From Corynebacterium pseudopelargi (lineage in GTDB: Bacteria > Actinomycetota > Actinomycetes > Mycobacteriales > Mycobacteriaceae): DNA of 64,000 nucleotides. The notes beneath the pieces are model-generated. The model did not search any database, had not been told where the DNA came from, and saw nothing but the letters and a program-made list of their open reading frames with translations. Shown here one piece after another: positions 1 through 64,000 of this stretch. The stretch covers positions 806,001-870,000 of the forward strand of contig NZ_CP033898.1 of the NCBI RefSeq assembly GCF_003814005.1, read 5' to 3'. Both the position numbers and the translations under genes were made by a program. Positions within the stretch are counted from its first letter, which is position 1, and each line of letters starts with the position of its first letter.

Positions 1-126
1 GCTGCTTGTTCGGCTGTTCGGATACATGGCGCTTTTTTGAGTTCGGGCGTTGTTGTCACCGTAAAAAGGGCCAGCGCTTAATGCGTGGGTGTTGAGGTGA
101 GGGCAAGAAAAAAGCCGTGGAAGGTC

Positions 127-155
127 TTTTCAATGTCGAACGACTGTTCTATAAT
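127..155 (+). promoter_or_regulatory. Candidate promoter for the HEPN-family gene
   Basis: A perfect -10 hexamer TATAAT lies at 150-155. A weak -35 (TTTTCA, 127-132) sits 17 nt upstream. The implied transcript has a leader of about 85 nt before the start at 249. This is seen in the sequence only; no transcription start is known to me. Confidence 0.5.
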
Positions 156-248
156 GGGGCTAAGCAACTCGGAGGTTGCGTTCTAGGTTTAACTCAATCG
201 ATGCGCGCAATAGGCGCCAGATCTGAAGGGATGAAAAGGAGCGGCACT

Positions 249-662
249 ATGAACACCGTTATTTCTGCCACCACCGGATACCAGCGTCCCGGCAAGGCTG
301 GCCAGTTGCTGGATCAATCAGCAGCGCTACAACGCGAGGCCGCCGCGATGCTCGAACGCGGCGATAACACCGTGGCGTTGGAATACGCCTATCGCGCAGC
401 ACTTCGAGTGGCAGGCGCGTGGGTTTCTCAAACTCCCATCGCCCGCCGAGTGCGTAAGCCTAAGGGTGTGTGGGCTCAATTGGAGCTCACTGGCAATGCC
501 GGCCAAGCCTGGGCGCAAGAGTTTCAGCGGTGGTCGACGCTGCGGGCGCGCGCATCTATGGGCCTTGAGGTGGATATTGATGCAGCGAAGGTTCGCGCGT
601 TGATGTCCCTGGTGGGGGATTTCACCCAAGCTATCGATGGGGCAGCGCCGATGGCAGCCTAA
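249..662 (+). CDS. SAV_6107-type HEPN domain protein
   Basis: Small soluble protein of 137 residues resembling the SAV_6107 HEPN family, which is found next to the dcw cluster in many actinobacteria. HEPN folds are helical and often bind nucleotides or nucleic acids, but no function is established for this family. The ATG at 249 follows AAAAGGAG (234-241) at good spacing. An in-frame ATG at 117 would add 44 residues with no ribosome site and would start upstream of the likely promoter, so I rejected it. The helical body includes a central TIARRVRKPKG-like basic stretch and an ARASMGLEVD segment. The gene stands alone in its own transcription unit. The family assignment comes from recognition of the sequence and is moderately sure. 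Confidence 0.72.
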   Translation: MNTVISATTGYQRPGKAGQLLDQSAALQREAAAMLERGDNTVALEYAYRAALRVAGAWVSQTPIARRVRKPKGVWAQLELTGNAGQAWAQEFQRWSTLRARASMGLEVDIDAAKVRALMSLVGDFTQAIDGAAPMAA

Positions 663-944
663 TTTGCAGGAAGGCACACAGAAGCCCGAGGTGACTCAAG
701 GGCGGTGGTGGCTATGTGGCTGCAGTAATGCTCCAGGCCTTTGGGTGGAAAGAGAAGTTTTTGGGTCAAGGACTCGGAAAAAATATGGGAGCGTGGAACT
801 TAAACGCTACGCTGGGCGTTATATTGAAGTGAAAGCTTCTTAGCGCGTTATCTTTATTGCGATATCTGCTTGATTGCTTGCAAAAGCCGAGGCAATAAGT
901 GCGTGTGAAGTAGCACCCCTAATACATCACCCCGGAGGCAAAAG

Positions 945-1328
945 GTGGCACTTTCAGAGCAGGAACAGCGCGCCCTGTATGAGATCGAGCGTTCCTTGAT
1001 GGCTGAGGATCCGAAATTTGGCCGCTCGGTTGCCCGTGAAGGCAATGGCGGTATCGGAAACTTCACCCTTCGTGGCATTGCCGTTGTGGTGATCGGCTTG
1101 GTCATGCTGGTAGGCGGCATGGCGCTAGCGCAGTCCAACCTGATGTTTGTTGCACTCAGCGTGGTCGGCTTCCTTGTCATGTTCGGTGGTGCCGTTTGGA
1201 TGCTTCGCGGCGGTGGCGGGACTGCAACTGCAAAGGCGCCCAAGAAGGCAAAGGCAAAGCCTGCAAAATCCCAGGGTGGTTTTGCCAGCAAGATGGAAGA
1301 AAACTTCAAGCGTCGTTTTGATAACTAG
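945..1328 (+). CDS. DUF3040 domain membrane protein
   Basis: A 127-residue protein of the DUF3040 family, which is conserved just upstream of mraZ in corynebacteria and mycobacteria. The N-terminal MALSEQEQRALYEIERSL motif is the family hallmark. Two adjacent hydrophobic segments (about 43-62 and 66-87) form a membrane hairpin. A lysine-rich tail follows and probably stays in the cytoplasm. The start is GTG at 945 after GGAGG (934-938). A strong terminator follows directly. The biological role is unknown; position next to the division cluster suggests an envelope link, but that is inference only. Confidence 0.82.
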   Translation: MALSEQEQRALYEIERSLMAEDPKFGRSVAREGNGGIGNFTLRGIAVVVIGLVMLVGGMALAQSNLMFVALSVVGFLVMFGGAVWMLRGGGGTATAKAPKKAKAKPAKSQGGFASKMEENFKRRFDN

Positions 1329-1352
1329 ATCACCGCGCGCCATACAGATTTA

Positions 1353-1388
1353 AAGCCGCAGCCATAACGAATGGCTGCGGCTTTTGCT
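1353..1388 (+). terminator. Rho-independent terminator after the DUF3040 gene
   Basis: Perfect 13-bp stem (1353-1365 with 1371-1383), 5-nt loop AACGA, ending in a short T-rich run. It separates the DUF3040 gene from the mraZ region. Confidence 0.88.
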
Positions 1389-1888
1389 ATGCCTGAAGCC
1401 TTCCGAAGCGCATCTTCTTCAAAGATCTCCCGCTTAGGCGCCGCTCTACGGTTTGGGCATCGCCCCGAGGCTTAGGCGTCACCCCGCGGCCTTGGTAACG
1501 CCCAACGACACAGCGCCGAACAGTACTACCCAGCGAGGGTGTGGCTCGGGGGTATGCCTCTTTATTCTGATTCCCCGGTTTTTCTCAGCGGGCTGCGGGG
1601 CAGTGGGGTGGCGTTGGCTGGTTCCCCACATTCACCCACTGGGCCAAAATCTGTCCAAATATTTCCCCACTTTCCTCCACTTCGAGCATATCTGGTGTGA
1701 AGAAAACGCATTAAAGTGGCGGCTATTAATCAATGTGACTGCTTTGGAAGCTATCTGGCACCCATGTGTTGCTTTGGGGTGAGAGGCCAATGCGCCATCC
1801 TCCCCACTTCGCCTCACGGCCATTCTTGCTGTTAAGAAGCTATATTTCTGCTGGATTTTTGAGCATAGGAGTGTTGCTCCTGTTGTTT
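1389..1888. other. Long intergenic region upstream of mraZ
   Basis: About 500 nt with no convincing gene. Open frames here lack ribosome sites and family resemblance. The region carries three pairs of CCCAC/CTCAC-like motifs spaced 10 bp apart (1624-1639, 1665-1680, 1802-1817). They read as GTGGG-type repeats on the minus strand, the reverse of the MraZ-type repeats at 1889-1923. No RNase P RNA signature or tRNA is visible. Confidence 0.5.
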
Positions 1889-1923
1889 GTGGGGGAAAGT
1901 GGGGTAAGGTGGGCGACAGTGGA
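1889..1923 (+). promoter_or_regulatory. MraZ-type operator: GTGGG repeats every 10 bp
   Basis: GTGGG occurs at 1889, 1899 and 1909, and GTGGA at 1919, so exactly one helical turn apart. MraZ of other bacteria is known to bind TGGGN direct repeats separated by 5 bp upstream of its own gene. This array, 80 nt before the mraZ start, fits autoregulation of the dcw operon. Confidence 0.8.
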
Positions 1924-2003
1924 TCACTAGCGATAGCGATGTGGCTGGTGTGAAACGAGAAAAGATCTGGAGTCGGAGAACCTAAGGGAGGTAGGTGGCC
2001 TGC

Positions 2004-2435
2004 ATGTTTCTTGGTACCTACACCCCAAAACTCGACGACAAAGGACGCCTCACGCTCCCGGCGAAGTTTCGCGAAGACTTAGCGGGCGGCTTGATGGTGA
2101 CGAAGGGACAAGACCACAGCCTTGCTGTGTACCCCCGAGAGGAATTCGCGGCCAGGGCTCGCAAAGCGGCAGCGGTATCGCGAACGAATCCCGAGGCACG
2201 CGCGTTCATTCGTAACCTAGCCGCCAGTGCTGATGAGCAACGTCCGGACGGTCAAGGGCGCATCACGTTATCGGCCGCGCACCGCGAGTACGCGGGGTTG
2301 AGCAAAGAATGCGTCGTGATTGGTTCGGTGGACTTCCTCGAAATCTGGGATGCAGAGGCATGGAGCGCCTACCAGGAGCAGACCGAGGCAGCATTTGCCG
2401 CTGCCGAAGGCGAGTTTCTTGGCGATCTGATCTAG
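2004..2435 (+). CDS. mraZ: Transcriptional regulator MraZ
   Basis: A 143-residue protein with two SpoVT/AbrB-like MraZ domains (about 5-50 and 75-125). It is a DNA-binding protein that forms ring-shaped oligomers and controls the dcw operon, whose first gene it usually is. The typical N-terminus [15 protein letters not shown] is present and the second domain carries GQGRITLS. The ATG at 2004 matches family length. A GTG at 1995 would add three residues but sits only 3 nt from the AGGGAGG site. The GTGGG repeats 80-115 nt upstream are its probable binding site. A 155-nt gap separates it from rsmH. Confidence 0.95.
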
Positions 2436-2590
2436 ACAGTGCCGATGGAGTGTACGTAGGACCTCCGCTCGGGGCGCGCTCTGGTGTACTTCCCCGATAT
2501 CAGAGCGCCCTCGGGTGGGGATCTGTGTGCACCCCATAACGACATTGCAACCCACAACACCCAAAGCAGAAGCGAAAAGGCAGGATCGAC

Positions 2591-3586
2591 ATGGCGCAGT
2601 CTCACACGCACCACGGTCATATCCCTGTCATGCGCGATCGCATGGGCGATCTGCTCGCGCCGCCAGTTGAGGCGATGGGCGAACGTGCGGTCATCCTGGA
2701 CGGCACGCTGGGCGCCGGAGGCCACAGCGAGTACTTCTTGCAGCGTTTCCCTCAAGCCCACGTGATTGGGCTTGATCGCGATAGCCGTTCGCTTGTCGAC
2801 GCCCGCGCTCGCCTTGCCCCTTTCGGTGATCGTTTTCTAGCGCTGCACTGTCGTTTTGATCAATTCGATCAACCGCTGGCCGAAGCTGCTGCTGCTGAAG
2901 AGCACCCCGCCGCCCTGCTTGCACAAGATGAAGGTTTTGCCGGTGCCCTGTTTGATCTAGGGGTGTCTTCCATGCAGCTCGACGAGGAAGACCGCGGTTT
3001 TGCCTACCGCGTGGATGCTCCTTTGGATATGCGCATGGATCCGGCAACACAACTCACCGCGGCAACGGTGCTCAATACCTATAGCCACGGAGACCTCGCC
3101 CGAGTGCTCAAGGTGTACGGCGAGGAACGTTTTGCCGGCAAGATCGCCAGCGCTGTGATCCGCGAGCGTGAAAACGAGCCCTTTAGTAGTTCCGCGCGTT
3201 TAGTGGAATTGCTCTACGCCACCATCCCCGCTGCTGCGAGGAGAAGTGGTGGGCACCCGGCTAAGCGCACATTCCAGGCGCTGCGCATCGAGGTGAATAA
3301 GGAACTCGAAAGCATCGAGCAGGCTTTGCCCGCAGTATGCAACCGCCTGGCTCCTTCAGGCAGGGCAGTGTTTATGTCCTATCAGTCCTTAGAAGACAAG
3401 CTGGTCAAGCGCTTCTTCAAAGAGATCACCACTTCGAGTTCGCCGCCGGGCTTGCCCATGGAACTACCTGGCCACGAAGCAAAATTCTCGCTGGTGACTA
3501 GGGGAGCCGAGCAGGCGTCCGAAGAAGAAATACGAGATAACCCCAGAGCTGCTTCTGTTCGCGTAAGAGCAGTAGAAGCCCGATAA
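2591..3586 (+). CDS. rsmH: 16S rRNA (cytosine(1402)-N4)-methyltransferase
   Basis: RsmH (MraW) transfers a methyl group from S-adenosylmethionine to N4 of C1402 in 16S rRNA in the small-subunit decoding centre. The 331 residues show the SAM-binding [10 protein letters not shown] near residue 37, GLDRD about 25 residues later, and the family segment [19 protein letters not shown] followed by DAPLDMRMD. The C-terminal [14 protein letters not shown] motif is also intact. The ATG at 2591 follows an AGGCAGG site. It is the second gene of the dcw cluster, followed by ftsL after 44 nt. Confidence 0.96.
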
Positions 3587-3630
3587 GAACCCTAAACACA
3601 TAAGACTCAAGCCCCATTCAGGAGCACATC

Positions 3631-4362
3631 ATGACGATGACGCAAGGCACGCGCCGCCAGTCGAGCCACACCTCCCGCGACTTCAGCACGCATGCCTCCG
3701 TAATGGATGCGCCCACTCGTCGGGTTCGTAGTCCGCAGCCAACACCCCAGCGCCGTCGCTTCCAGCACAAGCCCGGCTCCCAGCAGGTGTTTTCCTACCG
3801 CGGGCGCCGGATCGAACAAAAGAAGGCCGATCGCGGCCTGGTTCGTTTCGTCATCACCTTGACCGTGCTCTTAGTAGTCGGCGTTGGTATTGCCATGGGG
3901 CTTTCCGGCATGACCACGGCGCAGTCGTTCAAGTTGCAAGAACTTCGAGCCACCGAATCCACGCTCGGCAATCAGATTGAAACGCTGCAACGCGATGCGG
4001 CCAATGCCAGCTCCACTGCCGAGCTGGCCAAGAAGGCAGCAGAAATGAACCTGGTGGTACCGGATCAGCCTGGTGTGTTGGCTACCGATCCAGAGGGCAA
4101 CGTGGTCGAGCAGCGTCCCGCCTCGGATCTCACTCGCCCAATCGTGGATATCAATGGCGATGCCATTCGCGCCAGGGCTGCCTCGAGCAATCCTGAAAAA
4201 ACTGAAGAGCTCAACGGCCAGCTCAATCCAGTTCCGAACCAATCTGCGCCGCGTTCCGGCAATACGGCACCAAATGGCGCTACGCTTGCGCCGTACCCAG
4301 GGCAGGCTCCGCAAGCACCAGCGGCACCGCCCGCAGCCGAGACAAGAGGTGAGGCTCGATAG
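3631..4362 (+). CDS. ftsL: Cell division protein FtsL-like
   Basis: A 243-residue bitopic membrane protein in the conserved ftsL position between rsmH and ftsI. A basic, Ser/Thr-rich cytoplasmic N-terminus (1-70) leads to one transmembrane helix (about 72-92). A coiled-coil-forming stretch follows (about 98-140), then a Pro/Ala/Asn-rich tail. FtsL-type proteins join FtsQ and FtsB in the divisome and link it to FtsI/FtsW. Sequence conservation in this family is very low, so the call rests on position and topology. Its stop overlaps the GTG start of ftsI by one base, indicating coupling. A second ATG two codons downstream (3637) is possible. Confidence 0.85.
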   Translation: MTMTQGTRRQSSHTSRDFSTHASVMDAPTRRVRSPQPTPQRRRFQHKPGSQQVFSYRGRRIEQKKADRGLVRFVITLTVLLVVGVGIAMGLSGMTTAQSFKLQELRATESTLGNQIETLQRDAANASSTAELAKKAAEMNLVVPDQPGVLATDPEGNVVEQRPASDLTRPIVDINGDAIRARAASSNPEKTEELNGQLNPVPNQSAPRSGNTAPNGATLAPYPGQAPQAPAAPPAAETRGEAR

Positions 4363-6383
4363 TGGATCGCTACTCGAACGACCCCCGCGGCGGGCGCTAT
4401 CCCCGAAACGCGCGTTCGGGTGACCGCCCACAGCAGACAGGAGCGGCCGAGCATGAGGCCGCTCTTCGTCGTGAAATGAATACTCGCAAGCCCAAGGCGC
4501 ATGGCCAGCGCGATCTGTTGCGCCGTCGCCTCAAACTCGCCGTCACCATTGGCGTTACCTTGGCTGTTGTGCTGACCGCAAGGTTGGGTTGGGTGCAGCT
4601 TGTGTGGGGCCCGGATCTCAGCGAGAAGGCTTCCCAGCAGCGCACCCGCATCTATGTGGATCCTGCACGCCGCGGCGAGATTTCGGATGTGCGTGGCCAG
4701 CAGCTTGCCTACACAATGCAGGCGCGATCGCTTACTGCCTCTCCGGTGGTATTGCGCAAAGAGCTGCGCACGCTAGCCGATTTTGAGCTTCAAGAATCTA
4801 AAGATTATTACGACCTCAAAGAATCCGAGCGCGATGAGCGCCTCGATGCGAAGGTGAAAGAAGAAATTGAGCGCTACGCGCGTGAAATTCCTAAGGCCAT
4901 TGAGCAAGCTGGCGCGTCGAATGCCGAGGTGAGCGAAAAAGACATTCTGAACAAGCTCAAGTCGGACTCCACCTACCAGGTGTTGGTGCGCAACGTCGAT
5001 CCTGATGTTGCCGAGCAAATTGCCAAGGACTTCCATGGCATTGCCGCTGATATGCAAAGTATTCGCCAATACCCCAATGGTGCGATTGCCGAGAACGTCA
5101 TTGGCAAGATCAGCCAAGACGGCGAAGGACAGTTCGGTTTCGAGGCCTCTAACGACGGCATCTTGGCCGGGGTAGACGGAAGAAAAACCTTCGACGTCTC
5201 ACCCGACGGTGTGGTCATTCCCGGCACGATGCGAGACGAAATTCCTGCCACCAATGGTGCCAAAGTGCATTTGAGCCTTGACTTGGATCTGCAAACCTAT
5301 GTGCAGCAGCAGGTGGAACAAGCGGTGGCAAATTCTGGCGCCAAGAGTGCTTCGGCCGTGGTGCTCGATGCCAAGACCGCCAAGGTGATGGCAATGGCAA
5401 ATTCGGCCACGATCAACCCCAATGGGGATATTGAAAAGCAGCTCGAACGCGGCAAGACCTTTGCCAACACCACGATCTCTGCTCCCTTTGAGCCTGGATC
5501 GGTAGCAAAGGTGATTACCGCAGCCGGTGCCATTGAAGATAAAAAGACAACACCCGATGAGGTGCTCCAGGTTCCCGGCAGCATCGATATGGCCGGTGTG
5601 AATGTGCGCGACGCCTGGGTCCACGACGTTGCGCCCTATACCACCACGGGTGTGTTTGGTAAGTCTTCCAATGTTGGCACACTGATGCTCGCGGAGCGCT
5701 TGGGCGAACAGCGCTTTAATGATCTGCTGCTGAAATTCGGTATCGGCCAAACCACGGGCATCGAATTGCCCAGCGAATCGGCTGGTCTTTTGCCCAATTT
5801 GTCGCAGTGGTCGGGCGGTACCTTTGCCAACCTGCCCATCGGGCAGGGCATGTCTTGGACCTTGCTGCAGATGGCCGGGGTGTATCAGGCCATCGCCAAT
5901 GACGGTGAGCGCATCGAACCGAGAATCGTTGATCATGTAGAAGATGCCTCTGGTGCCGTGGTGGAACAGCCAGAACCAGAAAAGGTGCAAGTGGTCTCGC
6001 CCGCTACGGCTCGCACCGTGCGCGATATGTTCCGCTCCGTGGCTCAAAGCGATCCTTCGGGGCTGCAACAGGGCACAGGCCCCCAGGCCGCCATCGATGG
6101 CTACCAGGTATCGGGTAAGACGGGTACGGCCCAGCAGGTAGACCCCAATACGGGCGCATATTCTAATTCGAACTATTGGATCACCTTCGCCGGCATCGCA
6201 CCGGCAGATAACCCCCGATATGTTGTGGCCATCATGTTGGATCAGCCTCAGCGCGGTGTCCACGGCGAAGGTGGGCAATCGGCTGCGCCGCTGTTCCACG
6301 GTATTGCTTCGTGGCTGCTCAATAGGGATAATGTGCCGCTTTCCCCGCCGCCAGAAGGCCAATTGGTGCTGGAGGCACGCTAA
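4362..6383 (+). CDS. ftsI: Septal peptidoglycan transpeptidase FtsI (PBP3)
   Basis: Class B penicillin-binding protein that cross-links septal peptidoglycan outside the membrane, partnered with FtsW. The 673 residues comprise a basic cytoplasmic segment, one membrane anchor (about 58-78), a dimerisation/pedestal domain and a transpeptidase domain. The catalytic motifs are intact: SVAK with serine 380, SSN at 435-437 and KTG at 586-588. The start is GTG at 4362, overlapping the ftsL stop by one base. A stretch rich in Glu/Lys (about 140-200) is a long insertion in the N-terminal domain. The next gene, murE, starts 91 nt later, after a perfect inverted repeat. Confidence 0.96.
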   Translation: MDRYSNDPRGGRYPRNARSGDRPQQTGAAEHEAALRREMNTRKPKAHGQRDLLRRRLKLAVTIGVTLAVVLTARLGWVQLVWGPDLSEKASQQRTRIYVDPARRGEISDVRGQQLAYTMQARSLTASPVVLRKELRTLADFELQESKDYYDLKESERDERLDAKVKEEIERYAREIPKAIEQAGASNAEVSEKDILNKLKSDSTYQVLVRNVDPDVAEQIAKDFHGIAADMQSIRQYPNGAIAENVIGKISQDGEGQFGFEASNDGILAGVDGRKTFDVSPDGVVIPGTMRDEIPATNGAKVHLSLDLDLQTYVQQQVEQAVANSGAKSASAVVLDAKTAKVMAMANSATINPNGDIEKQLERGKTFANTTISAPFEPGSVAKVITAAGAIEDKKTTPDEVLQVPGSIDMAGVNVRDAWVHDVAPYTTTGVFGKSSNVGTLMLAERLGEQRFNDLLLKFGIGQTTGIELPSESAGLLPNLSQWSGGTFANLPIGQGMSWTLLQMAGVYQAIANDGERIEPRIVDHVEDASGAVVEQPEPEKVQVVSPATARTVRDMFRSVAQSDPSGLQQGTGPQAAIDGYQVSGKTGTAQQVDPNTGAYSNSNYWITFAGIAPADNPRYVVAIMLDQPQRGVHGEGGQSAAPLFHGIASWLLNRDNVPLSPPPEGQLVLEAR

Positions 6384-6422
6384 TGCGTGGTGCGATAGAA
6401 AAGGGCACGGCAGGTGCTAGCC

Positions 6423-6448
6423 TTGACACTTTCGGCTGTAAGTGTCAA
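6423..6448. promoter_or_regulatory. Perfect inverted repeat between ftsI and murE
   Basis: TTGACACTT (6423-6431) and AAGTGTCAA (6440-6448) are exact 9-bp reverse complements around an 8-nt spacer. No T-run follows, so this is not a standard terminator. Each arm carries GACAC, the motif recognised by actinobacterial WhiA. It could be an operator or an mRNA hairpin tuning murE. Confidence 0.6.
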
Positions 6449-6474
6449 AAGAACGTTGTTGAAGGGAGCAAGGC

Positions 6475-8019
6475 ATGAACATGCGGGTAGCTGAAGTGGC
6501 GCGCATCGCCGGTGGCACCGTGCATGGTGATGGAGATGTGCTGGTCCACGGCATCGGATTGGATTCCCAAGAGCTGGCACCAGGCGCCCTGTTTGCCGCG
6601 CTGCCTGGCACTCGTAACCACGGCGCCCGCTTCGCGGCAGATACCCCGGCTGCGGCCATCCTCAGCGATGCTCAAGGCTTTGAGCTTTTGGCACAAGCTG
6701 GCGAACAGCGCCCGGTGATCGTGGTGGAAGATATCCGAGCCATCCTCGGCCAGGTTTCCTCAGCGCTCTACAACAATCCCTCCCAGCACCTTTGCGTGAT
6801 TGGCATTACCGGCACCTCTGGTAAAACCACCACGAGCTACCTGCTCGAGGCCGGGCTCATGCATGCCGGCCTGCACGTAGGGCTGATCGGCACCACCGGC
6901 ACCCGCATCAACGGCACGAAGGTTCCCACGCAACTGACCACGCCAGAAGCCCCGAAGCTGCAAGAGCTTTTTGCCCGCATGGTGGAACAGGGTGTGACGC
7001 ATGTGGTGATGGAAGTGTCTTCTCACGCCCTGGCATTGGGGCGCGTGGGTGGCACCAAATTTGATGCGGCAGGGTTTAGCAACCTCACCCAAGACCATCT
7101 CGATTTCCACCCCACGATGGAAGATTATTTCGAGACGAAGGCAAAGCTTTTTGATCCATCGAGTGAGCTCAGCCCTGAGAAGTCGGTGATCTGTATCGAT
7201 GATGAATGGGGTCAGGCCATGTTCGCTCGCGCCAAGCATCCTTGGGCGTTGGCGTCGAAAAGCTCCCAAGAAGGCGATGTAGTAGCCAACTACTTTGTAG
7301 AAGACGCCCAAACCAACGATGCAGGCACGCAGCACTTCACGCTGAATGCTCGTGGCCGGCGCATTGCTGTGGATCTGAACATGCCGGGGGCATTTAATAT
7401 CACCAATGCCAGCTTGGCTATTGCTCTGGCTGATGCTGTGGGCGTGGATGCAGACGTGGTGGCTGAAGGTTTAGCCACAGTCGGCGTGCCCGGACGTATG
7501 CAGCGAATCGATGCAGGTCAAGACTTTATTGCGGTGGTGGATTATGCCCACAAGCCTGCAGCGGTGGCCGCGGTGCTCGATACCATTCGTGCTCAAACCC
7601 CTGGGCGAGTAGCAGTGGTGTTAGGTGCTGGCGGTAATCGTGATGCCTCCAAGCGCGCGTTGATGGGTGAAGCTGCAGCCAGCAGGGCTGATTTGCTGAT
7701 CGTCAGCGACGATAACCCGCGTGATGAGGATCCATCGCAGATCCGAGCTGCCATTATGGAAGGCGCTGAAGCTGTAGATGATGGCGCGCAGATTGTAGAA
7801 GAAGGCGATCGTTTCGCAGCCATCCGCAAGGCCGTTCAGTGGGCCACGCCGGGTGATGCCATCGTGGTGGCCGGCAAAGGCCACGAGGTGGGCCAGTTGA
7901 TTCGCGGCGTACAGCACCACTTTGATGATCGTGAAGCTCTCGAGCTCGCCATCACCGAGATGCTGCAATCTCAGCCGAACACCGAAGACCCAAGCAATCA
8001 AGCAGGCGATAACGCATGA
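6475..8019 (+). CDS. murE: UDP-MurNAc-L-Ala-D-Glu:meso-diaminopimelate ligase
   Basis: Cytoplasmic ATP-dependent ligase that adds meso-diaminopimelate to UDP-MurNAc-dipeptide. The 514 residues contain the ATP loop GTSGKTTT (113-120), the central-domain ligand segment ending in DHLDFHPTMEDYF, and the DNPR motif (413-416 within DDNPRDEDP), which selects diaminopimelate over lysine. This agrees with the cell wall type of corynebacteria. The start ATG at 6475 follows GAAGGGAGC. An in-frame ATG two codons later is an alternative. The stop overlaps murF by 4 nt (ATGA). Confidence 0.96.
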   Translation: MNMRVAEVARIAGGTVHGDGDVLVHGIGLDSQELAPGALFAALPGTRNHGARFAADTPAAAILSDAQGFELLAQAGEQRPVIVVEDIRAILGQVSSALYNNPSQHLCVIGITGTSGKTTTSYLLEAGLMHAGLHVGLIGTTGTRINGTKVPTQLTTPEAPKLQELFARMVEQGVTHVVMEVSSHALALGRVGGTKFDAAGFSNLTQDHLDFHPTMEDYFETKAKLFDPSSELSPEKSVICIDDEWGQAMFARAKHPWALASKSSQEGDVVANYFVEDAQTNDAGTQHFTLNARGRRIAVDLNMPGAFNITNASLAIALADAVGVDADVVAEGLATVGVPGRMQRIDAGQDFIAVVDYAHKPAAVAAVLDTIRAQTPGRVAVVLGAGGNRDASKRALMGEAAASRADLLIVSDDNPRDEDPSQIRAAIMEGAEAVDDGAQIVEEGDRFAAIRKAVQWATPGDAIVVAGKGHEVGQLIRGVQHHFDDREALELAITEMLQSQPNTEDPSNQAGDNA

Positions 8020-9512
8020 TCCCCCTCGACTTAGCCAGCATTGCTCAGGCTTGTGGTGGCACCCTGAGCGCTGATGCCACCGGCAATGAGCTTATAAGCG
8101 GCAAGGTGGAATTTGATTCCCGCAAGATTAGCCAGGGCGATCTGTTTGTTGCCCTGCACGGCGCGCGCGTCGACGGCCACGACTTCGCCCAATCAGTGAT
8201 GCAAGCCGGTGCGGCAGGCGCGCTGGTGTTTCGCGATGTTGGCGTGCCTGCGGTCATTGCCGCCAAGGTGGAGCAGACGGGTTCTAATGCTTATGCCACA
8301 GCGCATGACAGCACTGGTGCTGCAGCCAGCGTGATCGCGGCGATGAGCTCATTGGCCCGCTATGTATGCGATCAGCTCACCCCTGAGCTTTGCGTGGTGG
8401 GAGTCACCGGCTCGGCAGGAAAGACCTCGGCCAAAGACATGATGGCCAGCATCTTTTCTGCACAAGCCCCCACGGTGGCACCGCCTGGTTCTTTTAATAA
8501 TGAAATCGGCCACCCCTACACAGTGCTGCGCTGTGATGCAGATACTCGCTTTTTAGTCAGCGAGCTTTCTGCCAGGGGAGTAGGCCATATTCGAGCACTT
8601 ACCCAGGTTGCTCCGCCGCGCATCGGCGTGGTGCTCAATGTGGGTTCTGCCCACCTTGGCGAGTTCGGATCTCAAGCAACCATCGCCAAAGCCAAAGGCG
8701 AATTAGTAGAGGCACTGCCAGCCGATGGCGTTGCCGTATTAAATGCCGACGATCCGCTTGTAGCCGCGATGGCCTCGCGCACCAAGGCGAAGGTGTGCAC
8801 CTTCGGCACCGCCGATAACGCCACTGTTCGAGCCAGCGACATTCGCCTCAATGCCCAGGCACAACCGGCTTTCCACCTGCACACACCTGAAGGTGAGGCC
8901 GAGATCCAGCTCAACGTCTCCGGTGAGCACCAAGTGTGGAATGCACTTGCTGCCATTGCAGCAGCGCTTGCAGCCGGCGTGGAGCTTGCTACCGCCGTTG
9001 ATGCAATCCAAGCGCACCGGAATGCCTCGGCCCACAGGATGGATGTGCGCCACCGCGCCGATGGGCTCACCGTGATCGATGATGCCTACAACGCCAACGC
9101 CGAATCCATGCGCGCAGGCATCCGTGCCGCGGTGAGCACAGCCCAAGCCAATAAGGGAAAAGCCATTGCAGTGCTTGGCCCGATGGGGGAGTTGGGCGAG
9201 GATTCCTCCGAAGAACACGAGCGGCTTGGAAAAGAGCTGGCCTGCCTTGGCATAGACAAGTTGGTGGTCGTTGGTGATCAACCAGACGCCCAAGCCCTAG
9301 CTCGCGGTGCAGGAGCATTGACTGAAGCTGTGACGCAGACGCCTGAGCAGGCTGCGGGTGTCGTCGAAAAGCTAGCTGGCTCACACGATACGGTGTTGGT
9401 CAAGGCTTCCAATGCATTTCAACTTTGGCGTGCGGCCGATGCTTTGATGGCCAATCACGCGACTAATGAAGCTCAACAGGAACAATCCGAACTGCAGGTG
9501 AATGACAAGTGA
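8016..9512 (+). CDS. murF: UDP-MurNAc-tripeptide:D-Ala-D-Ala ligase
   Basis: Adds D-alanyl-D-alanine to UDP-MurNAc-tripeptide, completing the pentapeptide. The 498 residues show the Mur ligase layout: an N-terminal substrate domain, the ATP loop GSAGKTS (132-138), and a C-terminal domain with the family sequence [11 protein letters not shown] and GPMGELG. It overlaps murE and mraY by 4 nt on each side (ATGA and GTGA), so translation is probably coupled. One copy of the repeated 11-mer CGTCGAAAAGC falls in its 3' part (9362-9372), read as Val-Val-Glu-Lys-Leu. Confidence 0.96.
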
Positions 9513-10609
9513 CCCAAATCATCATCGCTGCCGCTGTGGCGCTGCTGGTATCGGTGCTGCTAACCCCGGTGCTGATCAAACGCTTTAGCGCCGAGGGGAT
9601 CGGCCAGGAAATCCGTGAGGAAGGGCCGAAATCTCACCTGCGCAAACGCGGCACCCCAACGATGGGCGGCATCGCCATTATCACCGCAATCTCGGTGGCC
9701 TACCTGGTCACGGGCATTTATGGCGAGCTCACCCACCAGGGTGGTTTTAGCGCAACCGGTGCCGTGGTGATGTTCTTGATGCTCGCACTCGGCGGTTTGG
9801 GCTTTGCCGATGACTTCATCAAACTCTACAAAGGCCGCAACCTCGGGCTGAATAAAAAAGCCAAGCTCATCGGCCAATTCGCCGCAGCGATGATCTTCGG
9901 CGTGCTCATTTTGCAATTCCCCGATGAAAACGGCCTGACCCCCGGTTCCACGCACCTGAGCTTCTTGCGCGATATCGGAAGCTGGGATCTCGCCGTGGGC
10001 CCGACCATCATCGGCATCGTCGTATTCCTGGCTTTCATTTACATTCTTGTCTCTGCCTGGTCTAATGCCGTGAACCTCACCGATGGCCTCGACGGCCTGG
10101 CTGCTGGCACCACCGGCATCGTCATGGGCGTGTACACCCTGATCACCTTCTGGCAGTACCGAAACGCCTGCACCGCCGGTGCTGAGCCGGGCTGCTACAA
10201 CGTGCGTGACCCGCTCGACCTCGCCATTTTGGCCGCCGCGGGCATGGGCGCCTGCGTGGGCTTTTTGTGGTGGAACGCCGCCCCGGCCCAAATCTTCATG
10301 GGCGATACCGGTTCCTTGGCGCTCGGCGGCTTGGTCGCTGGCATCTCGGTAACCTCGCGCACCGAGCTATTGATGATCGTGGTTGGCCTGCTCTTCGTGC
10401 TGGAGGCGGCCTCTGTGGTGATCCAAGTGGCCAGCTTTAAAACGACCGGCAAGCGCGTGTTTAAGATGGCGCCGCTGCATCACCATTTCGAGCACATCAA
10501 TTGGGCCGAAACCACCGTGGTGATCCGCTTCTGGCTGCTTGCAGGGCTGTTCGGCATGATCGGCATCGCCATTTTCTACGGCGAGTGGCTCTCCCTGGCG
10601 GGGGTATAA
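9509..10609 (+). CDS. mraY: Phospho-MurNAc-pentapeptide transferase MraY
   Basis: Integral membrane enzyme that moves phospho-MurNAc-pentapeptide to undecaprenyl phosphate, forming lipid I. The 366 residues have about ten transmembrane helices. The active-site motifs are intact: GFADDFIK for the first aspartates, [10 protein letters not shown], and the loop MAPLHHHFE near residue 320. The start is GTG at 9509, overlapping murF by 4 nt. It is followed by murD after 3 nt. Confidence 0.97.
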
Positions 10610-10612
10610 GCC

Positions 10613-11977
10613 ATGGCATCCTCACTGCTTGAAGGCAAAATCATCGTCGCCGGTGCCGGCATTTCCGGTATCGGCACAGCACGGCTATTACAAAAGGTCG
10701 AAGCACATTTCGAGCTTGTCGACGCCTCCCCAGAAGCCCTCGAACGTGCCCAGGGGATCCCCACTGCCCTCATCGGGCCAGACACCCTTGAAGGCGCCTC
10801 GCTGGTAGTGACCTCGCCGGGTTGGCGCCCAGACTCGCCACTGCTGCTCGAGGCAGCCCAACGCGAGATCCCGGTCATTGGCGATGTTGAGCTTGCCTAC
10901 CGCCTTGATCGCGATGGTGCCTTTGGCAAGCCGCGCACCTGGATGGTGGTAACCGGAACAAATGGCAAAACCACCACCACCGCCATGCTGGCTGCGATGA
11001 TGCAAGCCGGCGGCTTCGAGGCTCAAGCCGTAGGCAATATCGGTGTGTCTATCGCCGAGGCACTGCTTGGCCCTCGCATTGATGTGCTCGTTGCAGAACT
11101 CTCTAGCTTCCAACTGCACTGGGCACCAACCCTGGTGCCTGATGTGGGCGTATTGCTCAACCTTGCCGATGATCACATTGATTGGCACGGCAGCTTCGAG
11201 GCATACGCGCAGGCCAAGGCCAAAGTTTTGGCAGCACCTATTCATATTGCCGGTATTGAAGATCCAGCCGTAGCCGAGCTCGCAGATGATCGCAGCATTG
11301 GTTTTCGCCTGGAGGCGCCTCAAGCCAATGAGCTTGGGGTGCTCAACGGCATGCTGGTTTCTCGCGCTTTCGGCGATTCCAATCTTCCGCTGGCACCAAC
11401 CGAGGGGATCCAACCTCCAGGGCCTGCCGGTATTGCCGATGCCTTGGCAGCGGCTGCAGCAGCTCGCTCCCAGGGGGTAAGCCCCGAAGCAATTGCCCAG
11501 GCCTTGCAAGAGTTCCAGGTTGCAGGCCACCGCGGCCAGCGGGTGGAAAACGAAGGCGGTGTTGTGGCGGTGGATAACTCCAAGGCCACCAACCCCCATG
11601 CTGCCGACGCTGCGCTTGCGGGCTTTGAGTCCATCATTTGGATTGCTGGTGGCCAGCTCAAGGGCGCAAGCGTAGAAGAGCTGGTGCGCAACCACGCCGA
11701 TCGCCTCAAAGCGGCAGCGCTGCTTGGTGTGGACCGCGAAGAAATTGCAGCACAGTTGCGTGCGCACGCACCAGGTGTAGAGATCATGTGCACCGCATCG
11801 ACCGATCCCGATAAGGCGATGGGTGAGGTAGTGGGGTTCGCCCTTTCTAGGTATGAGGATTCCGACGCCATCGTGCTGGCACCTGCAGCAGCCAGCTTGG
11901 ACATGTACACCAGCATGGCGCAGCGCGGTGACCTCTTTGCCTATTACATTCAAGCATTGAGCAAGTCAGCCAGATAG
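10613..11977 (+). CDS. murD: UDP-MurNAc-L-Ala:D-glutamate ligase
   Basis: Cytoplasmic ligase adding D-glutamate to UDP-MurNAc-L-alanine. The 454 residues begin with a Rossmann-like GAGISGIGTARLL motif. The ATP loop GTNGKTTTT follows at 115-123, then NLADDHIDWHGSFEAY and the C-terminal domain with VDNSKATNPHA and APAAASLDMY. It starts 3 nt after the mraY stop and is followed by ftsW after 16 nt, within the continuous cell-wall unit. Confidence 0.96.
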   Translation: MASSLLEGKIIVAGAGISGIGTARLLQKVEAHFELVDASPEALERAQGIPTALIGPDTLEGASLVVTSPGWRPDSPLLLEAAQREIPVIGDVELAYRLDRDGAFGKPRTWMVVTGTNGKTTTTAMLAAMMQAGGFEAQAVGNIGVSIAEALLGPRIDVLVAELSSFQLHWAPTLVPDVGVLLNLADDHIDWHGSFEAYAQAKAKVLAAPIHIAGIEDPAVAELADDRSIGFRLEAPQANELGVLNGMLVSRAFGDSNLPLAPTEGIQPPGPAGIADALAAAAAARSQGVSPEAIAQALQEFQVAGHRGQRVENEGGVVAVDNSKATNPHAADAALAGFESIIWIAGGQLKGASVEELVRNHADRLKAAALLGVDREEIAAQLRAHAPGVEIMCTASTDPDKAMGEVVGFALSRYEDSDAIVLAPAAASLDMYTSMAQRGDLFAYYIQALSKSAR

Positions 11978-11993
11978 ATCTTGAGGAGACACC

Positions 11994-13529
11994 ATGGCAC
12001 AGGGGTTGAACACCATTGCAAAGGCTGTTGGTTCGCGCCTGCGTGAAACCAGGCGCCGCCCCCTGGCCGATTACTACATCCTGATCATCGTCATCGGGCT
12101 GCTCACCGTCATCGGTGTGACACTGGTGGCCTCGAGTTCCATGACGTGGTCGATCTCGGCTGGCGGCAGCGCATGGACTACTGCGCTGCGTCAAACCATC
12201 ATGGTGATCCTCGGTTTGGGTGCCGGTTGGCTTGCCTTGAGGGTCCCACCGGGTGCGGTGCGCCGCATGGCCTTGCCATTTTTGGTCGTGTCTGTGGCCT
12301 TGCTCATTTTGGTGCTCACCCCGCTTGGCACCGGTTATGAGCAGGTGGGTTCCCAATCCTGGCTGGTGTTAGGTCCGCTTTCTTTTCAGCCTTCTGAGGT
12401 AGCCCGTATTGCCATCGCCATTTGGGGCGCGAGCTTTCTAGCCAATGGCGAACCGGGCACCAAGGAATTCAATCGCCGCATGTACTGGTTCCTTGGCGTC
12501 AGCCTTGCCATGTGTGGCTTGATCGCCATGGAGCACGACACCGGCATGGCCGTGACCTTCCTCATCGTGGTGTTTGCCGTATCAGTCTTCGCCGGCCTGG
12601 ATGGGCGCATGGTGTGGGGCACCGTCATCGCCGCCTTCGGCGCAATCGTGATGGTCTCCGTTGGCGGTGGCTACCGCAGCGACCGCATCGCGGTGTATTT
12701 CGATGCCCTCTTCGGGCGTTTCGACGACACCTCCGGTAAGGCATACCAGTCCTATCAGGGCTTCCTTTCGCTTGCCGACGGTTCCCTCACCGGCCTGGGC
12801 CTAGGCCAATCACGCGCCAAGTGGTTCTACTTGCCGGAGGCAAAAAACGACTTCATTTTCGCCGTGGTGGGCGAGGAGCTCGGCTTTGTTGGCGCCGCCG
12901 TCATCGTTGGACTATTCGCCACCCTAGGCGTGGTGGGATTCCGCACCGCCAAGCGCTGCTCCAACATGTACCTCTCACTGCTCGCCGGTGCGCTTACCGC
13001 ATCGGTGGTGGTGCAGGCCTTTGTCAACATGGCCTATGTGGTGGGGCTTGTGCCGGTGACCGGTATTCAGCTCCCACTGATCTCCGCCGGTGGTACCTCG
13101 GCCATTATTACGCTCACGGCCATGGGCCTGTTGCTTAGCTGTGCACGCCATGAGCCAGAGGCAATCTCTGCCATGCGCTCTTATGGCAGGCCAACCCTTG
13201 ACAGGCTTGTTGGTTTACCTGAGCCCTCATTAGAAGGCATCTCTGCGAGCAAATCGGTCCGCGCCAAGGCAGCTTCTTCTGCTTCTGGCAGCAGGCAAGA
13301 GGCTCGGCGCAGGCCAGCACCAAGCCGCGAAGCAGGAAGAACGCGCCCGCAGCGTGTTACCCCGGAGCGGGTAAATCCACGTCGCAGCCAGGCCCGCCCG
13401 GGTGCTGAGAGCGCCCAAGATACAGCTTCGGGCAATCGCTCGCGCCGATCCGAAGGTGGCGCTGGTAGCCTGAATAACCGTTCACGGGGGCAACGCCCCG
13501 CCCCACATCGCGACCGCAGGAGGCGCTAG
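11994..13529 (+). CDS. ftsW: Septal peptidoglycan polymerase FtsW (SEDS family)
   Basis: SEDS-family membrane glycosyltransferase that polymerises lipid II at the septum with FtsI. The 511 residues contain about ten transmembrane helices up to roughly residue 385. The conserved segments include GSQSWLVLGPLSFQPSEVARI, the loop containing GLGLGQSRAKWFYLPEAKNDFIF (SEDS signature), and GIQLPLISAGGTS. A long basic Ser/Arg/Pro-rich cytoplasmic tail of about 110 residues follows, which is longer than in E. coli but common in actinobacteria. The ATG at 11994 follows TGAGGAGAC. murG begins on the next base after its stop. Confidence 0.95.
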   Translation: MAQGLNTIAKAVGSRLRETRRRPLADYYILIIVIGLLTVIGVTLVASSSMTWSISAGGSAWTTALRQTIMVILGLGAGWLALRVPPGAVRRMALPFLVVSVALLILVLTPLGTGYEQVGSQSWLVLGPLSFQPSEVARIAIAIWGASFLANGEPGTKEFNRRMYWFLGVSLAMCGLIAMEHDTGMAVTFLIVVFAVSVFAGLDGRMVWGTVIAAFGAIVMVSVGGGYRSDRIAVYFDALFGRFDDTSGKAYQSYQGFLSLADGSLTGLGLGQSRAKWFYLPEAKNDFIFAVVGEELGFVGAAVIVGLFATLGVVGFRTAKRCSNMYLSLLAGALTASVVVQAFVNMAYVVGLVPVTGIQLPLISAGGTSAIITLTAMGLLLSCARHEPEAISAMRSYGRPTLDRLVGLPEPSLEGISASKSVRAKAASSASGSRQEARRRPAPSREAGRTRPQRVTPERVNPRRSQARPGAESAQDTASGNRSRRSEGGAGSLNNRSRGQRPAPHRDRRRR

Positions 13530-14582
13530 ATGCAACACAGGAAGATCGTCGTTGCAGGCGGAGGAACCGCAGGCCATATCGAGCCAGCCATGGCAGTAGC
13601 AGAAGCGCTTCGCGAGCGCGGCTTTGAAGTGATTGCCCTTGGTACCGAACGAGGCCTAGAAACCACCATCGTGCCCGAACGAGGCTTCGAGCTGGCCCTT
13701 ATCCAACCAGTGCCAGTGCCGCGCAAGCTCAACATGGATCTACTCCGTTTACCGCGTCGCGTATGGAAGGCCATGCGCCAATCGCGCGAGGTGCTCAAGC
13801 AGGCCGATGTCTTGATCGGCTTCGGTGGCTATGTGGCAGCACCTGCCTATATCGCAGCAAGGTCCTTGCGCATGCCAATGCTGGTGCACGAGGCCAATGC
13901 TCGCGCCGGTATGGCCAATAAGCTCGGCGTGTGGCTTGGCGGCATGGGGCTTAATGCCGCGCCGGATTCGGGCATGAAAGGCGAAGTCGTAGGCATTCCC
14001 ATCCGCAACATGGAAGATCCCGATGCCAAAGACCGCGCCCTAAAGCTTTGGGGCCTGGATCCGCAGCGTCCCGTGGTGTTAGTCACCGGTGGTTCTCAAG
14101 GTGCGGCCTCTATTAACTCGGCTGTTGCCGAAGGTTTGGATCGGGTACTCGAGCAAGGCGTGCAGGTACTGCACTCCTATGGCAAGAAAAACACTGCCCC
14201 TCAAGCGCGCGAGGGCTATGTGCCTGTGCCGTATATCGAGGACATGGCTGCAGCCTATGCCATTGCCTCGCTGGTGGTCTGCCGCGCTGGTGCCATGACG
14301 GTGGCAGAAAATACCGCGGCCGGTGTGCCAGCGGTGTATGTGCCCCTGCCGCACGGCAATGGCGAACAAGGCCTCAATGCCTTGCAGGTTGTGCAAGCTG
14401 GCGGGGCGCAGTTGGTAGAGGACCAAGAATTCGACGGCACGGCTTTTGCAGACTACGTCACCGGAATCTTGGGTGATGATTCGCTTCGCGCAAGCATGGC
14501 CAAGCAGACCAAAGAAAGCGTTGGCGCGAATGCCGCAGAGCATATCGCCGACATGGTCGTGCATATCACCAGCGAAGACTAA
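13530..14582 (+). CDS. murG: UDP-GlcNAc:lipid I N-acetylglucosaminyltransferase
   Basis: Peripheral inner-membrane GT28 glycosyltransferase that converts lipid I to lipid II. The 350 residues start with the G-loop GGGTAGH (8-14). A second glycine-rich loop, TGGSQGA, opens the C-terminal domain, and the UDP-GlcNAc site is CRAGAMTVAE. The start abuts the ftsW stop directly, so no independent signals are needed. A 36- to 84-nt stretch separates it from murC, depending on the murC start. Confidence 0.96.
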   Translation: MQHRKIVVAGGGTAGHIEPAMAVAEALRERGFEVIALGTERGLETTIVPERGFELALIQPVPVPRKLNMDLLRLPRRVWKAMRQSREVLKQADVLIGFGGYVAAPAYIAARSLRMPMLVHEANARAGMANKLGVWLGGMGLNAAPDSGMKGEVVGIPIRNMEDPDAKDRALKLWGLDPQRPVVLVTGGSQGAASINSAVAEGLDRVLEQGVQVLHSYGKKNTAPQAREGYVPVPYIEDMAAAYAIASLVVCRAGAMTVAENTAAGVPAVYVPLPHGNGEQGLNALQVVQAGGAQLVEDQEFDGTAFADYVTGILGDDSLRASMAKQTKESVGANAAEHIADMVVHITSED

Positions 14583-14666
14583 TCAACGCCAGATCCCAGC
14601 AAGATTGCCCCTAGAACGTTGCAAACAACAGCGTTTGACCCCCAGGATGAAGGACACCCCAAGCTC

Positions 14667-16091
14667 ATGATCGACCTCAGCCGCGTGCACATGATCGGTA
14701 TCGGCGGTGCAGGCATGTCGGGCGTTGCCCGCATTTTGCTCGCCCGTGGTGCCACCGTATCTGGCTCCGACGTCAAAGATTCTCGCCCGCTGCTGGCCTT
14801 ACGTTCCATGGGAGCCAAGATTGCGGTGGGCCACGCCAAGGAAAATCTCGAACTCTGCGGCGAGCTGCCCACGGTCGTGGTCACTTCCTTTGCCGCGATT
14901 CCTCAGTACAACCCTGAGCTGGTGGCTGCGCGAGACGCCGGCATTCCCGTGATCCGACGCTCCGATCTTCTAGGCGAGCTCATGGAGGGCTACCAGCAGG
15001 TGCTCATTGCTGGTACCCACGGCAAAACTTCCACCACTTCGATGACGGTTGTGGCGATGCAGGCTGCAGGGCTTGATCCCAGCTTTGCCATTGGTGGCCA
15101 ATTAAATAAGGCCGGCACCAACGCCCATCACGGCACCGGCAGCGCTTTCGTGGCGGAAGCCGATGAATCTGATGCTTCCTTGTTGCGCTACAAGCCCTCG
15201 GTTGCGGTGGTGACCAATATCGAGCCGGATCACTTGGATTATTTCCGTTCCGAAGACGCCTACTTCAAGGTATTTGAAGATTTCGCCGAGAGGATCGTCG
15301 AAGGGGGATCCCTGGTGGTCTGCTTGGATGATCCCCACGCGGCGGCCTTGGGCGAGCGCTTTAAAGACAAGATCAATGTGCTAGGTTATGGCACCAGTGA
15401 GGCAGCGAGCCGCCATCCCGAGCTTGCCCACACGGTGGTGGAGTCCATGCAGGTAGAAGCAGCAGGAACCCGCTGTGCCTTGCGCGTGGGGGAGCAGCAC
15501 ACCGAAGTGTTGATGCGCATTCCTGGTACCCACATGGTGCTCAATGCCGCAGCAGCGCTCACCGCTGGTGTGCTGGCTGGCGGCAACTTGGAGGAGCTGG
15601 CTCAGGGTATTTGTGATTTTTCTGGTGTGCGCCGTCGCTTCGAATTCCATGGTGAAGTAAGCCAGGGCCGCGCCAAGCGTGCCTTGGTCTACGACGATTA
15701 CGCCCACCATCCCACTGAGGTCGAGGCGGTGCTCCGCGCAGCCCGTGAGCGCCAGGAGGCCATTGGTGGCGGCAAGATCATTGCCGTATTCCAACCTCAC
15801 CTGTATTCGCGCACCATCGAGTTTGCTGATGAGTTCGCCCAAGCACTTTCGCTTGCCGACGCCGCCGTGGTGCTCGACATCTACGGCGCCAGGGAGGAGC
15901 CGGTAGAAGGAGTGAGCTCGCGGATCATCACCGAGTCGATGACGATCCCGACCGTATTCGAGCCCACCTTCTTAGATGTGCCCGAACGCGTGGCAGAGAT
16001 TGCAGAAGAACGAGACATGATTTTGACCATCGGTGCTGGCAGCGTGACCATGCTTGCCGATGAGATTTTGAAGCGTTTGAAGGAAGCCTAA
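14667..16091 (+). CDS. murC: UDP-MurNAc:L-alanine ligase
   Basis: First Mur ligase, adding L-alanine to UDP-MurNAc. From the ATG at 14667 the protein has 474 residues with [18 protein letters not shown] near the start, the ATP loop GTHGKTS (116-122), [10 protein letters not shown], and the C-terminal DDYAHHPTE plus FQPHLYSRT motifs. A TTG at 14619 would add 16 residues but has no ribosome site, whereas AAGGAC precedes the ATG by about 11 nt, so I chose the ATG. The stop overlaps the ftsQ start by one base. Confidence 0.94.
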
Positions 16092-16738
16092 TGTCGAAGC
16101 GGGTATGGCTTAGCCTCGTGCTGCTGGTGCTAGTAGCAGCCATCCTGGCGGCGATAGCGTGGTTTTCTCCGCTGTTTGTGGCCAACAACGTTAAAGTTGA
16201 GGGCAATCAGCGCAGCAGCGTGGAAGAAATTGAGCAAGCCGCTGATATCCCAAGTGACGCTAAGCTTCTGCCGCTTTCAAGCAAGCAGGTGGCTACCCGA
16301 GTAAGCCAATTGCCGTGGGTGGCCAAGGTCTCTGTGCATAAGCAACTGCCCGATACCGTCGTCATCGAAGTATCGGAGCATCAGCCTGTTGGCTACATCG
16401 ATAAATCCGATGGGCACCACATCTTCAACGCCGAGGGCACGGTGTTTTTGATCAGCGATGATCCTGCTGGCGCCACCAAGGTTGTTGGTGATGACCAAGC
16501 CTCCCAGGAGGCCGCTGCCGAGGTGCTTGCAGCTATTGATCCTGCTCAACGGGAAAGAATCGCCGAGATCGAGGCCAATAACCCCAACGCCATTTCGCTG
16601 AAGTTGGACAATGGCCACACCATTTTCTGGGGTTCTTTAGACAACACTCACAATAAGGCCGTGGCGATGAAGGCGGCGTTGAGCCGCGAGGAACAATTCG
16701 TTGATATCAGTGCCGCTCCCGATATTGCGGTGCGCTAA
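16091..16738 (+). CDS. ftsQ: Cell division protein FtsQ
   Basis: A 215-residue bitopic divisome protein. A very short basic N-terminus (MSKRVW) precedes one membrane helix (about 6-27). An extracellular POTRA domain (about 33-100) includes VKVEGNQRSSVEEIEQAA, and a beta domain follows with LPDTVVIEVSEHQPVGYI. The N-terminal cytoplasmic part is shorter than in many actinobacteria. The start overlaps the murC stop by one base. A 181-nt gap with regulatory signals follows before ftsZ. Confidence 0.93.
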   Translation: MSKRVWLSLVLLVLVAAILAAIAWFSPLFVANNVKVEGNQRSSVEEIEQAADIPSDAKLLPLSSKQVATRVSQLPWVAKVSVHKQLPDTVVIEVSEHQPVGYIDKSDGHHIFNAEGTVFLISDDPAGATKVVGDDQASQEAAAEVLAAIDPAQRERIAEIEANNPNAISLKLDNGHTIFWGSLDNTHNKAVAMKAALSREEQFVDISAAPDIAVR

Positions 16739-16778
16739 AACCGCAGGTCAAAAGTCTCAAGTAGAAGTTTAGGGTCTC

Positions 16779-16835
16779 GACACGCGGGAAAATGTCCGCC
16801 ACATTTTGCTCCGCGTCGTTCAAGATGGTTGTAAT
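16779..16835 (+). promoter_or_regulatory. Candidate ftsZ promoter with palindrome and WhiA-type box
   Basis: AAAATGT (16789-16795) and ACATTTT (16801-16807) form an exact inverted repeat around CCGCC. A GACAC motif at 16779-16783 matches the box bound by actinobacterial WhiA, which is known to act at ftsZ promoters. A possible promoter lies just downstream: TTGCTC (16806-16811), 18 nt, then TGTAAT (16830-16835). The palindrome would overlap the -35, as a repressor site would. Confidence 0.5.
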
Positions 16836-16919
16836 GCATCGCCAACCCAGGGTCGTTTCCAGTGGCGGTGAGACGCATAGCTAGCAATAAACTTGTACAA
16901 AGAAAGGCGAGCCTCGCTC

Positions 16920-18164
16920 ATGACTTCCCCAGATAACTACCTCGCCGTCATAAAGGTCGTCGGTGTCGGCGGCGGTGGCGTCAATGCTGTTGACCGCATG
17001 ATCGAAGAAGGCCTCAAGGGCGTGGAGTTCATCGCCGTGAACACCGACTCCCAGGCCCTTATGTTCTCCGACGCCGACGTCAAGTTGGATATCGGACGCG
17101 AAGCCACCCGTGGCCTCGGCGCGGGCGCCAACCCCGAGGTTGGCCGCACCTCCGCAGAAGACCACAAATCCGAGATCGAAGAAACCCTCAAGGGTGCCGA
17201 CATGGTCTTTGTTACCGCAGGCGAAGGCGGCGGCACCGGCACCGGCGCGGCCCCTGTGGTTGCCAGCATTGCTAAGAAGATGGGCGCGCTGACCGTTGGT
17301 GTTGTTACCCGCCCCTTCAACTTTGAAGGCAAGCGCCGCACCCGCCAGGCCATGGAGGGCATCCAGGCGCTGCGCGAGGTATGCGACACCCTCATCGTGA
17401 TCCCCAACCAGCGTCTGCTGGAAATGGGCGATCCTGATCTGACCATGGATGAAGCCTTCCGCGCTGCAGACCAGGTGCTCTACAACGGTGTGCAGGGTAT
17501 TACGAACCTCATCACCATCCCCGGCATGATCAACGTCGACTTCGCAGACGTTCGCTCCGTGATGGCCGATGCCGGCTCCGCGCTCATGGGCGTTGGTTCT
17601 GCTTCTGGCGATAACCGCGTATTTGAGGCAGCCCAGCAAGCGATCAACTCGCCATTGCTGGAGGCCACCATGGAAGGCGCTACCGGCGTGCTGCTTTCCG
17701 TTGCAGGTGGTTCCGATCTTGGCCTGCAGGAAGTCAACGATGCATCCAGCATGATTTCCGAGCTTGCCGACGACGACGTGAACCTCATCTTCGGTACGAT
17801 CTTCGACGATAACCTCGGCGATGAAGTTGTCGTTACCGTCATTGCCACCGGCTTTAATGGTGTAGAAAACAAGCTTCCCTCCAAGAAGGAGCCAGAGCAG
17901 GCAGCGCCTTCGCCTACTCCCGCACCGGAGTCGAGCTCCTTGTTCCAGCAGGACGAGGTGCCAAGCCCCCGTCATGCACTCAGCGATGAAGATCCGCAGC
18001 GCTATGAGGCTTCCCGCCAGGAGCCACAGCGTGGCGATTCGCGCGAACACTACGGTTCTCGCTCCGGTCTGTTTACCAACCGCGAGGAACGCCGCGATAC
18101 CTACAGCGATCGCTATAACCGCGGTGACGAAGACGATATCGACGTCCCGGACTTCCTCCGTTAA
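16920..18164 (+). CDS. ftsZ: Cell division GTPase FtsZ
   Basis: Tubulin-like GTPase that polymerises into the Z-ring. The 414 residues contain the nucleotide-binding [13 protein letters not shown] near the start, the tubulin signature GGGTGTG (103-109), and the T7-loop/catalytic region with [12 protein letters not shown] disordered linker of about 90 residues leads to the conserved C-terminal peptide [10 protein letters not shown], which binds SepF and FtsW. I chose the ATG at 16920 (AAAGGCGAG site about 10 nt upstream). A TTG 27 nt earlier would place unrelated residues in front of the standard [15 protein letters not shown] start. pgeF follows after 3 nt. Confidence 0.97.
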
Positions 18165-18167
18165 TAC

Positions 18168-18905
18168 ATGAGCACTGGAAACGACCGCCCCGTCCGCAAG
18201 GTATTTAGCACCAAAGCGGGCGGGGTCTCGCTTAAGCCCTATGCCTCATTCAATCTGGCAACCCATGTTGGTGACGATCCAGAGCATGTGGCGGCCAATC
18301 GTGAGCGCCTGCAAAGAATCCTCGATCTGCCAAAGATCCAGTGGATGGAGCAAATCCACTCGAACACCGTGCAGGTAGTAGAGCAGTATCAGCCCGAGCC
18401 AATCGAGGCCTGCGACGCCATCGTGAGCACGCTCAGGGGCGTTGGCCTTGGGGTGCTGGTGGCAGATTGCGTGCCGATTTTGCTTTCTGACCATCACGCC
18501 GGAGTAATCGCGGCAGTCCATGCTGGGCGTATGGGTGCTAGAAATGGCATCGTGCCGGCCACGGTGCGCACCATGGTGGAATTAGGGGCAAAGGCTGAAG
18601 ATATCCACGCCCTGCTCGGCCCTGCGGCCTCAGGCAGCAACTATGAGGTGCCGGAGCCAATGGCTAGGGATGTAGAACAGCACCTGCCGGGATCGATGGT
18701 TCGAACCAAGGCCGGTACTACCGGTTTGGATCTGCGACGTGGCCTTGTAGTGCAGCTCTATGGGCTAGGGGTGCGCAATGTGTACTCGGACCCTCGCTGC
18801 ACCATCGAGGATGAGACGTTCTTTTCCTACCGTCGAGAAGGCACGACCGGCCGCCAGGCGGGTGTGGTGTGGTTGCCCGAGCAAGCAAGCGAAAAGATTC
18901 ACTAA
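18168..18905 (+). CDS. pgeF: Peptidoglycan editing factor PgeF (YfiH/LACC1 family)
   Basis: A 245-residue member of the Cu-oxidase_4/LACC1 family. PgeF of E. coli prevents misincorporation of serine for alanine in peptidoglycan precursors, and related proteins are purine nucleoside-processing enzymes. The metal-binding pattern is intact: HSNTVQVVE, VLVADCVPILL and AAVHAGRMGARNGIV. The C-terminal YSDPRCTIEDETFFSYRREGTTGRQAG is typical. It starts 3 nt after ftsZ. In related genomes yggS follows, but here sepF comes next after 155 nt. Confidence 0.9.
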   Translation: MSTGNDRPVRKVFSTKAGGVSLKPYASFNLATHVGDDPEHVAANRERLQRILDLPKIQWMEQIHSNTVQVVEQYQPEPIEACDAIVSTLRGVGLGVLVADCVPILLSDHHAGVIAAVHAGRMGARNGIVPATVRTMVELGAKAEDIHALLGPAASGSNYEVPEPMARDVEQHLPGSMVRTKAGTTGLDLRRGLVVQLYGLGVRNVYSDPRCTIEDETFFSYRREGTTGRQAGVVWLPEQASEKIH

Positions 18906-19025
18906 AAGTTTGATCTTTTCACCGTGTCATTCGCGCAACTTCGCCTGCATGGCGGTTAGGTTTTAAAGCAAGCAGCAACGCTTGAACTGAGCAAAAGCAA
19001 CACACACACTTTTTTCAAAGAAGCA

Positions 19026-19044
19026 GTTCACCCAGCAGGTGAAC
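19026..19044. promoter_or_regulatory. Inverted repeat just upstream of the sepF ribosome site
   Basis: GTTCACC and GGTGAAC form an exact 7-bp inverted repeat with a 5-nt loop, ending a few nt before the GAAAGGGAC ribosome site of sepF. It may be an mRNA hairpin or an operator. Confidence 0.45.
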
Positions 19045-19060
19045 ACCGAAAGGGACACAG

Positions 19061-19501
19061 ATGTCATTTGTGAAGAGGACCAAGGAATTCTTCGGGCTCG
19101 ATAACGAGGCCGTGGCCTATGAAGAGGATGCCTACTACGGCGAGCCTCGCTACGAGCACACCTCGAGCTACGCTCCAGAGCGTTCCTACGACCGCTATGA
19201 GGCTTATGATCGCCGAGATGCACGCGCGGCATACCCTTCTTCGATTGTGAACATCACCGCTCACTCCTACAGCGATGCAAAGCGCGTGGGTGAGGCTTTC
19301 CGCGATGGTGACGCCATCGTGCTGGATCTGCGCGACCTGCCTCGCGATGAAGCAAAGCGTTTTGTGGATTTCTCTGCTGGTCTGGTCATGGCAGTCGATG
19401 GTGATCTGTGGAAGCTGGACAACATGGTGTTCGGTCTTCGTCCTCCGCAGGCAGAAGATCTTAACCAAGACGATCTTCGTCGCTCTGCTCGCGTGCACTA
19501 A
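19061..19501 (+). CDS. sepF: Cell division protein SepF
   Basis: A 146-residue protein that anchors FtsZ to the membrane, essential in bacteria lacking FtsA such as this group. An N-terminal amphipathic segment MSFVKRTKEFFGL is followed by an acidic, tyrosine-rich linker (about 18-55). The SepF/DUF552 core (about 60-135) includes YSDAKRVGEAFRDGDAIVLDLRD and RFVDFSAGLVMAVDG. The ATG at 19061 follows GAAAGGGAC. A long hairpin follows the gene. Confidence 0.95.
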   Translation: MSFVKRTKEFFGLDNEAVAYEEDAYYGEPRYEHTSSYAPERSYDRYEAYDRRDARAAYPSSIVNITAHSYSDAKRVGEAFRDGDAIVLDLRDLPRDEAKRFVDFSAGLVMAVDGDLWKLDNMVFGLRPPQAEDLNQDDLRRSARVH

Positions 19502-19549
19502 TCACCGAGAAGGTTTTTCCAAACCTCAAGAGCTTCTGCTGTAACGAGC

Positions 19550-19608
19550 ATCCCCCATCACCTGCTGTGCGAGTGTCCCTCAGCGCTAAAAAGAAGGTGG
19601 TGGGGGAT
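19550..19608 (+). terminator. Long hairpin after sepF, possible terminator
   Basis: ATCCCCCATCACC (19550-19562) pairs with GGTGGTGGGGGAT (19596-19608) over 13 bp with one U-G pair and a 33-nt loop. The 3' side lacks a clear T-run, so termination efficiency is uncertain. A -10-like TAGAAT (19617-19622) lies just after it and may serve yggT. Confidence 0.5.
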
Positions 19609-19663
19609 TGCTCATGTAGAATGCCGGTGTTCAGCTAATAGAAATAGAAATCGTGGGAACCTC

Positions 19664-19963
19664 GTGAGTCTAGTTTTTGACATCCTGATTCTGCTCCTCA
19701 CCATCTACACCTGGATCTTAATTGCGCGCATTTTAATTGAGATGATCCAGTCCTTTTCGCGCCGCTTTACCGCGCCGCGTTGGTTTATGGTGATTGCCGA
19801 ATTCTTCTTCGTGCTCACCGATCCGCCGGTGCGTCTGCTGCGTCGTTGGATTCCGCCGCTGCGTCTTGGGCAAGTTGCGTTAGACGTTTCCATCCTGGTG
19901 TTGTTCTTCGGAATCCAGCTTTTGATCATCTTGCTGCGTGTGCTGCAAGCACAATTTATATAA
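19664..19963 (+). CDS. YggT family membrane protein
   Basis: A 99-residue protein with two hydrophobic segments (about 4-25 and 62-95) separated by a basic loop with FFVLTDPPVRLLRRWIPPLRLGQVALD, the hallmark of the YggT family. Members sit between sepF and divIVA in Gram-positive genomes and are thought to affect envelope or division processes, but their biochemical role is unknown. The start is GTG at 19664. A hairpin and a possible promoter upstream suggest partial independence from sepF. Confidence 0.88.
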   Translation: MSLVFDILILLLTIYTWILIARILIEMIQSFSRRFTAPRWFMVIAEFFFVLTDPPVRLLRRWIPPLRLGQVALDVSILVLFFGIQLLIILLRVLQAQFI

Positions 19964-20137
19964 GGTTGAGCTTGAACCTGAGGTATGCGGAGGTTTTTAA
20001 TTATCCGCGACCTGGGCTTTTCTAAGTTTTTCTAGGTAATTTGCCTGTCAATGTAGGAAAGCACCAGGAAGGTTCGCTAAACTTTCAGTGGAAACAACTA
20101 GATGTAGTGATACGTGGTTGCCTAACCGAGTATCAGT

Positions 20138-20189
20138 GCACAATATTTGATGAATTTTGTGCAAAGTTCCCACAATCTTCCGGTTGTGC
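20138..20189. promoter_or_regulatory. Repeated GCACAA/TTGTGC elements upstream of divIVA
   Basis: The 302-nt gap between yggT and divIVA contains no gene. GCACAA (20138-20143) and TTGTGC (20157-20162) form an inverted pair around an AT-rich centre, and TTGTGC recurs at 20184-20189. This is a candidate control region for divIVA. No promoter can be fixed with confidence. Confidence 0.35.
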
Positions 20190-20265
20190 GATATTTTGGA
20201 CAAAGACACATATTGTTCCTGGGCGTTGCCTGGGAGCGAAGAACCATCTCGAAGGGAAGAGCTCC

Positions 20266-21228
20266 ATGCCGCTGACTCCAGCCGATGTGCATAACGTCGC
20301 TTTTAGTAAGCCACCGATCGGCAAGCGCGGATACAACGAGGACGAGGTTGACCAGTTCCTTGACCTGGTTGAGGACACGCTTGCGGAGATCCAGGAAGAA
20401 AACGAGGACCTCCGTCAGCAGGTTGAGGAGCTGAAGGCAGAATCGGGCCAGTCGGCTCCCGCGCCTGTTCGTACCGCTGCCTCCGCCGACGAGTCCAAGA
20501 TCCGCGAGGAAATCGAGGCTTCGCTCAAGGCCGAGTACGAAGGCAAGCTTGCCGACGCCCGCCGCGCCGCAGAGCAGGCACAGGGCGAACTTGCCAGTGC
20601 CCGCAAGGAACTGAAGTCGGCTCAGGAAGAGGCTCGTCGCGCTAAGTCTTCGAGCGCTCAGCCACAGGCCGCTGCTGCAGCAGCACCGGTTGCCAATGAT
20701 GAGCCGGCCAGCGCCGAGACTCACATGCAGGCCGCCAAGGTGCTCTCGCTTGCCCAAGAGATGGCCGATCGCCTCACCTCCGATGCGCGCAGCGAGTCCG
20801 ACTCCATGCTCACTGAGGCCCGTGAGGCCGCAGATAAGCGCGTCCGCGAGGCCGTGGAGCGTGCCAAGCGCACCGTCGAAGAAGCAGAGCAGAAGGCACA
20901 CGCACAGCTTTCCGACGCAAAGCAGCGCTCCGAGACCATGGTTTCTGAGGCCAAGCAGAAGTCCGAAAAGACCATCGCCGATGCCAATGCTCAGGCTGAG
21001 GCTCAGGTACGTAAGGCCGAAGACAAGGCTAACGCCCTGCAGGCAGATGCCGAGCGCAAGCACACCGAGATCATGGCTACCGTGAAGCAGCAGCAAAATG
21101 CGCTTGAAACCCGCATCGCAGAGCTGCGCACCTTCGAGCGTGAGTACCGCACTCGCCTCAAGACCCTCCTGCAAAGCCAGTTGGAGGATCTTGAAAGCCG
21201 CAGCACCTCCGCACCTGAAGGTCGCTAA
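20266..21228 (+). CDS. divIVA: Polar growth organiser DivIVA (Wag31)
   Basis: Coiled-coil scaffold that gathers at curved membrane at the cell poles and directs apical peptidoglycan synthesis in Actinobacteria. The 320 residues have the DivIVA N-terminal lipid-binding domain ([19 protein letters not shown] then [15 protein letters not shown]). A first coiled coil, an Ala/Pro-rich linker (about 140-160) and a long C-terminal coiled coil rich in Ala/Glu/Lys follow. I chose the ATG at 20266 after GAAGGGAAG. The open frame extends 225 nt upstream into what is clearly the untranslated region. A strong terminator follows. Confidence 0.96.
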
Positions 21229-21251
21229 TCACAAGCCCTAAGGCTTCCTAG

Positions 21252-21290
21252 AAGCAGCCCCGCCGAAGAAGGTGGGGCTGCTTTCTTTTT
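21252..21290 (+). terminator. Rho-independent terminator after divIVA
   Basis: AAGCAGCCCC (21252-21261) pairs exactly with GGGGCTGCTT (21274-21283); the stem extends inward by three more pairs including one G-U. A T-rich tract (TTTCTTTTT) follows. It closes the dcw transcription unit before the ileS leader. Confidence 0.93.
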
Positions 21291-21336
21291 CCTTGGCGCT
21301 GAAACAATGAGGCCAAGATGCGCTATAGTGTGTGAC

Positions 21337-21512
21337 CGTATGGCTTTGATCCGGCAATCACCGGGGAGCCTTCGGAAGAAACCTCGAGGCCTTTATGGCT
21401 TCACACCGGGGGAGTAGAACCGAACGGGTGGGACCGTCATCTCCTTCATAACGAAGCGGAGTAGCTTGCACTACTCAAGCAGGGTGGTACCGCGTGGGAA
21501 ACCGCGTCCCTG
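21337..21512 (+). promoter_or_regulatory. Ileucine T-box riboswitch (translational type) for ileS
   Basis: The leader of ileS has the actinobacterial T-box layout. A very short stem I closes by GGCT...AGCC (21342-21370) with a CCGG hairpin whose terminal loop CAATCA carries the specifier codon AUC (21357-21359) for isoleucine. The downstream T-box sequence AGGGTGGTACCGCG lies at 21481-21494, where uncharged tRNA-Ile ends would pair. The following GC-rich segment can instead sequester the ribosome site AAGGAG (21533-21538). A placement of the codon in the apical loop is known for ultrashort stem I T-boxes. Such leaders raise ileS translation when tRNA-Ile is uncharged. Confidence 0.92.
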
Positions 21513-21544
21513 CCAACAAATACGAAGTTATGAAGGAGCACGTT

Positions 21545-24500
21545 ATGGGTGATGTTGGCAGCGTATATCCGCGCGTAGATATGACGGGTGGATCTTCCAA
21601 GTTCCCTGATATGGAACGCGAAGTGCTGGATTATTGGAAGCAAGACGATACTTTCCAGGCAACGATCGATAACCGCAAGGGCAATAAGGAATACGTCTTT
21701 TATGACGGCCCTCCCTTTGCCAACGGCCTGCCACACTATGGCCACCTGCTTACCGGCTACGTCAAAGATATTGTTCCTCGCTACCAAACCATGCGCGGCT
21801 ACATGGTGCCCCGCGTCTTTGGTTGGGATACCCACGGCCTTCCAGCAGAGCTCGAGGCCGAAAAGCAGCTCGGCATCAAGGACAAGGGCGAAATCGAGCA
21901 AATGGGTTTGGCCAAGTTCAATGATTACTGCGCTACCTCGGTGCTCCGCTACACCAAGGAGTGGGAAGAATACGTCACCCGGCAGGCACGCTGGGTGGAC
22001 TTTGAGCACGGCTACAAGACCATGGATCCCGGCTATATGGAATCGGTGATCTGGGCCTTTAAGCAGCTTTACGAAAAAGGCCTGGTGTACCAAGGCTTCC
22101 GCGTTCTGCCATATTCCTGGGCCGAGCACACCCCACTTTCTAACCAGGAAACGCGTCTGGACGACTCTTATAAGATGCGCCAAGACCCAACGCTTACCGT
22201 GACCTTCCCCATCACTGGGGTAAAAGAAGGTGCGGCAGCCGATGAGGATCTCGTGGGAGCACTCGCGCTTGCGTGGACCACGACTCCCTGGACCTTGCCT
22301 TCCAACCTCGCCCTTGCCGTCAACCCAGAGGTTGAATACGTACTGCTGGCTCCGGGTGCGGGTTGCGTCGACAAGCTTGAAGGCCAGCGAGTGTTGCTGG
22401 CGCAGGCACTTGTTGGGCAATACGCCAAGGAACTCGGCGATTATGAGTTGCTACAAACGCTCAAAGGTAGCGAGCTTGTAGGCCTCGAATACCAGCCGAT
22501 CTTTGATTACTTCAAGGATCAGCCCAACGCCTTCCAAATCTTGGCAGCCGATTACGTCACCACCGAAGACGGTACGGGCATCGTGCACCAGGCACCGGCG
22601 TTTGGTGAAGACGATATGAACACCTGTAAAGAGGCCGGCATCGACGTGGTGATCCCGGTGGATCTCGATGGCAAATTCACCAACGAGGTGCCTGAATATG
22701 CCGGTTTGCTCGTGTTTGATGCCAATAAAGACATCATTCGTGACCTCAAAGCCGCCGGCAGGGTAGTGCGCCACCAAACCATCGAGCACTCCTACCCCCA
22801 CTCCTGGCGCTCCGGTGAACCGCTGATCTACATGGCGCTGCCTTCTTGGTTTGTCAACGTGACAAAGATCCGCGAGCGCATGGTCGAGCTCAACCAGGAA
22901 ATCGAGTGGATGCCCGAGCACATCCGCGATGGCCAATTTGGTAAGTGGCTTGAAAATGCCCGCGACTGGAACATCTCCCGTTCGCGCTACTGGGGCTCAC
23001 CCATCCCGGTGTGGGTATCGGATAACGATGAGTACCCGCGCGTGGATGTCTATGGTTCGCTCGACGAGCTGGAGCAAGACTTTGGTGTGAGGCCAAAGAA
23101 CCTCCACCGCCCCTACATTGACGAGCTCACCCGCCCGAACCCTGATGATCCAACGGGCAAGTCCACCATGCGTCGCGTGCCCGACGTGCTCGACGTGTGG
23201 TTCGACTCAGGCTCCATGCCCTTTGCGCAGTTCCACTATCCCTTCGAGAACAAGGAGTTCTTCGAAGAGCACAACCCGGCAGATTTCATTGTCGAATACA
23301 TCGGCCAGACCCGCGGCTGGTTCTACCTGCTGCACGTGCTCTCTGTGGCGCTGTTTGATCGCCCAGCGTTTAAGAAGGTCGTAGCCCACGGCATCGTGCT
23401 CGGCGATGACGGGCTGAAGATGAGCAAGTCTAAGGGCAATTACCCCAACGTCAATGAGGTCTTCGACCGAGACGGCTCCGATGCGATGCGCTGGTTCCTC
23501 ATGTCCAGCCCCATCCTTCGCGGCGGCAACCTCATCGTTACGGAGCAGGGCATCCGCGAGGGCGTGCGCCAGGCATTGCTGCCCATGTGGAACGCCTATT
23601 CCTTCTTGCAGCTCTATTCCTCCAAGCCTGCTCAGTGGTCGGTGGATTCCACCAACACCCTGGATCGCTACATCTTGGCCAAGCTGCACGACCTGGTGGC
23701 AAACACCACCGAGGCTTTGGATAACACCGATATTGCTCGGGCTTGCGACGAGGTGCGTTGGTTCTGCGATGCCATGACCAACTGGTATGTGCGCCGTTCC
23801 CGCGAGCGTTTCTGGGAAGGCGACCAGGCACACCCCGAGGCCTTCAACACCTTGTACACGGTGCTTGAAACCCTCACCCGCGTTGCAGCTCCGCTGCTGC
23901 CGATGGCAACCGAGGTGATCTGGCGTGGTCTCACCGGTGGGCGTTCTGTGCACCTGCAGGATTACCCCAATGCCGAAGACTTCCCGGCAGACGACGCCCT
24001 GGTGGCCGCCATGGACGATGTGCGCAAGGTGTGCTCGGCAACCAGCAGCATCCGCAAGGCAAATAAGCTGCGCAACCGCCTGCCGCTGGCCAAGCTCACC
24101 GTGGCGCTGCCTCAAGCCGAGCGCCTCGAGCCCTTCAAGGCCATCATCGGTGATGAAGTCAACGTCAAGGAAGTGGTGCTTACCTCCGATGTTGATGCTG
24201 TGGGCCGTTTCGAGGTGGCCGTCAATGCCAAGGTGGCAGGGCCGCGCTTGGGCAAGGATGTGCAAAAGGCCATCAAGGCAGTCAAGTCCGGCAACTATGA
24301 GCGCCGCGGCGACGTGGTGCTAGCCGATGGCATCGAATTGCGCGAAGGGGAATTTAGCGAGCGCCTCGTTGCTGCGAACCCCGATCACACCGCCCGCATC
24401 GATGGTGTGGATGGGCTCGTGGTGCTCGACCTTGAGGTCACCGAGGAGCTCGAGGCAGAAGGCTGGGCTGCCGACGTGGTGCGCGGATTGCAAGATGCGC

Positions 24501-24697
24501 GCAAGGTCAAGGGCTTTGCAGTCTCCGATCGCATTGAGGTGGTGTTGGTGGCCGATAAGGTTGAGTGGGCCAAGCGCCACCAAGACATGATTGCCAAGGA
24601 AGTGCTTGCCACCTCCTTCGAGGTGCTAGGTGCAGACAGCCCTGCAGGCGAGCAGGACATCATCCCTGGCGTCAGCGCTACCTTGCACAAGGTATAG
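21545..24697 (+). CDS. ileS: Isoleucyl-tRNA synthetase
   Basis: Class I aminoacyl-tRNA synthetase charging tRNA-Ile, with editing of valine. The 1050 residues include the HIGH-type motif HYGH (64-67), the CP1 editing domain, KMSKS (625-629) and an anticodon-binding domain. Length and sequence resemble the longer, eukaryote-like IleS form found in actinobacteria, a form often little affected by mupirocin; that last point is inference from the family. I chose the ATG at 21545, 6 nt after AAGGAG. Upstream in-frame starts at 21494 and 21530 lie inside the T-box or before the ribosome site. Confidence 0.96.
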
Positions 24698-24733
24698 CCT
24701 GCTTCGATATTGTGTTCGACCCAGCGTTCGCGG

Positions 24734-24751
24734 TAGCCTACAAGAGCTATG
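24734..24751 (+). promoter_or_regulatory. Candidate leaderless promoter of dinB
   Basis: TAGCCT (24734-24739) fits a TANNNT -10 and ends 9 nt before the ATG at 24749. No ribosome site precedes the start. Transcription would begin at or next to the start codon. Confidence 0.4.
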
Positions 24752-26089
24752 CGACGCTGGGTTTTGCACATCGATATGGACGCGTTCTACGCCTCCTGTG
24801 AGCAACTCACGCGCCCCACGTTGCGCGGCCGCCCCGTCCTTGTTGGCGGCGTGAGTGGCCGAGGCGTGGTTGCCGGCTGCTCCTATGAAGCAAGGGTGCT
24901 TGGAGCTCATTCAGCCATGCCCATGTACCAGGCTCGCACGCTGGTTGGCTACCGAGGCGTGACCGTTGCCCCGCGCGCTGCGTTATATAAGCACCTTTCA
25001 AGGAAAGCCTTTGAAGTGTTTGCGGAATTCGGCGGCGTGGTTGAGCAAGTATCCATCGACGAAGCCTTTCTAGAGCCCGAAGCGATCCAAGACCTCGAAC
25101 CAGAACAGGTGCGCACCTGGGTAGAACAGATGCGCGCGGCGGTGCGTAAGCGCACCGGGCTTACTGCATCGGTGGGGTGTGGCCCTGGCAAACAAATCGC
25201 AAAAATTGGCTCAGGTCTAGCCAAGCCCGATGGGGTAGCGCTAATTCCCCAGGAATCCCTCGCAAGCGTGATCCACCCGCTTCCGGTAGGCAAGCTCTGG
25301 GGTGTAGGGCCTGTAACCAGGCAAAAGCTCGGGCAGCTCGGTATTGAAACGATTGGCGATCTAGCCGCGATGACGCAGCGAGAGGTCGACATTTCCCTTG
25401 GCGCGACGGTGGGCAGGGCGTTGTGGATGATGGCGCGAGGCCACGATGATCGTCCGGTTGAGGTGCGCAAAATTGCCAAGCAAATCTCCGCGGAGCACAC
25501 CTACCCGAAAGACCTCACGAGCATCCCAGAGGTGGATGCGGCCTTGGAGCGCGCAGCCAATGATGCGCATCGTCGTTTGCTTCACGACGGCCGCGGGGCC
25601 AGAACCATCACCGTCAAATTGAAAATGGCCGATTTTCATACCGAATCGCGTTCTGCCACCTTGGATTACGCCACCGATAACCTAGATACGCTCAAGGCGA
25701 TGGCAAAAAAGCTGCTGCGCTATCCCGATGACGTCGGGCCGATTCGGCTCGTAGGGGTGGGGTTCTCAGGGCTTGATCAAGCCCGCCAAGATGTGTTATT
25801 TCCAGAGCTAGACCAGGTAGTAAGTACCGAACGCGATGTTGATTATGAGGCAGGGGTGCGCGATCACCACGCCCCGATCGAAGTAGTGCTCGAACAACAG
25901 GAACAGGGCTGGAAGGCCACCCAGGATGTGGTGCATCCAGAATTTGGGCACGGCTGGATTCAAGGCATTGGGCTAGGCAAGCTCACCGTGCGTTTTGAAA
26001 CCCGCAGCACAGGGGTGGGGCGGGTGAAAACCTTCGATGCCTCAGACCCAGCCCTGCAGCCAGGTGATCCTCTCGATAGCTTGGCTTAG
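24749..26089 (+). CDS. dinB: DNA polymerase IV (Y family)
   Basis: Error-prone translesion polymerase. The 446 residues show the palm motif DMDAFYASCE (9-18) and the catalytic SIDEAFLE at about 102, both with their metal-binding acidic residues. Helix-hairpin-helix segments follow with VGKLWGVGPVTRQKLGQLGI, and then a little-finger domain. The protein is longer than E. coli DinB (351), having a C-terminal extension of roughly 80 residues. The start at 24749 lacks a ribosome site and is probably leaderless. It converges with the asparaginase gene, the two stop codons overlapping by 4 nt, with no terminator visible between them. Confidence 0.93.
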   Translation: MRRWVLHIDMDAFYASCEQLTRPTLRGRPVLVGGVSGRGVVAGCSYEARVLGAHSAMPMYQARTLVGYRGVTVAPRAALYKHLSRKAFEVFAEFGGVVEQVSIDEAFLEPEAIQDLEPEQVRTWVEQMRAAVRKRTGLTASVGCGPGKQIAKIGSGLAKPDGVALIPQESLASVIHPLPVGKLWGVGPVTRQKLGQLGIETIGDLAAMTQREVDISLGATVGRALWMMARGHDDRPVEVRKIAKQISAEHTYPKDLTSIPEVDAALERAANDAHRRLLHDGRGARTITVKLKMADFHTESRSATLDYATDNLDTLKAMAKKLLRYPDDVGPIRLVGVGFSGLDQARQDVLFPELDQVVSTERDVDYEAGVRDHHAPIEVVLEQQEQGWKATQDVVHPEFGHGWIQGIGLGKLTVRFETRSTGVGRVKTFDASDPALQPGDPLDSLA

Positions 26090-27027
26090 AACAACGTCGC
26101 CGGATGCACACCAGATGCGATGGCGATGGCAAGCAACACCCGAGCCTGGCCGGCACGGAAGTAGGTAGAACCAATCGCGCCTTTGTGCGCCAGGGTCGAA
26201 CCACCCCCGGCACCGCCATAGGTGCCTGCAACCTCGCCGCGAGGCACACGCGTGCTGATCACGACGGGGATATCGGCTTCAAGGGCAGCATCTAAGGCCT
26301 TGGCCATCTCGGTACCAACATTGCCGGAGCCCATGGCCTCGATAACTAAGCCCTGCGCGCCGTGTTCGATGGCGGCGTGCACCAGATGCCCATCGGCGCC
26401 GGGGTAGGCGCTAATGATGGGCACATTGATGCCCTTGAGGTGCTGTGGGGCTACCGGATCGGCGCGTCGAGGCTCTTCTGGCCCATTGGTGGCAAAGGCG
26501 AGTTCATCTTGAGCATGCCACTTCACACACCCTCGGGCAGGTAGTACCGCGTGGCCAAATACGACCAAAACGCCGATGTCTTTGGCCGAAGCATCAGAGG
26601 CCACCATCACGGCCTCGAAAAGATTGCCGGGACCATCGCTTTGAGGATGGTTGAAAGGCTTTTGTGCCCCGGTCAGCACGATGGGGCGAGGATCGTTGTG
26701 GAAGGTATCGAGCGCGATGGCTGTTTCTTCCATGGAATCAGTGCCGTGGGTGATCACGACACCGATCACGTTGTCTTCTTCTAAAGCATCATGGCTTGCT
26801 TGAAGAATTTCGTCGATATCGCCAAAGTTCATGGAAGAAGAATCCAGGCGATTTAATTCGCGCACCTCAAGCTCGAGGTTGCCGGCAAATCGTTGCGCTA
26901 CTGGCTCAACCAATGCTTGGCCACTGACGGTGGGAATGAGTGCGCCGCGTTCATCGGCGGTACAAGCGATGGTGCCACCGGTGGTGATCACAATAACTTT
27001 GGGCAATGGTTCTTTCGAATCATTCAT
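26086..27027 (-). CDS. ansA: L-asparaginase
   Basis: Hydrolyses asparagine to aspartate and ammonia. The 313 residues carry both catalytic threonine motifs of the bacterial asparaginase family: TTGGTIA near the N-terminus and THGTDSMEETA about 75 residues later. A C-terminal Gly-rich GTYGGAGGGSTLAHKG segment follows. No signal peptide is visible, so it is probably cytoplasmic. I chose the ATG at 27027 because conservation begins soon after. An in-frame ATG at 27093 would add 22 residues without family resemblance. Neither start has a good ribosome site. Confidence 0.88.
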   Translation of the reverse strand: MNDSKEPLPKVIVITTGGTIACTADERGALIPTVSGQALVEPVAQRFAGNLELEVRELNRLDSSSMNFGDIDEILQASHDALEEDNVIGVVITHGTDSMEETAIALDTFHNDPRPIVLTGAQKPFNHPQSDGPGNLFEAVMVASDASAKDIGVLVVFGHAVLPARGCVKWHAQDELAFATNGPEEPRRADPVAPQHLKGINVPIISAYPGADGHLVHAAIEHGAQGLVIEAMGSGNVGTEMAKALDAALEADIPVVISTRVPRGEVAGTYGGAGGGSTLAHKGAIGSTYFRAGQARVLLAIAIASGVHPATLF

Positions 27028-27182
27028 GCTTTGAGCTTGCCATATAAGCAGATTGCGTGTGGCCAACGGGTTGGGCTTTATCGAGTTTTTCATAGGAACG
27101 CGCTACCATTTGCCCGAGAAGCCCGCATCGATGTGGCAGCTTGCTAGCTGCTAACTCGATGCCCCAACACGAAGGAGAACTC

Positions 27183-27833
27183 GTGAAGCTTTCCAAAACG
27201 CTGGCAGCAACCGCAGCCTTGAGCATGGCCTTGACCATGGCGGCCTGCTCGAATGACGACGATAAGGAAGCAGAGTCCAGCAGCTCTTCTACTTCGAGCT
27301 CCAAGGCGGCCGCTCAGGCAGAAATGCCCACCGCCGCTGACCTCAATGCGATCGTTGCAGTGGCCACCGACCCCAACGCTCCTATTGAAGAAAAGCAACA
27401 AACCGTCCAGGGCAGCAATGTGGACCCGGCCCTGTTTGAGGTGCTGACTCGCTCGAAGCAAGAATCCGGCGCCGAGTTCATCGTGGTTGATCCGGTCCTT
27501 CCCGGCTATGCACCGAACTCGGTATTGGCAACCGTGAACGTCAATATCCCCGAGCAGGAACCCCAGACGGCCGACAATGTCGAGTTCATCTTCGAAGATG
27601 GCCGTTGGAAGCTCAGCCAAGACTGGGCTTGTACCTTGCTTAAGAACTCCGTGCCTGCAGATCAAGTACCGCCCATGTGCATCGACGAGCCAGCACCGCC
27701 GGCTCCTGTTGAGGGCGAAGCACCGGCACCTGAGGCGCCGGCTGCTGATGCGCCTGCACCAGAGGCACCTCCTGCCGATGCACCTGCACCCGAAGCACCG
27801 GCGCCAGAGGCTCCGGCACCGGAAGCTCAATAA
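27183..27833 (+). CDS. Lipoprotein with Mtb12-like domain and Pro/Ala-rich tail
   Basis: Predicted secreted lipoprotein of 216 residues. A lipoprotein signal (VKLSKTLAATAALSMALTMAAC, lipobox ending MAAC with Cys at about 22) is followed by a Ser/Glu-rich spacer. A domain at about 40-150 resembles the mycobacterial low-molecular-weight antigen Mtb12 (PTAADLNAIVAVATDPN and FIFEDGRWKLSQDWACTLL). The C-terminus is a run of PAPEAP/ADAPAPEAP repeats that could span the cell wall. The start is GTG at 27183, with GAAGGAG 5 nt upstream. Lgt and LspA, both encoded in this window, would process it. The function is unknown. Confidence 0.82.
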   Translation: MKLSKTLAATAALSMALTMAACSNDDDKEAESSSSSTSSSKAAAQAEMPTAADLNAIVAVATDPNAPIEEKQQTVQGSNVDPALFEVLTRSKQESGAEFIVVDPVLPGYAPNSVLATVNVNIPEQEPQTADNVEFIFEDGRWKLSQDWACTLLKNSVPADQVPPMCIDEPAPPAPVEGEAPAPEAPAADAPAPEAPPADAPAPEAPAPEAPAPEAQ

Positions 27834-27852
27834 GCTAAGTCGCAGAAAAAAC

Positions 27853-27891
27853 CGCGGCGCACCCCTTTGAACACTGTTGGGGTGCGCCGCG
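27853..27891. terminator. Bidirectional terminator between two lipoprotein genes
   Basis: CGCGGCGCACCCC (27853-27865) pairs exactly with GGGGTGCGCCGCG (27879-27891) around a 13-nt loop. An A-run on the left (27845-27851) supplies the U-tract for the minus-strand gene. It serves the convergent pair. Confidence 0.85.
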
Positions 27892-27895
27892 TTGG

Positions 27896-27906
27896 CGTCG
27901 AAAAGC
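27896..27906 (+). repeat. Copy of the recurrent 11-mer CGTCGAAAAGC (intergenic)
   Basis: One of nine copies in the window. The others begin at 7253, 9362, 37789, 41933, 49846, 54121 and 56582 on the + strand, plus 42032-42042 on the minus strand. This copy lies between a terminator and a stop codon, so it is not explained by codon use. Confidence 0.75.
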
Positions 27907-27912
27907 TAGCTG

Positions 27913-28944
27913 CTATTGGCTATAGCGAACTGCCGCGCCGAAGTCCTGCAGCACCCGGGCCGGGGAATCGTCCTGGCCATAGACCACGCGGGTAATCGCG
28001 CTGAGCTCACCGGTCTGGGGGAGAGGCTCGCGCAAATCGATATGCAGCTTGGCGGTGCTCGTTGATTTAGAACTCAACACCTTCAACTGCACATCGCCGT
28101 CCTCGATGGCGCCCTCGGCCGGGCGGCGCTCAATGGTGGCATCGAGATCCACGGAAGCATCATCAAGCGCGCGGATTGTATAAGTGGTGGTTTGGAGCAT
28201 ATTAGTGCCAAGCGAGACCAAAGACTCCACGCTCCAGCGCCCGCCAACACCCAAAGCCTCATCGGGGAACACCACCTGATTAGCGACCAAGGTGCGCATA
28301 TATTCCTCAGTCACGCCACGTCCACGATCAGTGGCATCCACAGGGGCTGCGAAATTGACCGAGCTGATCTTCCCGCTGGCATCGGCAAACCAACCGGCCT
28401 GAAAACCATCGCTGGAAGCCACATCCTCGCCCAACTCCAAATCATCAATGCGCGGATTATGCAGGCGAAGCGTAATAGAACGCGAACCCTCATCACTGTT
28501 TACCTGCGCCTCGGCCTGGGCTTTCAAGGACGTCGTTTCAACCGATGCAGGGGCTTGGCTATCAACCTGCGCCTGATCACTTGCCTGCTGGCCAAAACCA
28601 CTGGCGATAGCCAAATTCACAGACTGCTGCGCATCGGCATCCTCATAGCGCAACACACGAGCAGGCTGCGCACCCTGATCAAGCACCTCCACCTTCGGCG
28701 CCTCGACGGTCACGCCGACAGCCTCTTCCACCTTGGCATCATCACCGGTTTCATCACTGCACGCTGCAAGGCTCAAAGCGCCACACAGGGCGAGTGCCAA
28801 AAACGCCCGCCGCCTTGAGCGCTGCGGCTTGAAGGCATGGCGATGGCCGCCGTCGTTGCTGGAAAGCGGCTTAGAAAGCGACTTGGAAATCGACTTAGAA
28901 ATCGGCTTAGAAAGCGAAGCTAAAAGCGGTGTTGTTCGGTCCAC
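27913..28944 (-). CDS. Putative lipoprotein with Tat-like signal and repeat-rich N-terminus
   Basis: A 343-residue protein I do not recognise by function. The N-terminus has four to five tandem SKP[LI]/SKS[LI] tetrapeptides encoded by 12-bp DNA repeats (28868-28915). Next comes RSRRRAFLALALCGALSLAAC, a lipoprotein signal whose RRAFLA resembles a twin-arginine motif, with the modified Cys in SLAAC. The mature part has a beta-rich pattern and no membrane helices. No ATG or GTG exists between the repeats and the signal. I chose the GTG at 28944 because TAACGT ends 7 nt before it (leaderless pattern). GTG 28953 and TTG 28971 are alternatives. Confidence 0.72.
   Translation of the reverse strand: MDRTTPLLASLSKPISKSISKSLSKPLSSNDGGHRHAFKPQRSRRRAFLALALCGALSLAACSDETGDDAKVEEAVGVTVEAPKVEVLDQGAQPARVLRYEDADAQQSVNLAIASGFGQQASDQAQVDSQAPASVETTSLKAQAEAQVNSDEGSRSITLRLHNPRIDDLELGEDVASSDGFQAGWFADASGKISSVNFAAPVDATDRGRGVTEEYMRTLVANQVVFPDEALGVGGRWSVESLVSLGTNMLQTTTYTIRALDDASVDLDATIERRPAEGAIEDGDVQLKVLSSKSTSTAKLHIDLREPLPQTGELSAITRVVYGQDDSPARVLQDFGAAVRYSQ
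28868..28915. repeat. Four tandem 12-bp units in the lipoprotein N-terminus
   Basis: Units GGCTTAGAAAGC, GACTTGGAAATC, GACTTAGAAATC and GGCTTAGAAAGC follow each other, preceded by a partial unit. They encode Ser-Lys-containing tetrapeptides on the minus strand, ahead of the signal peptide. Confidence 0.85.
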
Positions 28945-29028
28945 CCCAAGCACGTTACCGCACCCGATCAACCTGATGAGGGCAGTTCAGTTGGCACTTT
29001 GTGCTCCGAATTTGCAAAGATAAAGGCC

Positions 29029-29538
29029 GTGACGCGAAATGTAAGGAGTACGAGCAAGAATCGCTGGTTGATGATCCCGATCATCGCTGTAGTGGCATTG
29101 ATCGACCAAGTGGTCAAAGAAATCATGTTGCACCACCTCCAAGATGGCCAGGTGCACTACCTCATCGGAGATTGGTTCCGGTTTAGGCTGCTTTTTAATT
29201 CCGGTGCGGCGTTCTCATTTGGTGAAGGCGCCACCTGGATTTTCACCACGATCCAGCTCGGCTTCGTTATCGCAGTGCTGCTTTTAGGCCACCGCGTGCA
29301 AGATCGCTGGTCTGCAGTCGGGCTTGCGTTGATGGCCGGTGGGGCGCTTGGCAATGTCATCGATAGGCTCTTTCGCGCGCCCGGCTTCTTCGTAGGCCAC
29401 GTGGTGGATTTCATCTCCGTGGGCAATTTTGCAGTATTTAATCTCGCGGATTCGGCGATCACCTGCGGGGTAGTGGTGTTCGTCATTGGCATGCTGCTGC
29501 AAGACCGCCAGGCAAAAGCCGGTGATTCCCGTGCGTGA
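29029..29538 (+). CDS. lspA: Lipoprotein signal peptidase
   Basis: Membrane aspartyl protease that removes the signal peptide from diacylglyceryl-modified prolipoproteins. The protein has four transmembrane helices. The conserved motifs are LIDQVVK near the N-terminus, [12 protein letters not shown], the catalytic Asp in [12 protein letters not shown], and [20 protein letters not shown] with the second catalytic Asp. I chose the GTG at 29029 (169 residues); a TTG at 28999 is possible but is not preceded by a better site. It overlaps the downstream pseudouridine synthase gene by 8 nt. It is the functional partner of Lgt encoded at 60.5 kb. Confidence 0.93.
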
Positions 29539-30454
29539 TCATCGTCAACTCTTCGTCCCCGAAGGGCTTGCGGGCATGCGGGTAGATCAAGCGATTTCCA
29601 AACTCTTCGGCATCTCTCGCACCGCCGCCGCGGAACTTGCCCAAGCAGGCGATGTGCTTGTCGACGCCTCCGCTGTGGCGAAATCTGATCGCCTCCACGA
29701 AGGGGCATGGCTTGAAGTCACATTGCCAGAAGTGCCCGATCTTGAGCCCAAAGAAGAACTCATCGAGGGCATGGATATTCTCTACTCCGATGAGGACCTG
29801 ATCGCAGTGAATAAGCCTGTGGGCGTGGCAGCGCACCCCACCTTGGGCTGGGAAGGCCCCACTGTGATCGGTGGTCTCGCCGCAGCGGGTTTCCGCATCT
29901 CTACCTCCGGGCCGCCAGAGCGCAAAGGAATTGTCCAACGCCTCGACGTTGGCACCTCCGGGGTGATGGTGGTGGCAGCAAGCGAGCGCGGCTACTCGGT
30001 GCTCAAGCGCGCCTTTAAGCAACGCACCGTATCCAAGACCTATCACGCACTGGTGCAAGGCCACATGGATCCACTCCAAGGCACTATTGAAGCCCCCATT
30101 GGCCGACACCCCTCCGCAGGGTGGCGCTTCGCTGTTACCAGCGACGGCAAACATGCCGTGACCCACTATGAAACGATCGAGGCTTTCGCCGAGGCCTCGC
30201 TTTTAAAGATCCACCTCGAAACTGGGCGGACCCACCAGATCCGCGTCCATACCTCTGCTTTGCACCACCCTTGCTGTGGCGACCCCATGTATGGCTCGGA
30301 TGCGAAATTAGCGCAACGCCTCGGCCTGGATCGCCAGTGGCTGCACGCGGTGAGTTTGGGCTTTCACCACCCAGCCGACGGGCGTTGGATGGAAATCGAA
30401 TCCCCGTACCCCGATGATCTACAGCATGCACTCGACGTGCTGCGTGCCGGCTAA
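29531..30454 (+). CDS. RluA-family pseudouridine synthase (RluD type)
   Basis: Converts uridines in RNA, probably 23S rRNA, to pseudouridine. From the GTG at 29531 it has 307 residues. An N-terminal S4 domain (about 10-70, [31 protein letters not shown]) is followed by the catalytic domain with [13 protein letters not shown] (catalytic Asp) and the RluA signature GRTHQIRVH. Pairing with lspA is widely conserved, with the start inside the lspA end. Whether it targets the RluD sites in helix 69 cannot be told from sequence alone. In-frame starts at 29486 and 29522 are possible but less likely. Confidence 0.92.
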
Positions 30455-30541
30455 TACTCCTGGCTTGCACACTGCCAGCACCCGCGTTGGCTGAGTCACG
30501 GATCACAGGCCAAACCCTATGTGGGCGCAGGTAGCACTTTT

Positions 30542-30558
30542 TATGCTTAGAAACTATG
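30542..30558 (+). promoter_or_regulatory. Candidate leaderless promoter of the DUF2892 gene
   Basis: TATGCT (30542-30547) lies exactly 8 nt before the ATG at 30556. No ribosome site is present, matching the leaderless layout seen at several other genes in this window. Confidence 0.45.
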
Positions 30559-30765
30559 AAGCGAAACGAAAACAACACGGATCGTGCGATCCGTGGCGCC
30601 GCAGCCGTACTGGCTGCCATCGGCGCATTTGCTGCCTTTAATGGCGATAAAACCGTCCTCGGCGTCGTGCTCGCCATCCTCACCGTGGTGCTCGGCGCAA
30701 CGGCATTCTCGGGATTCTGCCCCGCATACACCCTCTTTGGCATCAACACCTGTAAGCGCAAATAA
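30556..30765 (+). CDS. Small DUF2892-type membrane protein
   Basis: A 69-residue protein with two hydrophobic helices (about 14-29 and 34-52). It ends in the pattern GFCPAYTLFGINTCKRK, with two cysteines, which is typical of DUF2892/YgaP-type inner membrane proteins. Some relatives are fused to rhodanese domains and linked to sulfur chemistry, but this stand-alone form has no known role. The ATG follows a -10-like hexamer with 8-nt spacing. Confidence 0.8.
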   Translation: MKRNENNTDRAIRGAAAVLAAIGAFAAFNGDKTVLGVVLAILTVVLGATAFSGFCPAYTLFGINTCKRK

Positions 30766-30789
30766 CACCAGCAATTAAAATAAGCGAGC

Positions 30790-31329
30790 GTGGACACCAC
30801 TGACCGCGCTCGCTTAAGTATTGCCATTGGCAGCCTGGCTGCCTTAGTCATCTTGCTTGTAGTGCTATCGAGCAACCAACCAGGCCATCACACCACCCTC
30901 CACAATGGCGATGTGCTCGGAAAACAGGAAGAAGAAACCTTCCAGCAATACCAACAACGTGCACATGAAAGCCTAGAAGGCCAAGGCCAACGCTTTGCAT
31001 TAGTGACCTTCGCACAACCTTTAAGCCCAGAAAGCGCTGGGCACAGCCTTGAAACGATAACGCGAGTCAATGCCGTATTGCTGGATTCCAGTGCGCCTTT
31101 GGTGCTACCCGAACCAGTAGCGCCCGAAGGGCGTGCCGATGTAATCCGGCGCTATCAATCCTTTGTCGCTGCCGATGATGCACCACTGCAGGCAGCAGTA
31201 GTACGAGAAGATCTAGACACACTGCGCCATCTTGAAGCCGAGCCCCACATCGCTGCCGTGGAAGCCTTGCCAGAAGATGCCGCTTGGGGCCATTTTGGCA
31301 TCACGCTCGTGCGCGCCCCCGCTGCCTAA
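30790..31329 (+). CDS. Single-pass membrane protein of unknown function
   Basis: A 179-residue protein not recognised beyond its topology. A short N-terminus and one membrane helix (about 10-28, IAIGSLAALVILLVVLSS) precede an extracytoplasmic domain with several acidic stretches. The start is GTG at 30790, preceded by TAAAAT ending 8 nt upstream, so it is likely leaderless. Its 3' end overlaps the convergent rarD gene by 29 nt. It looks like a genus-specific envelope protein. Confidence 0.65.
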   Translation: MDTTDRARLSIAIGSLAALVILLVVLSSNQPGHHTTLHNGDVLGKQEEETFQQYQQRAHESLEGQGQRFALVTFAQPLSPESAGHSLETITRVNAVLLDSSAPLVLPEPVAPEGRADVIRRYQSFVAADDAPLQAAVVREDLDTLRHLEAEPHIAAVEALPEDAAWGHFGITLVRAPAA

Positions 31330-32185
31330 AACCTAAATCCAACAGATACAGCGCCACCGACACCCAGATCACCACAAAACCAATCCAGCGCACGGTGCTG
31401 AGGTGCTCATGCATGACAAATACTGCCCACAACATTTGCATGGTGGGAGTGATGTACTGGAGCATGCCAATGGTGGCCAAAGGAATCCGCTTGGCTGCAG
31501 CACCAAATAACAACAACGGCACTGCGGTGACTACACCGGTTGAAATCAACAGCAACGAATAGCTCAAGCCTTCTTGAGCAAAGCTGCTGTTATCTGCGGC
31601 ATGAAGCCAAGCCACATAGCCAAGAGCAAACGGTGCCGTCACCATCGTTTCAGCCGCAACCGAGGCCTGGGGTGAGACGCTGACTCCCTTTTTTACTAAG
31701 CCATACAACCCAAAAGAAAACGCGAGTAATAAGCCCATGATGGGTGGCTGGCCACCGACGATGGTTAACAGTAGCACCGCGGCCGCTGCGATGCTCACGC
31801 TTAAGGTTTGCAAGGGACGAAGCCGCTCGTGCAAGAACACCACGCCGAGCAGCACGCTTACCAAGGGGTTAATAAAGTAGCCCAGCGCTGCGTCTGCCAC
31901 ATGGCCGGAATTCACGGCAATGACGTACACCAGCCAATTGATTGCAATTAAAAACCCCGACGCCGTCAGGCGCAGCCAGGTCTGCCTGGATGCCCGAAAC
32001 AATTCATGCCAGCGCCCAGACACACTGAGTACGCCGGCCATAAACACCAGCGTCCAGATAATGCGGTGGGCAATGATTTCTAGCGGCGCGGCAGGCTCAA
32101 GCAAGGGGAAATAGGCAGGAAATAACCCCCACAGCAGGTACGCGAAGATGCCAAAGAACACGGCACTTAACCTACCCGTGGGCAT
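31301..32185 (-). CDS. rarD: EamA/DMT family transporter RarD
   Basis: Member of the drug/metabolite transporter superfamily, RarD subfamily, with 294 residues and about ten transmembrane helices in two EamA repeats. The N-terminal GIFAYLLWGLFPAYFPLL and HRIIWTLVFM are typical of RarD proteins. The natural substrate is unknown; chloramphenicol sensitivity is only loosely linked to RarD. It converges on the preceding gene with a 29-nt overlap and is divergent from dnaE. Confidence 0.88.
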   Translation of the reverse strand: MPTGRLSAVFFGIFAYLLWGLFPAYFPLLEPAAPLEIIAHRIIWTLVFMAGVLSVSGRWHELFRASRQTWLRLTASGFLIAINWLVYVIAVNSGHVADAALGYFINPLVSVLLGVVFLHERLRPLQTLSVSIAAAAVLLLTIVGGQPPIMGLLLAFSFGLYGLVKKGVSVSPQASVAAETMVTAPFALGYVAWLHAADNSSFAQEGLSYSLLLISTGVVTAVPLLLFGAAAKRIPLATIGMLQYITPTMQMLWAVFVMHEHLSTVRWIGFVVIWVSVALYLLDLGFRQRGRARA

Positions 32186-32253
32186 GGCCTAGCAATACAA
32201 AGGGTGAAAAATAGCCTCTGTGCAGGGCAAAGTGGAGGAGTTGCTAAGACCAG

Positions 32254-32270
32254 TACACTGCTTAATCATG
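32254..32270 (+). promoter_or_regulatory. Candidate leaderless promoter of dnaE (TACACT-N8-ATG)
   Basis: TACACT at 32254-32259, then GCTTAATC, then ATG at 32268. No ribosome site is visible. The same hexamer and spacing occur at treZ, yigZ and hisA. Confidence 0.55.
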
Positions 32271-35200
32271 GCGAAACAATCCTCCTTTGTACATCTGCAC
32301 AACCACACCGAGTACTCCATGCTCGACGGTATGGCGAAGGTGGATATGTTGGCCGAGGAAGTCTCGCGCCAGCAGATGCCAGCGGTGGGCATGACTGACC
32401 ACGGCAACATGTTCGGCACCGATGCCTTTTATCACGCCATGTGCGATGCGGGCGTGAAGCCGATTATCGGTATTGAGGCCTATTTGGCCCCAGAATCGCG
32501 CTTTAATAAAAACCGCATCCGCTGGGGCGAAATGCACCAGAAAAGCGATGACGTTTCCGCCTCCGGTGCCTACCTGCACCAAACCATGCTTGCCGAAAAC
32601 GCCGAGGGCCTGCATAACCTCTTCTATCTTTCCTCCATGGCCTCTTATGAAGGCCAGCTTGGTAAGTGGCCGCGTATGGACGCAGAGCTGATCGCCGAGC
32701 ACGCCACCGGCATCATCGCCACCACCGGATGCCCTTCAGGTGATGTGCAGACCCGTCTTCGCCTGGGGCAATTTGATGCCGCACTTGAGGCTGCAGCGAT
32801 GTGGCAAGACATCTATGGCAAAGACAATTACTTTCTAGAGCTCATGGATCACGGGCTCGATATTGAGCGCCGCGTGCGCACCGAGCTGCTAGAAATTGGG
32901 CGCAAGCTGGATCTACCGCCGCTTGTGACCAATGACTGCCACTATGTGCTGGAATCCCAGGCCAAAGCACACGAGGCGATGTTGTGCGTGCAAACAGGCA
33001 AAACGCTCAGCGACCCAGACCGTTTTAAGTTCGATGGCACCGGCTACTACATCAAGTCGGCGCAGCAGATGCGCGAGATTTGGGACGACACCGTACCCGA
33101 TGGCTGCGATAACACCTTGTGGATCGCAGAGCGAGTACAAGATTATGGCGAGATCTGGGAGGCACACCCACACGACCGCATGCCAATCGCCGATGTGCCA
33201 GAAGGTCACACTCCCACCAGTTGGCTGCGTCATGAGGTCATCGAGGGGCTCAAGGAGCGTTTCGACGGCGGCGAGATACCGAAGGAATATATCGATCGCG
33301 CCGATTATGAGATCGAAGTGATCGACATGAAGGGCTACCCCTCCTACTTCCTGATCGTGGCCGAGCTGATTAAGCACGCGCGATCCATTGGTATCCGTGT
33401 GGGACCAGGCCGTGGCTCTGCGGCTGGCGCCTTGGTGGCCTATGCGCTGACGATTACCAATATTGACCCCATCGAGCATGGCTTGCTGTTCGAGCGATTC
33501 TTGAACCCGGAGCGTCCGTCTGCACCCGATATCGATATCGACTTCGACGATCGCCGTCGCGGTGAGATGATTCGCTATGCCTCGGATCGCTGGGGTGAAG
33601 ACAAGATCGCCCAGGTGATCACCTTCGGTACGGTGAAAACGAAGCAGGCGCTGAAAGACTCCGCCCGCGTGCAATATGGCCAGGCCGGCTACCAGATTGC
33701 CGATATGATTACCAAGGAATTGCCTCCGGCGATCATGGCCAAGGACATTCCGCTCACGGGCATCAAAGATCCCAATCACCCGCGCTATGCCGAGGCCGGT
33801 GAGGTACGAAAACTCATCGAAACAGACCCGGACGTACAAAAGATCTACGAAACGGCTGTTGGCTTTGAAGGCGTGATTCGCCAACCCGGTGTGCACGCCT
33901 GCGCGGTGATTATGGCTAGCGTGCCGCTGCTAAATCACATTCCCATGTGGAAGCGCCCCGCCGATGGCGCATTGATTACGGGCTGGCCATATCCTGCCTG
34001 CGAGGCCATTGGCTTGCTCAAGATGGACTTCCTGGGCCTGCGCAACCTCACCGTGATCGGTGATGCGCTTGAAAATATCAAGGTCAACCGCGGTGAGGAG
34101 ATCGACCTCGAAGCACTCGAAACCGATGATCCGAAGGTCTACGAGCTGCTTTCCGGCGGCCATACCCTAGGCGTGTTCCAGCTCGACTCTGGCGGTATGC
34201 AAGAGCTGCTTAAGCGCATGCAGCCGACGGGCTTTAATGACATTGTGGCTTCTTTGGCGCTGTATCGCCCAGGACCTATGGGCGTGAATGCGCACAATGA
34301 TTACGCCGACCGCAAAAACGGACGTAAGCCCATCGAGCCGATTCACCCGGAGCTTGAAGAGGCACTCAAAGACATCCTGGAAGAAACCTATGGTCTGATC
34401 GTGTATCAGGAGCAGATCATGGAGATCTCTCGCAAGCTGGCCAATTACACCGCTGGTGAAGCCGATGGCTTCCGTAAAGCGATGGGTAAGAAAAAGCCAG
34501 AAGTGCTGGCCAAAGAGTACGAGAAGTTCTCTCAAGGCATGTTCGACAATGGCTTTTCTAAAGCAGCAGTAGACGCACTGTGGGGCACCATCGAGCCCTT
34601 CGCCTCTTATGCCTTTAATAAGTCGCACGCTGCCGGTTATGGTCTGGTGTCTTATTGGACGGCGTATCTTAAAGCCAATTACACGGCTGAATACATGGCA
34701 GCTTTGCTGACCTCTGTTGCAGATAAGAAGAATAAGTCGGCACTGTACCTGGCTGATTGTCGCCACCTTGGCATCTCAGTGCTTTCACCCGATGTGAATG
34801 AATCCGGTCTGAACTTCATGCCGGTAGGAGAGCGAATCCGCTTCGGTTTGGGTGCGGTGCGAAACGTCGGTGCCGACGTGGTTGAGGCCATCGTTGAAGC
34901 CCGCGAAGAGCAAGGCAACTTCACAGACTTCTCTGATTACTTAGACAAAGTGCCCACGGTGGCCTGCTCTAAGCGTGTGATCGAGTCGTTGATCAAAGCT
35001 GGCGCCTTCGACTCATTGGAGCATCCCCGCAAGGGGCTCATGCTCATCCACGAAGACGCGGTGGATTCGGTGCTTGCTACCAAAAAAGCAGCCGATAAGG
35101 GCCAATTCGATCTCTTTGCAGGCCTTGGCGCCGGTGATGAAGAAGCCCCGAATGTCTTTGCCGTGCAAGTGCCGGATCAGCATTGGGATAGAAAACACGA

Positions 35201-35828
35201 GCTGGCCCTGGAAAGGGAAATGCTCGGCCTGTACGTCTCCGGCCACCCGCTTGATGGCTTCCAAGACGCCCTCGATGCCCAGACCGATACGCCACTGACC
35301 ACCATCTCTGAAGGCGAATTACGCCACGGCACCGAGGTGGTGATTGGCGGAATTATTGCCGGTGTTGATCGTCGAGTAAGCAAAAAAGATGGCTCGCCCT
35401 GGGCGATTGTGACGATCGAAGATTACAACGGCGCGCAGGTGGAGCTGCTGGTGTTTAGCCGTCTCTATGGCATCGTTGCGCCGCAGATTGTTGAAGACAA
35501 CATCATCGTTGCCAAAGCACATATCTCGGTCAAAGACGACCGCACCTCACTGTTTGGCGATGACCTCAAAGCAGCCGAACTTGGCCCCGGTGGCGGCGCT
35601 GGGTTGCCGCTTCGATTGACCATGCGCACCGACCAGTGCTCTTTGGAAAACATTGCCAAGCTCAAAGCAGTGCTTGCCAATAACAAGGGCGAATCGGATG
35701 TGTACCTCAATATCGTGCACGGAGAAGAATCCCGGCTGATGATCCTTGGCGAGCACCTGCGAGTGGAGCGCTCTGGAAGCCTCATGGGAGATCTCAAAGC
35801 CACTATGGGCCCTGGCATCTTGGGCTAA
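32268..35828 (+). CDS. dnaE: DNA polymerase III alpha subunit
   Basis: Catalytic subunit of the chromosomal replicase. The 1186 residues start with a PHP domain ([22 protein letters not shown]). The catalytic motif PDIDIDFDD lies at 420-428. The fingers and beta-binding regions follow, and finally an OB-fold domain (about residues 1020-1110) and a C-terminal tail. The size matches actinobacterial DnaE1, the essential replicase. I chose the ATG at 32268 because it matches the family start ([17 protein letters not shown]) and the promoter layout. An in-frame upstream extension to 32220 is not supported. Confidence 0.95.
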
Positions 35829-35845
35829 GTGGAACAGGGATCGAC

Positions 35846-35887
35846 TTAGCCCACTGCACACACCGCAAGGTGAAGGCAGTGGGCTAA
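35846..35887. terminator. 12-bp inverted repeat between dnaE and ilvA
   Basis: TTAGCCCACTGC (35846-35857) and GCAGTGGGCTAA (35876-35887) are exact reverse complements with an 18-nt loop. There is no T-run, and the right arm overlaps the likely -10 of ilvA (TAAACT, 35885-35890). It could act as a weak terminator of dnaE, an ilvA operator, or both. Confidence 0.6.
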
Positions 35888-35899
35888 ACTCTGTAGGCC

Positions 35900-37192
35900 A
35901 TGAGTGAAAATGCACAGTCGATTCCGGACGCAAATGTTCATGCCGCCGATATCCAAATGGCGCAGGCACGAATTTCGGCGTCGATTGCGCCCACACCGCT
36001 GCAGTATTGTGCTCGCCTATCCGAGCTCACGGGGGCAGAGGTGTACCTCAAGCGCGAAGATCTCCAAGACGTGCGCTCTTATAAAATCCGCGGCGCAGTC
36101 AATGCCATTTCCCAGCTCACCCCCGAGCAGCGTGAGCGTGGGATCGTCACGGCTTCTGCCGGCAACCATGCCCAGGGTGTCGCCTTTGCCTGCCGCACCA
36201 TGGGAATTCAAGGGCGCATCTATGTGCCTGCAGCCACGCCAAAACAAAAGCGCGATCGCATCATGGTCCACGGAGGCAACAATGTAGAACTCGTTGTGGT
36301 GGGCGCAAACTTCGACGAGGCCTCAGCCGCAGCACACGATGATGCTAAAGCCACCGGCGCCACCATCATTGAGCCTTTTAATGATCGCAACACCATCATC
36401 GGCCAGGGCACAGTCGCAGCCGAGGTGTTGGCGCAACTGACCAGCATGGGCAAATCCCTTGATTCCATGGTGGTGCCAGTAGGAGGCGGTGGCCTGATCT
36501 CGGGTATTTTGAGCTACTTGGCAGATATGGCTCCGCGTACCTCCGTGGTTGGCGTTGAGCCAGAAGGCGCCCCCTCCTTGCAGGCAGCATTAGAAGCAGA
36601 TGAGCCGGTGGCATTGGCCACGGTTGATCCCTTTGTTGATGGCGCTGCCGTGAAGCGAATCGGAGATATCAACTTCGCCATCATCGAAAAGAACAAGGGA
36701 CGCCTGCATAACCTCACCGTAAGCGAGGGTGCAGTGTGCACCGAGATGCTCGACCTGTATCAAAATGAGGGCATCATCGCTGAGCCTGCGGGCGCACTTT
36801 CTGTCACCGGCCTCAAAGAGCTCAACCTCAAACCAGATCAGGTGGTGGTGTGCATTATCTCCGGTGGCAATAACGATGTGCTTCGATATGGCGAAGTGAT
36901 GGAGCGTTCCCTCGTACACCGCGGCCTCAAGCACTACTTCTTGGTCAATTTCCCCCAAGAGCCTGGCCAGTTGCGTACCTTCCTCAACGATATTTTGGGC
37001 CCGGATGACGACATCACGCTCTTCGAGTACCTCAAGCGCAACAACCGCGAAACAGGAACGGCCTTGGTGGGCCTGCAACTTGGCAGGGCAACGGACCTTG
37101 ATGGCTTGATTCAGCGCATGGATGCCTCGCGCATCGAGTGCCGTCGCCTAGAGCCAGGTACTGCCGAGTACTCCTACTTAGTCTCGCTCTAA
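35900..37192 (+). CDS. ilvA: Threonine ammonia-lyase (biosynthetic threonine dehydratase)
   Basis: PLP enzyme converting threonine to 2-oxobutanoate, the first step of isoleucine synthesis. The 430 residues have the PLP lysine at 62 in SYKIRGAVN, the glycine loop GGGGLISGI, and a C-terminal ACT-like regulatory domain (about 330-430, with FPQEPGQLRTFLNDILG) that confers isoleucine inhibition. This shorter form has one ACT-like unit, as in corynebacteria. TAAACT ends 9 nt before the ATG, so the transcript may be leaderless. It converges with treZ with a 4-nt stop overlap. Confidence 0.95.
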   Translation: MSENAQSIPDANVHAADIQMAQARISASIAPTPLQYCARLSELTGAEVYLKREDLQDVRSYKIRGAVNAISQLTPEQRERGIVTASAGNHAQGVAFACRTMGIQGRIYVPAATPKQKRDRIMVHGGNNVELVVVGANFDEASAAAHDDAKATGATIIEPFNDRNTIIGQGTVAAEVLAQLTSMGKSLDSMVVPVGGGGLISGILSYLADMAPRTSVVGVEPEGAPSLQAALEADEPVALATVDPFVDGAAVKRIGDINFAIIEKNKGRLHNLTVSEGAVCTEMLDLYQNEGIIAEPAGALSVTGLKELNLKPDQVVVCIISGGNNDVLRYGEVMERSLVHRGLKHYFLVNFPQEPGQLRTFLNDILGPDDDITLFEYLKRNNRETGTALVGLQLGRATDLDGLIQRMDASRIECRRLEPGTAEYSYLVSL

Positions 37193-38868
37193 TCCTCCTC
37201 GATGCGATACTCCCATGGGCCTAGCTCATGGCGGTGATCGTAATCGTTGGAGCAATTGGCATGCAGGCGCAGGTGCTCATAGGAAAGCGTGAGCACCTGC
37301 CCAGCCGTGCTGACCTCAAACTCACCAAAATTGACCTGCCCTAATTGGTGCTTTTTCCGCAAAGCGATGAGCTGCCTATAGGTAGCAAGCATGGCTTGCT
37401 GGTCTTGGTCGAAGTTCCAATCGAGCTTGGCTGAAGCAAAAGTGGCTGGATCGGCTGGGTCGGGCACTGCATCGGATTTCCAGCCGTGCTGGGCAAATTC
37501 TTCTAGGCGCCCCTGAGAGGTCGCTTGGTTAAGCTCGGGGGATTCGTGTGAACAAAAGAAGGGGAAGGGGCTAGTAGCTGCGAACTCTTCGCCCATAAAC
37601 AACATGGGAACATAAGGGCTGAGCAACACCAAGGCTGCTTTCAGCCTTAATTGCTGCGGGGTCAGGTTTTGAGAGGGACGATCGCCTAAAGCGCGGTTGC
37701 CGGTTTGATCGTGCGTGGTGGTGTAGGTGACTCCGGCTTGGGGGCGAATATCGGCAGTGAGTTTGCGGCCGTGGGTGCGTGCGCGGAACGTCGAAAAGCT
37801 GCCTTGGAAAAAATACATCCCCTCCAGCGTGTGCTTGAGGCCTTCGATACCTGCTTTGGCGTAATCGGAATAATAGGCCTGATCCTCACCCGAGACCAGG
37901 GTGTGAATGCAGTGATGGATATCGTCAACCCACTGGCCTGCAAGGCCATAGCCAGAAGGCGCAATCAGCCGCGGATCGTTGAGATCACTTTCAGCAATCA
38001 AGTACTTGTGCTTGCCGGTAGCTGCTTCAACCTCCGAAGCCACGGCCTGTAACTGCTCCATGATGGAAAAAGCACCGCGATCATCATAGGCGTGCACCGC
38101 GTCGAGCCGCAGGCCATCAATGTGGAAATCTTCGAGCCACTGGCGCGCAGCATCCAAACAATACAAGCGCACCTCATCGGAATGAGGACCAGAAAAATTC
38201 ACTGCCTCGCCCCAGCCAGTAGTAGCGGTGCTGAGGTAGGGGCCAAAGGCCGGAAGATAATTGCCATCAGGGCCGAAGTGATTAAACACCACATCCAAAA
38301 TCACGCTGATACCACGTTCATGGCAGGCCTGAACCAGCGAACGCAACCCATCGGGGCCGCCATAGGCCTCGTGCACCGCGAACCAATCAACGCCGTCGTA
38401 GCCCCAGTTGCGAGCCCCACCAAAAGGCTGCACCGGCATCAACTCGATGGCTGTTACACCGAGGTCTAAGAAATAGTCCAGGCGCTTTTGCACACCAAAG
38501 AAGGTTCCCTCGGGGCTAAACGTGCCAACGTGCAGCTCATATATCACCTCATCGGCCAAAGGCCTGCCGTGCCAGTGCTCATCATCCCAAACCACCGGAG
38601 CAATCTTCTGGCTTAAGCCATGCACACCATCAGGCTGGCGTTGGCTTCGAGGATCGGGCAGCACCGGCCCGAAGTCTTCGGCCCCAGGGCTGCGAAGACG
38701 AAAACCGTAGCGCTGCGAGGGCTCAAGGTGGACATCGCAAGCGAACCACCCATTGGGGTAGGTAGCCATGGGAATTTCTGTGCCTTCACAGCACAACAAC
38801 ACATCGGCTGCAAAAGGCGCCCACACAGTGGTGGGCTGATCAGGGCGAGTAGATGCTGGCAGGGTCAT
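37189..38868 (-). CDS. treZ: Malto-oligosyltrehalose trehalohydrolase
   Basis: GH13 hydrolase that releases trehalose from the maltooligosyl trehalose made by TreY. The 559 residues contain an N-terminal carbohydrate-binding module, VIYELHVGTFSPEGTF, the GH13 sequence DVVFNHFGPDGNY, the nucleophile region GLRLDAVHAYDD, and the acid/base region LIAESDLND. In corynebacteria the TreYZ route is a main source of trehalose, which is essential for mycolate transfer. I chose the ATG at 38868 (TACACT-N8-ATG). An in-frame extension to 38889 would start upstream of the likely transcription start. It is divergent from yigZ. One copy of CGTCGAAAAGC lies inside (37789-37799). Confidence 0.94.
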   Translation of the reverse strand: MTLPASTRPDQPTTVWAPFAADVLLCCEGTEIPMATYPNGWFACDVHLEPSQRYGFRLRSPGAEDFGPVLPDPRSQRQPDGVHGLSQKIAPVVWDDEHWHGRPLADEVIYELHVGTFSPEGTFFGVQKRLDYFLDLGVTAIELMPVQPFGGARNWGYDGVDWFAVHEAYGGPDGLRSLVQACHERGISVILDVVFNHFGPDGNYLPAFGPYLSTATTGWGEAVNFSGPHSDEVRLYCLDAARQWLEDFHIDGLRLDAVHAYDDRGAFSIMEQLQAVASEVEAATGKHKYLIAESDLNDPRLIAPSGYGLAGQWVDDIHHCIHTLVSGEDQAYYSDYAKAGIEGLKHTLEGMYFFQGSFSTFRARTHGRKLTADIRPQAGVTYTTTHDQTGNRALGDRPSQNLTPQQLRLKAALVLLSPYVPMLFMGEEFAATSPFPFFCSHESPELNQATSQGRLEEFAQHGWKSDAVPDPADPATFASAKLDWNFDQDQQAMLATYRQLIALRKKHQLGQVNFGEFEVSTAGQVLTLSYEHLRLHANCSNDYDHRHELGPWEYRIEED

Positions 38869-38912
38869 AATGCACCAGTGTAAAAGCACAAAAGATACAC
38901 TGCGAAAGCATG
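38866..38912. promoter_or_regulatory. Back-to-back leaderless promoters of treZ and yigZ
   Basis: On the minus strand TACACT (38882-38877), 8 nt, ATG (38868). On the plus strand TACACT (38896-38901), 8 nt, ATG (38910). The start codons are 41 bp apart, so each -10 lies in the other promoter's -35 zone. Polymerase could not occupy both at once. Confidence 0.6.
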
Positions 38913-39542
38913 TACCTGCGCCCCGCTGAAGAAATCTGCACCGCCGAGCTCGAAATCAAGCGCTCAAAGTTTCTCACCTTTATTCAACGGGCCGATACAG
39001 AAGAAGCAGCCCGCGACTTCATCACAGCAATCAAGTCGCAATACCCAGATGCGCGACACCACTGCAGTGCCTTTATCTGCCACCAAGAAGGTTTTACCCC
39101 CATCGAGCGTTCATCAGATGACGGGGAACCATCTGGCACCGCCGGCCAACCCATGCTCGATGTGCTCCGCGGCAGCGGGGTAGAAGACATTGTGGCGGTT
39201 GTGGTGCGCTACTTCGGAGGCATCAAACTAGGAGCCGGTGGCCTAGTGCACGCCTATTCGGAGGCAGTAAGCCTAGGGCTGGAGCACCTGCGCACTGTGG
39301 TGCGCAAAAAAGTAGACCTCTACAACGTGGAATTAACCCACGCCCAGGCCGGCCCGGTTGAAGCTCGCCTGAGGGCAGCAGGCGTGCAAGTGCTCGATAG
39401 CGACTACGCCCAAAAGGTCACGCTCACCCTTGGTGTAGAAGCAGAGGGTGTGGCCACACTTGAGGCTTTGGTAGCCGAGCTGACCTCCGGGGCAGCAACG
39501 CTGAAAAATGCCGGGCATACCTGGGTGGAGACGCCCAGCTAG
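38910..39542 (+). CDS. YigZ/IMPACT family protein
   Basis: A 210-residue protein of the IMPACT family (UPF0029). The N-terminal domain has the signature segments ERSSDDGEPSGTAGQPML and VVVRYFGGIKLGAGGLVHAYSEAV. A C-terminal DUF1949-type domain follows (about 135-205). Eukaryotic IMPACT proteins modulate translation control through GCN1; the bacterial role is not settled. The ATG at 38910 has the leaderless layout, and the gene is divergent from treZ. Confidence 0.92.
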   Translation: MYLRPAEEICTAELEIKRSKFLTFIQRADTEEAARDFITAIKSQYPDARHHCSAFICHQEGFTPIERSSDDGEPSGTAGQPMLDVLRGSGVEDIVAVVVRYFGGIKLGAGGLVHAYSEAVSLGLEHLRTVVRKKVDLYNVELTHAQAGPVEARLRAAGVQVLDSDYAQKVTLTLGVEAEGVATLEALVAELTSGAATLKNAGHTWVETPS

Positions 39543-39603
39543 CAACCTGTGGGCCACTTGGGGCGCCGGGTTGAGCAGATAGCGGCAGGTTAGAATGATG
39601 CCT

Positions 39604-39837
39604 ATGACTATGCAACGACGCCCAAGCAATAGCATCGAACAGCGCAAAGTTGATGTGCGCAAATACTCCAAGACTGCCGCAGTAGGAGTTGTTGGTGGCG
39701 GTGGCCTAGCGCTGATCGGGTTGCTGGTGGGGCAATCCTCACTGATGCTGCTTGGATTAGTGCTGATCGTGGCGCTCGGTGGTTATGGAATAGCAAAGGT
39801 TCGGTCGATTACGAACTACCGAGACCCGCACGCATGA
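39604..39837 (+). CDS. Small membrane protein of unknown function
   Basis: A 77-residue protein with a basic N-terminus, two short hydrophobic helices (about 24-42 and 45-63), and a C-terminal KVRSITNYRDPHA. No family is recognised. Four nearby ATGs are in frame (39595, 39598, 39604, 39610). TAGAAT at 39591-39596 would place transcription at the 39604 ATG, which I chose. The stop overlaps the next gene by 4 nt (ATGA), indicating an operon. Confidence 0.62.
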   Translation: MTMQRRPSNSIEQRKVDVRKYSKTAAVGVVGGGGLALIGLLVGQSSLMLLGLVLIVALGGYGIAKVRSITNYRDPHA

Positions 39838-40208
39838 GTGGTGCTGTTCGGATCGATGCCTGGGTGTGGGCGGTGCGTTTGGCTAAAACGCGTTCCCAAG
39901 CCGCCGAGGCCTGCAAAGCAGGGCACGTCAAGCTCAATGGTGCTGCGGTAAAACCCTCACAGCAGGTTGTGGTGGGCGATCATGTGCGAGTGTGGCTGAA
40001 TCACCACGAAAAGCGTGTTGAGGTCACCCAACTGATTCGCAAGCGCGTCGGGGCTGCGGTAGCCCGCGAGTGCTATATCGACCATTCTCCTCCGCCACCG
40101 CCGAAGGAGATTATCGCCTCGATGCCGAAGCGTGATCGAGGTGCGGGCAGGCCAACAAAAAAGGAGCGCCGCGAGACTGATCGTTTGCTCGGCAGGCGCC
40201 CCAGGTAG
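39834..40208 (+). CDS. S4-domain RNA-binding protein (Hsp15 type)
   Basis: A 124-residue protein whose N-terminal S4 RNA-binding domain (about 6-60, RIDAWVWAVRLAKTRSQAAEACKAG) resembles Hsp15/YrfH, a protein that binds stalled 50S subunits in E. coli. A Pro-rich segment and a basic C-terminus follow. It is translationally coupled to the small membrane protein before it. It converges with the 40-residue peptide gene on the other strand. Confidence 0.87.
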   Translation: MSGAVRIDAWVWAVRLAKTRSQAAEACKAGHVKLNGAAVKPSQQVVVGDHVRVWLNHHEKRVEVTQLIRKRVGAAVARECYIDHSPPPPPKEIIASMPKRDRGAGRPTKKERRETDRLLGRRPR

Positions 40209-40218
40209 CAGGTTGCTC

Positions 40219-40341
40219 TTAGAGGTTAATCCAAGCCGGAGGGAAGTCGATGCCGAATTGGCGGAAGGCATCGGCGATGGCTAGACCCCACACGTGGATG
40301 GCGTCGGCAAGCTGGGGGAAGAGCTCGAAAATAACCTGCAT
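40219..40341 (-). CDS. Unrecognised 40-residue hydrophobic peptide
   Basis: A short frame from ATG (40341) to TAA (40219) with a strong AAGGAG site (40355-40350) 8 nt upstream. The peptide begins MQVIFELFPQLADAIHVWG and continues into an amphipathic helix rich in Ala, Ile and Phe with scattered Asp/Arg, ending in PPAWINL. It has no signal peptide. In size, lack of signal and amphipathic character it recalls the tiny corynebacterial outer-membrane channel peptides PorA and PorH, but I see no direct sequence identity, so that is only an idea. A toxin-like or regulatory peptide is also possible. It lies between convergent S4 and RelA-domain genes. Confidence 0.62.
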   Translation of the reverse strand: MQVIFELFPQLADAIHVWGLAIADAFRQFGIDFPPAWINL

Positions 40342-40442
40342 GAGTCAGTCTCCTTCTGATCAAGGCCCATGTGGATTACGGGCCAATAAAATGTTGTCCG
40401 CCACCTTAGCGCCTCAGCCGCCTCGACGCTAGAGCTTTCACC

Positions 40443-41492
40443 TTAGAGCTTTTTTAGCTTGGAGCCCTCGCGCTCAGGTTTGTGTTCTACAAGCGCAGCG
40501 GGATCGGCCTGCCGTGCTTTGTTCAAGGCTTCTAGGCGCCTGCGCAAACGAGGCACGCGCTGTTTGGGGTGGGCTCCGCTGCTGCCGGTTTTTTCAATAT
40601 GCGTTTCGCCGAAGCTGAGTAACAGGAGGTCGTCGATAAGCCGAATTTGCCCAGGCTGGAAGCGATAATCAAGGCCGTCACGAACCAAGGCAATGCGCTG
40701 CGGAGCCAATAATTGCCGCAATTGTGAGGCGGTGGTGATGTCGTGGGCGTGCAGGAGTTCTTCGAGCCACTGATAGTGCTCGCTGCGCGATGGTGGCACG
40801 GTGTTGCCCAGGATCATCGCGATGATGCCGGGTAGCGTTTCTGCCGAAAACGCCACGTCTTTGCTGGAGGTGGTGTCGGGTTCTCGGATGGCGGCGATTT
40901 GGTCGAATTGTTGGTCGGCAAGTTCGATCAGCCCTGCGGTTAAGGTGAAGGCGCGATCGATTTGGGGGTCAAGATCCGTGGCGCGCTTATAGCGAATATC
41001 GTGTTCGAATTCCGCCCACGCATGCTGCAGCACGGTGCGGATCTGCACCTCGAATTGTTGGCCGATGTAATCGCGCAGGCTATCTACCCGTTCATCAACC
41101 TTCAGAATCAAGTGATGCGAGCCGTACCCAAAGCCGCCCGAGATTCTGGTCTGTGCGGTTTTATCCACCGAGCGAACAACGCTAAACACGTCGTCGATAG
41201 CATCAATGACGTGGGGAATTTCCGTGGAGTGCAAGGTGGTGATGCGCACGCCGATAATATCGTGCACATCTTGCCAAGGATCGGGATAGATCCACTTGCC
41301 TTCTGATTTTTTATTGGCCTTGGCCTTTAAAGAGTTCCACTTTTTTACTCGGGCAGAAACGCGATCATAGGTTAAGCCGGCATCAGCAAGCACATCTTCA
41401 AACGCCTCCACGAACTCCTCAGCGGCTTCGGGGTGATCCTGGTTAAACGCACGAAGCTTTTGGCTTAATTGCGTGATGCGCTTTGACCCCAC
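40443..41492 (-). CDS. RelA/SpoT-domain (p)ppGpp synthetase-like protein
   Basis: A 349-residue protein whose N-terminal half is a RelA/SpoT synthetase domain: D78 and R83 in DIIGVRI, Y123 and His in GYGSHH, and E148, Q150, R152 in FEVQIRT followed by LQHAWAEFEHD. No HD hydrolase domain is present. The C-terminal 180 residues are unassigned. It resembles the small alarmone synthetase RelP-like genes found beside treY in corynebacteria, of which at least one is reported inactive. Most synthetase motifs look intact here, so activity is open. The start GTG at 41492 is 6 nt after the treY stop, with AAAGGTAGG within the treY end. Confidence 0.8.
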   Translation of the reverse strand: MGSKRITQLSQKLRAFNQDHPEAAEEFVEAFEDVLADAGLTYDRVSARVKKWNSLKAKANKKSEGKWIYPDPWQDVHDIIGVRITTLHSTEIPHVIDAIDDVFSVVRSVDKTAQTRISGGFGYGSHHLILKVDERVDSLRDYIGQQFEVQIRTVLQHAWAEFEHDIRYKRATDLDPQIDRAFTLTAGLIELADQQFDQIAAIREPDTTSSKDVAFSAETLPGIIAMILGNTVPPSRSEHYQWLEELLHAHDITTASQLRQLLAPQRIALVRDGLDYRFQPGQIRLIDDLLLLSFGETHIEKTGSSGAHPKQRVPRLRRRLEALNKARQADPAALVEHKPEREGSKLKKL

Positions 41493-41498
41493 AGGTTC

Positions 41499-43877
41499 CT
41501 ACCTTTCTTTGACCAATAAACAACAAGGCAATGTAGCAAAAAGGTCCTCGCATGCCACCGTTGCGGTGTAGGTTTTGCCGCTGAGCTCATCGCGCCACGT
41601 GCCGGCGGGTAGCTTTACGGTGGTCTGTTCCCACTCATCGGCGCACTGCCACCGCGCGGGTTTGCGCACCGCAAAAGAGATCACCTGAAGCACACCGTTG
41701 GCGTCGCCGCGGGCAAAACCAATGCACTTCGATTCCGCAGGCCCTTGGGCAAATACGGCCTGGTAGGAGCCACCTATAAAGCATTCGGGCATTCTGGCTC
41801 GAAGCGCCAGGGCTGCGTGAGTGAGCTGCAATTTCGCTGCATCTGGATGCTCGAGATCCATCGGTGCTGCAAGCAATTGCTTCCTGCGGGTGTAATCGAC
41901 AAAGCGTCGGTTATCGGGGTCGACGAGGGAGTCGTCGAAAAGCTCGGTGCCCTGATACACATCGGGAATGCCCGGGGCGGTGAGCTGCAAGAGCTTTCTA
42001 CCCAAAGAAATTGGAAGGGCTGCTTGTTCAAGCTTTTCGACGAACGCACTAATCAAACCAGTAGCCGGCCCAGAAAGCAGCGCATCGATCCAATCACTTA
42101 CTGCACGTTCGAATTGCTCGTTTGGCTGCGTCCAGCTTGTGTGCACCCCGGCCTCGCGCACGGCCTTGAGCCCGTATTCTTGCACCCTGGAGCGCAACGC
42201 ATCAGTGAGCTCGCCACCTGCTGGCCACACACCCAAAATATTCTGGAATAAGAAATGCCCAGTGCCACCATCAGGGGCGGGCACGAGCTGCTGGACCTTG
42301 TGGCAAAGCTCCACAAAAGCCGCAGGATCTAAGGTGAGCGCGATGATGCGGGCGCGCACGTCCTCGCTGCGCTTGGTGTCGTGGGTAGAAAGGGTGGTCA
42401 TGGCCCTGGGCCAGAGTTTGGCGCGTTCTTGTTGCAACATATGAAACTCCGCGGCCGAAACCCCAAAGCGGCCGGGCGCGCCGCCGACTTCCTGGAGCGC
42501 CACCAAGCGGCACGCACGATAAAAGGTTGTATCTTCTACGCCCTTGGCCATCACCGCACCGCATACCTGTGCAAAACGCGTGGCCGCTTCACCTTCGGCG
42601 AGCATCGCTGCGGCAAAAACATCAAGTGCAGCCCTGCGGGTGGGGAAGCGGTGGGCGTGATCGGCAATGGCAGTGGCCGTTAAACGCGATAAAGAAAGAT
42701 AATCGGCGCGATACACCGGCATCTCTGCGATCAGCTCAATGACTGTTTCGCGCAACAGTTCCTCGCTCACGCTATGGCCACCGGTGGAGAAATTATCCGC
42801 ACGGATCGCACGAAGCAGCCTGCGAATCTCCGCGTCGAGTTCACCTTCGGCCACCTCTGCTTTAAGCAGGTGCTCCGTTGCGGCAATGGCCGTCGCATTC
42901 CATGTAGAACCTGATTGCTCTAAGGCCAACATGCTCAGCGCATCTTCGGCGCTGCGGTGTACGAACACGCCATCAAATTCCCTGAGTGCGTCATAACCAG
43001 TGGTGCCGTCGACTGCCAAACGAGGATCGAGGGGCTCTTCTACACCCAGGATCTTTTCAATCACCAGCCAACGATCACCAATTAAGGTGCGCAGCCGCTG
43101 CAGGTAGGCAAAAGGATCGGCCAGGCCATCGGGGTGATCGACGCGAACACCGTCGATGAGGTCTTCTTCGATCAACTGCTGGATCATGGCGTGGGAGTGT
43201 TCAAACACCTCTGGATCTTCTTGGCGGATGCCTGCAAGATCATTGACGGAGAAGAACCGGCGATAGTTGATCACGCCAGTGCGCCAGTCGAGCAGCGCAT
43301 AGTGCTGGCGATGATAGGTTTCCAGCGGCGTGTTCTGTTTGGTTCCCGGAGCAATGGGAAAGAGGTGCTCGTAGTAGCGAAGCACCTCCTGGCCATCAAC
43401 CACGTCGAATTCCAGGGCTGCTTCATCGCCTTCGGCACCCAGGACCGGTAGGGCAATGCGGCCGTGTGCACCATTGTCTTGCCTGAAATCAATATCAAAA
43501 TAATGCGCATAGGCAGAGCCTTGACCATGCTTGAGCACATCCCACCACCAGGCATTTTGAATGGGTTCGGCAATGCCTACGTGATTGGGCACGATATCGA
43601 TAACCACCCCCATGCCGAAACTCTTCGCGCGTTTTGCAAGGCTGCGAAAACCATCGATGCCCCCAAGCTCTGGGTTGATCACCGTGGGGTCTACCACGTC
43701 ATAGGAATGGGCGGAGCCTTCGCGTGATTGCAAAATGGGAGAAAGGTAGATGTGGCTTACACCCAAATCGTGCAAGTACTCCAAAATATCTTCGGCTTCG
43801 GAAAAACCGAAAGCGCGCCCATTGGGGTCAGCATTGGGGCCTCGAAGCTGCAAGCGGTACGTTGCGGTGATATTCAC
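41499..43877 (-). CDS. treY: Malto-oligosyltrehalose synthase
   Basis: GH13 isomerase converting the reducing-end linkage of maltodextrins into a trehalose unit, the substrate of TreZ. The 792 residues start with TATYRLQLRGPNADPNGRAF and contain the GH13 blocks VIDIVPNHVGI and DGVRVDHPDGLADP. The C-terminal DVYQGTELFDDSLVDPDNRRFVDY is typical of TreY. The start is GTG at 43877, with TAGGGT 7 nt upstream (weak leaderless pattern) and AAGAGG directly before it. It leads into the RelA-domain gene after 6 nt. Two copies of CGTCGAAAAGC lie within it, in opposite orientations (41933 and 42032). Confidence 0.94.
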   Translation of the reverse strand: MNITATYRLQLRGPNADPNGRAFGFSEAEDILEYLHDLGVSHIYLSPILQSREGSAHSYDVVDPTVINPELGGIDGFRSLAKRAKSFGMGVVIDIVPNHVGIAEPIQNAWWWDVLKHGQGSAYAHYFDIDFRQDNGAHGRIALPVLGAEGDEAALEFDVVDGQEVLRYYEHLFPIAPGTKQNTPLETYHRQHYALLDWRTGVINYRRFFSVNDLAGIRQEDPEVFEHSHAMIQQLIEEDLIDGVRVDHPDGLADPFAYLQRLRTLIGDRWLVIEKILGVEEPLDPRLAVDGTTGYDALREFDGVFVHRSAEDALSMLALEQSGSTWNATAIAATEHLLKAEVAEGELDAEIRRLLRAIRADNFSTGGHSVSEELLRETVIELIAEMPVYRADYLSLSRLTATAIADHAHRFPTRRAALDVFAAAMLAEGEAATRFAQVCGAVMAKGVEDTTFYRACRLVALQEVGGAPGRFGVSAAEFHMLQQERAKLWPRAMTTLSTHDTKRSEDVRARIIALTLDPAAFVELCHKVQQLVPAPDGGTGHFLFQNILGVWPAGGELTDALRSRVQEYGLKAVREAGVHTSWTQPNEQFERAVSDWIDALLSGPATGLISAFVEKLEQAALPISLGRKLLQLTAPGIPDVYQGTELFDDSLVDPDNRRFVDYTRRKQLLAAPMDLEHPDAAKLQLTHAALALRARMPECFIGGSYQAVFAQGPAESKCIGFARGDANGVLQVISFAVRKPARWQCADEWEQTTVKLPAGTWRDELSGKTYTATVACEDLFATLPCCLLVKER

Positions 43878-43990
43878 CCTCTTAACCCTAGGGCAGAAGC
43901 AGGGGATGTGGGCGCACCTTCACTCGCGTGTGGGCGGCGTCTTTGATTCTCAACAGCTTCGGATTTAGAAGTTCGATGAATGTGAAAGTG

Positions 43991-44647
43991 TTAGGCCGAT
44001 ACCAAGGTGGGGAAGCGAATGGGCTGAACTTTGCCAAAGCGTTGGCTAATCCAATGTTCAAGCAGTGGGCAGGCAGTGGGGCTGAGCAGCACCGTGCGGT
44101 GATCCGGTGCGAAAAAGACCGGGGCTGCGCCAAAGACGTTGCTAAAGTGCCGGTGGATAATGCCGTGGAGGTGGGGGTGTGCCAACCAACCCGATGGCAA
44201 AGAACCTGGCGTATCCATTTGCATTCCCGCGCTGGGTTGGCCGGTGAGCAACGCCGATGGGCGCGCACGAAGCGCCAAACCCGAGGGGGTGCTCGCCCGC
44301 GCGATGGCATTATCGGCGGCAAGCTCAAAGGCTTGCGTAAGGCTTAAGCCCAGCGCTTGGAAGGTACGAACTTTCAAAGGGATATGTGGGGCGTGCATGT
44401 GCACGAATTCGGCACTGTGGTGATCATTGAGCCGAAGGCGAGCCACGGCAGCAGCACGATCCGGTGCTCGCTTGGTGCTGCGAAGCCGGCCCTCAGCGGT
44501 GTTGCGATGCACCCCGGTATTCGGTGCCAAACGCAACACGATGCCTGATTGAAACGCCTCCGCGTGGGCGAGGAGGCGCTCCTGCTGCGTAGTGATGTGG
44601 TGTGTGGAGTGTTCTTTGTTTGGTGGAACCGTGATGCTTTGCTGCAT
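43991..44647 (-). CDS. Hypothetical protein upstream of treY
   Basis: A 218-residue soluble protein that I do not recognise. It is rich in Ala, His, Leu and Arg with many His residues (HHITTQQERLLAHAEAFQ, HPHLHGIIHRHFSN), and has no signal peptide or membrane helix. A TTGAGGG element precedes the ATG at 44647. It reads toward treY with a 113-nt gap, so it may belong to the same unit. Codon composition looks like its neighbours. Whether it is truly translated is likely but not certain. Confidence 0.6.
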   Translation of the reverse strand: MQQSITVPPNKEHSTHHITTQQERLLAHAEAFQSGIVLRLAPNTGVHRNTAEGRLRSTKRAPDRAAAVARLRLNDHHSAEFVHMHAPHIPLKVRTFQALGLSLTQAFELAADNAIARASTPSGLALRARPSALLTGQPSAGMQMDTPGSLPSGWLAHPHLHGIIHRHFSNVFGAAPVFFAPDHRTVLLSPTACPLLEHWISQRFGKVQPIRFPTLVSA

Positions 44648-44740
44648 GTACCCTCAACCCCTCGGCCAAATGAGCTCGCTGTAGAAAAACCTTCTATAGC
44701 TCTTTGACGCATTTCGGGGCCGATCGGTTCCCAACAATTT

Positions 44741-46048
44741 TTAAAACGGGGGGTCTTCTTCTAAACCAAGCTGCGTGACGAGTTCTTCTTTGGACCAAAT
44801 CTCAAGCTTTTGGCCTTGTGCCTGAAGCTCCTCGGCGCGCTTGAGCTTAGAAGTTTTGCCCTCCCAAGGCCCTGAGACCAAGATGGTGGTCTTCTTTGTC
44901 ACGTTCTTTGCCACATGGGCGCCCTGTTGCGCCATCGCAGACCAAAGCTGGCCCTTGGAATAGGGCTCGAAATCACCAGAAAGCACCACCGTTTGGCCAA
45001 AGAGGTTGCCGGCTGGATCTGCCTCGGTATTTGCCTCTGGGATCTCATCGGGCGTTGCCACCTTGGCCCAGGGTTGGCGAGGCTTCTTGGGTTTTTGAGA
45101 TTGCTCTGGTGTTAGCGCTGCGATTTCTACGTCGTCATTGGCATCGACGTTTCGATCACGCAGCACCGGATAGACCTTGGATGCATCAAGGTGGCCAAGT
45201 TGGAAACCAAACCCGTGCATCACGCTGCCCAAATCGCCTTCGATGTCCTTACGTTGGGCCAGGGCGATCACGATGCCGGCGCAGGCCTCGGCATCAGCAC
45301 CTGCATCATGGTGGCGTTGCAACATCACATCTAAGGCCTTGGCCACCGTGGGCAGGCGGTGATTGATCACGTCGAGCTTTGCCGCGCGAGCAAGGGCTAA
45401 GGAGCAGCCAAAATCAATAGCTGGCACCTCAATGTCTGCGGCAATGCAGGCCCGACGCAGTGCTGTCATGTCGAATTGCGCATTGTGCGCCAGCAGTGGT
45501 GAGCCATCCATCCACGATTCCAGCTTGTGCATGGCCTCGGAAAAATCTGGGGCATCTGCTACATCTTCAGCGGTGATGCCGTGGATGGCGATATTGGCTT
45601 CTTCGAAGTTGCCGAGCTTGGCAGGTGGCTTGCACAGCCAGGCGTCTTGAGCAACAACGGCTCCGTCGCGAACTTGGCATACCCCGATCTGGCAGATTGA
45701 GCCCCAATCGGCGTTGGCGGTTTCTACATCCACTGCAAGGAAATCAAGCCCTGGCACTACCACGATGGGTGCGAGCTCACCTTTGGCGGCGGCCTGCAGC
45801 GCGCTTAGGCATCGCTGCTGTTCTTTTTGGGCGCCGGGGGCAAAGGGGATGCGCACGTCAGCGATGCTGAGTTCGCCCATGGTGGTGGCAGTTGGCTGTG
45901 CTGTTTGGTTGATGGCTTGGGCATCGTTGAGCAAAAGGTGCTGGTCGCTGGCTCCGAGGGCGCGCTGAAGCACCGAGTAGCGCAGCCTTAACTGTTGGCC
46001 ATTGAGTTGCACATGGCATCCGTGGGCTTGGAATTCAGCAGCGGGCAT
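44741..46048 (-). CDS. DEDDh exonuclease with C-terminal BRCT domain
   Basis: A 435-residue protein combining an unassigned N-terminal region (1-100), a DnaQ/epsilon-type 3'-5' exonuclease domain (about 103-270), and a C-terminal BRCT domain (about 350-428, NLFGQTVVLSGDFEPYSKGQLWSAM). The exonuclease motifs are visible: FLAVDVETAN (first acidic pair), HNAQFDMTAL, and a later His-Asp in HHDAGADAEA. It is probably a repair-related nuclease. The gene follows glgX after 15 nt and shares its direction, which is an unexpected pairing. Confidence 0.85.
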   Translation of the reverse strand: MPAAEFQAHGCHVQLNGQQLRLRYSVLQRALGASDQHLLLNDAQAINQTAQPTATTMGELSIADVRIPFAPGAQKEQQRCLSALQAAAKGELAPIVVVPGLDFLAVDVETANADWGSICQIGVCQVRDGAVVAQDAWLCKPPAKLGNFEEANIAIHGITAEDVADAPDFSEAMHKLESWMDGSPLLAHNAQFDMTALRRACIAADIEVPAIDFGCSLALARAAKLDVINHRLPTVAKALDVMLQRHHDAGADAEACAGIVIALAQRKDIEGDLGSVMHGFGFQLGHLDASKVYPVLRDRNVDANDDVEIAALTPEQSQKPKKPRQPWAKVATPDEIPEANTEADPAGNLFGQTVVLSGDFEPYSKGQLWSAMAQQGAHVAKNVTKKTTILVSGPWEGKTSKLKRAEELQAQGQKLEIWSKEELVTQLGLEEDPPF

Positions 46049-46063
46049 TGGGGTTCCTTCAGG

Positions 46064-48244
46064 CTACAAGCTGTATTCGTCGGTGGGTTTCTTTTGCTCT
46101 GGCTCGACCATACGCAACAACATTGAGGTGCGAGCGGGAAGCTCGATGGTGCCACCTGATTGAATGATCAGCGCTTCTTCCGGGTGCCCTGTGTCTTGGT
46201 CGGTATCAACGATCATCTTCCAGGACGCACCGTATTGCTCGCCGGGCAAGGTGAACTCGATCGGCTCGTGGTAGGCGTTGAACATGAGGATGAAGGAGTC
46301 GTCGACAAGCCTTTGGCCTCGCATATCGGTTTCGGTGATGCCTTGGCCGTTGAGGTAGACCATGAGGGATTTGCCAAAGGCGAAGCCCCAATCGTCTTGA
46401 GTCATCAAACGTCCGGCGGGGGTCAGCCAGGCGATGTCGCGGTCGCGCACCTCAGAGCCAAGCGGGCCACCGGCGAGGAAGCGGCGACGACGAAATACCG
46501 GGTGATTCTGGCGGATTCGGATGAGGCGTTTGGTAAATTCCACCAGCTCTTCGTTTTCGGTGGCCAAATCCCAATCGATCCAACTGAGCTCATTGTCTTG
46601 GCAGTAGACATTGTTATTGCCACCTTGGGTTCTGCCCATCTCATCGCCGTGAGCCAGCATCGGGGTGCCAAGGCTGAGCATCAAGGTGGTGAGGAAATTG
46701 CGGTGCTGGCGCTGGCGCAGCTTCAACACCGTCTCATCGTCTGTGGGGCCTTCCACACCGCAGTTCCACGAGCGGTTGTGGCTTTCGCCGTCGCGGTTGC
46801 CTTCACCATTGGCCTCGTTGTGCTTTTCGTTATAACTGACCAGGTCATTAAGGGTAAAGCCATCGTGAGCGGTGACGAAGTTGATGCTGGCAGTAGGCCT
46901 GCGGCCGTTATTGGCATAAAGGTCGGAGGATCCGGTGATGCGCGAGGCGAATTCTCCTAAGGTAGCGGGCTCGCCGCGCCAGAAATCACGAACCGTGTCG
47001 CGGTACTTGCCATTCCATTCCGTCCACAAGGGAGGGAAGTTGCCAACCTGGTAGCCGCCCTCGCCCACATCCCAGGGTTCGGCGATCAACTTCACCTGCG
47101 ATACCACCGGGTCTTGCTGTACAAGATCGAAGAATGTTGCAAGCCTGTCGACGTCATGTAATTCACGAGCCAGCGTGGATGCAAGATCGAAACGGAATCC
47201 ATCCACATGCATCTCGGTAACCCAGTAGCGCAGCGAATCCATGATCATCTGCAATGGGTGGGGGTCTCGAACATTCAGGGAGTTACCGGTGCCGGTGTAG
47301 TCCATATAGTGCGCACGGTCGCCGTCGACAAGCCGGTAGTAGGCCTCGTTATCGATGCCGCGAAACGCGATGGTCGGCCCTAAGTGGTTGCCCTCGGCGG
47401 TGTGGTTGTACACCACGTCCAAAATGACTTCGATGCCTGCCTCGTGGAAGCTTCGCACCATGCCCTTGAATTCGCTGACCGCGCCACCAGGATGGCGCGA
47501 TGCCGAATAATCCTGGTGCGGTGCGAAAAAGCCGAAGGTGTTATAGCCCCAGTAATTGCGCAGACCAAGATCGCGCAGGCGATCATCCTGGAGGAATTGG
47601 TGCACCGGCAAAAGCTCAATCGCGGTGATGCCGAGATCTTTGAGGTACGCAATGATCGCCGGGTGCGCAAGGCCGGCGTAGGTGCCGCGGAGTTCCTCGG
47701 GAACATCCGGGTGCGTCATGGTCATGCCCTTGACGTGGGCTTCGTAAATGACCGTCTCATTAAAAGGGATCTTTGGCGCGCGATCAGCACCCCAGTCAAA
47801 GAAGGGGTTGACCACCACGGACTTCATGGTGTGCGGCAGGCTATCTTCGGTATTTCTGCCGTGGGGATCATCCGGGTGGTGGATGTCGTAGCTAAACAGT
47901 GAGGGATGGCCATCGAACTCGCCATCAAACGCCCTGGCGTAGGGATCAACCAGCAACTTGGTGGCATCGCAGCGCTTGCCCGCATCTGGATCATAAGGGC
48001 CGTGCACGCGGTAGCCATAGCGCTGCCCTGGGGTAACGCCGGGAAGGTAGCAGTGCCACACATGGGCATCAACCTCACGCAATTCGATGCGTTCTTCCTG
48101 GTCATCTTCGTCGATCAGGCACAGCTCCACTTTGTCTGCAACATTGGAAAAGATTGCAAAGTTCGTGCCAGCGCCGTCATAGGTGGATCCCAAAGGGTAT
48201 GCGTCGCCGGGCCAAATCTGGCGTGCCGGTGCTGAGTCAGTCAT
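46064..48244 (-). CDS. glgX: Glycogen debranching enzyme GlgX
   Basis: GH13 alpha-1,6-glucosidase acting on phosphorylase-limited glycogen. The 726 residues contain an N-terminal CBM48-like domain (YPLGSTYDGAGTNFAIFSN), VIYEAHVKGMTMTHPDVPEELRGTYAG, DVVYNHTAEGNHLGPT and the catalytic GFRFDLASTLARE, all GlgX features. It complements GlgP encoded at the end of the window and feeds maltodextrins to TreY/TreZ. The ATG overlaps the stop of the TetR-type gene by 4 nt. Confidence 0.95.
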   Translation of the reverse strand: MTDSAPARQIWPGDAYPLGSTYDGAGTNFAIFSNVADKVELCLIDEDDQEERIELREVDAHVWHCYLPGVTPGQRYGYRVHGPYDPDAGKRCDATKLLVDPYARAFDGEFDGHPSLFSYDIHHPDDPHGRNTEDSLPHTMKSVVVNPFFDWGADRAPKIPFNETVIYEAHVKGMTMTHPDVPEELRGTYAGLAHPAIIAYLKDLGITAIELLPVHQFLQDDRLRDLGLRNYWGYNTFGFFAPHQDYSASRHPGGAVSEFKGMVRSFHEAGIEVILDVVYNHTAEGNHLGPTIAFRGIDNEAYYRLVDGDRAHYMDYTGTGNSLNVRDPHPLQMIMDSLRYWVTEMHVDGFRFDLASTLARELHDVDRLATFFDLVQQDPVVSQVKLIAEPWDVGEGGYQVGNFPPLWTEWNGKYRDTVRDFWRGEPATLGEFASRITGSSDLYANNGRRPTASINFVTAHDGFTLNDLVSYNEKHNEANGEGNRDGESHNRSWNCGVEGPTDDETVLKLRQRQHRNFLTTLMLSLGTPMLAHGDEMGRTQGGNNNVYCQDNELSWIDWDLATENEELVEFTKRLIRIRQNHPVFRRRRFLAGGPLGSEVRDRDIAWLTPAGRLMTQDDWGFAFGKSLMVYLNGQGITETDMRGQRLVDDSFILMFNAYHEPIEFTLPGEQYGASWKMIVDTDQDTGHPEEALIIQSGGTIELPARTSMLLRMVEPEQKKPTDEYSL

Positions 48245-48822
48245 GCATCAGACTCTAGCGCGCGTAGTCCGGAATCAATCAAGTGCACACCTTGAAGGAA
48301 GTGAAGCGAATCAGCCTCGCAAACATCCGGTGCTGCTGCGCCAGGTTCGCCAGCTTTTCCATCAGTGGAATGAACACTTTGGCCAGCCGTAGCCTGCGCC
48401 GCTTGGTGTTCTGCCTGCGCAATCACCGTGGAACCGAGCACAAAGTGCAAGGCCGTACTTGCACCCAACGCTGCCTGAGAACCACCGATGGCCTGGGCGA
48501 GGACCTGTTCGATGTCTTGACGTAAATCAGCATCGCTTACAGCAGCACTAATCAATTCAGCACCATCGCGATGCGCCAGCATGGCCCGGCGCAGCTCCAC
48601 ACAAGCTGATTCCAAAGAGTGAAACGAGGTCGCACTCCACTGGGCGAGGAGGTGGCGAGCGGTGGCGTCGATCAGCGCCTGCTTGTTTTTGAAATGCCAG
48701 TACAAGGCGCCAGGAGCCACGCCCAATTGCGAAGAGACTCGCCGCATCGTCATATCGGCGAGCCCGTAGCTATCGAGGATTTCGATGCTCATGGAAATAA
48801 TTGAGGCCTTGCTTAATTGCAC
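48241..48822 (-). CDS. TetR/AcrR-family transcriptional regulator
   Basis: A 193-residue DNA-binding protein. The TetR N-terminal helix-turn-helix is clear in VQLSKASIISMSIEILDSYGLADMTMRRVSSQLGVAPGALYWHFKNKQALIDA. The ligand-binding C-terminal domain (TetR_C_2-like) cannot be assigned to a ligand. I chose the GTG at 48822 since the family match starts there and TAATGT ends 7 nt before it. A long upstream extension of the frame covers the divergent promoter region. It overlaps glgX by 4 nt, so it likely controls its own glgX-exonuclease operon. Confidence 0.9.
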   Translation of the reverse strand: MQLSKASIISMSIEILDSYGLADMTMRRVSSQLGVAPGALYWHFKNKQALIDATARHLLAQWSATSFHSLESACVELRRAMLAHRDGAELISAAVSDADLRQDIEQVLAQAIGGSQAALGASTALHFVLGSTVIAQAEHQAAQATAGQSVHSTDGKAGEPGAAAPDVCEADSLHFLQGVHLIDSGLRALESDA

Positions 48823-49062
48823 ACCGTCTACATTAGCCAACAGCGATAACGCCTCGTGGGGCTTCTGCCAATGCAACAGGCTCGAAGTGGCCGTGGTGGT
48901 AATCTTTGCGGGCACAGCGCCGATATAGGCCACAGGATGCCAATGAGCTTGCTGCTTATAAAAAGACGCAGCGGTTGCCATCACTTTTGTGAATGGTGAC
49001 CAAAAAGCGCAGTAGTGATTGGCACAAAACAACACGACGAAAGAAGATGCAACAACGTGCGC
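48823..49062. promoter_or_regulatory. Divergent control region between the TetR gene and a lipoprotein gene
   Basis: 240 nt between divergent genes. The minus-strand -10-like TAATGT (48835-48830) lies 7 nt before the TetR start. A TCAC-TTTT-GTGA palindrome is present at 48981-48992. No classic TetR operator of longer symmetry is apparent. Confidence 0.4.
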
Positions 49063-49722
49063 ATGACTCAGCAGTTGAACATCAAAGCCCTTGTAGCCGT
49101 GCCGATGATCGCCGCACTGGCGTTGGCTGCCTGCGGATCCGAAGAAGAAGCCGAGCAGGCCACCTCGAGCGTGACCACCACGAAGACTTCCACCTCCACC
49201 GCCACGCCTACGAAGGAATCCTCCGAGCCAAGTGAAGAAGCTTCTGAAGAGGAACAGGGCCCCACCGAAGGGCCGACTGTGGGTGCCGAGGCACTGGACG
49301 AGCCACCTGCGACCGTGCAGCGCCCCGAATCTGTTGAGGCACCAGAATTTGCCGATTTCGAACCCGTAGAAGGCGGGCAACCGGCCAGCGAAGAAGACCG
49401 CGCCGCCATCGAAGCGCTGGTGCGTGGCCAAGACGAGCAAGTGGGCTTCCGCGATTACTTAAGCTACGTTCCCAACCACACCTGTAGCCGTGTGAAGGAC
49501 CAAAGCGATCCCGATGCCTATGATCTTTCCCAACTGCCCAACACCCCGATTAAAGAGGATCCGCAATTTGCAGCCGGCAACCCTCACACCGAATCGGTAT
49601 CCGATGTGATGGTCAATGGCGATGAGGCCTCTGCCACCGTTGTTGCCGTATCCAAAGGTGAGCAATCCAAGCGAACCATGCGTTTCCACCGCGAAGACGG
49701 CAAGTGGACCTTCTGTAACTAA
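49063..49722 (+). CDS. Secreted lipoprotein of unknown function
   Basis: A 219-residue predicted lipoprotein with a signal ending in the lipobox LAAC (Cys at about 24). A Ser/Thr/Glu-rich low-complexity spacer (about 27-75) follows. The C-terminal domain (about 105-219) has two cysteines and a pattern like NTF2-type Coryne/Mycobacterium secreted proteins (RFHREDGKWTFCN). The ATG at 49063 is chosen because the signal peptide begins there; the upstream frame extension is not supported. No specific function is recognised. Lgt and LspA would process it. Confidence 0.75.
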   Translation: MTQQLNIKALVAVPMIAALALAACGSEEEAEQATSSVTTTKTSTSTATPTKESSEPSEEASEEEQGPTEGPTVGAEALDEPPATVQRPESVEAPEFADFEPVEGGQPASEEDRAAIEALVRGQDEQVGFRDYLSYVPNHTCSRVKDQSDPDAYDLSQLPNTPIKEDPQFAAGNPHTESVSDVMVNGDEASATVVAVSKGEQSKRTMRFHREDGKWTFCN

Positions 49723-49845
49723 CACGAGGTTGGCCATGGGTGCTTATGCACCCGCCTGCACATTGCACAACGGCCCCTGTGAGCACCAGTGGTGTTCGCG
49801 GGGGTTTGGTTTATGGTGATGGTTTGTTGGTGGGGTACGTTTGGG

Positions 49846-49856
49846 CGTCGAAAAGC
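49846..49856 (+). repeat. Copy of the recurrent 11-mer CGTCGAAAAGC (intergenic)
   Basis: Lies in the gap between the lipoprotein gene and the following membrane protein gene, about 28 nt before the start at 49884. It is followed by T, giving the 12-mer form. Confidence 0.75.
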
Positions 49857-49883
49857 TAAGAGCACAAAGAAGGGAACCACGCT

Positions 49884-50390
49884 ATGGCGACACGAAGGTT
49901 GATTTCTCCGACGTTTGGCGCCTACGCGGGTGCCTTCGCCCTGATCGTGCTGGTGTATGTGCTGGCTGGGCTGGCATGGACTCCGCTGCGCCCGGCCTAT
50001 ACCGGCACCCTGCAAAGCGATGGTGCCATCGAGCTTGATGTGCCCGGACAAAATGTGCAATTCGGCTCCTGGATGAGCTTTATCGCCATTACTGCTGTAC
50101 TTGCAGGGATCGTCACCTGGCTGGTGCTGCGGAAATTTCCTCCCCGTGTTGGGGTGATGTGCTGGCTGGTGCTCACCTTGTTGGTGGCAAGCGCAAGTTT
50201 TGCCTGGAGCAGCGATGTGCTTTTGCACTTCATGGTTCGAGGAACACAGGTAGGCGAGAGCCTTCGATTTGTTCCGCCACTGCGCCTGGGTGTGGGCGTA
50301 TTAATCGCCCCCTGGGTTGGTTCGGTGCTGATGTTTATTGCACTGCTGCTTCGCGCTGAAGATGACCCGGCTGAGGAACTGCTGGCCTAA
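49884..50390 (+). CDS. Membrane protein of unknown function upstream of hisD
   Basis: A 168-residue protein with four hydrophobic segments (about 14-32, 62-82, 89-105, 135-155). A small extracytoplasmic loop lies between helices 1 and 2. It is conserved before hisD in corynebacteria as far as I recall, but no function is known. The ATG at 49884 follows AAGAAGGGAA. The gene is separated from hisD by 162 nt containing the likely his promoter, so it is probably not co-transcribed as a rule. Confidence 0.78.
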   Translation: MATRRLISPTFGAYAGAFALIVLVYVLAGLAWTPLRPAYTGTLQSDGAIELDVPGQNVQFGSWMSFIAITAVLAGIVTWLVLRKFPPRVGVMCWLVLTLLVASASFAWSSDVLLHFMVRGTQVGESLRFVPPLRLGVGVLIAPWVGSVLMFIALLLRAEDDPAEELLA

Positions 50391-50425
50391 ATAGCTACGC
50401 AATTTTTGCGTAAACGTGTAAAAAA

Positions 50426-50454
50426 TTAGAAAGAAAGCCCAACGGCGCTATAAT
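50426..50454 (+). promoter_or_regulatory. Likely promoter of the hisDCB operon
   Basis: A perfect TATAAT at 50449-50454 with a weak -35 TTAGAA (50426-50431) at 17-nt spacing. Transcription would start near 50461, leaving a leader of about 90 nt before hisD. Confidence 0.65.
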
Positions 50455-50464
50455 TTGCGTGCAT

Positions 50465-50496
50465 TGTCTTATGTTCGCCTGCTCGAACGTGAGACA
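50465..50496 (+). promoter_or_regulatory. Strong 5' hairpin in the hisD leader
   Basis: TGTCTTATGTTCG (50465-50477) pairs over 13 bp with CGAACGTGAGACA (50484-50496), including two G-U pairs, with a 6-nt loop. It would sit at the very 5' end of the hisD transcript. No T-run follows, so it is not a simple terminator. Confidence 0.6.
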
Positions 50497-50552
50497 GGAA
50501 CAAGGCCAGACAGAATTTCAATTAGCTGATATATAAGGAACGCGCGCACAGC

Positions 50553-51866
50553 ATGCTCAATCGAATCGACTTGCGGGGCAAAGCCATTGACAAACGCAGC
50601 CTACGACAGGCCCTGCCGCGCGGAGGCACCGACGTGCAATCCGTACTTGCGACGGTAGAGCCAATCGTGCAGGCCGTAAAAGAAGGTGGAGCAGCCGCCG
50701 CCCTAGACTACGGCGAGCAATTCGATCACTGCCGCCCCGAGTCAATCGTGGTGCCACAACAACGCATCCAAGAAGCAGTAGCAGCGCTCGAGCCGAAGGT
50801 ACGAGCAGCACTCGAGGCATCCATTGCGCGCGTGCGCGCCGTACACGCCGCACAACTTCCAGCCGAGCACACCACCACCTTGGCCGAAGGTGCAGAAGTA
50901 ACCGAACGCTTCATTCCTGTTGAACGCGTAGGCCTCTACGTACCAGGTGGCAACGCCGTGTACCCGTCATCGGTGATTATGAACGTGGTGCCAGCCCAAG
51001 AAGCCGGCGTGAAATCCCTGGTGGTGGCCTCACCGGCACAAGCACAATTCGACGGCCTACCGCACCCCACCATCCTGGCAGCCTGCGGGCTGTTGGGCGT
51101 AGAAGAGGTGTGGGCTACCGGTGGTGCCCAAGCAGTAGCGCTGATGGCCTACGGCGATGAGGACCTCGAACCAGTCGATATGATCACCGGCCCAGGCAAT
51201 ATCTTTGTCACCGCAGCCAAGCGCCTGGTCCGCGGTGTAGTAGGCATCGACTCAGAAGCAGGCCCTACCGAAATTGCCATTCTTGCCGACGACTCCGCCG
51301 ACCCGGTGTGGGTGGCATACGACATGATCAGTCAGGCAGAACACGACGTGATGGCAGCCTCAGTGCTGATCACCGACTCCGAACAACTTGCTAACGCCGT
51401 AGACCAAGCCATCAGTGAGCGCTATCAAGTCACCCGCAATGCTGATCGAGTAGCCCAAGCACTCGAAGGCGAACAGTCCGGCATCGTGTTAGTCAGCGAC
51501 CTCGACGCAGCCATTGCCGTGGCCAATGCCTATGCCGCAGAACACCTAGAAATCCACACCGAGCACGCCCGCGATGTCGCCCGCCGTATCCACCATGCGG
51601 GCGCGGTATTCGTCGGAGGCTTTAGCCCCGTGCCCTTGGGTGATTACTCCGCAGGCTCGAACCACGTGCTGCCCACTTCCGGCAGCGCACGCTTTAGCTC
51701 CGGGCTTTCCACCCACACCTTCTTAAGGGCAGTCAACGAGATCCACTACGACGAAGCAGCCCTGAAAGAGATTGCCGAGCACGTAGTGAACTTCGCCGAC
51801 GCCGAGGATCTTCCCGCCCACGGAGAAGCAATCCGCTGCCGCTTCGAGCAGCTAGGCACCTCCTAG
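50553..51866 (+). CDS. hisD: Histidinol dehydrogenase
   Basis: Zinc enzyme carrying out the last two oxidations of histidine synthesis (histidinol to histidine). The 437 residues include [14 protein letters not shown] sequence ([19 protein letters not shown]), the signature segment [16 protein letters not shown], and C-terminal zinc ligands in [28 protein letters not shown]. The ATG at 50553 lies about 12 nt after AAGGAA, a long spacing. It is the first gene of hisD-hisC-hisB. Confidence 0.95.
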
Positions 51867-52006
51867 GCACATGCCTGCTGCGTGGCACCTACCTGGCACC
51901 ACCTCCGGCTTCGCTGCCACCGAGAACACAAGCAACCCCGGCCCAAAATACTGCAGACTCACAACGCTGTGCTCCATTGTTGTTGCTTTAAAAGCACCAA
52001 CGGTAG

Positions 52007-53146
<1,140 letters not shown>

Positions 53147-53234
53147 CCCTAGCACCCAGCACCAGCCCCCAGCGCTGATCAACCAACGCACAGCCCGCCA
53201 GAGGTTTTTCAGCCCGTTTTTTTAAGGAGCAGCG

Positions 53235-53834
53235 ATGACGCGCACTGCCACCGTCACACGCACCACTAGCGAATCCGATATCACTGTCAGCATCAACCTC
53301 GACGGCACTGGCCAAGTCTCAGTAGACACCGGGGTGCCATTTTTCGACCACATGCTCACCGCATTCGGCGTGCACGGAGCCTTTGACCTTGATGTCCAAG
53401 CCAAAGGCGATACCCACATTGATGCCCACCACACCGTGGAAGACACCGCCATTGTGCTCGGCCAAGCAATTGCCCAGGCGGTAGGGGATAAGCAGGGAAT
53501 TCGCCGCTTCGGCTCCTTTGATCTGCCCATGGATGAAGCGTTGTGCCAGGCAGTGGTGGACTTTTCCGGGCGCCCCTATTTTGTGATGCGCGGTGAACCA
53601 GAGGCAATGGTGCACACGGTCATTGGTGGGCACTACGCCACGGTGATCAACGAGCACTTCTTTGAGTCGCTCGCACTGAACGCGAAGATCACCTTGCATG
53701 TGCTGTGCCACTATGGCCGCGATCCGCACCACATCACCGAAGCGGAATTTAAGGCCGTGGCCCGAGCGATCCGCGAGGCAGTAGGTCCTGATGGGCGCCT
53801 TGAAGGCATTCCTTCCACCAAGGGAGCACTCTGA
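53235..53834 (+). CDS. hisB: Imidazoleglycerol-phosphate dehydratase
   Basis: Manganese-dependent dehydratase for imidazole glycerol phosphate. The 199 residues are a complete stand-alone HisB without a phosphatase domain. The metal-binding motifs are [10 protein letters not shown] and [14 protein letters not shown]. The ATG at 53235 follows TAAGGAG. Its stop overlaps the ATG of the next small membrane protein by one base. Confidence 0.96.
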
Positions 53835-54034
53835 TGATTCTTGCTCAAGAAACACCTAATACCGGCAACGTTGTGCTGATTTATATCCTCTTCCTGCTGG
53901 CGGGGCTTCTCGTTGGCGGTGCATGGACGGTATATCGCAACCATTCTAAATTCCTAGGCGTTGCCCTCGGCGGTTGCGCTGCGATGGCCGCTGCCGCAGG
54001 CATCGTGTGGGCCATCGGCTTTTATACCTCCTAA
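53834..54034 (+). CDS. Small two-helix membrane protein after hisB
   Basis: A 66-residue protein with two hydrophobic helices (about 13-34 and 41-62) joined by a short YRNHSKFLG loop. It is coupled to hisB by a one-base overlap and is kept at this place in related corynebacteria, but its function is unknown. Its stop lies within the first copy of an 18-bp direct repeat. Confidence 0.75.
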   Translation: MILAQETPNTGNVVLIYILFLLAGLLVGGAWTVYRNHSKFLGVALGGCAAMAAAAGIVWAIGFYTS

Positions 54035-54064
54035 GTCGCAGCGATCCCTCCTAAGTCGCAGCGA
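54027..54064 (+). repeat. Two tandem copies of an 18-bp repeat
   Basis: CCTCCTAAGTCGCAGCGA occurs at 54027-54044 and 54047-54064, a 20-bp period with a 2-bp gap. The first copy contains the stop codon of the small membrane protein. It looks like a recent local duplication. Confidence 0.85.
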
Positions 54065-54354
54065 AGCTGGCAAATAGCGCTCCTTTGACTCGGCGTGCGT
54101 AGTTTTTGCCACGCGGGTTGCGTCGAAAAGCGATGCTGCTTGCTGCCAGAAACCACACACGGTGCGCCTGGAGCCCTGGTGGTGTGATGGGGTTTGAAGT
54201 GACGCATCCGGGGGCATTGCTGCAGCTTGAATTGACTTCTTTGCAGCAGGGGATAGTGTCGGTGGCAGATCACCTAAAAAACTCAGGCTCCGAAGCATTC
54301 TTCGGGGTCATTCATTTTGCCCGATTTGTCCCATCGTCACCCCGGAGGTGAATC
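54035..54354. other. Gene-free gap before the transporter gene
   Basis: 320 nt without a convincing gene; the open frame at 54106-54351 lacks a ribosome site and family likeness. It holds the second half of the 18-bp tandem repeat, a copy of CGTCGAAAAGC (54121-54131), a small CCGAAG-CATT-CTTCGG hairpin (54290-54305), and the GGAGGT ribosome site (54344-54349) of the transporter. Confidence 0.6.
54121..54131 (+). repeat. Copy of the recurrent 11-mer CGTCGAAAAGC (intergenic)
   Basis: Third intergenic copy; here followed by G rather than T, the only copy of the nine that lacks the twelfth base. Confidence 0.75.
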
Positions 54355-55686
54355 ATCGCTGCCACCGCTGTTCAAGATCGTGTCAATGAAGCTCAACGCT
54401 CAACAGCATCGGCGGTGCTTCGCTTACCTGGGCTCATGCCCACGATTATTGCGGTAGCGGCGGCCTTTGCGGCTTTTTCCATACTGCTTCCCGTGATTCC
54501 GCTTGCGGTGATTTCCCACGGCGGCACGGATACCTTGGCGGGTTTGGCCACCGGCGTGTTCATGGCCGTGACGGTGGCAACGCAGTTGATCACGAATCGT
54601 CTGGTGCAGCGCTTCGGTTTTCGCCCCGTAATGCTCGTTGCCGCCTTGCTGCTTGGTTTGCCCGCGCTATGGCACATGTTCAGCTTCGCCGCGCCTTCTG
54701 TGTTGATCGTTGCAGGGTTAAGGGGCGTCGGTTTCGGCGCATTGTGCGTGGCGCAGTATGCCCTGGTTGGCCAATTGGTTCCCGCTGGCATGTTGGGCAA
54801 GGCCTCCGGTTTGATTGGCGTGTTTGTCGGAGCTTCTCAGATGGTGTTCTTGCCGGTGGGGCTTTGGCTTCTCGACGCTGGCGTATCCATGAACATCGTG
54901 TTGCTCTTAGCCGCCGCGGTGGCTTTGTTGGCAGCAGTAATGTGCATCTGGATTCCCTCGGTAGAACCGGAGCGGCCTGAACCGTGGTCGCCTGAGCACG
55001 ACCCCGCGGTGAAGAAAGTCTCCTTGCGCCGCAGGGTGACCATGCGTGTGGTGCGCAGGCCAAGGCGCAAAGGTATGAAAGTAACTATTGCCCCTGCGAT
55101 TGCTTTGGCCAGCGTTTCTATGGGCTATGGTGCCGTATCAAGTTTCTTGCCGGCCTCGGTGCGCGAGGCTGATCCCGTCAGCGGTGCCTCCATTGCTGGC
55201 ATGATGCTCTCGATTGTCGGTTTGGCGCAGCTTGTATCGCGCTATATCTCTGGCTCGATTGCGGATCGCCAGAACAAAGCAGGCCTTGGAATGCTGCCTG
55301 GCCTGGCGATGTCTTCTGTGGGCATGGCTGGCATGTGCGCGGTTATTGCCTGGAGCCTGCCATTGTGGCTGTTAATCATGGCCGCTGTCTGTTTTGGTGC
55401 AGGTTTCGGGCTCGTACAAAACGATGCACTGCTAGAAATGTTCCTGCGCGTGCCGCGCGAGCGTCTAGGTTCTGCCTCCACGGTGTGGAATGCATCCTTT
55501 GATACCGGCACCGGCATCGGCGCTATCACCTTAGGCATCGTTGCCGCATCGCATGGCTATACGGGCGCCTTCTTGTGCGGAGCGATGCTGGTGGTGCTGG
55601 GTATTACGGCCGAAGTTATTGACCGTGTGCGCAGAAGTAGGGCACTGGCCAAGCTCAGCGCCGGCGAACGCGAAGCCCTCCGGTAG
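54355..55686 (+). CDS. MFS transporter, possible AUC start codon
   Basis: Major facilitator protein with twelve hydrophobic segments and the loop motif [12 protein letters not shown]; no substrate can be inferred. Standard start codons give a GTG at 54415 (423 residues) that has no ribosome site. A perfect GGAGGT at 54344-54349 instead points to an in-frame ATC at 54355, 5 nt away. This would add a plausible cytoplasmic N-terminus ([19 protein letters not shown]). The GTG at 54348 is in another frame and soon stops. Either an ATC start is used, or the ATC is a mutation or error of ATG. The gene precedes hisH. Confidence 0.78.
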
Positions 55687-55700
55687 GATCAGCGCTTATG
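55684..55700 (+). promoter_or_regulatory. Candidate leaderless promoter of hisH
   Basis: TAGGAT (55684-55689) includes the transporter stop TAG and ends 8 nt before the ATG of hisH at 55698. No ribosome site precedes the start. Confidence 0.45.
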
Positions 55701-56327
55701 AAAACTGTGGCGCTGCTTGATTATGGCTCCGGCAATCTGCGTTCGGCTCAACGAGCCCTTGAGCGTGTGGGCGCAGAGGTCGAAGTAACGAATGACCCAG
55801 ACGTGGTGCTCTCAGCCGATGGTTTGCTCGTGCCAGGCGTTGGCGCTTATGCCGCGTGCATGCAGGGGCTTCGAGAGGTCTACGGCGACCGCATGATCGG
55901 CCAACGCCTCGCCGGTGGGCGTCCGGTGATGGGGATTTGTGTTGGCATGCAGATCCTTTTTGATCAAGGCGTTGAGCACGGTGTGCAAGCCAAGGGCACT
56001 GGTGAATGGCCGGGTGTGGTCGAACGCCTTGAAGCCTCCGTGCTGCCGCACATGGGCTGGAATACCGTTGATGTGGCCGAAGGCAGTGAGATGTTCCGCG
56101 GCATTGAACATGAGCGGATGTATTTCGTTCACTCCTATGGGGTGCGCGATTGGGTGTTCGAAGGCGATGACCTCACCACCCCTCCGATGGTGAGTTGGGC
56201 ACGCCATGAACAGGATCGTTTTGTGGCCGCGGTAGAAAATGGTCCGCTGTGGGCCACGCAGTTCCACCCTGAAAAATCCGGTGATGCCGGCGCGGAGTTG
56301 CTAAAGAACTGGGTGCGCACCCTCTAG
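55698..56327 (+). CDS. hisH: Imidazole glycerol phosphate synthase, glutaminase subunit
   Basis: Glutamine amidotransferase that passes ammonia to HisF. The 209 residues contain the nucleophile Cys in [16 protein letters not shown] and the catalytic His-Glu in [11 protein letters not shown]. The start follows the transporter by 11 nt. It appears to have its own leaderless promoter. A 48-nt gap separates it from hisA. Confidence 0.96.
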
Positions 56328-56361
56328 GTGGACCTTCCTGTGGCGCACCAGATGTGCCAGC

Positions 56362-56378
56362 TACACTAATTGGCTATG
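56362..56378 (+). promoter_or_regulatory. Candidate leaderless promoter of hisA (TACACT-N8-ATG)
   Basis: TACACT at 56362-56367, then AATTGGCT, then ATG at 56376. The element is identical in hexamer and spacing to those of dnaE, treZ and yigZ. Confidence 0.55.
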
Positions 56379-57104
56379 ACCTTTACGCTTCTTCCCGCAG
56401 TCGATGTGGTTAATGGCCAAGCCGTGCGCCTGAATCAAGGTGAGGCAGGCACCGAGCAATCCTATGGCAGCCCCCTTGAGTCGGCGCTTCGCTGGCAGGA
56501 GGCCGGGGCGCGCTGGCTTCACTTTGTGGATTTGGATGCCGCTTTTGGCCGTGGATCGAATCACGAAATGATGGCGCAGGTCGTCGAAAAGCTGGATTTG
56601 CAGGTGGAATTAACCGGCGGCATTCGTGATGATGCAAGTTTGCAGCGCGCGCTCGATACCGGCGCCCAGCGCGTCAACATTGGCACCGCGGCCCTAGAGC
56701 AGCCCGAGTGGATCGCCGATGTGCTGGCGAAATATGGCGACAAAGTTGCAGTGGATCTGGCTGTGAAGCTTATCGACGGCCAGTGGCGCACCCGTGGCAA
56801 AGGGTGGGTCAGCGATGGCGGCGATCTTTGGGAGGTACTCGAAAGACTCGACGCCGCAGGCTGCCAGCGTTTCGTGGTAACCGACGTATCCAAAGACGGC
56901 ATGATGAGCGGGCCAAATGTGGATCTGCTTCGCGATGTCGCTGCCGCCACGGACGCAAAGATCGTGGCCTCAGGTGGTATCAGCACTCTTGATGATGTGC
57001 TCGAACTTGCCAAGTACGAAGAAGAAGGCATCGATTCGGCCATCATTGGCAAAGCCCTATATGAAGGCACGATTGATTTGCGTGAGGCACTCCAAGCCCT
57101 ATGA
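56376..57104 (+). CDS. hisA: Phosphoribosyl-formimino-AICAR-phosphate isomerase (HisA/PriA)
   Basis: TIM-barrel isomerase of histidine synthesis, 242 residues. It shows [15 protein letters not shown], the first catalytic Asp region, VDLDAAFG, and the second in [18 protein letters not shown], plus [13 protein letters not shown]. Actinobacterial PriA can also perform the TrpF reaction. The loop [19 protein letters not shown], where PriA specificity lies, is similar, but dual activity cannot be decided by eye. A TTG at 56370 is in frame, but the promoter layout points to the ATG. It overlaps impA by 4 nt. One CGTCGAAAAGC copy lies inside (56582). Confidence 0.95.
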
Positions 57105-57892
57105 GTGATTACGCTGAGCTGCTGCACATAGCCACAGGCTGTGTGGAAGAAGCCGCCGAGCTTTTTCGCTCAGGGGTAGGCGCAGGGCCTGCACTGGATA
57201 AAGGCCGCGGCGATTTTGCCACCGAAGTTGACCTGGCAATTGAAACGCTGCTGCGCCAAACCTTGAAGCAGCGCACCGGCATCGATGTGGTAGGCGAGGA
57301 GCTTGGCGGCGATACCTCAAACACCATGTGGGTGGTGGACCCCATCGACGGCACCTCCAATTACTCTGCCGGCAACCCCATGTCTGCCATTTTGCTTGCC
57401 CTGGTAGCCGATGGGCAGCCGCGCGTAGCCATCACGGCCATGCCGTTGACGGGGCAACACTTCGCCACCTGCGAGGGCATGCCGCTTGAACATAGTGCGC
57501 ACGGCCTAGGTCAAGGCCATGTTGGCTTTTCTACGATCACCAGCAAGACGAGCTCGCCGGTGCCGCAGGCCATGCGCTTGAATATGCTTGGCGACTTAGC
57601 CTGCACCCGCTATCGGCCAAGGATCACTGGATCGGTGGGCGTCGATTTGGCCTATGCCGCAGCAGGGGTGTTTGCCGCGGGTGTCTCTTTAAGCCCTAAT
57701 ATTTGGGACAATGCCGCCGGTGTTGCCCTGGGCAGAGCCGCGAACTGCACCGTGACGGATATCTGGGGTAATCCCTGGGAATTAGGGGCTGTTGGCGCCG
57801 TTATTGGTGAACCAGAAGCCCATCGCACCATTATGAAGATCATGCGCTCACGCATGGATAAGGAGGCCGAATGGCTGTCGCAATCCGAGTAA
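57101..57892 (+). CDS. impA: Inositol monophosphatase family protein
   Basis: Magnesium-dependent phosphatase family member of 263 residues. The metal-binding motif [12 protein letters not shown] and the GEELGGD segment are intact, and the C-terminal [15 protein letters not shown] supplies another metal ligand. In corynebacteria this gene sits inside the his cluster; its substrate may be inositol phosphate or histidinol phosphate, which I cannot resolve. It overlaps hisA by 4 nt and hisF by 22 nt, and contains the AAGGAGG site of hisF. Confidence 0.88.
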
Positions 57893-58647
57893 TCCCGTGT
57901 TTGGACGTCGACCAAGGCCGTGTGGTGAAAGGCGTGAACTTTCAAGGGCTTGTCGACGCCGGCGACCCAGTCGAACTTGCTGCTCGCTACGATGCCGAGG
58001 GCGCAGACGAACTTACCTTCCTCGACGTCTCTGCCTCCAAAGACGGCCGCGGCACCATGCTCGATGTGGTCCGCAGAACCGCAGACCAAGTCTTTATTCC
58101 GCTCACCGTGGGAGGGGGAGTAAGAAGCGCCGAAGACGTAGACCAGCTCTTGCGCGCCGGCGCCGATAAGGTCAGCGTGAACACCTCTGCCATTGCACGC
58201 CCAGAGCTACTGCGTGAGCTTTCCCAGCGCTTTGGTGCCCAATGCATCGTATTAAGCGTCGATGCTAGGCGCGTGCCCGAAGGCGGAACCCCACAGCCTT
58301 CTGGCTTTGAGGTCACCACCCACGGCGGCTCGCGTTCTGCAGGCATCGATGCCATCGAGTGGGCCAAACAAGGCGAAGCACTCGGCGTTGGAGAAATTCT
58401 GCTCAACTCCATGGACGGCGATGGCACCAAACAAGGCTTCGATCTAGACCTGCTGGCCGCGGTACGAGAAGCGGTGAGCATTCCCGTGATCGCCTCAGGA
58501 GGCGCCGGCAAAGCCGAAGATTTCCCGCCAGCAGTTGAAGCCGGTGCCAATGCCGTGCTTGCCGCTTCAATTTTCCACTTCGGAGAAGTAAGCATCGGGC
58601 AGGTAAAAGAAGCGCTCATCGATGCTGAATACGAGGTGCGCCAATGA
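57871..58647 (+). CDS. hisF: Imidazole glycerol phosphate synthase, cyclase subunit
   Basis: TIM-barrel partner of HisH that makes imidazole glycerol phosphate and AICAR. The 258 residues show [19 protein letters not shown] with the first catalytic Asp, [11 protein letters not shown], and [19 protein letters not shown] with the second. The ATG at 57871 is preceded by a perfect AAGGAGG (57860-57866) inside impA. It overlaps hisI by 4 nt. Confidence 0.97.
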
Positions 58648-59009
58648 GCGAACTGCAACCAGCCGATGCCGTGCTAGACCCGGCCATTGCCCAAAGGGTG
58701 CGTTTTAATGCTCAAGGGCTCGTACCTGCGGTGGTGCAGTCCACAGAAGGCGAGGTGCTCATGCTCGCCTGGATGGATGAACACGCCCTGGCCTACACCA
58801 TTGCTACCCGCAAAGGCACCTACTATTCGCGTTCGCGCAAAGAATATTGGATCAAGGGGCTAACCTCCGGGCACACCCAATATGTGCACGAGGTTCGCCT
58901 CGACTGCGATGGCGATACGGTGCTGTTGACGATCACCCAGCAAGGCGCTGCCTGCCACACCGGCAGCAGAACCTGCTTTGATGCCGACTTGGTGTTAGGA
59001 AGCGAATGA
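58644..59009 (+). CDS. hisI: Phosphoribosyl-AMP cyclohydrolase
   Basis: Zinc/magnesium enzyme opening the purine ring of PR-AMP. The 121 residues represent the stand-alone HisI domain, without the HisE pyrophosphohydrolase. The motifs [26 protein letters not shown] and the metal-binding [11 protein letters not shown] plus [12 protein letters not shown] are complete. It overlaps both neighbours by 4 nt. Confidence 0.97.
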
Positions 59010-59611
59010 AAAAGACAGCAGCCTTATTGCTCGCTATAGCCGCCGGGATGTTGGGCGGCGCTGCGTCAATGACGTGGTTTGATGTAACCGCCCAGGACGA
59101 TAAATCCGGCGTGATTGAAACCAGCGTCAGCGGAGCTACCTGGTCTAAAGAAGTCACCGCGATCGCTTTGGCCTTGGCTGCCGCCTGCATCGCTGGCCTA
59201 GCGCTCAGGCGCACTGGCCGGCGCATCATTGGCATTGCCGCTGCCGCGTTGAGCGCATTGGGGGCGCTGCCGTTTATTGGCGTGCTAAGCAGCGAGGCTG
59301 ATCCAGAGCGCATGCACAAGCTGTTAAGCGAGCGTGACGATCAAGGCGTGGCGGTGCTGACCAACTGGGCGCAAATCAACCAGATTGATCTGCACCCCAC
59401 CGGCCCGATCCTTGGGCTGGTTGCCTGCGCGATTGGTGTTTTTGCCGGCGTCTTGCTTGCCGTGCGCCCAGGTCAAGAGCAGCGAGATAAGTATGAACGC
59501 ACGCAGATGCGCGAGGAAGAATTAGCCCAAGATCCCGATTCTGAGCGCGCATTGTGGGATGCCATTGATGCCGATATCGATCCGACCGATCGCGAGGCGA
59601 AGCCGAAATAA
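59006..59611 (+). CDS. TIGR02234-type Trp-region membrane protein
   Basis: A 201-residue membrane protein with four hydrophobic segments (about 4-22, 50-66, 72-92, 132-152) and a charged cytoplasmic tail. It matches the actinobacterial family found between his/trp genes just before trpC. An extracytoplasmic loop with [22 protein letters not shown] follows the first helix. The role is unknown. It is coupled to hisI by a 4-nt overlap. Confidence 0.87.
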
Positions 59612-59698
59612 CCAGGTGGTTGGGCTTCGATTTCTTTGCAAGCACCGTAGCCAAGTACCCTCAGTAGCAATCGCCTACATCACAGACGGGGATTCAAC

Positions 59699-60505
59699 AT
59701 GGCTTCGGTGTTTCACGAGATCATCAGCGACGTCAAAGGGGACGTCGCCGCTCGGGAAGCTCGCGTATCTTTTGTTGAGATCAAGGCCCGTTCGCGAGCC
59801 TGCCCCGCCCCAAGGGACGTGATGGCCACCCTCGAGCAACCAGGCTGCGAGGTAATTGCCGAAATTAAACGCGCCACCCCCGCCAAGGGTGTGTTGGCAA
59901 GAATCGAAAAACCAGTACAACTTGCCCAGGCGCTCGTTGATGGGGGAGCAGCGCTGATTGCCTGCCACACCGACCCCAAGCGCTTTATGGGGTCTTTAGA
60001 AGAAATGGCCGCCATTAGCGCCGCCATTGATGTGCCGGTGTTGTGCCGCGACTTTATCGTCGATCCCTACCAAATCCACGAAGCCCGTTGCTATGGCGCC
60101 GATATGCTCACCTTGCGCCCGGCGATGTTGGATCAGGCCAGATTGAGTGCGTTGATCGACCGCACGGAATCTTTGGGCATGACGGCGTTAGTAGAGGTGC
60201 GAAACCCTGAAGAGGCCGACCGCGCCATTGCTGCTGGGGCGTCGGTAGTTGGTGTCAATGCTCGAGATTTTGCCACCATGGAGCTGAATATGGAGGCCTT
60301 TGCCACCATTGCGCCCGGCTTGCCAAAGCACATGTTCCGCATCGCTTTATCGGGTGTGCGAAGTGCCAAAGAATTACTCAGCTACGCTGCTAGTGGAGCA
60401 GATGCGGTGGTGATTGGCGAAAGTATCGTCACCGCCGAGCACCCGCGTGAAGCATGCAGGGTGTTGGTTGCTGCCGGGCGTCATCCGGCGTGCCCTTCGC
60501 GTTAA
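59699..60505 (+). CDS. trpC: TrpC-like indole-3-glycerol phosphate synthase, catalytic residues changed
   Basis: A 268-residue TIM barrel that aligns along its whole length with actinobacterial TrpC (for example [28 protein letters not shown] and GVNARD). Key positions differ. E55 and K57 (IAEIKR) are present, but the catalytic lysine of LRKDF is arginine here (R117 in VLCRDF). The glutamate of AESG is leucine (L217 in IALSGV), and LLLIVA is changed to LTLRPA. E166, N187 and S218 are kept. The normal reaction may be impaired, so this looks like a diverged paralogue. Its start follows GGGGATT. An authentic trpC is expected elsewhere in the genome. Confidence 0.82.
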
Positions 60506-60533
60506 CGTTTCAACACTTGCCTGGAGAACATTT

Positions 60534-61406
60534 GTGAGCACCGATCTACTAGCCTCGATTCCTTCGCCACCCCAAGGCGTTTGGATGTTAGGGCCATTGC
60601 CAATTCGCGCCTACGCCCTGTGCATTATCGTCGGCATTTTGGTGGCCATTTGGGTATCCCAAAAGCGCTACGCCGCCCGCGGTGGCGATCCGCAACTCGT
60701 AGGCGATACGGCGATTGTGGTGGTGATCGCCGGCATTATTGGCGGGCGTTTGTATCACGTGATTACCGATCACCAAAAGTATTTTTGCGATACCTGTAAT
60801 CCGGTGGACGCGCTCAAAATCACCAATGGTGGCCTTGGTATTTGGGGTGCAGTGGCCCTCGGTGCGGTGGCTGTGTATGTGTTTTTGCGCATCAAGGGCG
60901 TGCCCTTTGCGCCTTTTGCAGATGCAGTGGCACCGGCGGTGATTTTGGCCCAGGCGATTGGGCGCTTAGGCAACTGGTTTAATCAGGAGCTCTACGGCGG
61001 GCCTACCGATCTGCCATGGGGGCTTGAGCTGTATCAGCGAGTCAATGATGCCGGCCAATACGCGCCGTTGACGGGCCGTTCCACCGGGGAGATCATTGCC
61101 GTAGTGCACCCCACCTTCCTATATGAGATCGTGTGGAATCTGCTCGTGTTCGCTGTGTTGTTGTGGGCAGACCGTCGCTTCCGGCTGGGGCATGGCCGCG
61201 TATTCGCGTTGTATGTGGCCGGCTATTGTTTGGGTCGTTTCTTTATCGAGCACGTCCGCGTCGATGAAGCGACGATGATTTTTGGCCTCCGCGTCAACAT
61301 CATTGTCAGTGCTGTGGTGTTCATTGTGGCGGTAGTGAGCTTCGTGTTCTTGCCCAAGGGGAGGGAATCGGAAGCCGAAGTCAGGGGCGAAAAACAGACG
61401 GTGTGA
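60534..61406 (+). CDS. lgt: Phosphatidylglycerol-prolipoprotein diacylglyceryl transferase
   Basis: Membrane enzyme adding diacylglycerol to the lipobox cysteine, the first step of lipoprotein maturation. From the GTG at 60534 it has 290 residues and about seven transmembrane helices. The signature [16 protein letters not shown] is present, as is [10 protein letters not shown] and the [10 protein letters not shown] segment. TGGAGAAC precedes the start. The in-frame extension to 60414 overlaps trpC and is not supported. It acts together with LspA (29 kb) on the lipoproteins encoded in the window. Confidence 0.95.
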
Positions 61407-61551
61407 CAAAGAACACGTCCGTATTAATTCCGTGGGAGTTTTTCCGAGTATGCCCGCTCATGTCCGGTTTATCGCTATTTTCCACGAGTGCGGATGAAAT
61501 GATTGGCATGGATCGTCGACAAGCGAAAGTGCGCAGGCAGGCAGGCGCGGT

Positions 61552-61567
61552 TATCGTTTGAACCATG
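61552..61567 (+). promoter_or_regulatory. Candidate leaderless promoter of pyk
   Basis: TATCGT (61552-61557) ends 7 nt before the ATG at 61565. No ribosome site is present. A GCAG tetranucleotide repeat lies just upstream. Confidence 0.4.
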
Positions 61568-62983
61568 GAACGTCGCACCAAAATTGTTTGTACGCTAGGG
61601 CCTGCCGTTGCAAGCGCTGAAGGAATTCAGGGGCTTGTCGAGGCAGGCATGAATGTTGCCCGCATGAACATGTCGCATGGCGAGCACGCTGACCACGAGC
61701 AGAACTACAAGTGGGTTCGCCAAGCCACCGATAAGACCGGCAAGGCCGTTGGCATCCTTGCCGATCTCCAAGGCCCCAAGATCCGCCTCGGCCGCTTCAC
61801 CGACGGCGCCACCGTGTGGGAAGACGGCGAGATCGTTCGCATCACCGTCGACGACATCGAGGGAACCCACGACCGAGTTTCCACCACCTACAAAAACCTG
61901 GCCAAAGACGCCAAGGCCGGCGATCGCTTGCTTGTCGACGACGGCAAGGTTGCACTCGAATGCCTCGAAGTCGATGGCAACGACGTGGTCTGCCGCGTTG
62001 TAGAAGGCGGCCCGGTATCAAATAACAAGGGCGTCTCCCTGCCAGGCATGGACATCTCCGTGCCCGCACTTTCCGAAAAAGACATCCGCGACCTACGCTT
62101 CGCCATCAACCTCGGCGTAGACATCATCGCCTTGTCCTTCGTGCGCTCTGCTGCCGACGTTGAACTCGTACACAAGATCATGGACGAAGAAGGCCGCCGC
62201 CTTCCCGTGATTGCCAAGCTGGAAAAGCCCGAAGCCGTCGATGGACTGGAATCCATCGTCTTGGCATTCGACGGCATCATGATCGCCCGCGGCGACCTCG
62301 GCGTGGAATGCCCGCTCGAGCAGGTGCCGCTGTTCCAAAAGCGTGCCATCCAAATCGCTCGCGAAAACGCAAAGCCAGTGATCGTGGCAACCCAGATGCT
62401 CGACTCCATGATCGAGAATCTGCGCCCCACCCGCGCAGAAGCCTCCGACGTTGCCAACGCCGTGCTCGACGGCGCCGATGCCGTGATGCTCTCCGGTGAA
62501 ACCTCAGTGGGCGTTGACCCCCAAAACACCGTGCGTACCATGTCGCGTATCGTCTCCTACGCCGAAATCGACGGACGCGTACCAAACCTGGCGCACATCC
62601 CGCGCACCAAGCGCGGCGTGATCTCCTACTCCGCGCGCGATATTGCAGAGCGCCTCAACGCCAAAGCCATCGTGGCATTTACCACCTCCGGTGATACCGC
62701 GAAGCGCATCGCACGCCTGCACTCGCACCTGCCATTGCTGGTGTTCACCCCCAACCAAGCTGTGCGCTCACAGCTTGCACTGACCTGGGGTGCAGAAACC
62801 TTCCTTACCCCCGAGGTCAAAGACACCGACGAAATGCTTGCACAAATCGACGAGCAGCTCCTCGGCATGGACCGCTACCACCGCGACGACATGATCGTTT
62901 TGGTAGCAGGTACTCCTCCCGGAGTATCCGGCAACACCAACATGATTCACGTTCACTTGTTGGGTGAAGATCTGCACATCTAA
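61565..62983 (+). CDS. pyk: Pyruvate kinase
   Basis: Glycolytic enzyme transferring phosphate from phosphoenolpyruvate to ADP. The 472 residues contain RRTKIVCTLGPA at the N-terminus, MNVARMNMSHG, IAKLEKPEAV with the catalytic lysine, IMIARGDLGVE (metal and substrate site) and TQMLDSM. The length is normal for bacteria, without an extra C-terminal domain. It starts 159 nt after lgt, with the leaderless layout. It is followed by a strong terminator. Confidence 0.96.
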   Translation: MERRTKIVCTLGPAVASAEGIQGLVEAGMNVARMNMSHGEHADHEQNYKWVRQATDKTGKAVGILADLQGPKIRLGRFTDGATVWEDGEIVRITVDDIEGTHDRVSTTYKNLAKDAKAGDRLLVDDGKVALECLEVDGNDVVCRVVEGGPVSNNKGVSLPGMDISVPALSEKDIRDLRFAINLGVDIIALSFVRSAADVELVHKIMDEEGRRLPVIAKLEKPEAVDGLESIVLAFDGIMIARGDLGVECPLEQVPLFQKRAIQIARENAKPVIVATQMLDSMIENLRPTRAEASDVANAVLDGADAVMLSGETSVGVDPQNTVRTMSRIVSYAEIDGRVPNLAHIPRTKRGVISYSARDIAERLNAKAIVAFTTSGDTAKRIARLHSHLPLLVFTPNQAVRSQLALTWGAETFLTPEVKDTDEMLAQIDEQLLGMDRYHRDDMIVLVAGTPPGVSGNTNMIHVHLLGEDLHI

Positions 62984-62992
62984 GGCAGATAA

Positions 62993-63024
62993 AAAGGGGG
63001 CGGTGTTGTCACACCGCCCCCTTT
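62993..63024. terminator. Bidirectional terminator between pyk and glgP
   Basis: AAAGGGGGCGGTGT (62993-63006) pairs exactly with ACACCGCCCCCTTT (63011-63024) around the tetraloop TGTC. A-runs and T-runs flank it on both sides, so it can serve both convergent genes. Confidence 0.95.
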
Positions 63025-63035
63025 AGCGTTGCCAA

Positions 63036-64000
63036 TTATGGGTGAATTGGCGTTGCCTCAAGCTTCCATACCTCGCGGGCATAGTCGTTGATGGTGCGAT
63101 CAGAAGAGAAGCGACCAGACTCGCAAATATTGATCCAGCACTTCCTGGCCCAAGCAAGGGTATCTGCGTAATCTTCGGCCATGCGGTCGCGAGTTTCGCG
63201 ATAAGACTCGAAATCACCCAACACGTAGTACACATCCGGGGTTTCCCAGCCATTGCCGTCGAGCAAGGAGCCGCGCAGGTCATGGAACCAACCTGAGCCG
63301 TTGTCGTTGAGGGTGCCGTCTACAAGCGCGTCGAGTGCACGCTTGAGGCCCGGCACAGTCTCATAGACCGACTGCGGGTTGTAGTGCGCCTTGAGCTCGG
63401 GAAGCTGCTCAACCTTTGCGCCAAAGATATAGGCGTTTTCTTCGCCAACGGAATCGACGATCTCCACATTCGCACCGTCGAGGGTGCCAAGTGTCAGCGC
63501 GCCGTTCATCATGAACTTCATATTTGAAGTGCCCGATGCTTCCTTACCGGCAGTGGAGATCTGCTCGGAAATATCGGTGGCGGGGATGATGTGCTCGGCA
63601 GGCGAAACGTTGTAGTTTTCTACAAACACCACGCGCAGGGTCTTCGACACCTCGGGGTCGTTGTTGACCAAGTTGGCGATCTCGTTGATGAACTTGATCA
63701 CTGCCTTCGCGCGAATATAGCCTGGCGCGGCTTTTGCACCGAAGATGAAGGTGCGAGCAGGGACCGTTTCGCCGTCTTTGATGCGGTAGTACAGATCCAG
63801 AATGTACAAGGCATTGAGCAATTGGCGCTTGTATTCGTGGAGGCGCTTGATCTGGGTATCGAAGATCGAATCGGGATCAACCTCAATGCCGTCGCGCTCT
63901 TGAATCCATTGAGCGAAGTCGCGCTTATTCGCGGCCTTGATCTCCATGAGCTCTTGCATCACGGCGTCGTCTTCGGCGAAGTGGCGCAGCTTTTTCAGCT
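63036..64000 (-). CDS. glgP: Glycogen phosphorylase, C-terminal part (runs off the window)
   Basis: PLP-dependent enzyme releasing glucose-1-phosphate from glycogen. Only the last ~320 residues are in the window; the frame continues upstream beyond base 64000. The PLP lysine region is visible in EASGTSNMKFMMNGALTLGTLDGANVE, and the KRLHEYKRQLLNALYI motif is typical. It would act with GlgX on glycogen and supply maltodextrins to TreY/TreZ. Confidence 0.95.
   Translation of the reverse strand, partial: LKKLRHFAEDDAVMQELMEIKAANKRDFAQWIQERDGIEVDPDSIFDTQIKRLHEYKRQLLNALYILDLYYRIKDGETVPARTFIFGAKAAPGYIRAKAVIKFINEIANLVNNDPEVSKTLRVVFVENYNVSPAEHIIPATDISEQISTAGKEASGTSNMKFMMNGALTLGTLDGANVEIVDSVGEENAYIFGAKVEQLPELKAHYNPQSVYETVPGLKRALDALVDGTLNDNGSGWFHDLRGSLLDGNGWETPDVYYVLGDFESYRETRDRMAEDYADTLAWARKCWINICESGRFSSDRTINDYAREVWKLEATPIHP

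Follow-up and report, generated by a model that had tools for sequence, protein, structure and literature searches.

A bipartite word of Corynebacterium chromosomes as a candidate DNA uptake sequence with dialect spellings

The 64-kb stretch of the Corynebacterium pseudopelargi chromosome analysed here (hereafter the window) carries 28 copies of a bipartite word, CGTCG-NN-AAGC, which on the evidence of its sequence and distribution is probably (rough probability 0.6) the form of a DNA uptake sequence (DUS) used by this species and by many of its relatives. That the word is a chromosome-scale signal acting at the level of DNA is strongly supported. We consider the chances about evenly balanced for a broader proposition, in which much of the genus would possess at least three DUS dialects read by a Tad-pilus/ComEA/ComEC machinery, its species would be naturally transformable and partly isolated by an 11-base spelling, and a site-by-site switching of spellings would be traceable in present genomes. 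The competence, uptake preference, receptor and drive that we infer, together with the cause of dialect changes, would be connected as follows: a receptor of the Tad/Flp pilus, or ComEA, would preferentially capture word-bearing DNA of lysed kin, which would enter via ComEC and then recombine, and word-carrying alleles would win again and again. This repeated winning is proposed to fill a large share of the permitted slots, to keep sites over moderate distances and to leave phage DNA without the word. After a shift in receptor specificity, sites would be converted to another spelling, with dialects as the result (such as CATCG-NN-AAGC and TGACGYCGCG).

Form, positions and strand distribution of the word

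The initial annotation of the window described an 11-mer, CGTCGAAAAGC (the AA form), and, apart from it, a one-base variant, CGTCGACAAGC. All nine exact copies of the former were recovered (mean in dinucleotide shuffles 0.06; nine or more copies in 0 of 100 shuffles), eight of them directly followed by T, and the latter was likewise counted nine times; the separation into motif and variant did not hold, since the two central positions are variable enough to make both one word. The full word is the bipartite CGTCG-NN-AAGC, present in the window with 14 copies per strand and in 464 kb of the chromosome with 175 copies, where its two halves predict 8. Versions of the two most frequent forms with one base changed at a fixed position are rare, and the loose context of the word consists of a G-rich run just upstream and of A/T followed by A just downstream.

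On the plus strand, CGTCGAAAAGC is found in sense orientation within the coding sequences (CDS) 6475-8019 (7253..7263), 8016-9512 (9362..9372) and 56376-57104 (56582..56592), in antisense orientation within CDS 37189-38868 (37789..37799) and 41499-43877 (41933..41943), and, in agreement with the three intergenic copies claimed before, outside the ORF calls at 27896..27906, 49846..49856 and 54121..54131 (the sole one of the nine without the following T); its minus-strand copy occupies 42032..42042, in sense within CDS 41499-43877. Copies of CGTCGACAAGC lie antisense on the minus strand in CDS 2591-3586 (2791..2801), 10613-11977 (10714..10724), 29522-30454 (29656..29666), 57871-58647 (57948..57958) and 61565-62983 (61930..61940; by its likeness presumably pyruvate kinase), antisense on the plus strand in CDS 46064-48244 (46300..46310 and 47323..47333), in sense on the plus strand in CDS 21494-24697 (22366..22376; by likeness we take this gene to encode isoleucyl-tRNA synthetase) and in plus orientation between ORF calls at 61514..61524. 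The form CGTCGGCAAGC is antisense on the minus strand in CDS 11994-13529 (12770..12780), 14619-16091 (15851..15861), 16920-18164 (17762..17772) and 20266-21228 (20547..20557), and intergenic by the ORF calls on the plus strand at 40302..40312. The remaining copies are all antisense: CGTCGGAAAGC in CDS 20266-21228 (20907..20917, minus), CGTCGTGAAGC in CDS 24764-26089 (25579..25589, minus), CGTCGATAAGC in CDS 40443-41492 (40631..40641, plus) and 56376-57104 (56768..56778, minus), and CGTCGAGAAGC in CDS 54436-55686 (54867..54877, minus).

Eight of the nine AA-form copies in the window are on one strand (two-sided p = 0.04), from which a strand-biased motif, and with it KOPS or another strand-polar guide of chromosome segregation, had been proposed. 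The genome-wide count bore out the enrichment (277 copies vs 21 of the reversed control) and not the bias, as 138 copies are forward and 139 reverse; the skew of the window is a sampling accident. Across 242 genomes of the genus the 11-mer occurs 9172 times forward and 9041 times reverse, and among the 165 of these genomes in which it is enriched, none shows a strand skew at p<0.01 and two do at p<0.05. The bipartite motif, counted in the window plus 20 sampled stretches, gave 86 plus and 89 minus copies (the most skewed stretch having 7 to 2), with no run of polarity along these stretches around the chromosome. We therefore reject a strand-polar guide, leaving it next to no probability. What stands of the initial annotation is the chromosome-scale signal, for which uptake (one of four options that it listed) fits best; its orienting, FtsK/KOPS-like part falls because it was based on a strand bias that is gone genome-wide.

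The word occurs on both strands, within and between genes, and its spacing in genome G000 (sampled chromosome, gap CV 0.8) is slightly more even than random. These features, along with its conservation (see below), would also suit a site for an abundant nucleoid-organising or segregation protein with no role in uptake. Such a protein is nonetheless a rather unlikely explanation, given that the word is asymmetric, occupies some 900 places per genome (extrapolated from the 175 copies in 464 kb) and is spelled differently between species of one genus, a combination for which we know of no precedent among nucleoid proteins; moreover, the orienting kind (KOPS) predicts the polarity that is absent here.

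Codon use, site conservation and phage DNA

The density is about one copy per 2.6 kb in this Corynebacterium chromosome. The word could be thought to follow from codon, dicodon or mutational bias without being a signal at all, and it is true that 106 of the 138 CDS sites are antisense in a single frame (the one that offers the most synonymously permitted slots). The statement of the initial annotation that codon use is not the explanation proved right in substance: the 138 CDS sites compare with a mean of 7.2 in a codon-shuffle null (CDS of the 464-kb sample, 30 shuffles, maximum 15). Of the 265 main-frame slots in which synonymous codons allow the word, 106 (~40%) carry it, and in G006, a genome of the CATCG dialect, that spelling is present in 71 of 137; the opposite spelling shows no rise in these slots (11/265 and, in G006, 2/137). 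In the V-x-K frame of G006 the CGTCG form occupies 7 of 14 slots, a level of filling that favoured codons can reach there by themselves. Sites outside CDS are as dense as those within in G000 and G026; the opposite of G000 is seen in G006 (6.0 per 10 kb inside vs 2.4 outside CDS) and in G071 (7.0 vs 5.0). By the codon-shuffle null and the slot filling, and with site conservation far above that of matched words, we reject bias as the whole cause and give hardly any credence to an account without a signal.

In four genomes, one-mismatch copies number 0.75 to 1.42 times the perfect ones (raw ratio); they do not exceed a reversed-pattern background in G000 and G026 and are above it in G006 and G071. 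Neighbours closer than 100 bp were not clearly more numerous than expected, which sets aside inverted pairs as a general arrangement in these four genomes (observed vs expected: G000 8 vs 6.8; G026 8 vs 5.4; G006 5 vs 6.5; G071 5 vs 8.0). Pairs closer than 60 bp are inverted in 10 of 15 cases (G000 3/6, G026 6/6, G006 0/1, G071 1/2), the six of six in G026 being suggestive.

The word is conserved site by site. In a relative at 85% identity it is intact at 58 of 63 sites (shuffled words 26/102), and a second comparison gave 30 of 43 (shuffled words 13/75); five CGTCG genomes farther from G000 (71-75% identity) have the word in common with it at 2 of 13 aligned sites. Homologous sites had switched spelling in 9 of 35 pairs, which are not independent, and shuffled words were preserved in 4 of 29; this is modest evidence that spellings may have been exchanged one site at a time.

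Nine phage-terminase neighbourhoods, the cores of resident phage regions, contained no copy of the word in 90 kb, as compared to 43 copies in 100 kb of host control, and phage CL31 has 2 copies in 45 kb. Site conservation and absence from phage DNA would suit some other selected chromosomal word too. The lack of the word near terminases and the different spellings between species would also be expected of a self-marker, that is, a word modified or protected by a defence or modification system. We regard this as very unlikely, as it would hardly account for the heavy filling of synonymous slots; known self-modification acts on sites already present, and we know of no case in which it made further ones accumulate.

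Spellings across the genus and candidate uptake genes

Enrichment of the AA form extends to 165 of the 242 genomes; CATCG-NN-AAGC exceeds 450 copies in 14 other genomes, and TGACGYCGCG reaches 1106 copies (vs 27 control) in a single one, G071. High counts were found in C. urinipleomorphum (1152 copies vs 69 control) and Corynebacterium sp. MSK041 (1010 vs 56), and no enrichment of the word in C. variabile (86 vs 81 control) and in a C. urealyticum MAG (56 vs 55). The dialects are imperfectly exclusive, as about 15 genomes (e.g. G091, G105, G136, G210 and G211) combine moderate CATCG counts (118-165) with moderate counts of the AA form. A weaker word, GTGGCGTCG, present in G066 (28 copies vs 2.3 expected) and G010 (33 vs 3.7), is a possible fourth dialect. 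In six genomes (G014, G015, G030, G033, G067 and G070) no word was judged to rise above the coding background in the 120-140 kb surveyed from each, an extent at which a rare dialect could escape.

The genome of the window carries a Tad cluster and a comEA-comEC-holA locus. ComEC was found in 241 of the 242 genomes of the genus, and TadA passed its curated cut-off in 232 (any match in 239). Each of the 10 Tad loci fetched included further Tad genes, and ComEA was present at each of the 10 ComEC loci; a TadA scan of named genomes gave at least seven Corynebacterium loci among the 80 listed. As nearly all genomes carry them, the competence genes failed as a discriminator of word carriers: their presence does not track the word, with ComEC and TadA found also in G014, G067, G015 and others in which no word was detected. 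Moreover, no receptor candidate follows the dialects, the positions separating them numbering 0 each in TadE, the Rv3654c-like protein and Flp and 2 in ComEA (at most four vs three sequences), and 1, 0, 1 and 2, in the same order, in a repeat comparison (again at most four vs three sequences). HolA, the only protein with many dialect-separating positions, was discarded as a candidate, its split including G014, which lacks the word.

The word, being short, non-palindromic, over-represented, conserved and missing near phage terminases, could also be read as a Chi-like recombination hotspot. Chi of Escherichia coli is mostly oriented, and the present word has no strand polarity along the chromosome. 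RecC (PF04257) was absent from all 61 genus genomes examined, by which we reject a Chi of the RecBCD type; recognition by a non-RecBCD resection enzyme (e.g. AdnAB) is conceivable, as Chi words too vary between lineages (PMC8022716), and is in our judgement unlikely.

Comparison with known systems

To our knowledge, uptake sequences are established only in two Gram-negative families. The part of the open-licence literature covered by our searches contained no report of a Corynebacterium uptake sequence or of this word, and among the papers listed as containing a 10-base part of the word, no title concerned Corynebacterium. If the uptake reading is true, natural transformation would have gone unrecognised in a large genus that includes commensals, pathogens and strains used in industry, DNA of recent acquisition could be told by a simple sequence tag, and the way in which an uptake receptor comes to recognise another word could be tested in a Gram-positive that has Tad pili. 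Should the word not serve uptake, a conserved word in ~40% of the permitted main-frame places still calls for explanation.

In Neisseria, ComP acts as the sequence-specific receptor. The USS of Pasteurellaceae is a genome-wide word that is thought to build up through biased uptake, and the Corynebacterium word is likewise spread genome-wide. KOPS, a short word dispersed over the chromosome, is similar in these two respects; it is defined by its polarity towards dif, and the Corynebacterium word has none. The Neisseriaceae DUS provide a likeness in being a non-palindromic word some 10 bases long that is strongly over-represented and spelled differently between related lineages (their one-mismatch/perfect ratio is 1.15 and 1.45 in two species; PMC3630211). 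Unlike these, the Corynebacterium word has another sequence, is bipartite with two variable bases, and belongs to a Gram-positive host with Tad-type pilus genes. The USS of Haemophilus often form terminators as inverted pairs (PMC5217627), whereas the Corynebacterium word shows no clear surplus of neighbours within 100 bp. Chi, a short over-represented word that acts on recombination and is lineage-specific (PMC8022716), shares shortness, over-representation and lineage specificity with the Corynebacterium word, and differs from it by the 0 of 61 genomes with RecC and by the lack of chromosomal orientation here. The actinobacterium Micrococcus luteus carries comEA, comEC and tad clusters and needs tad genes for its transformation (PMC4322843 and PMC6370729); the terms 'uptake sequence' and 'uptake signal' do not occur in the two M. 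luteus papers searched. Genes of these kinds are present in Corynebacterium too, where the likeness to the Flp/Tad-pilus transformation of M. luteus is one of gene content.

A bipartite word on both strands

The nine exact copies of the 11-mer CGTCGAAAAGC that the initial annotation located in the window were all recovered (dinucleotide shuffles give 0.06), and the word is enriched throughout the C. pseudopelargi genome (G000; 2.35 Mb, the window spanning bases 806001-870000 of its main contig), with 277 copies as compared to 21 for the same letters read backwards (the control). The strand bias, which had been taken to suggest a chromosome-scale orienting motif, vanished at genome scale (138 forward vs 139 reverse). 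Among 242 genomes of the genus the 11-mer totalled 9172 forward and 9041 reverse copies; it was enriched (at least 20 copies and 3x control) in 165, present in 10 copies or fewer in 69 and intermediate in 8, and none of the 165 enriched genomes was strand-skewed at p<0.01 (2 at p<0.05). The named records carrying the motif were Corynebacterium, as were the five named sequences nearest to the TadA group of G000; 24 genomes from other families of the same order held 0-24 copies of the 11-mer (the top one 24 vs a control of 21).

In 464 kb of G000 (the 64 kb window plus 20 evenly spaced samples) the bipartite word CGTCGNNAAGC (CGTCG-NN-AAGC) was found 175 times, as opposed to 8 expected from its halves. 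Since its inner two bases vary (AA 51, AC 42, GC 23, AT 18, and others) while the other nine positions rarely change in the two commonest forms, the 11-mer and the one-base variant previously listed beside it are a single word, of which the window holds 28 copies, 14 per strand. Sites outside coding sequence (CDS; G000 and the scanned genome G026 pooled) are preceded by a G-rich run (G in 33/61 at the base just before) and followed directly by T or A, then A; within CDS, G recurs periodically upstream of the word, probably owing in part to the third codon base. In the G026 samples (L021-L030) all six site pairs less than 60 bp apart lie in opposite orientation, reminiscent of Haemophilus USS terminators (G000, 3/6).

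Different spellings among related genomes

Genome G006 holds 5 copies of the 11-mer and, in 200 kb, 108 of CATCGNNAAGC (CATCG-NN-AAGC), against 6 expected. This second spelling exceeds 450 copies (490-1337) in 14 genomes of the genus, where CGTCGAAAAGC falls to 0-18 copies, near or below control, with the exception of G080 (35 vs 13). Four others (G084, G088, G190 and G214) carry 159-223 CATCG copies and few of the other spelling, and about fifteen (e.g. G091, G105, G136, G210, G211 and G262) combine 118-165 copies of CATCGNNAAGC with moderate numbers of CGTCGAAAAGC, which may mark a transition or a dialect relaxed to CRTCG. The separation of dialects is imperfect, and the CATCG spelling reaches 40-60 copies in many genomes. 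A third spelling, TGACGYCGCG, occurs 1106 times in G071 (control 27) and at most 103 times in any other genome. A weaker word, GTGGCGTCG, about 9-12 fold enriched and followed by an A-rich stretch in G066 (L049, L050, L059-L063) and G010 (L043, L044, L064-L068), is a possible fourth dialect; it has GCGTCG in common with many copies of the window word. Genome G014 (L057, L058, L074-L078, L106, L115) is in several proteins as near to G006 as is genome G063; no enriched word was detected in its samples, and the word has perhaps been lost or takes a dialect unseen here.

Coding sequence, conservation and a possible change of spelling

A simple ORF caller of our own placed 412 genes (83% of bases; genes probably under-called) in the G000 sample, with 138 word sites within CDS and the other 37 elsewhere. 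When synonymous codons were shuffled gene by gene, a mean of 7.2 sites remained (maximum 15 in 30 runs) vs the 138 observed; thus the word is not a product of codon use alone, as the initial annotation had argued. Site densities per 10 kb outside vs inside CDS were 4.6 vs 3.6 in G000, 5.4 vs 5.2 in G026, 2.4 vs 6.0 in G006 and 5.0 vs 7.0 in G071. Read as its reverse complement, the word encodes Leu-any-Asp in its main frame, and of the slots where this frame permits it synonymously, G000 fills 106/265 with the word and 11/265 with the CATCG spelling; the CATCG genome G006 fills 71/137 with CATCG and 2/137 with the CGTCG form. Other frames of G000 are filled from 1/64 to 15/35, and the V-x-K frame of G006 carries the CGTCG form in 7/14 slots, so codon preference by itself can populate this frame. 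Sites in CDS are mostly sense in G071 (53/78) and mostly antisense in G000 (109/138), which counts against a function at transcript level.

All nine fixed bases were kept at 58/63 aligned sites in G007 (85% identity; letter-shuffled words 26/102, Fisher p 3e-18) and at 30/43 in G113 (79% identity; 13/75, p 2e-8). Sites shared between G000 and more distant CGTCG genomes numbered 0/9 (G094), 0/1 (G026), 0/1 (G241), 1/1 (G009) and 1/1 (G161). When the CATCG sites of G006 were aligned with five CGTCG genomes (35 pairs), the CGTCG form was found in 9 and the CATCG form in 1 (shuffled-word control intact in 4/29); against three genomes with neither word the figures were 0/25 and 1/25. As the pairs share sites and are non-independent, the p of 0.007 for 9/35 vs 0/25 is no more than a rough guide. 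Conversely, G000 sites appear in CATCG form in 3/8 cases in G006 and 0/1 in G063. These alignments are no more than suggestive of a spelling that switched in place at homologous sites; the main-frame switch is synonymous (GAC to GAT), hence codon preference contributes.

Foreign DNA, putative uptake genes and likeness to known systems

The PF03354 profile located 12 phage terminase places in 8/121 genomes. We examined nine, in six genomes, leaving aside G131 (almost no motif), G032 and the third place in G072; the neighbourhoods were called prophage on the terminase alone, and two matches (one in G161, one in G022) lie below the family cut-off. Within 5 kb either side of these terminases the word was absent (0 in 90 kb), as compared to 43 sites in 100 kb of host control (middle 10 kb of ten stretches from five of the six genomes, G022 having none of its own). 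Over their full 20 kb, the terminase stretches carry 17 sites (180 kb in total), none of them in the central 10 kb; the control has 81 in 200 kb. Phage CL31 has 2 sites in 45 kb, although the dialect of its host may differ; its terminase shares 75% identity with that of one prophage in the CGTCG genome G094. No site falls in the 3.1 kb second contig, and 73 loci from other genera hold the bipartite word 27 times in 1.30 Mb. Elsewhere in G000, stretch L006 (C1:625001-645000) contains at ~3663-6208 a CRISPR-like array of 41 repeats holding GTGTTCCCCGCG at ~61-base spacing, which we take to resemble type I-E, and positions 37189-48244 of the window hold what are presumably TreZ-, TreY- and GlgX-like glycogen/trehalose genes in one ordinary stretch.

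ComEC (PF03772) was found in 241/242 genomes of the genus, and TadA (TIGR03819) above the curated cut-off in 232/242 (any match, 239/242). G000 has an ssd-tadA-tadB-tadC-flp-tadE-Rv3654c-like cluster and a second, comEA-comEC-holA (names other than TadA and ComEC being assumed from likeness and position). Genomes without a detected word also carry ComEC and Tad genes, and the word is lacking in C. variabile and in a C. urealyticum MAG, so gene presence is no proof of a link. Beside comEC (L109-L117), nine columns of HolA, presumably DNA polymerase III delta, separate G006, G063 and G014 from the rest (0-1 columns in 11 other proteins), a split that does not track the word, given that G014 is without it. 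Comparison of protein columns for dialect separation, in at most 4 vs 3 sequences, yielded no sequence-specific receptor. In G167:C1, a genome without the word, the comEC match has an in-frame TGA (a single case, possibly a sequencing error). In the actinobacterium Micrococcus luteus, transformation requires tad genes (PMC4322843).

RecC was found in 0/61 genomes; a Chi-like word read by an enzyme other than RecBCD is among the most serious rival explanations, together with a site for a nucleoid protein. The defining trait of an uptake sequence is preferential uptake, and we do not claim membership as proven; nonetheless, the word looks like an uptake sequence and probably works as one (a probability of roughly 0.6). 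The DUS dialects of Neisseriaceae track phylogeny (PMC3630211). Taken together, extreme abundance, lack of polarity, conservation over moderate distances, the large share of synonymous slots that are filled, the empty surroundings of phage terminases and differing spellings among relatives liken the Corynebacterium word to DNA uptake sequences.
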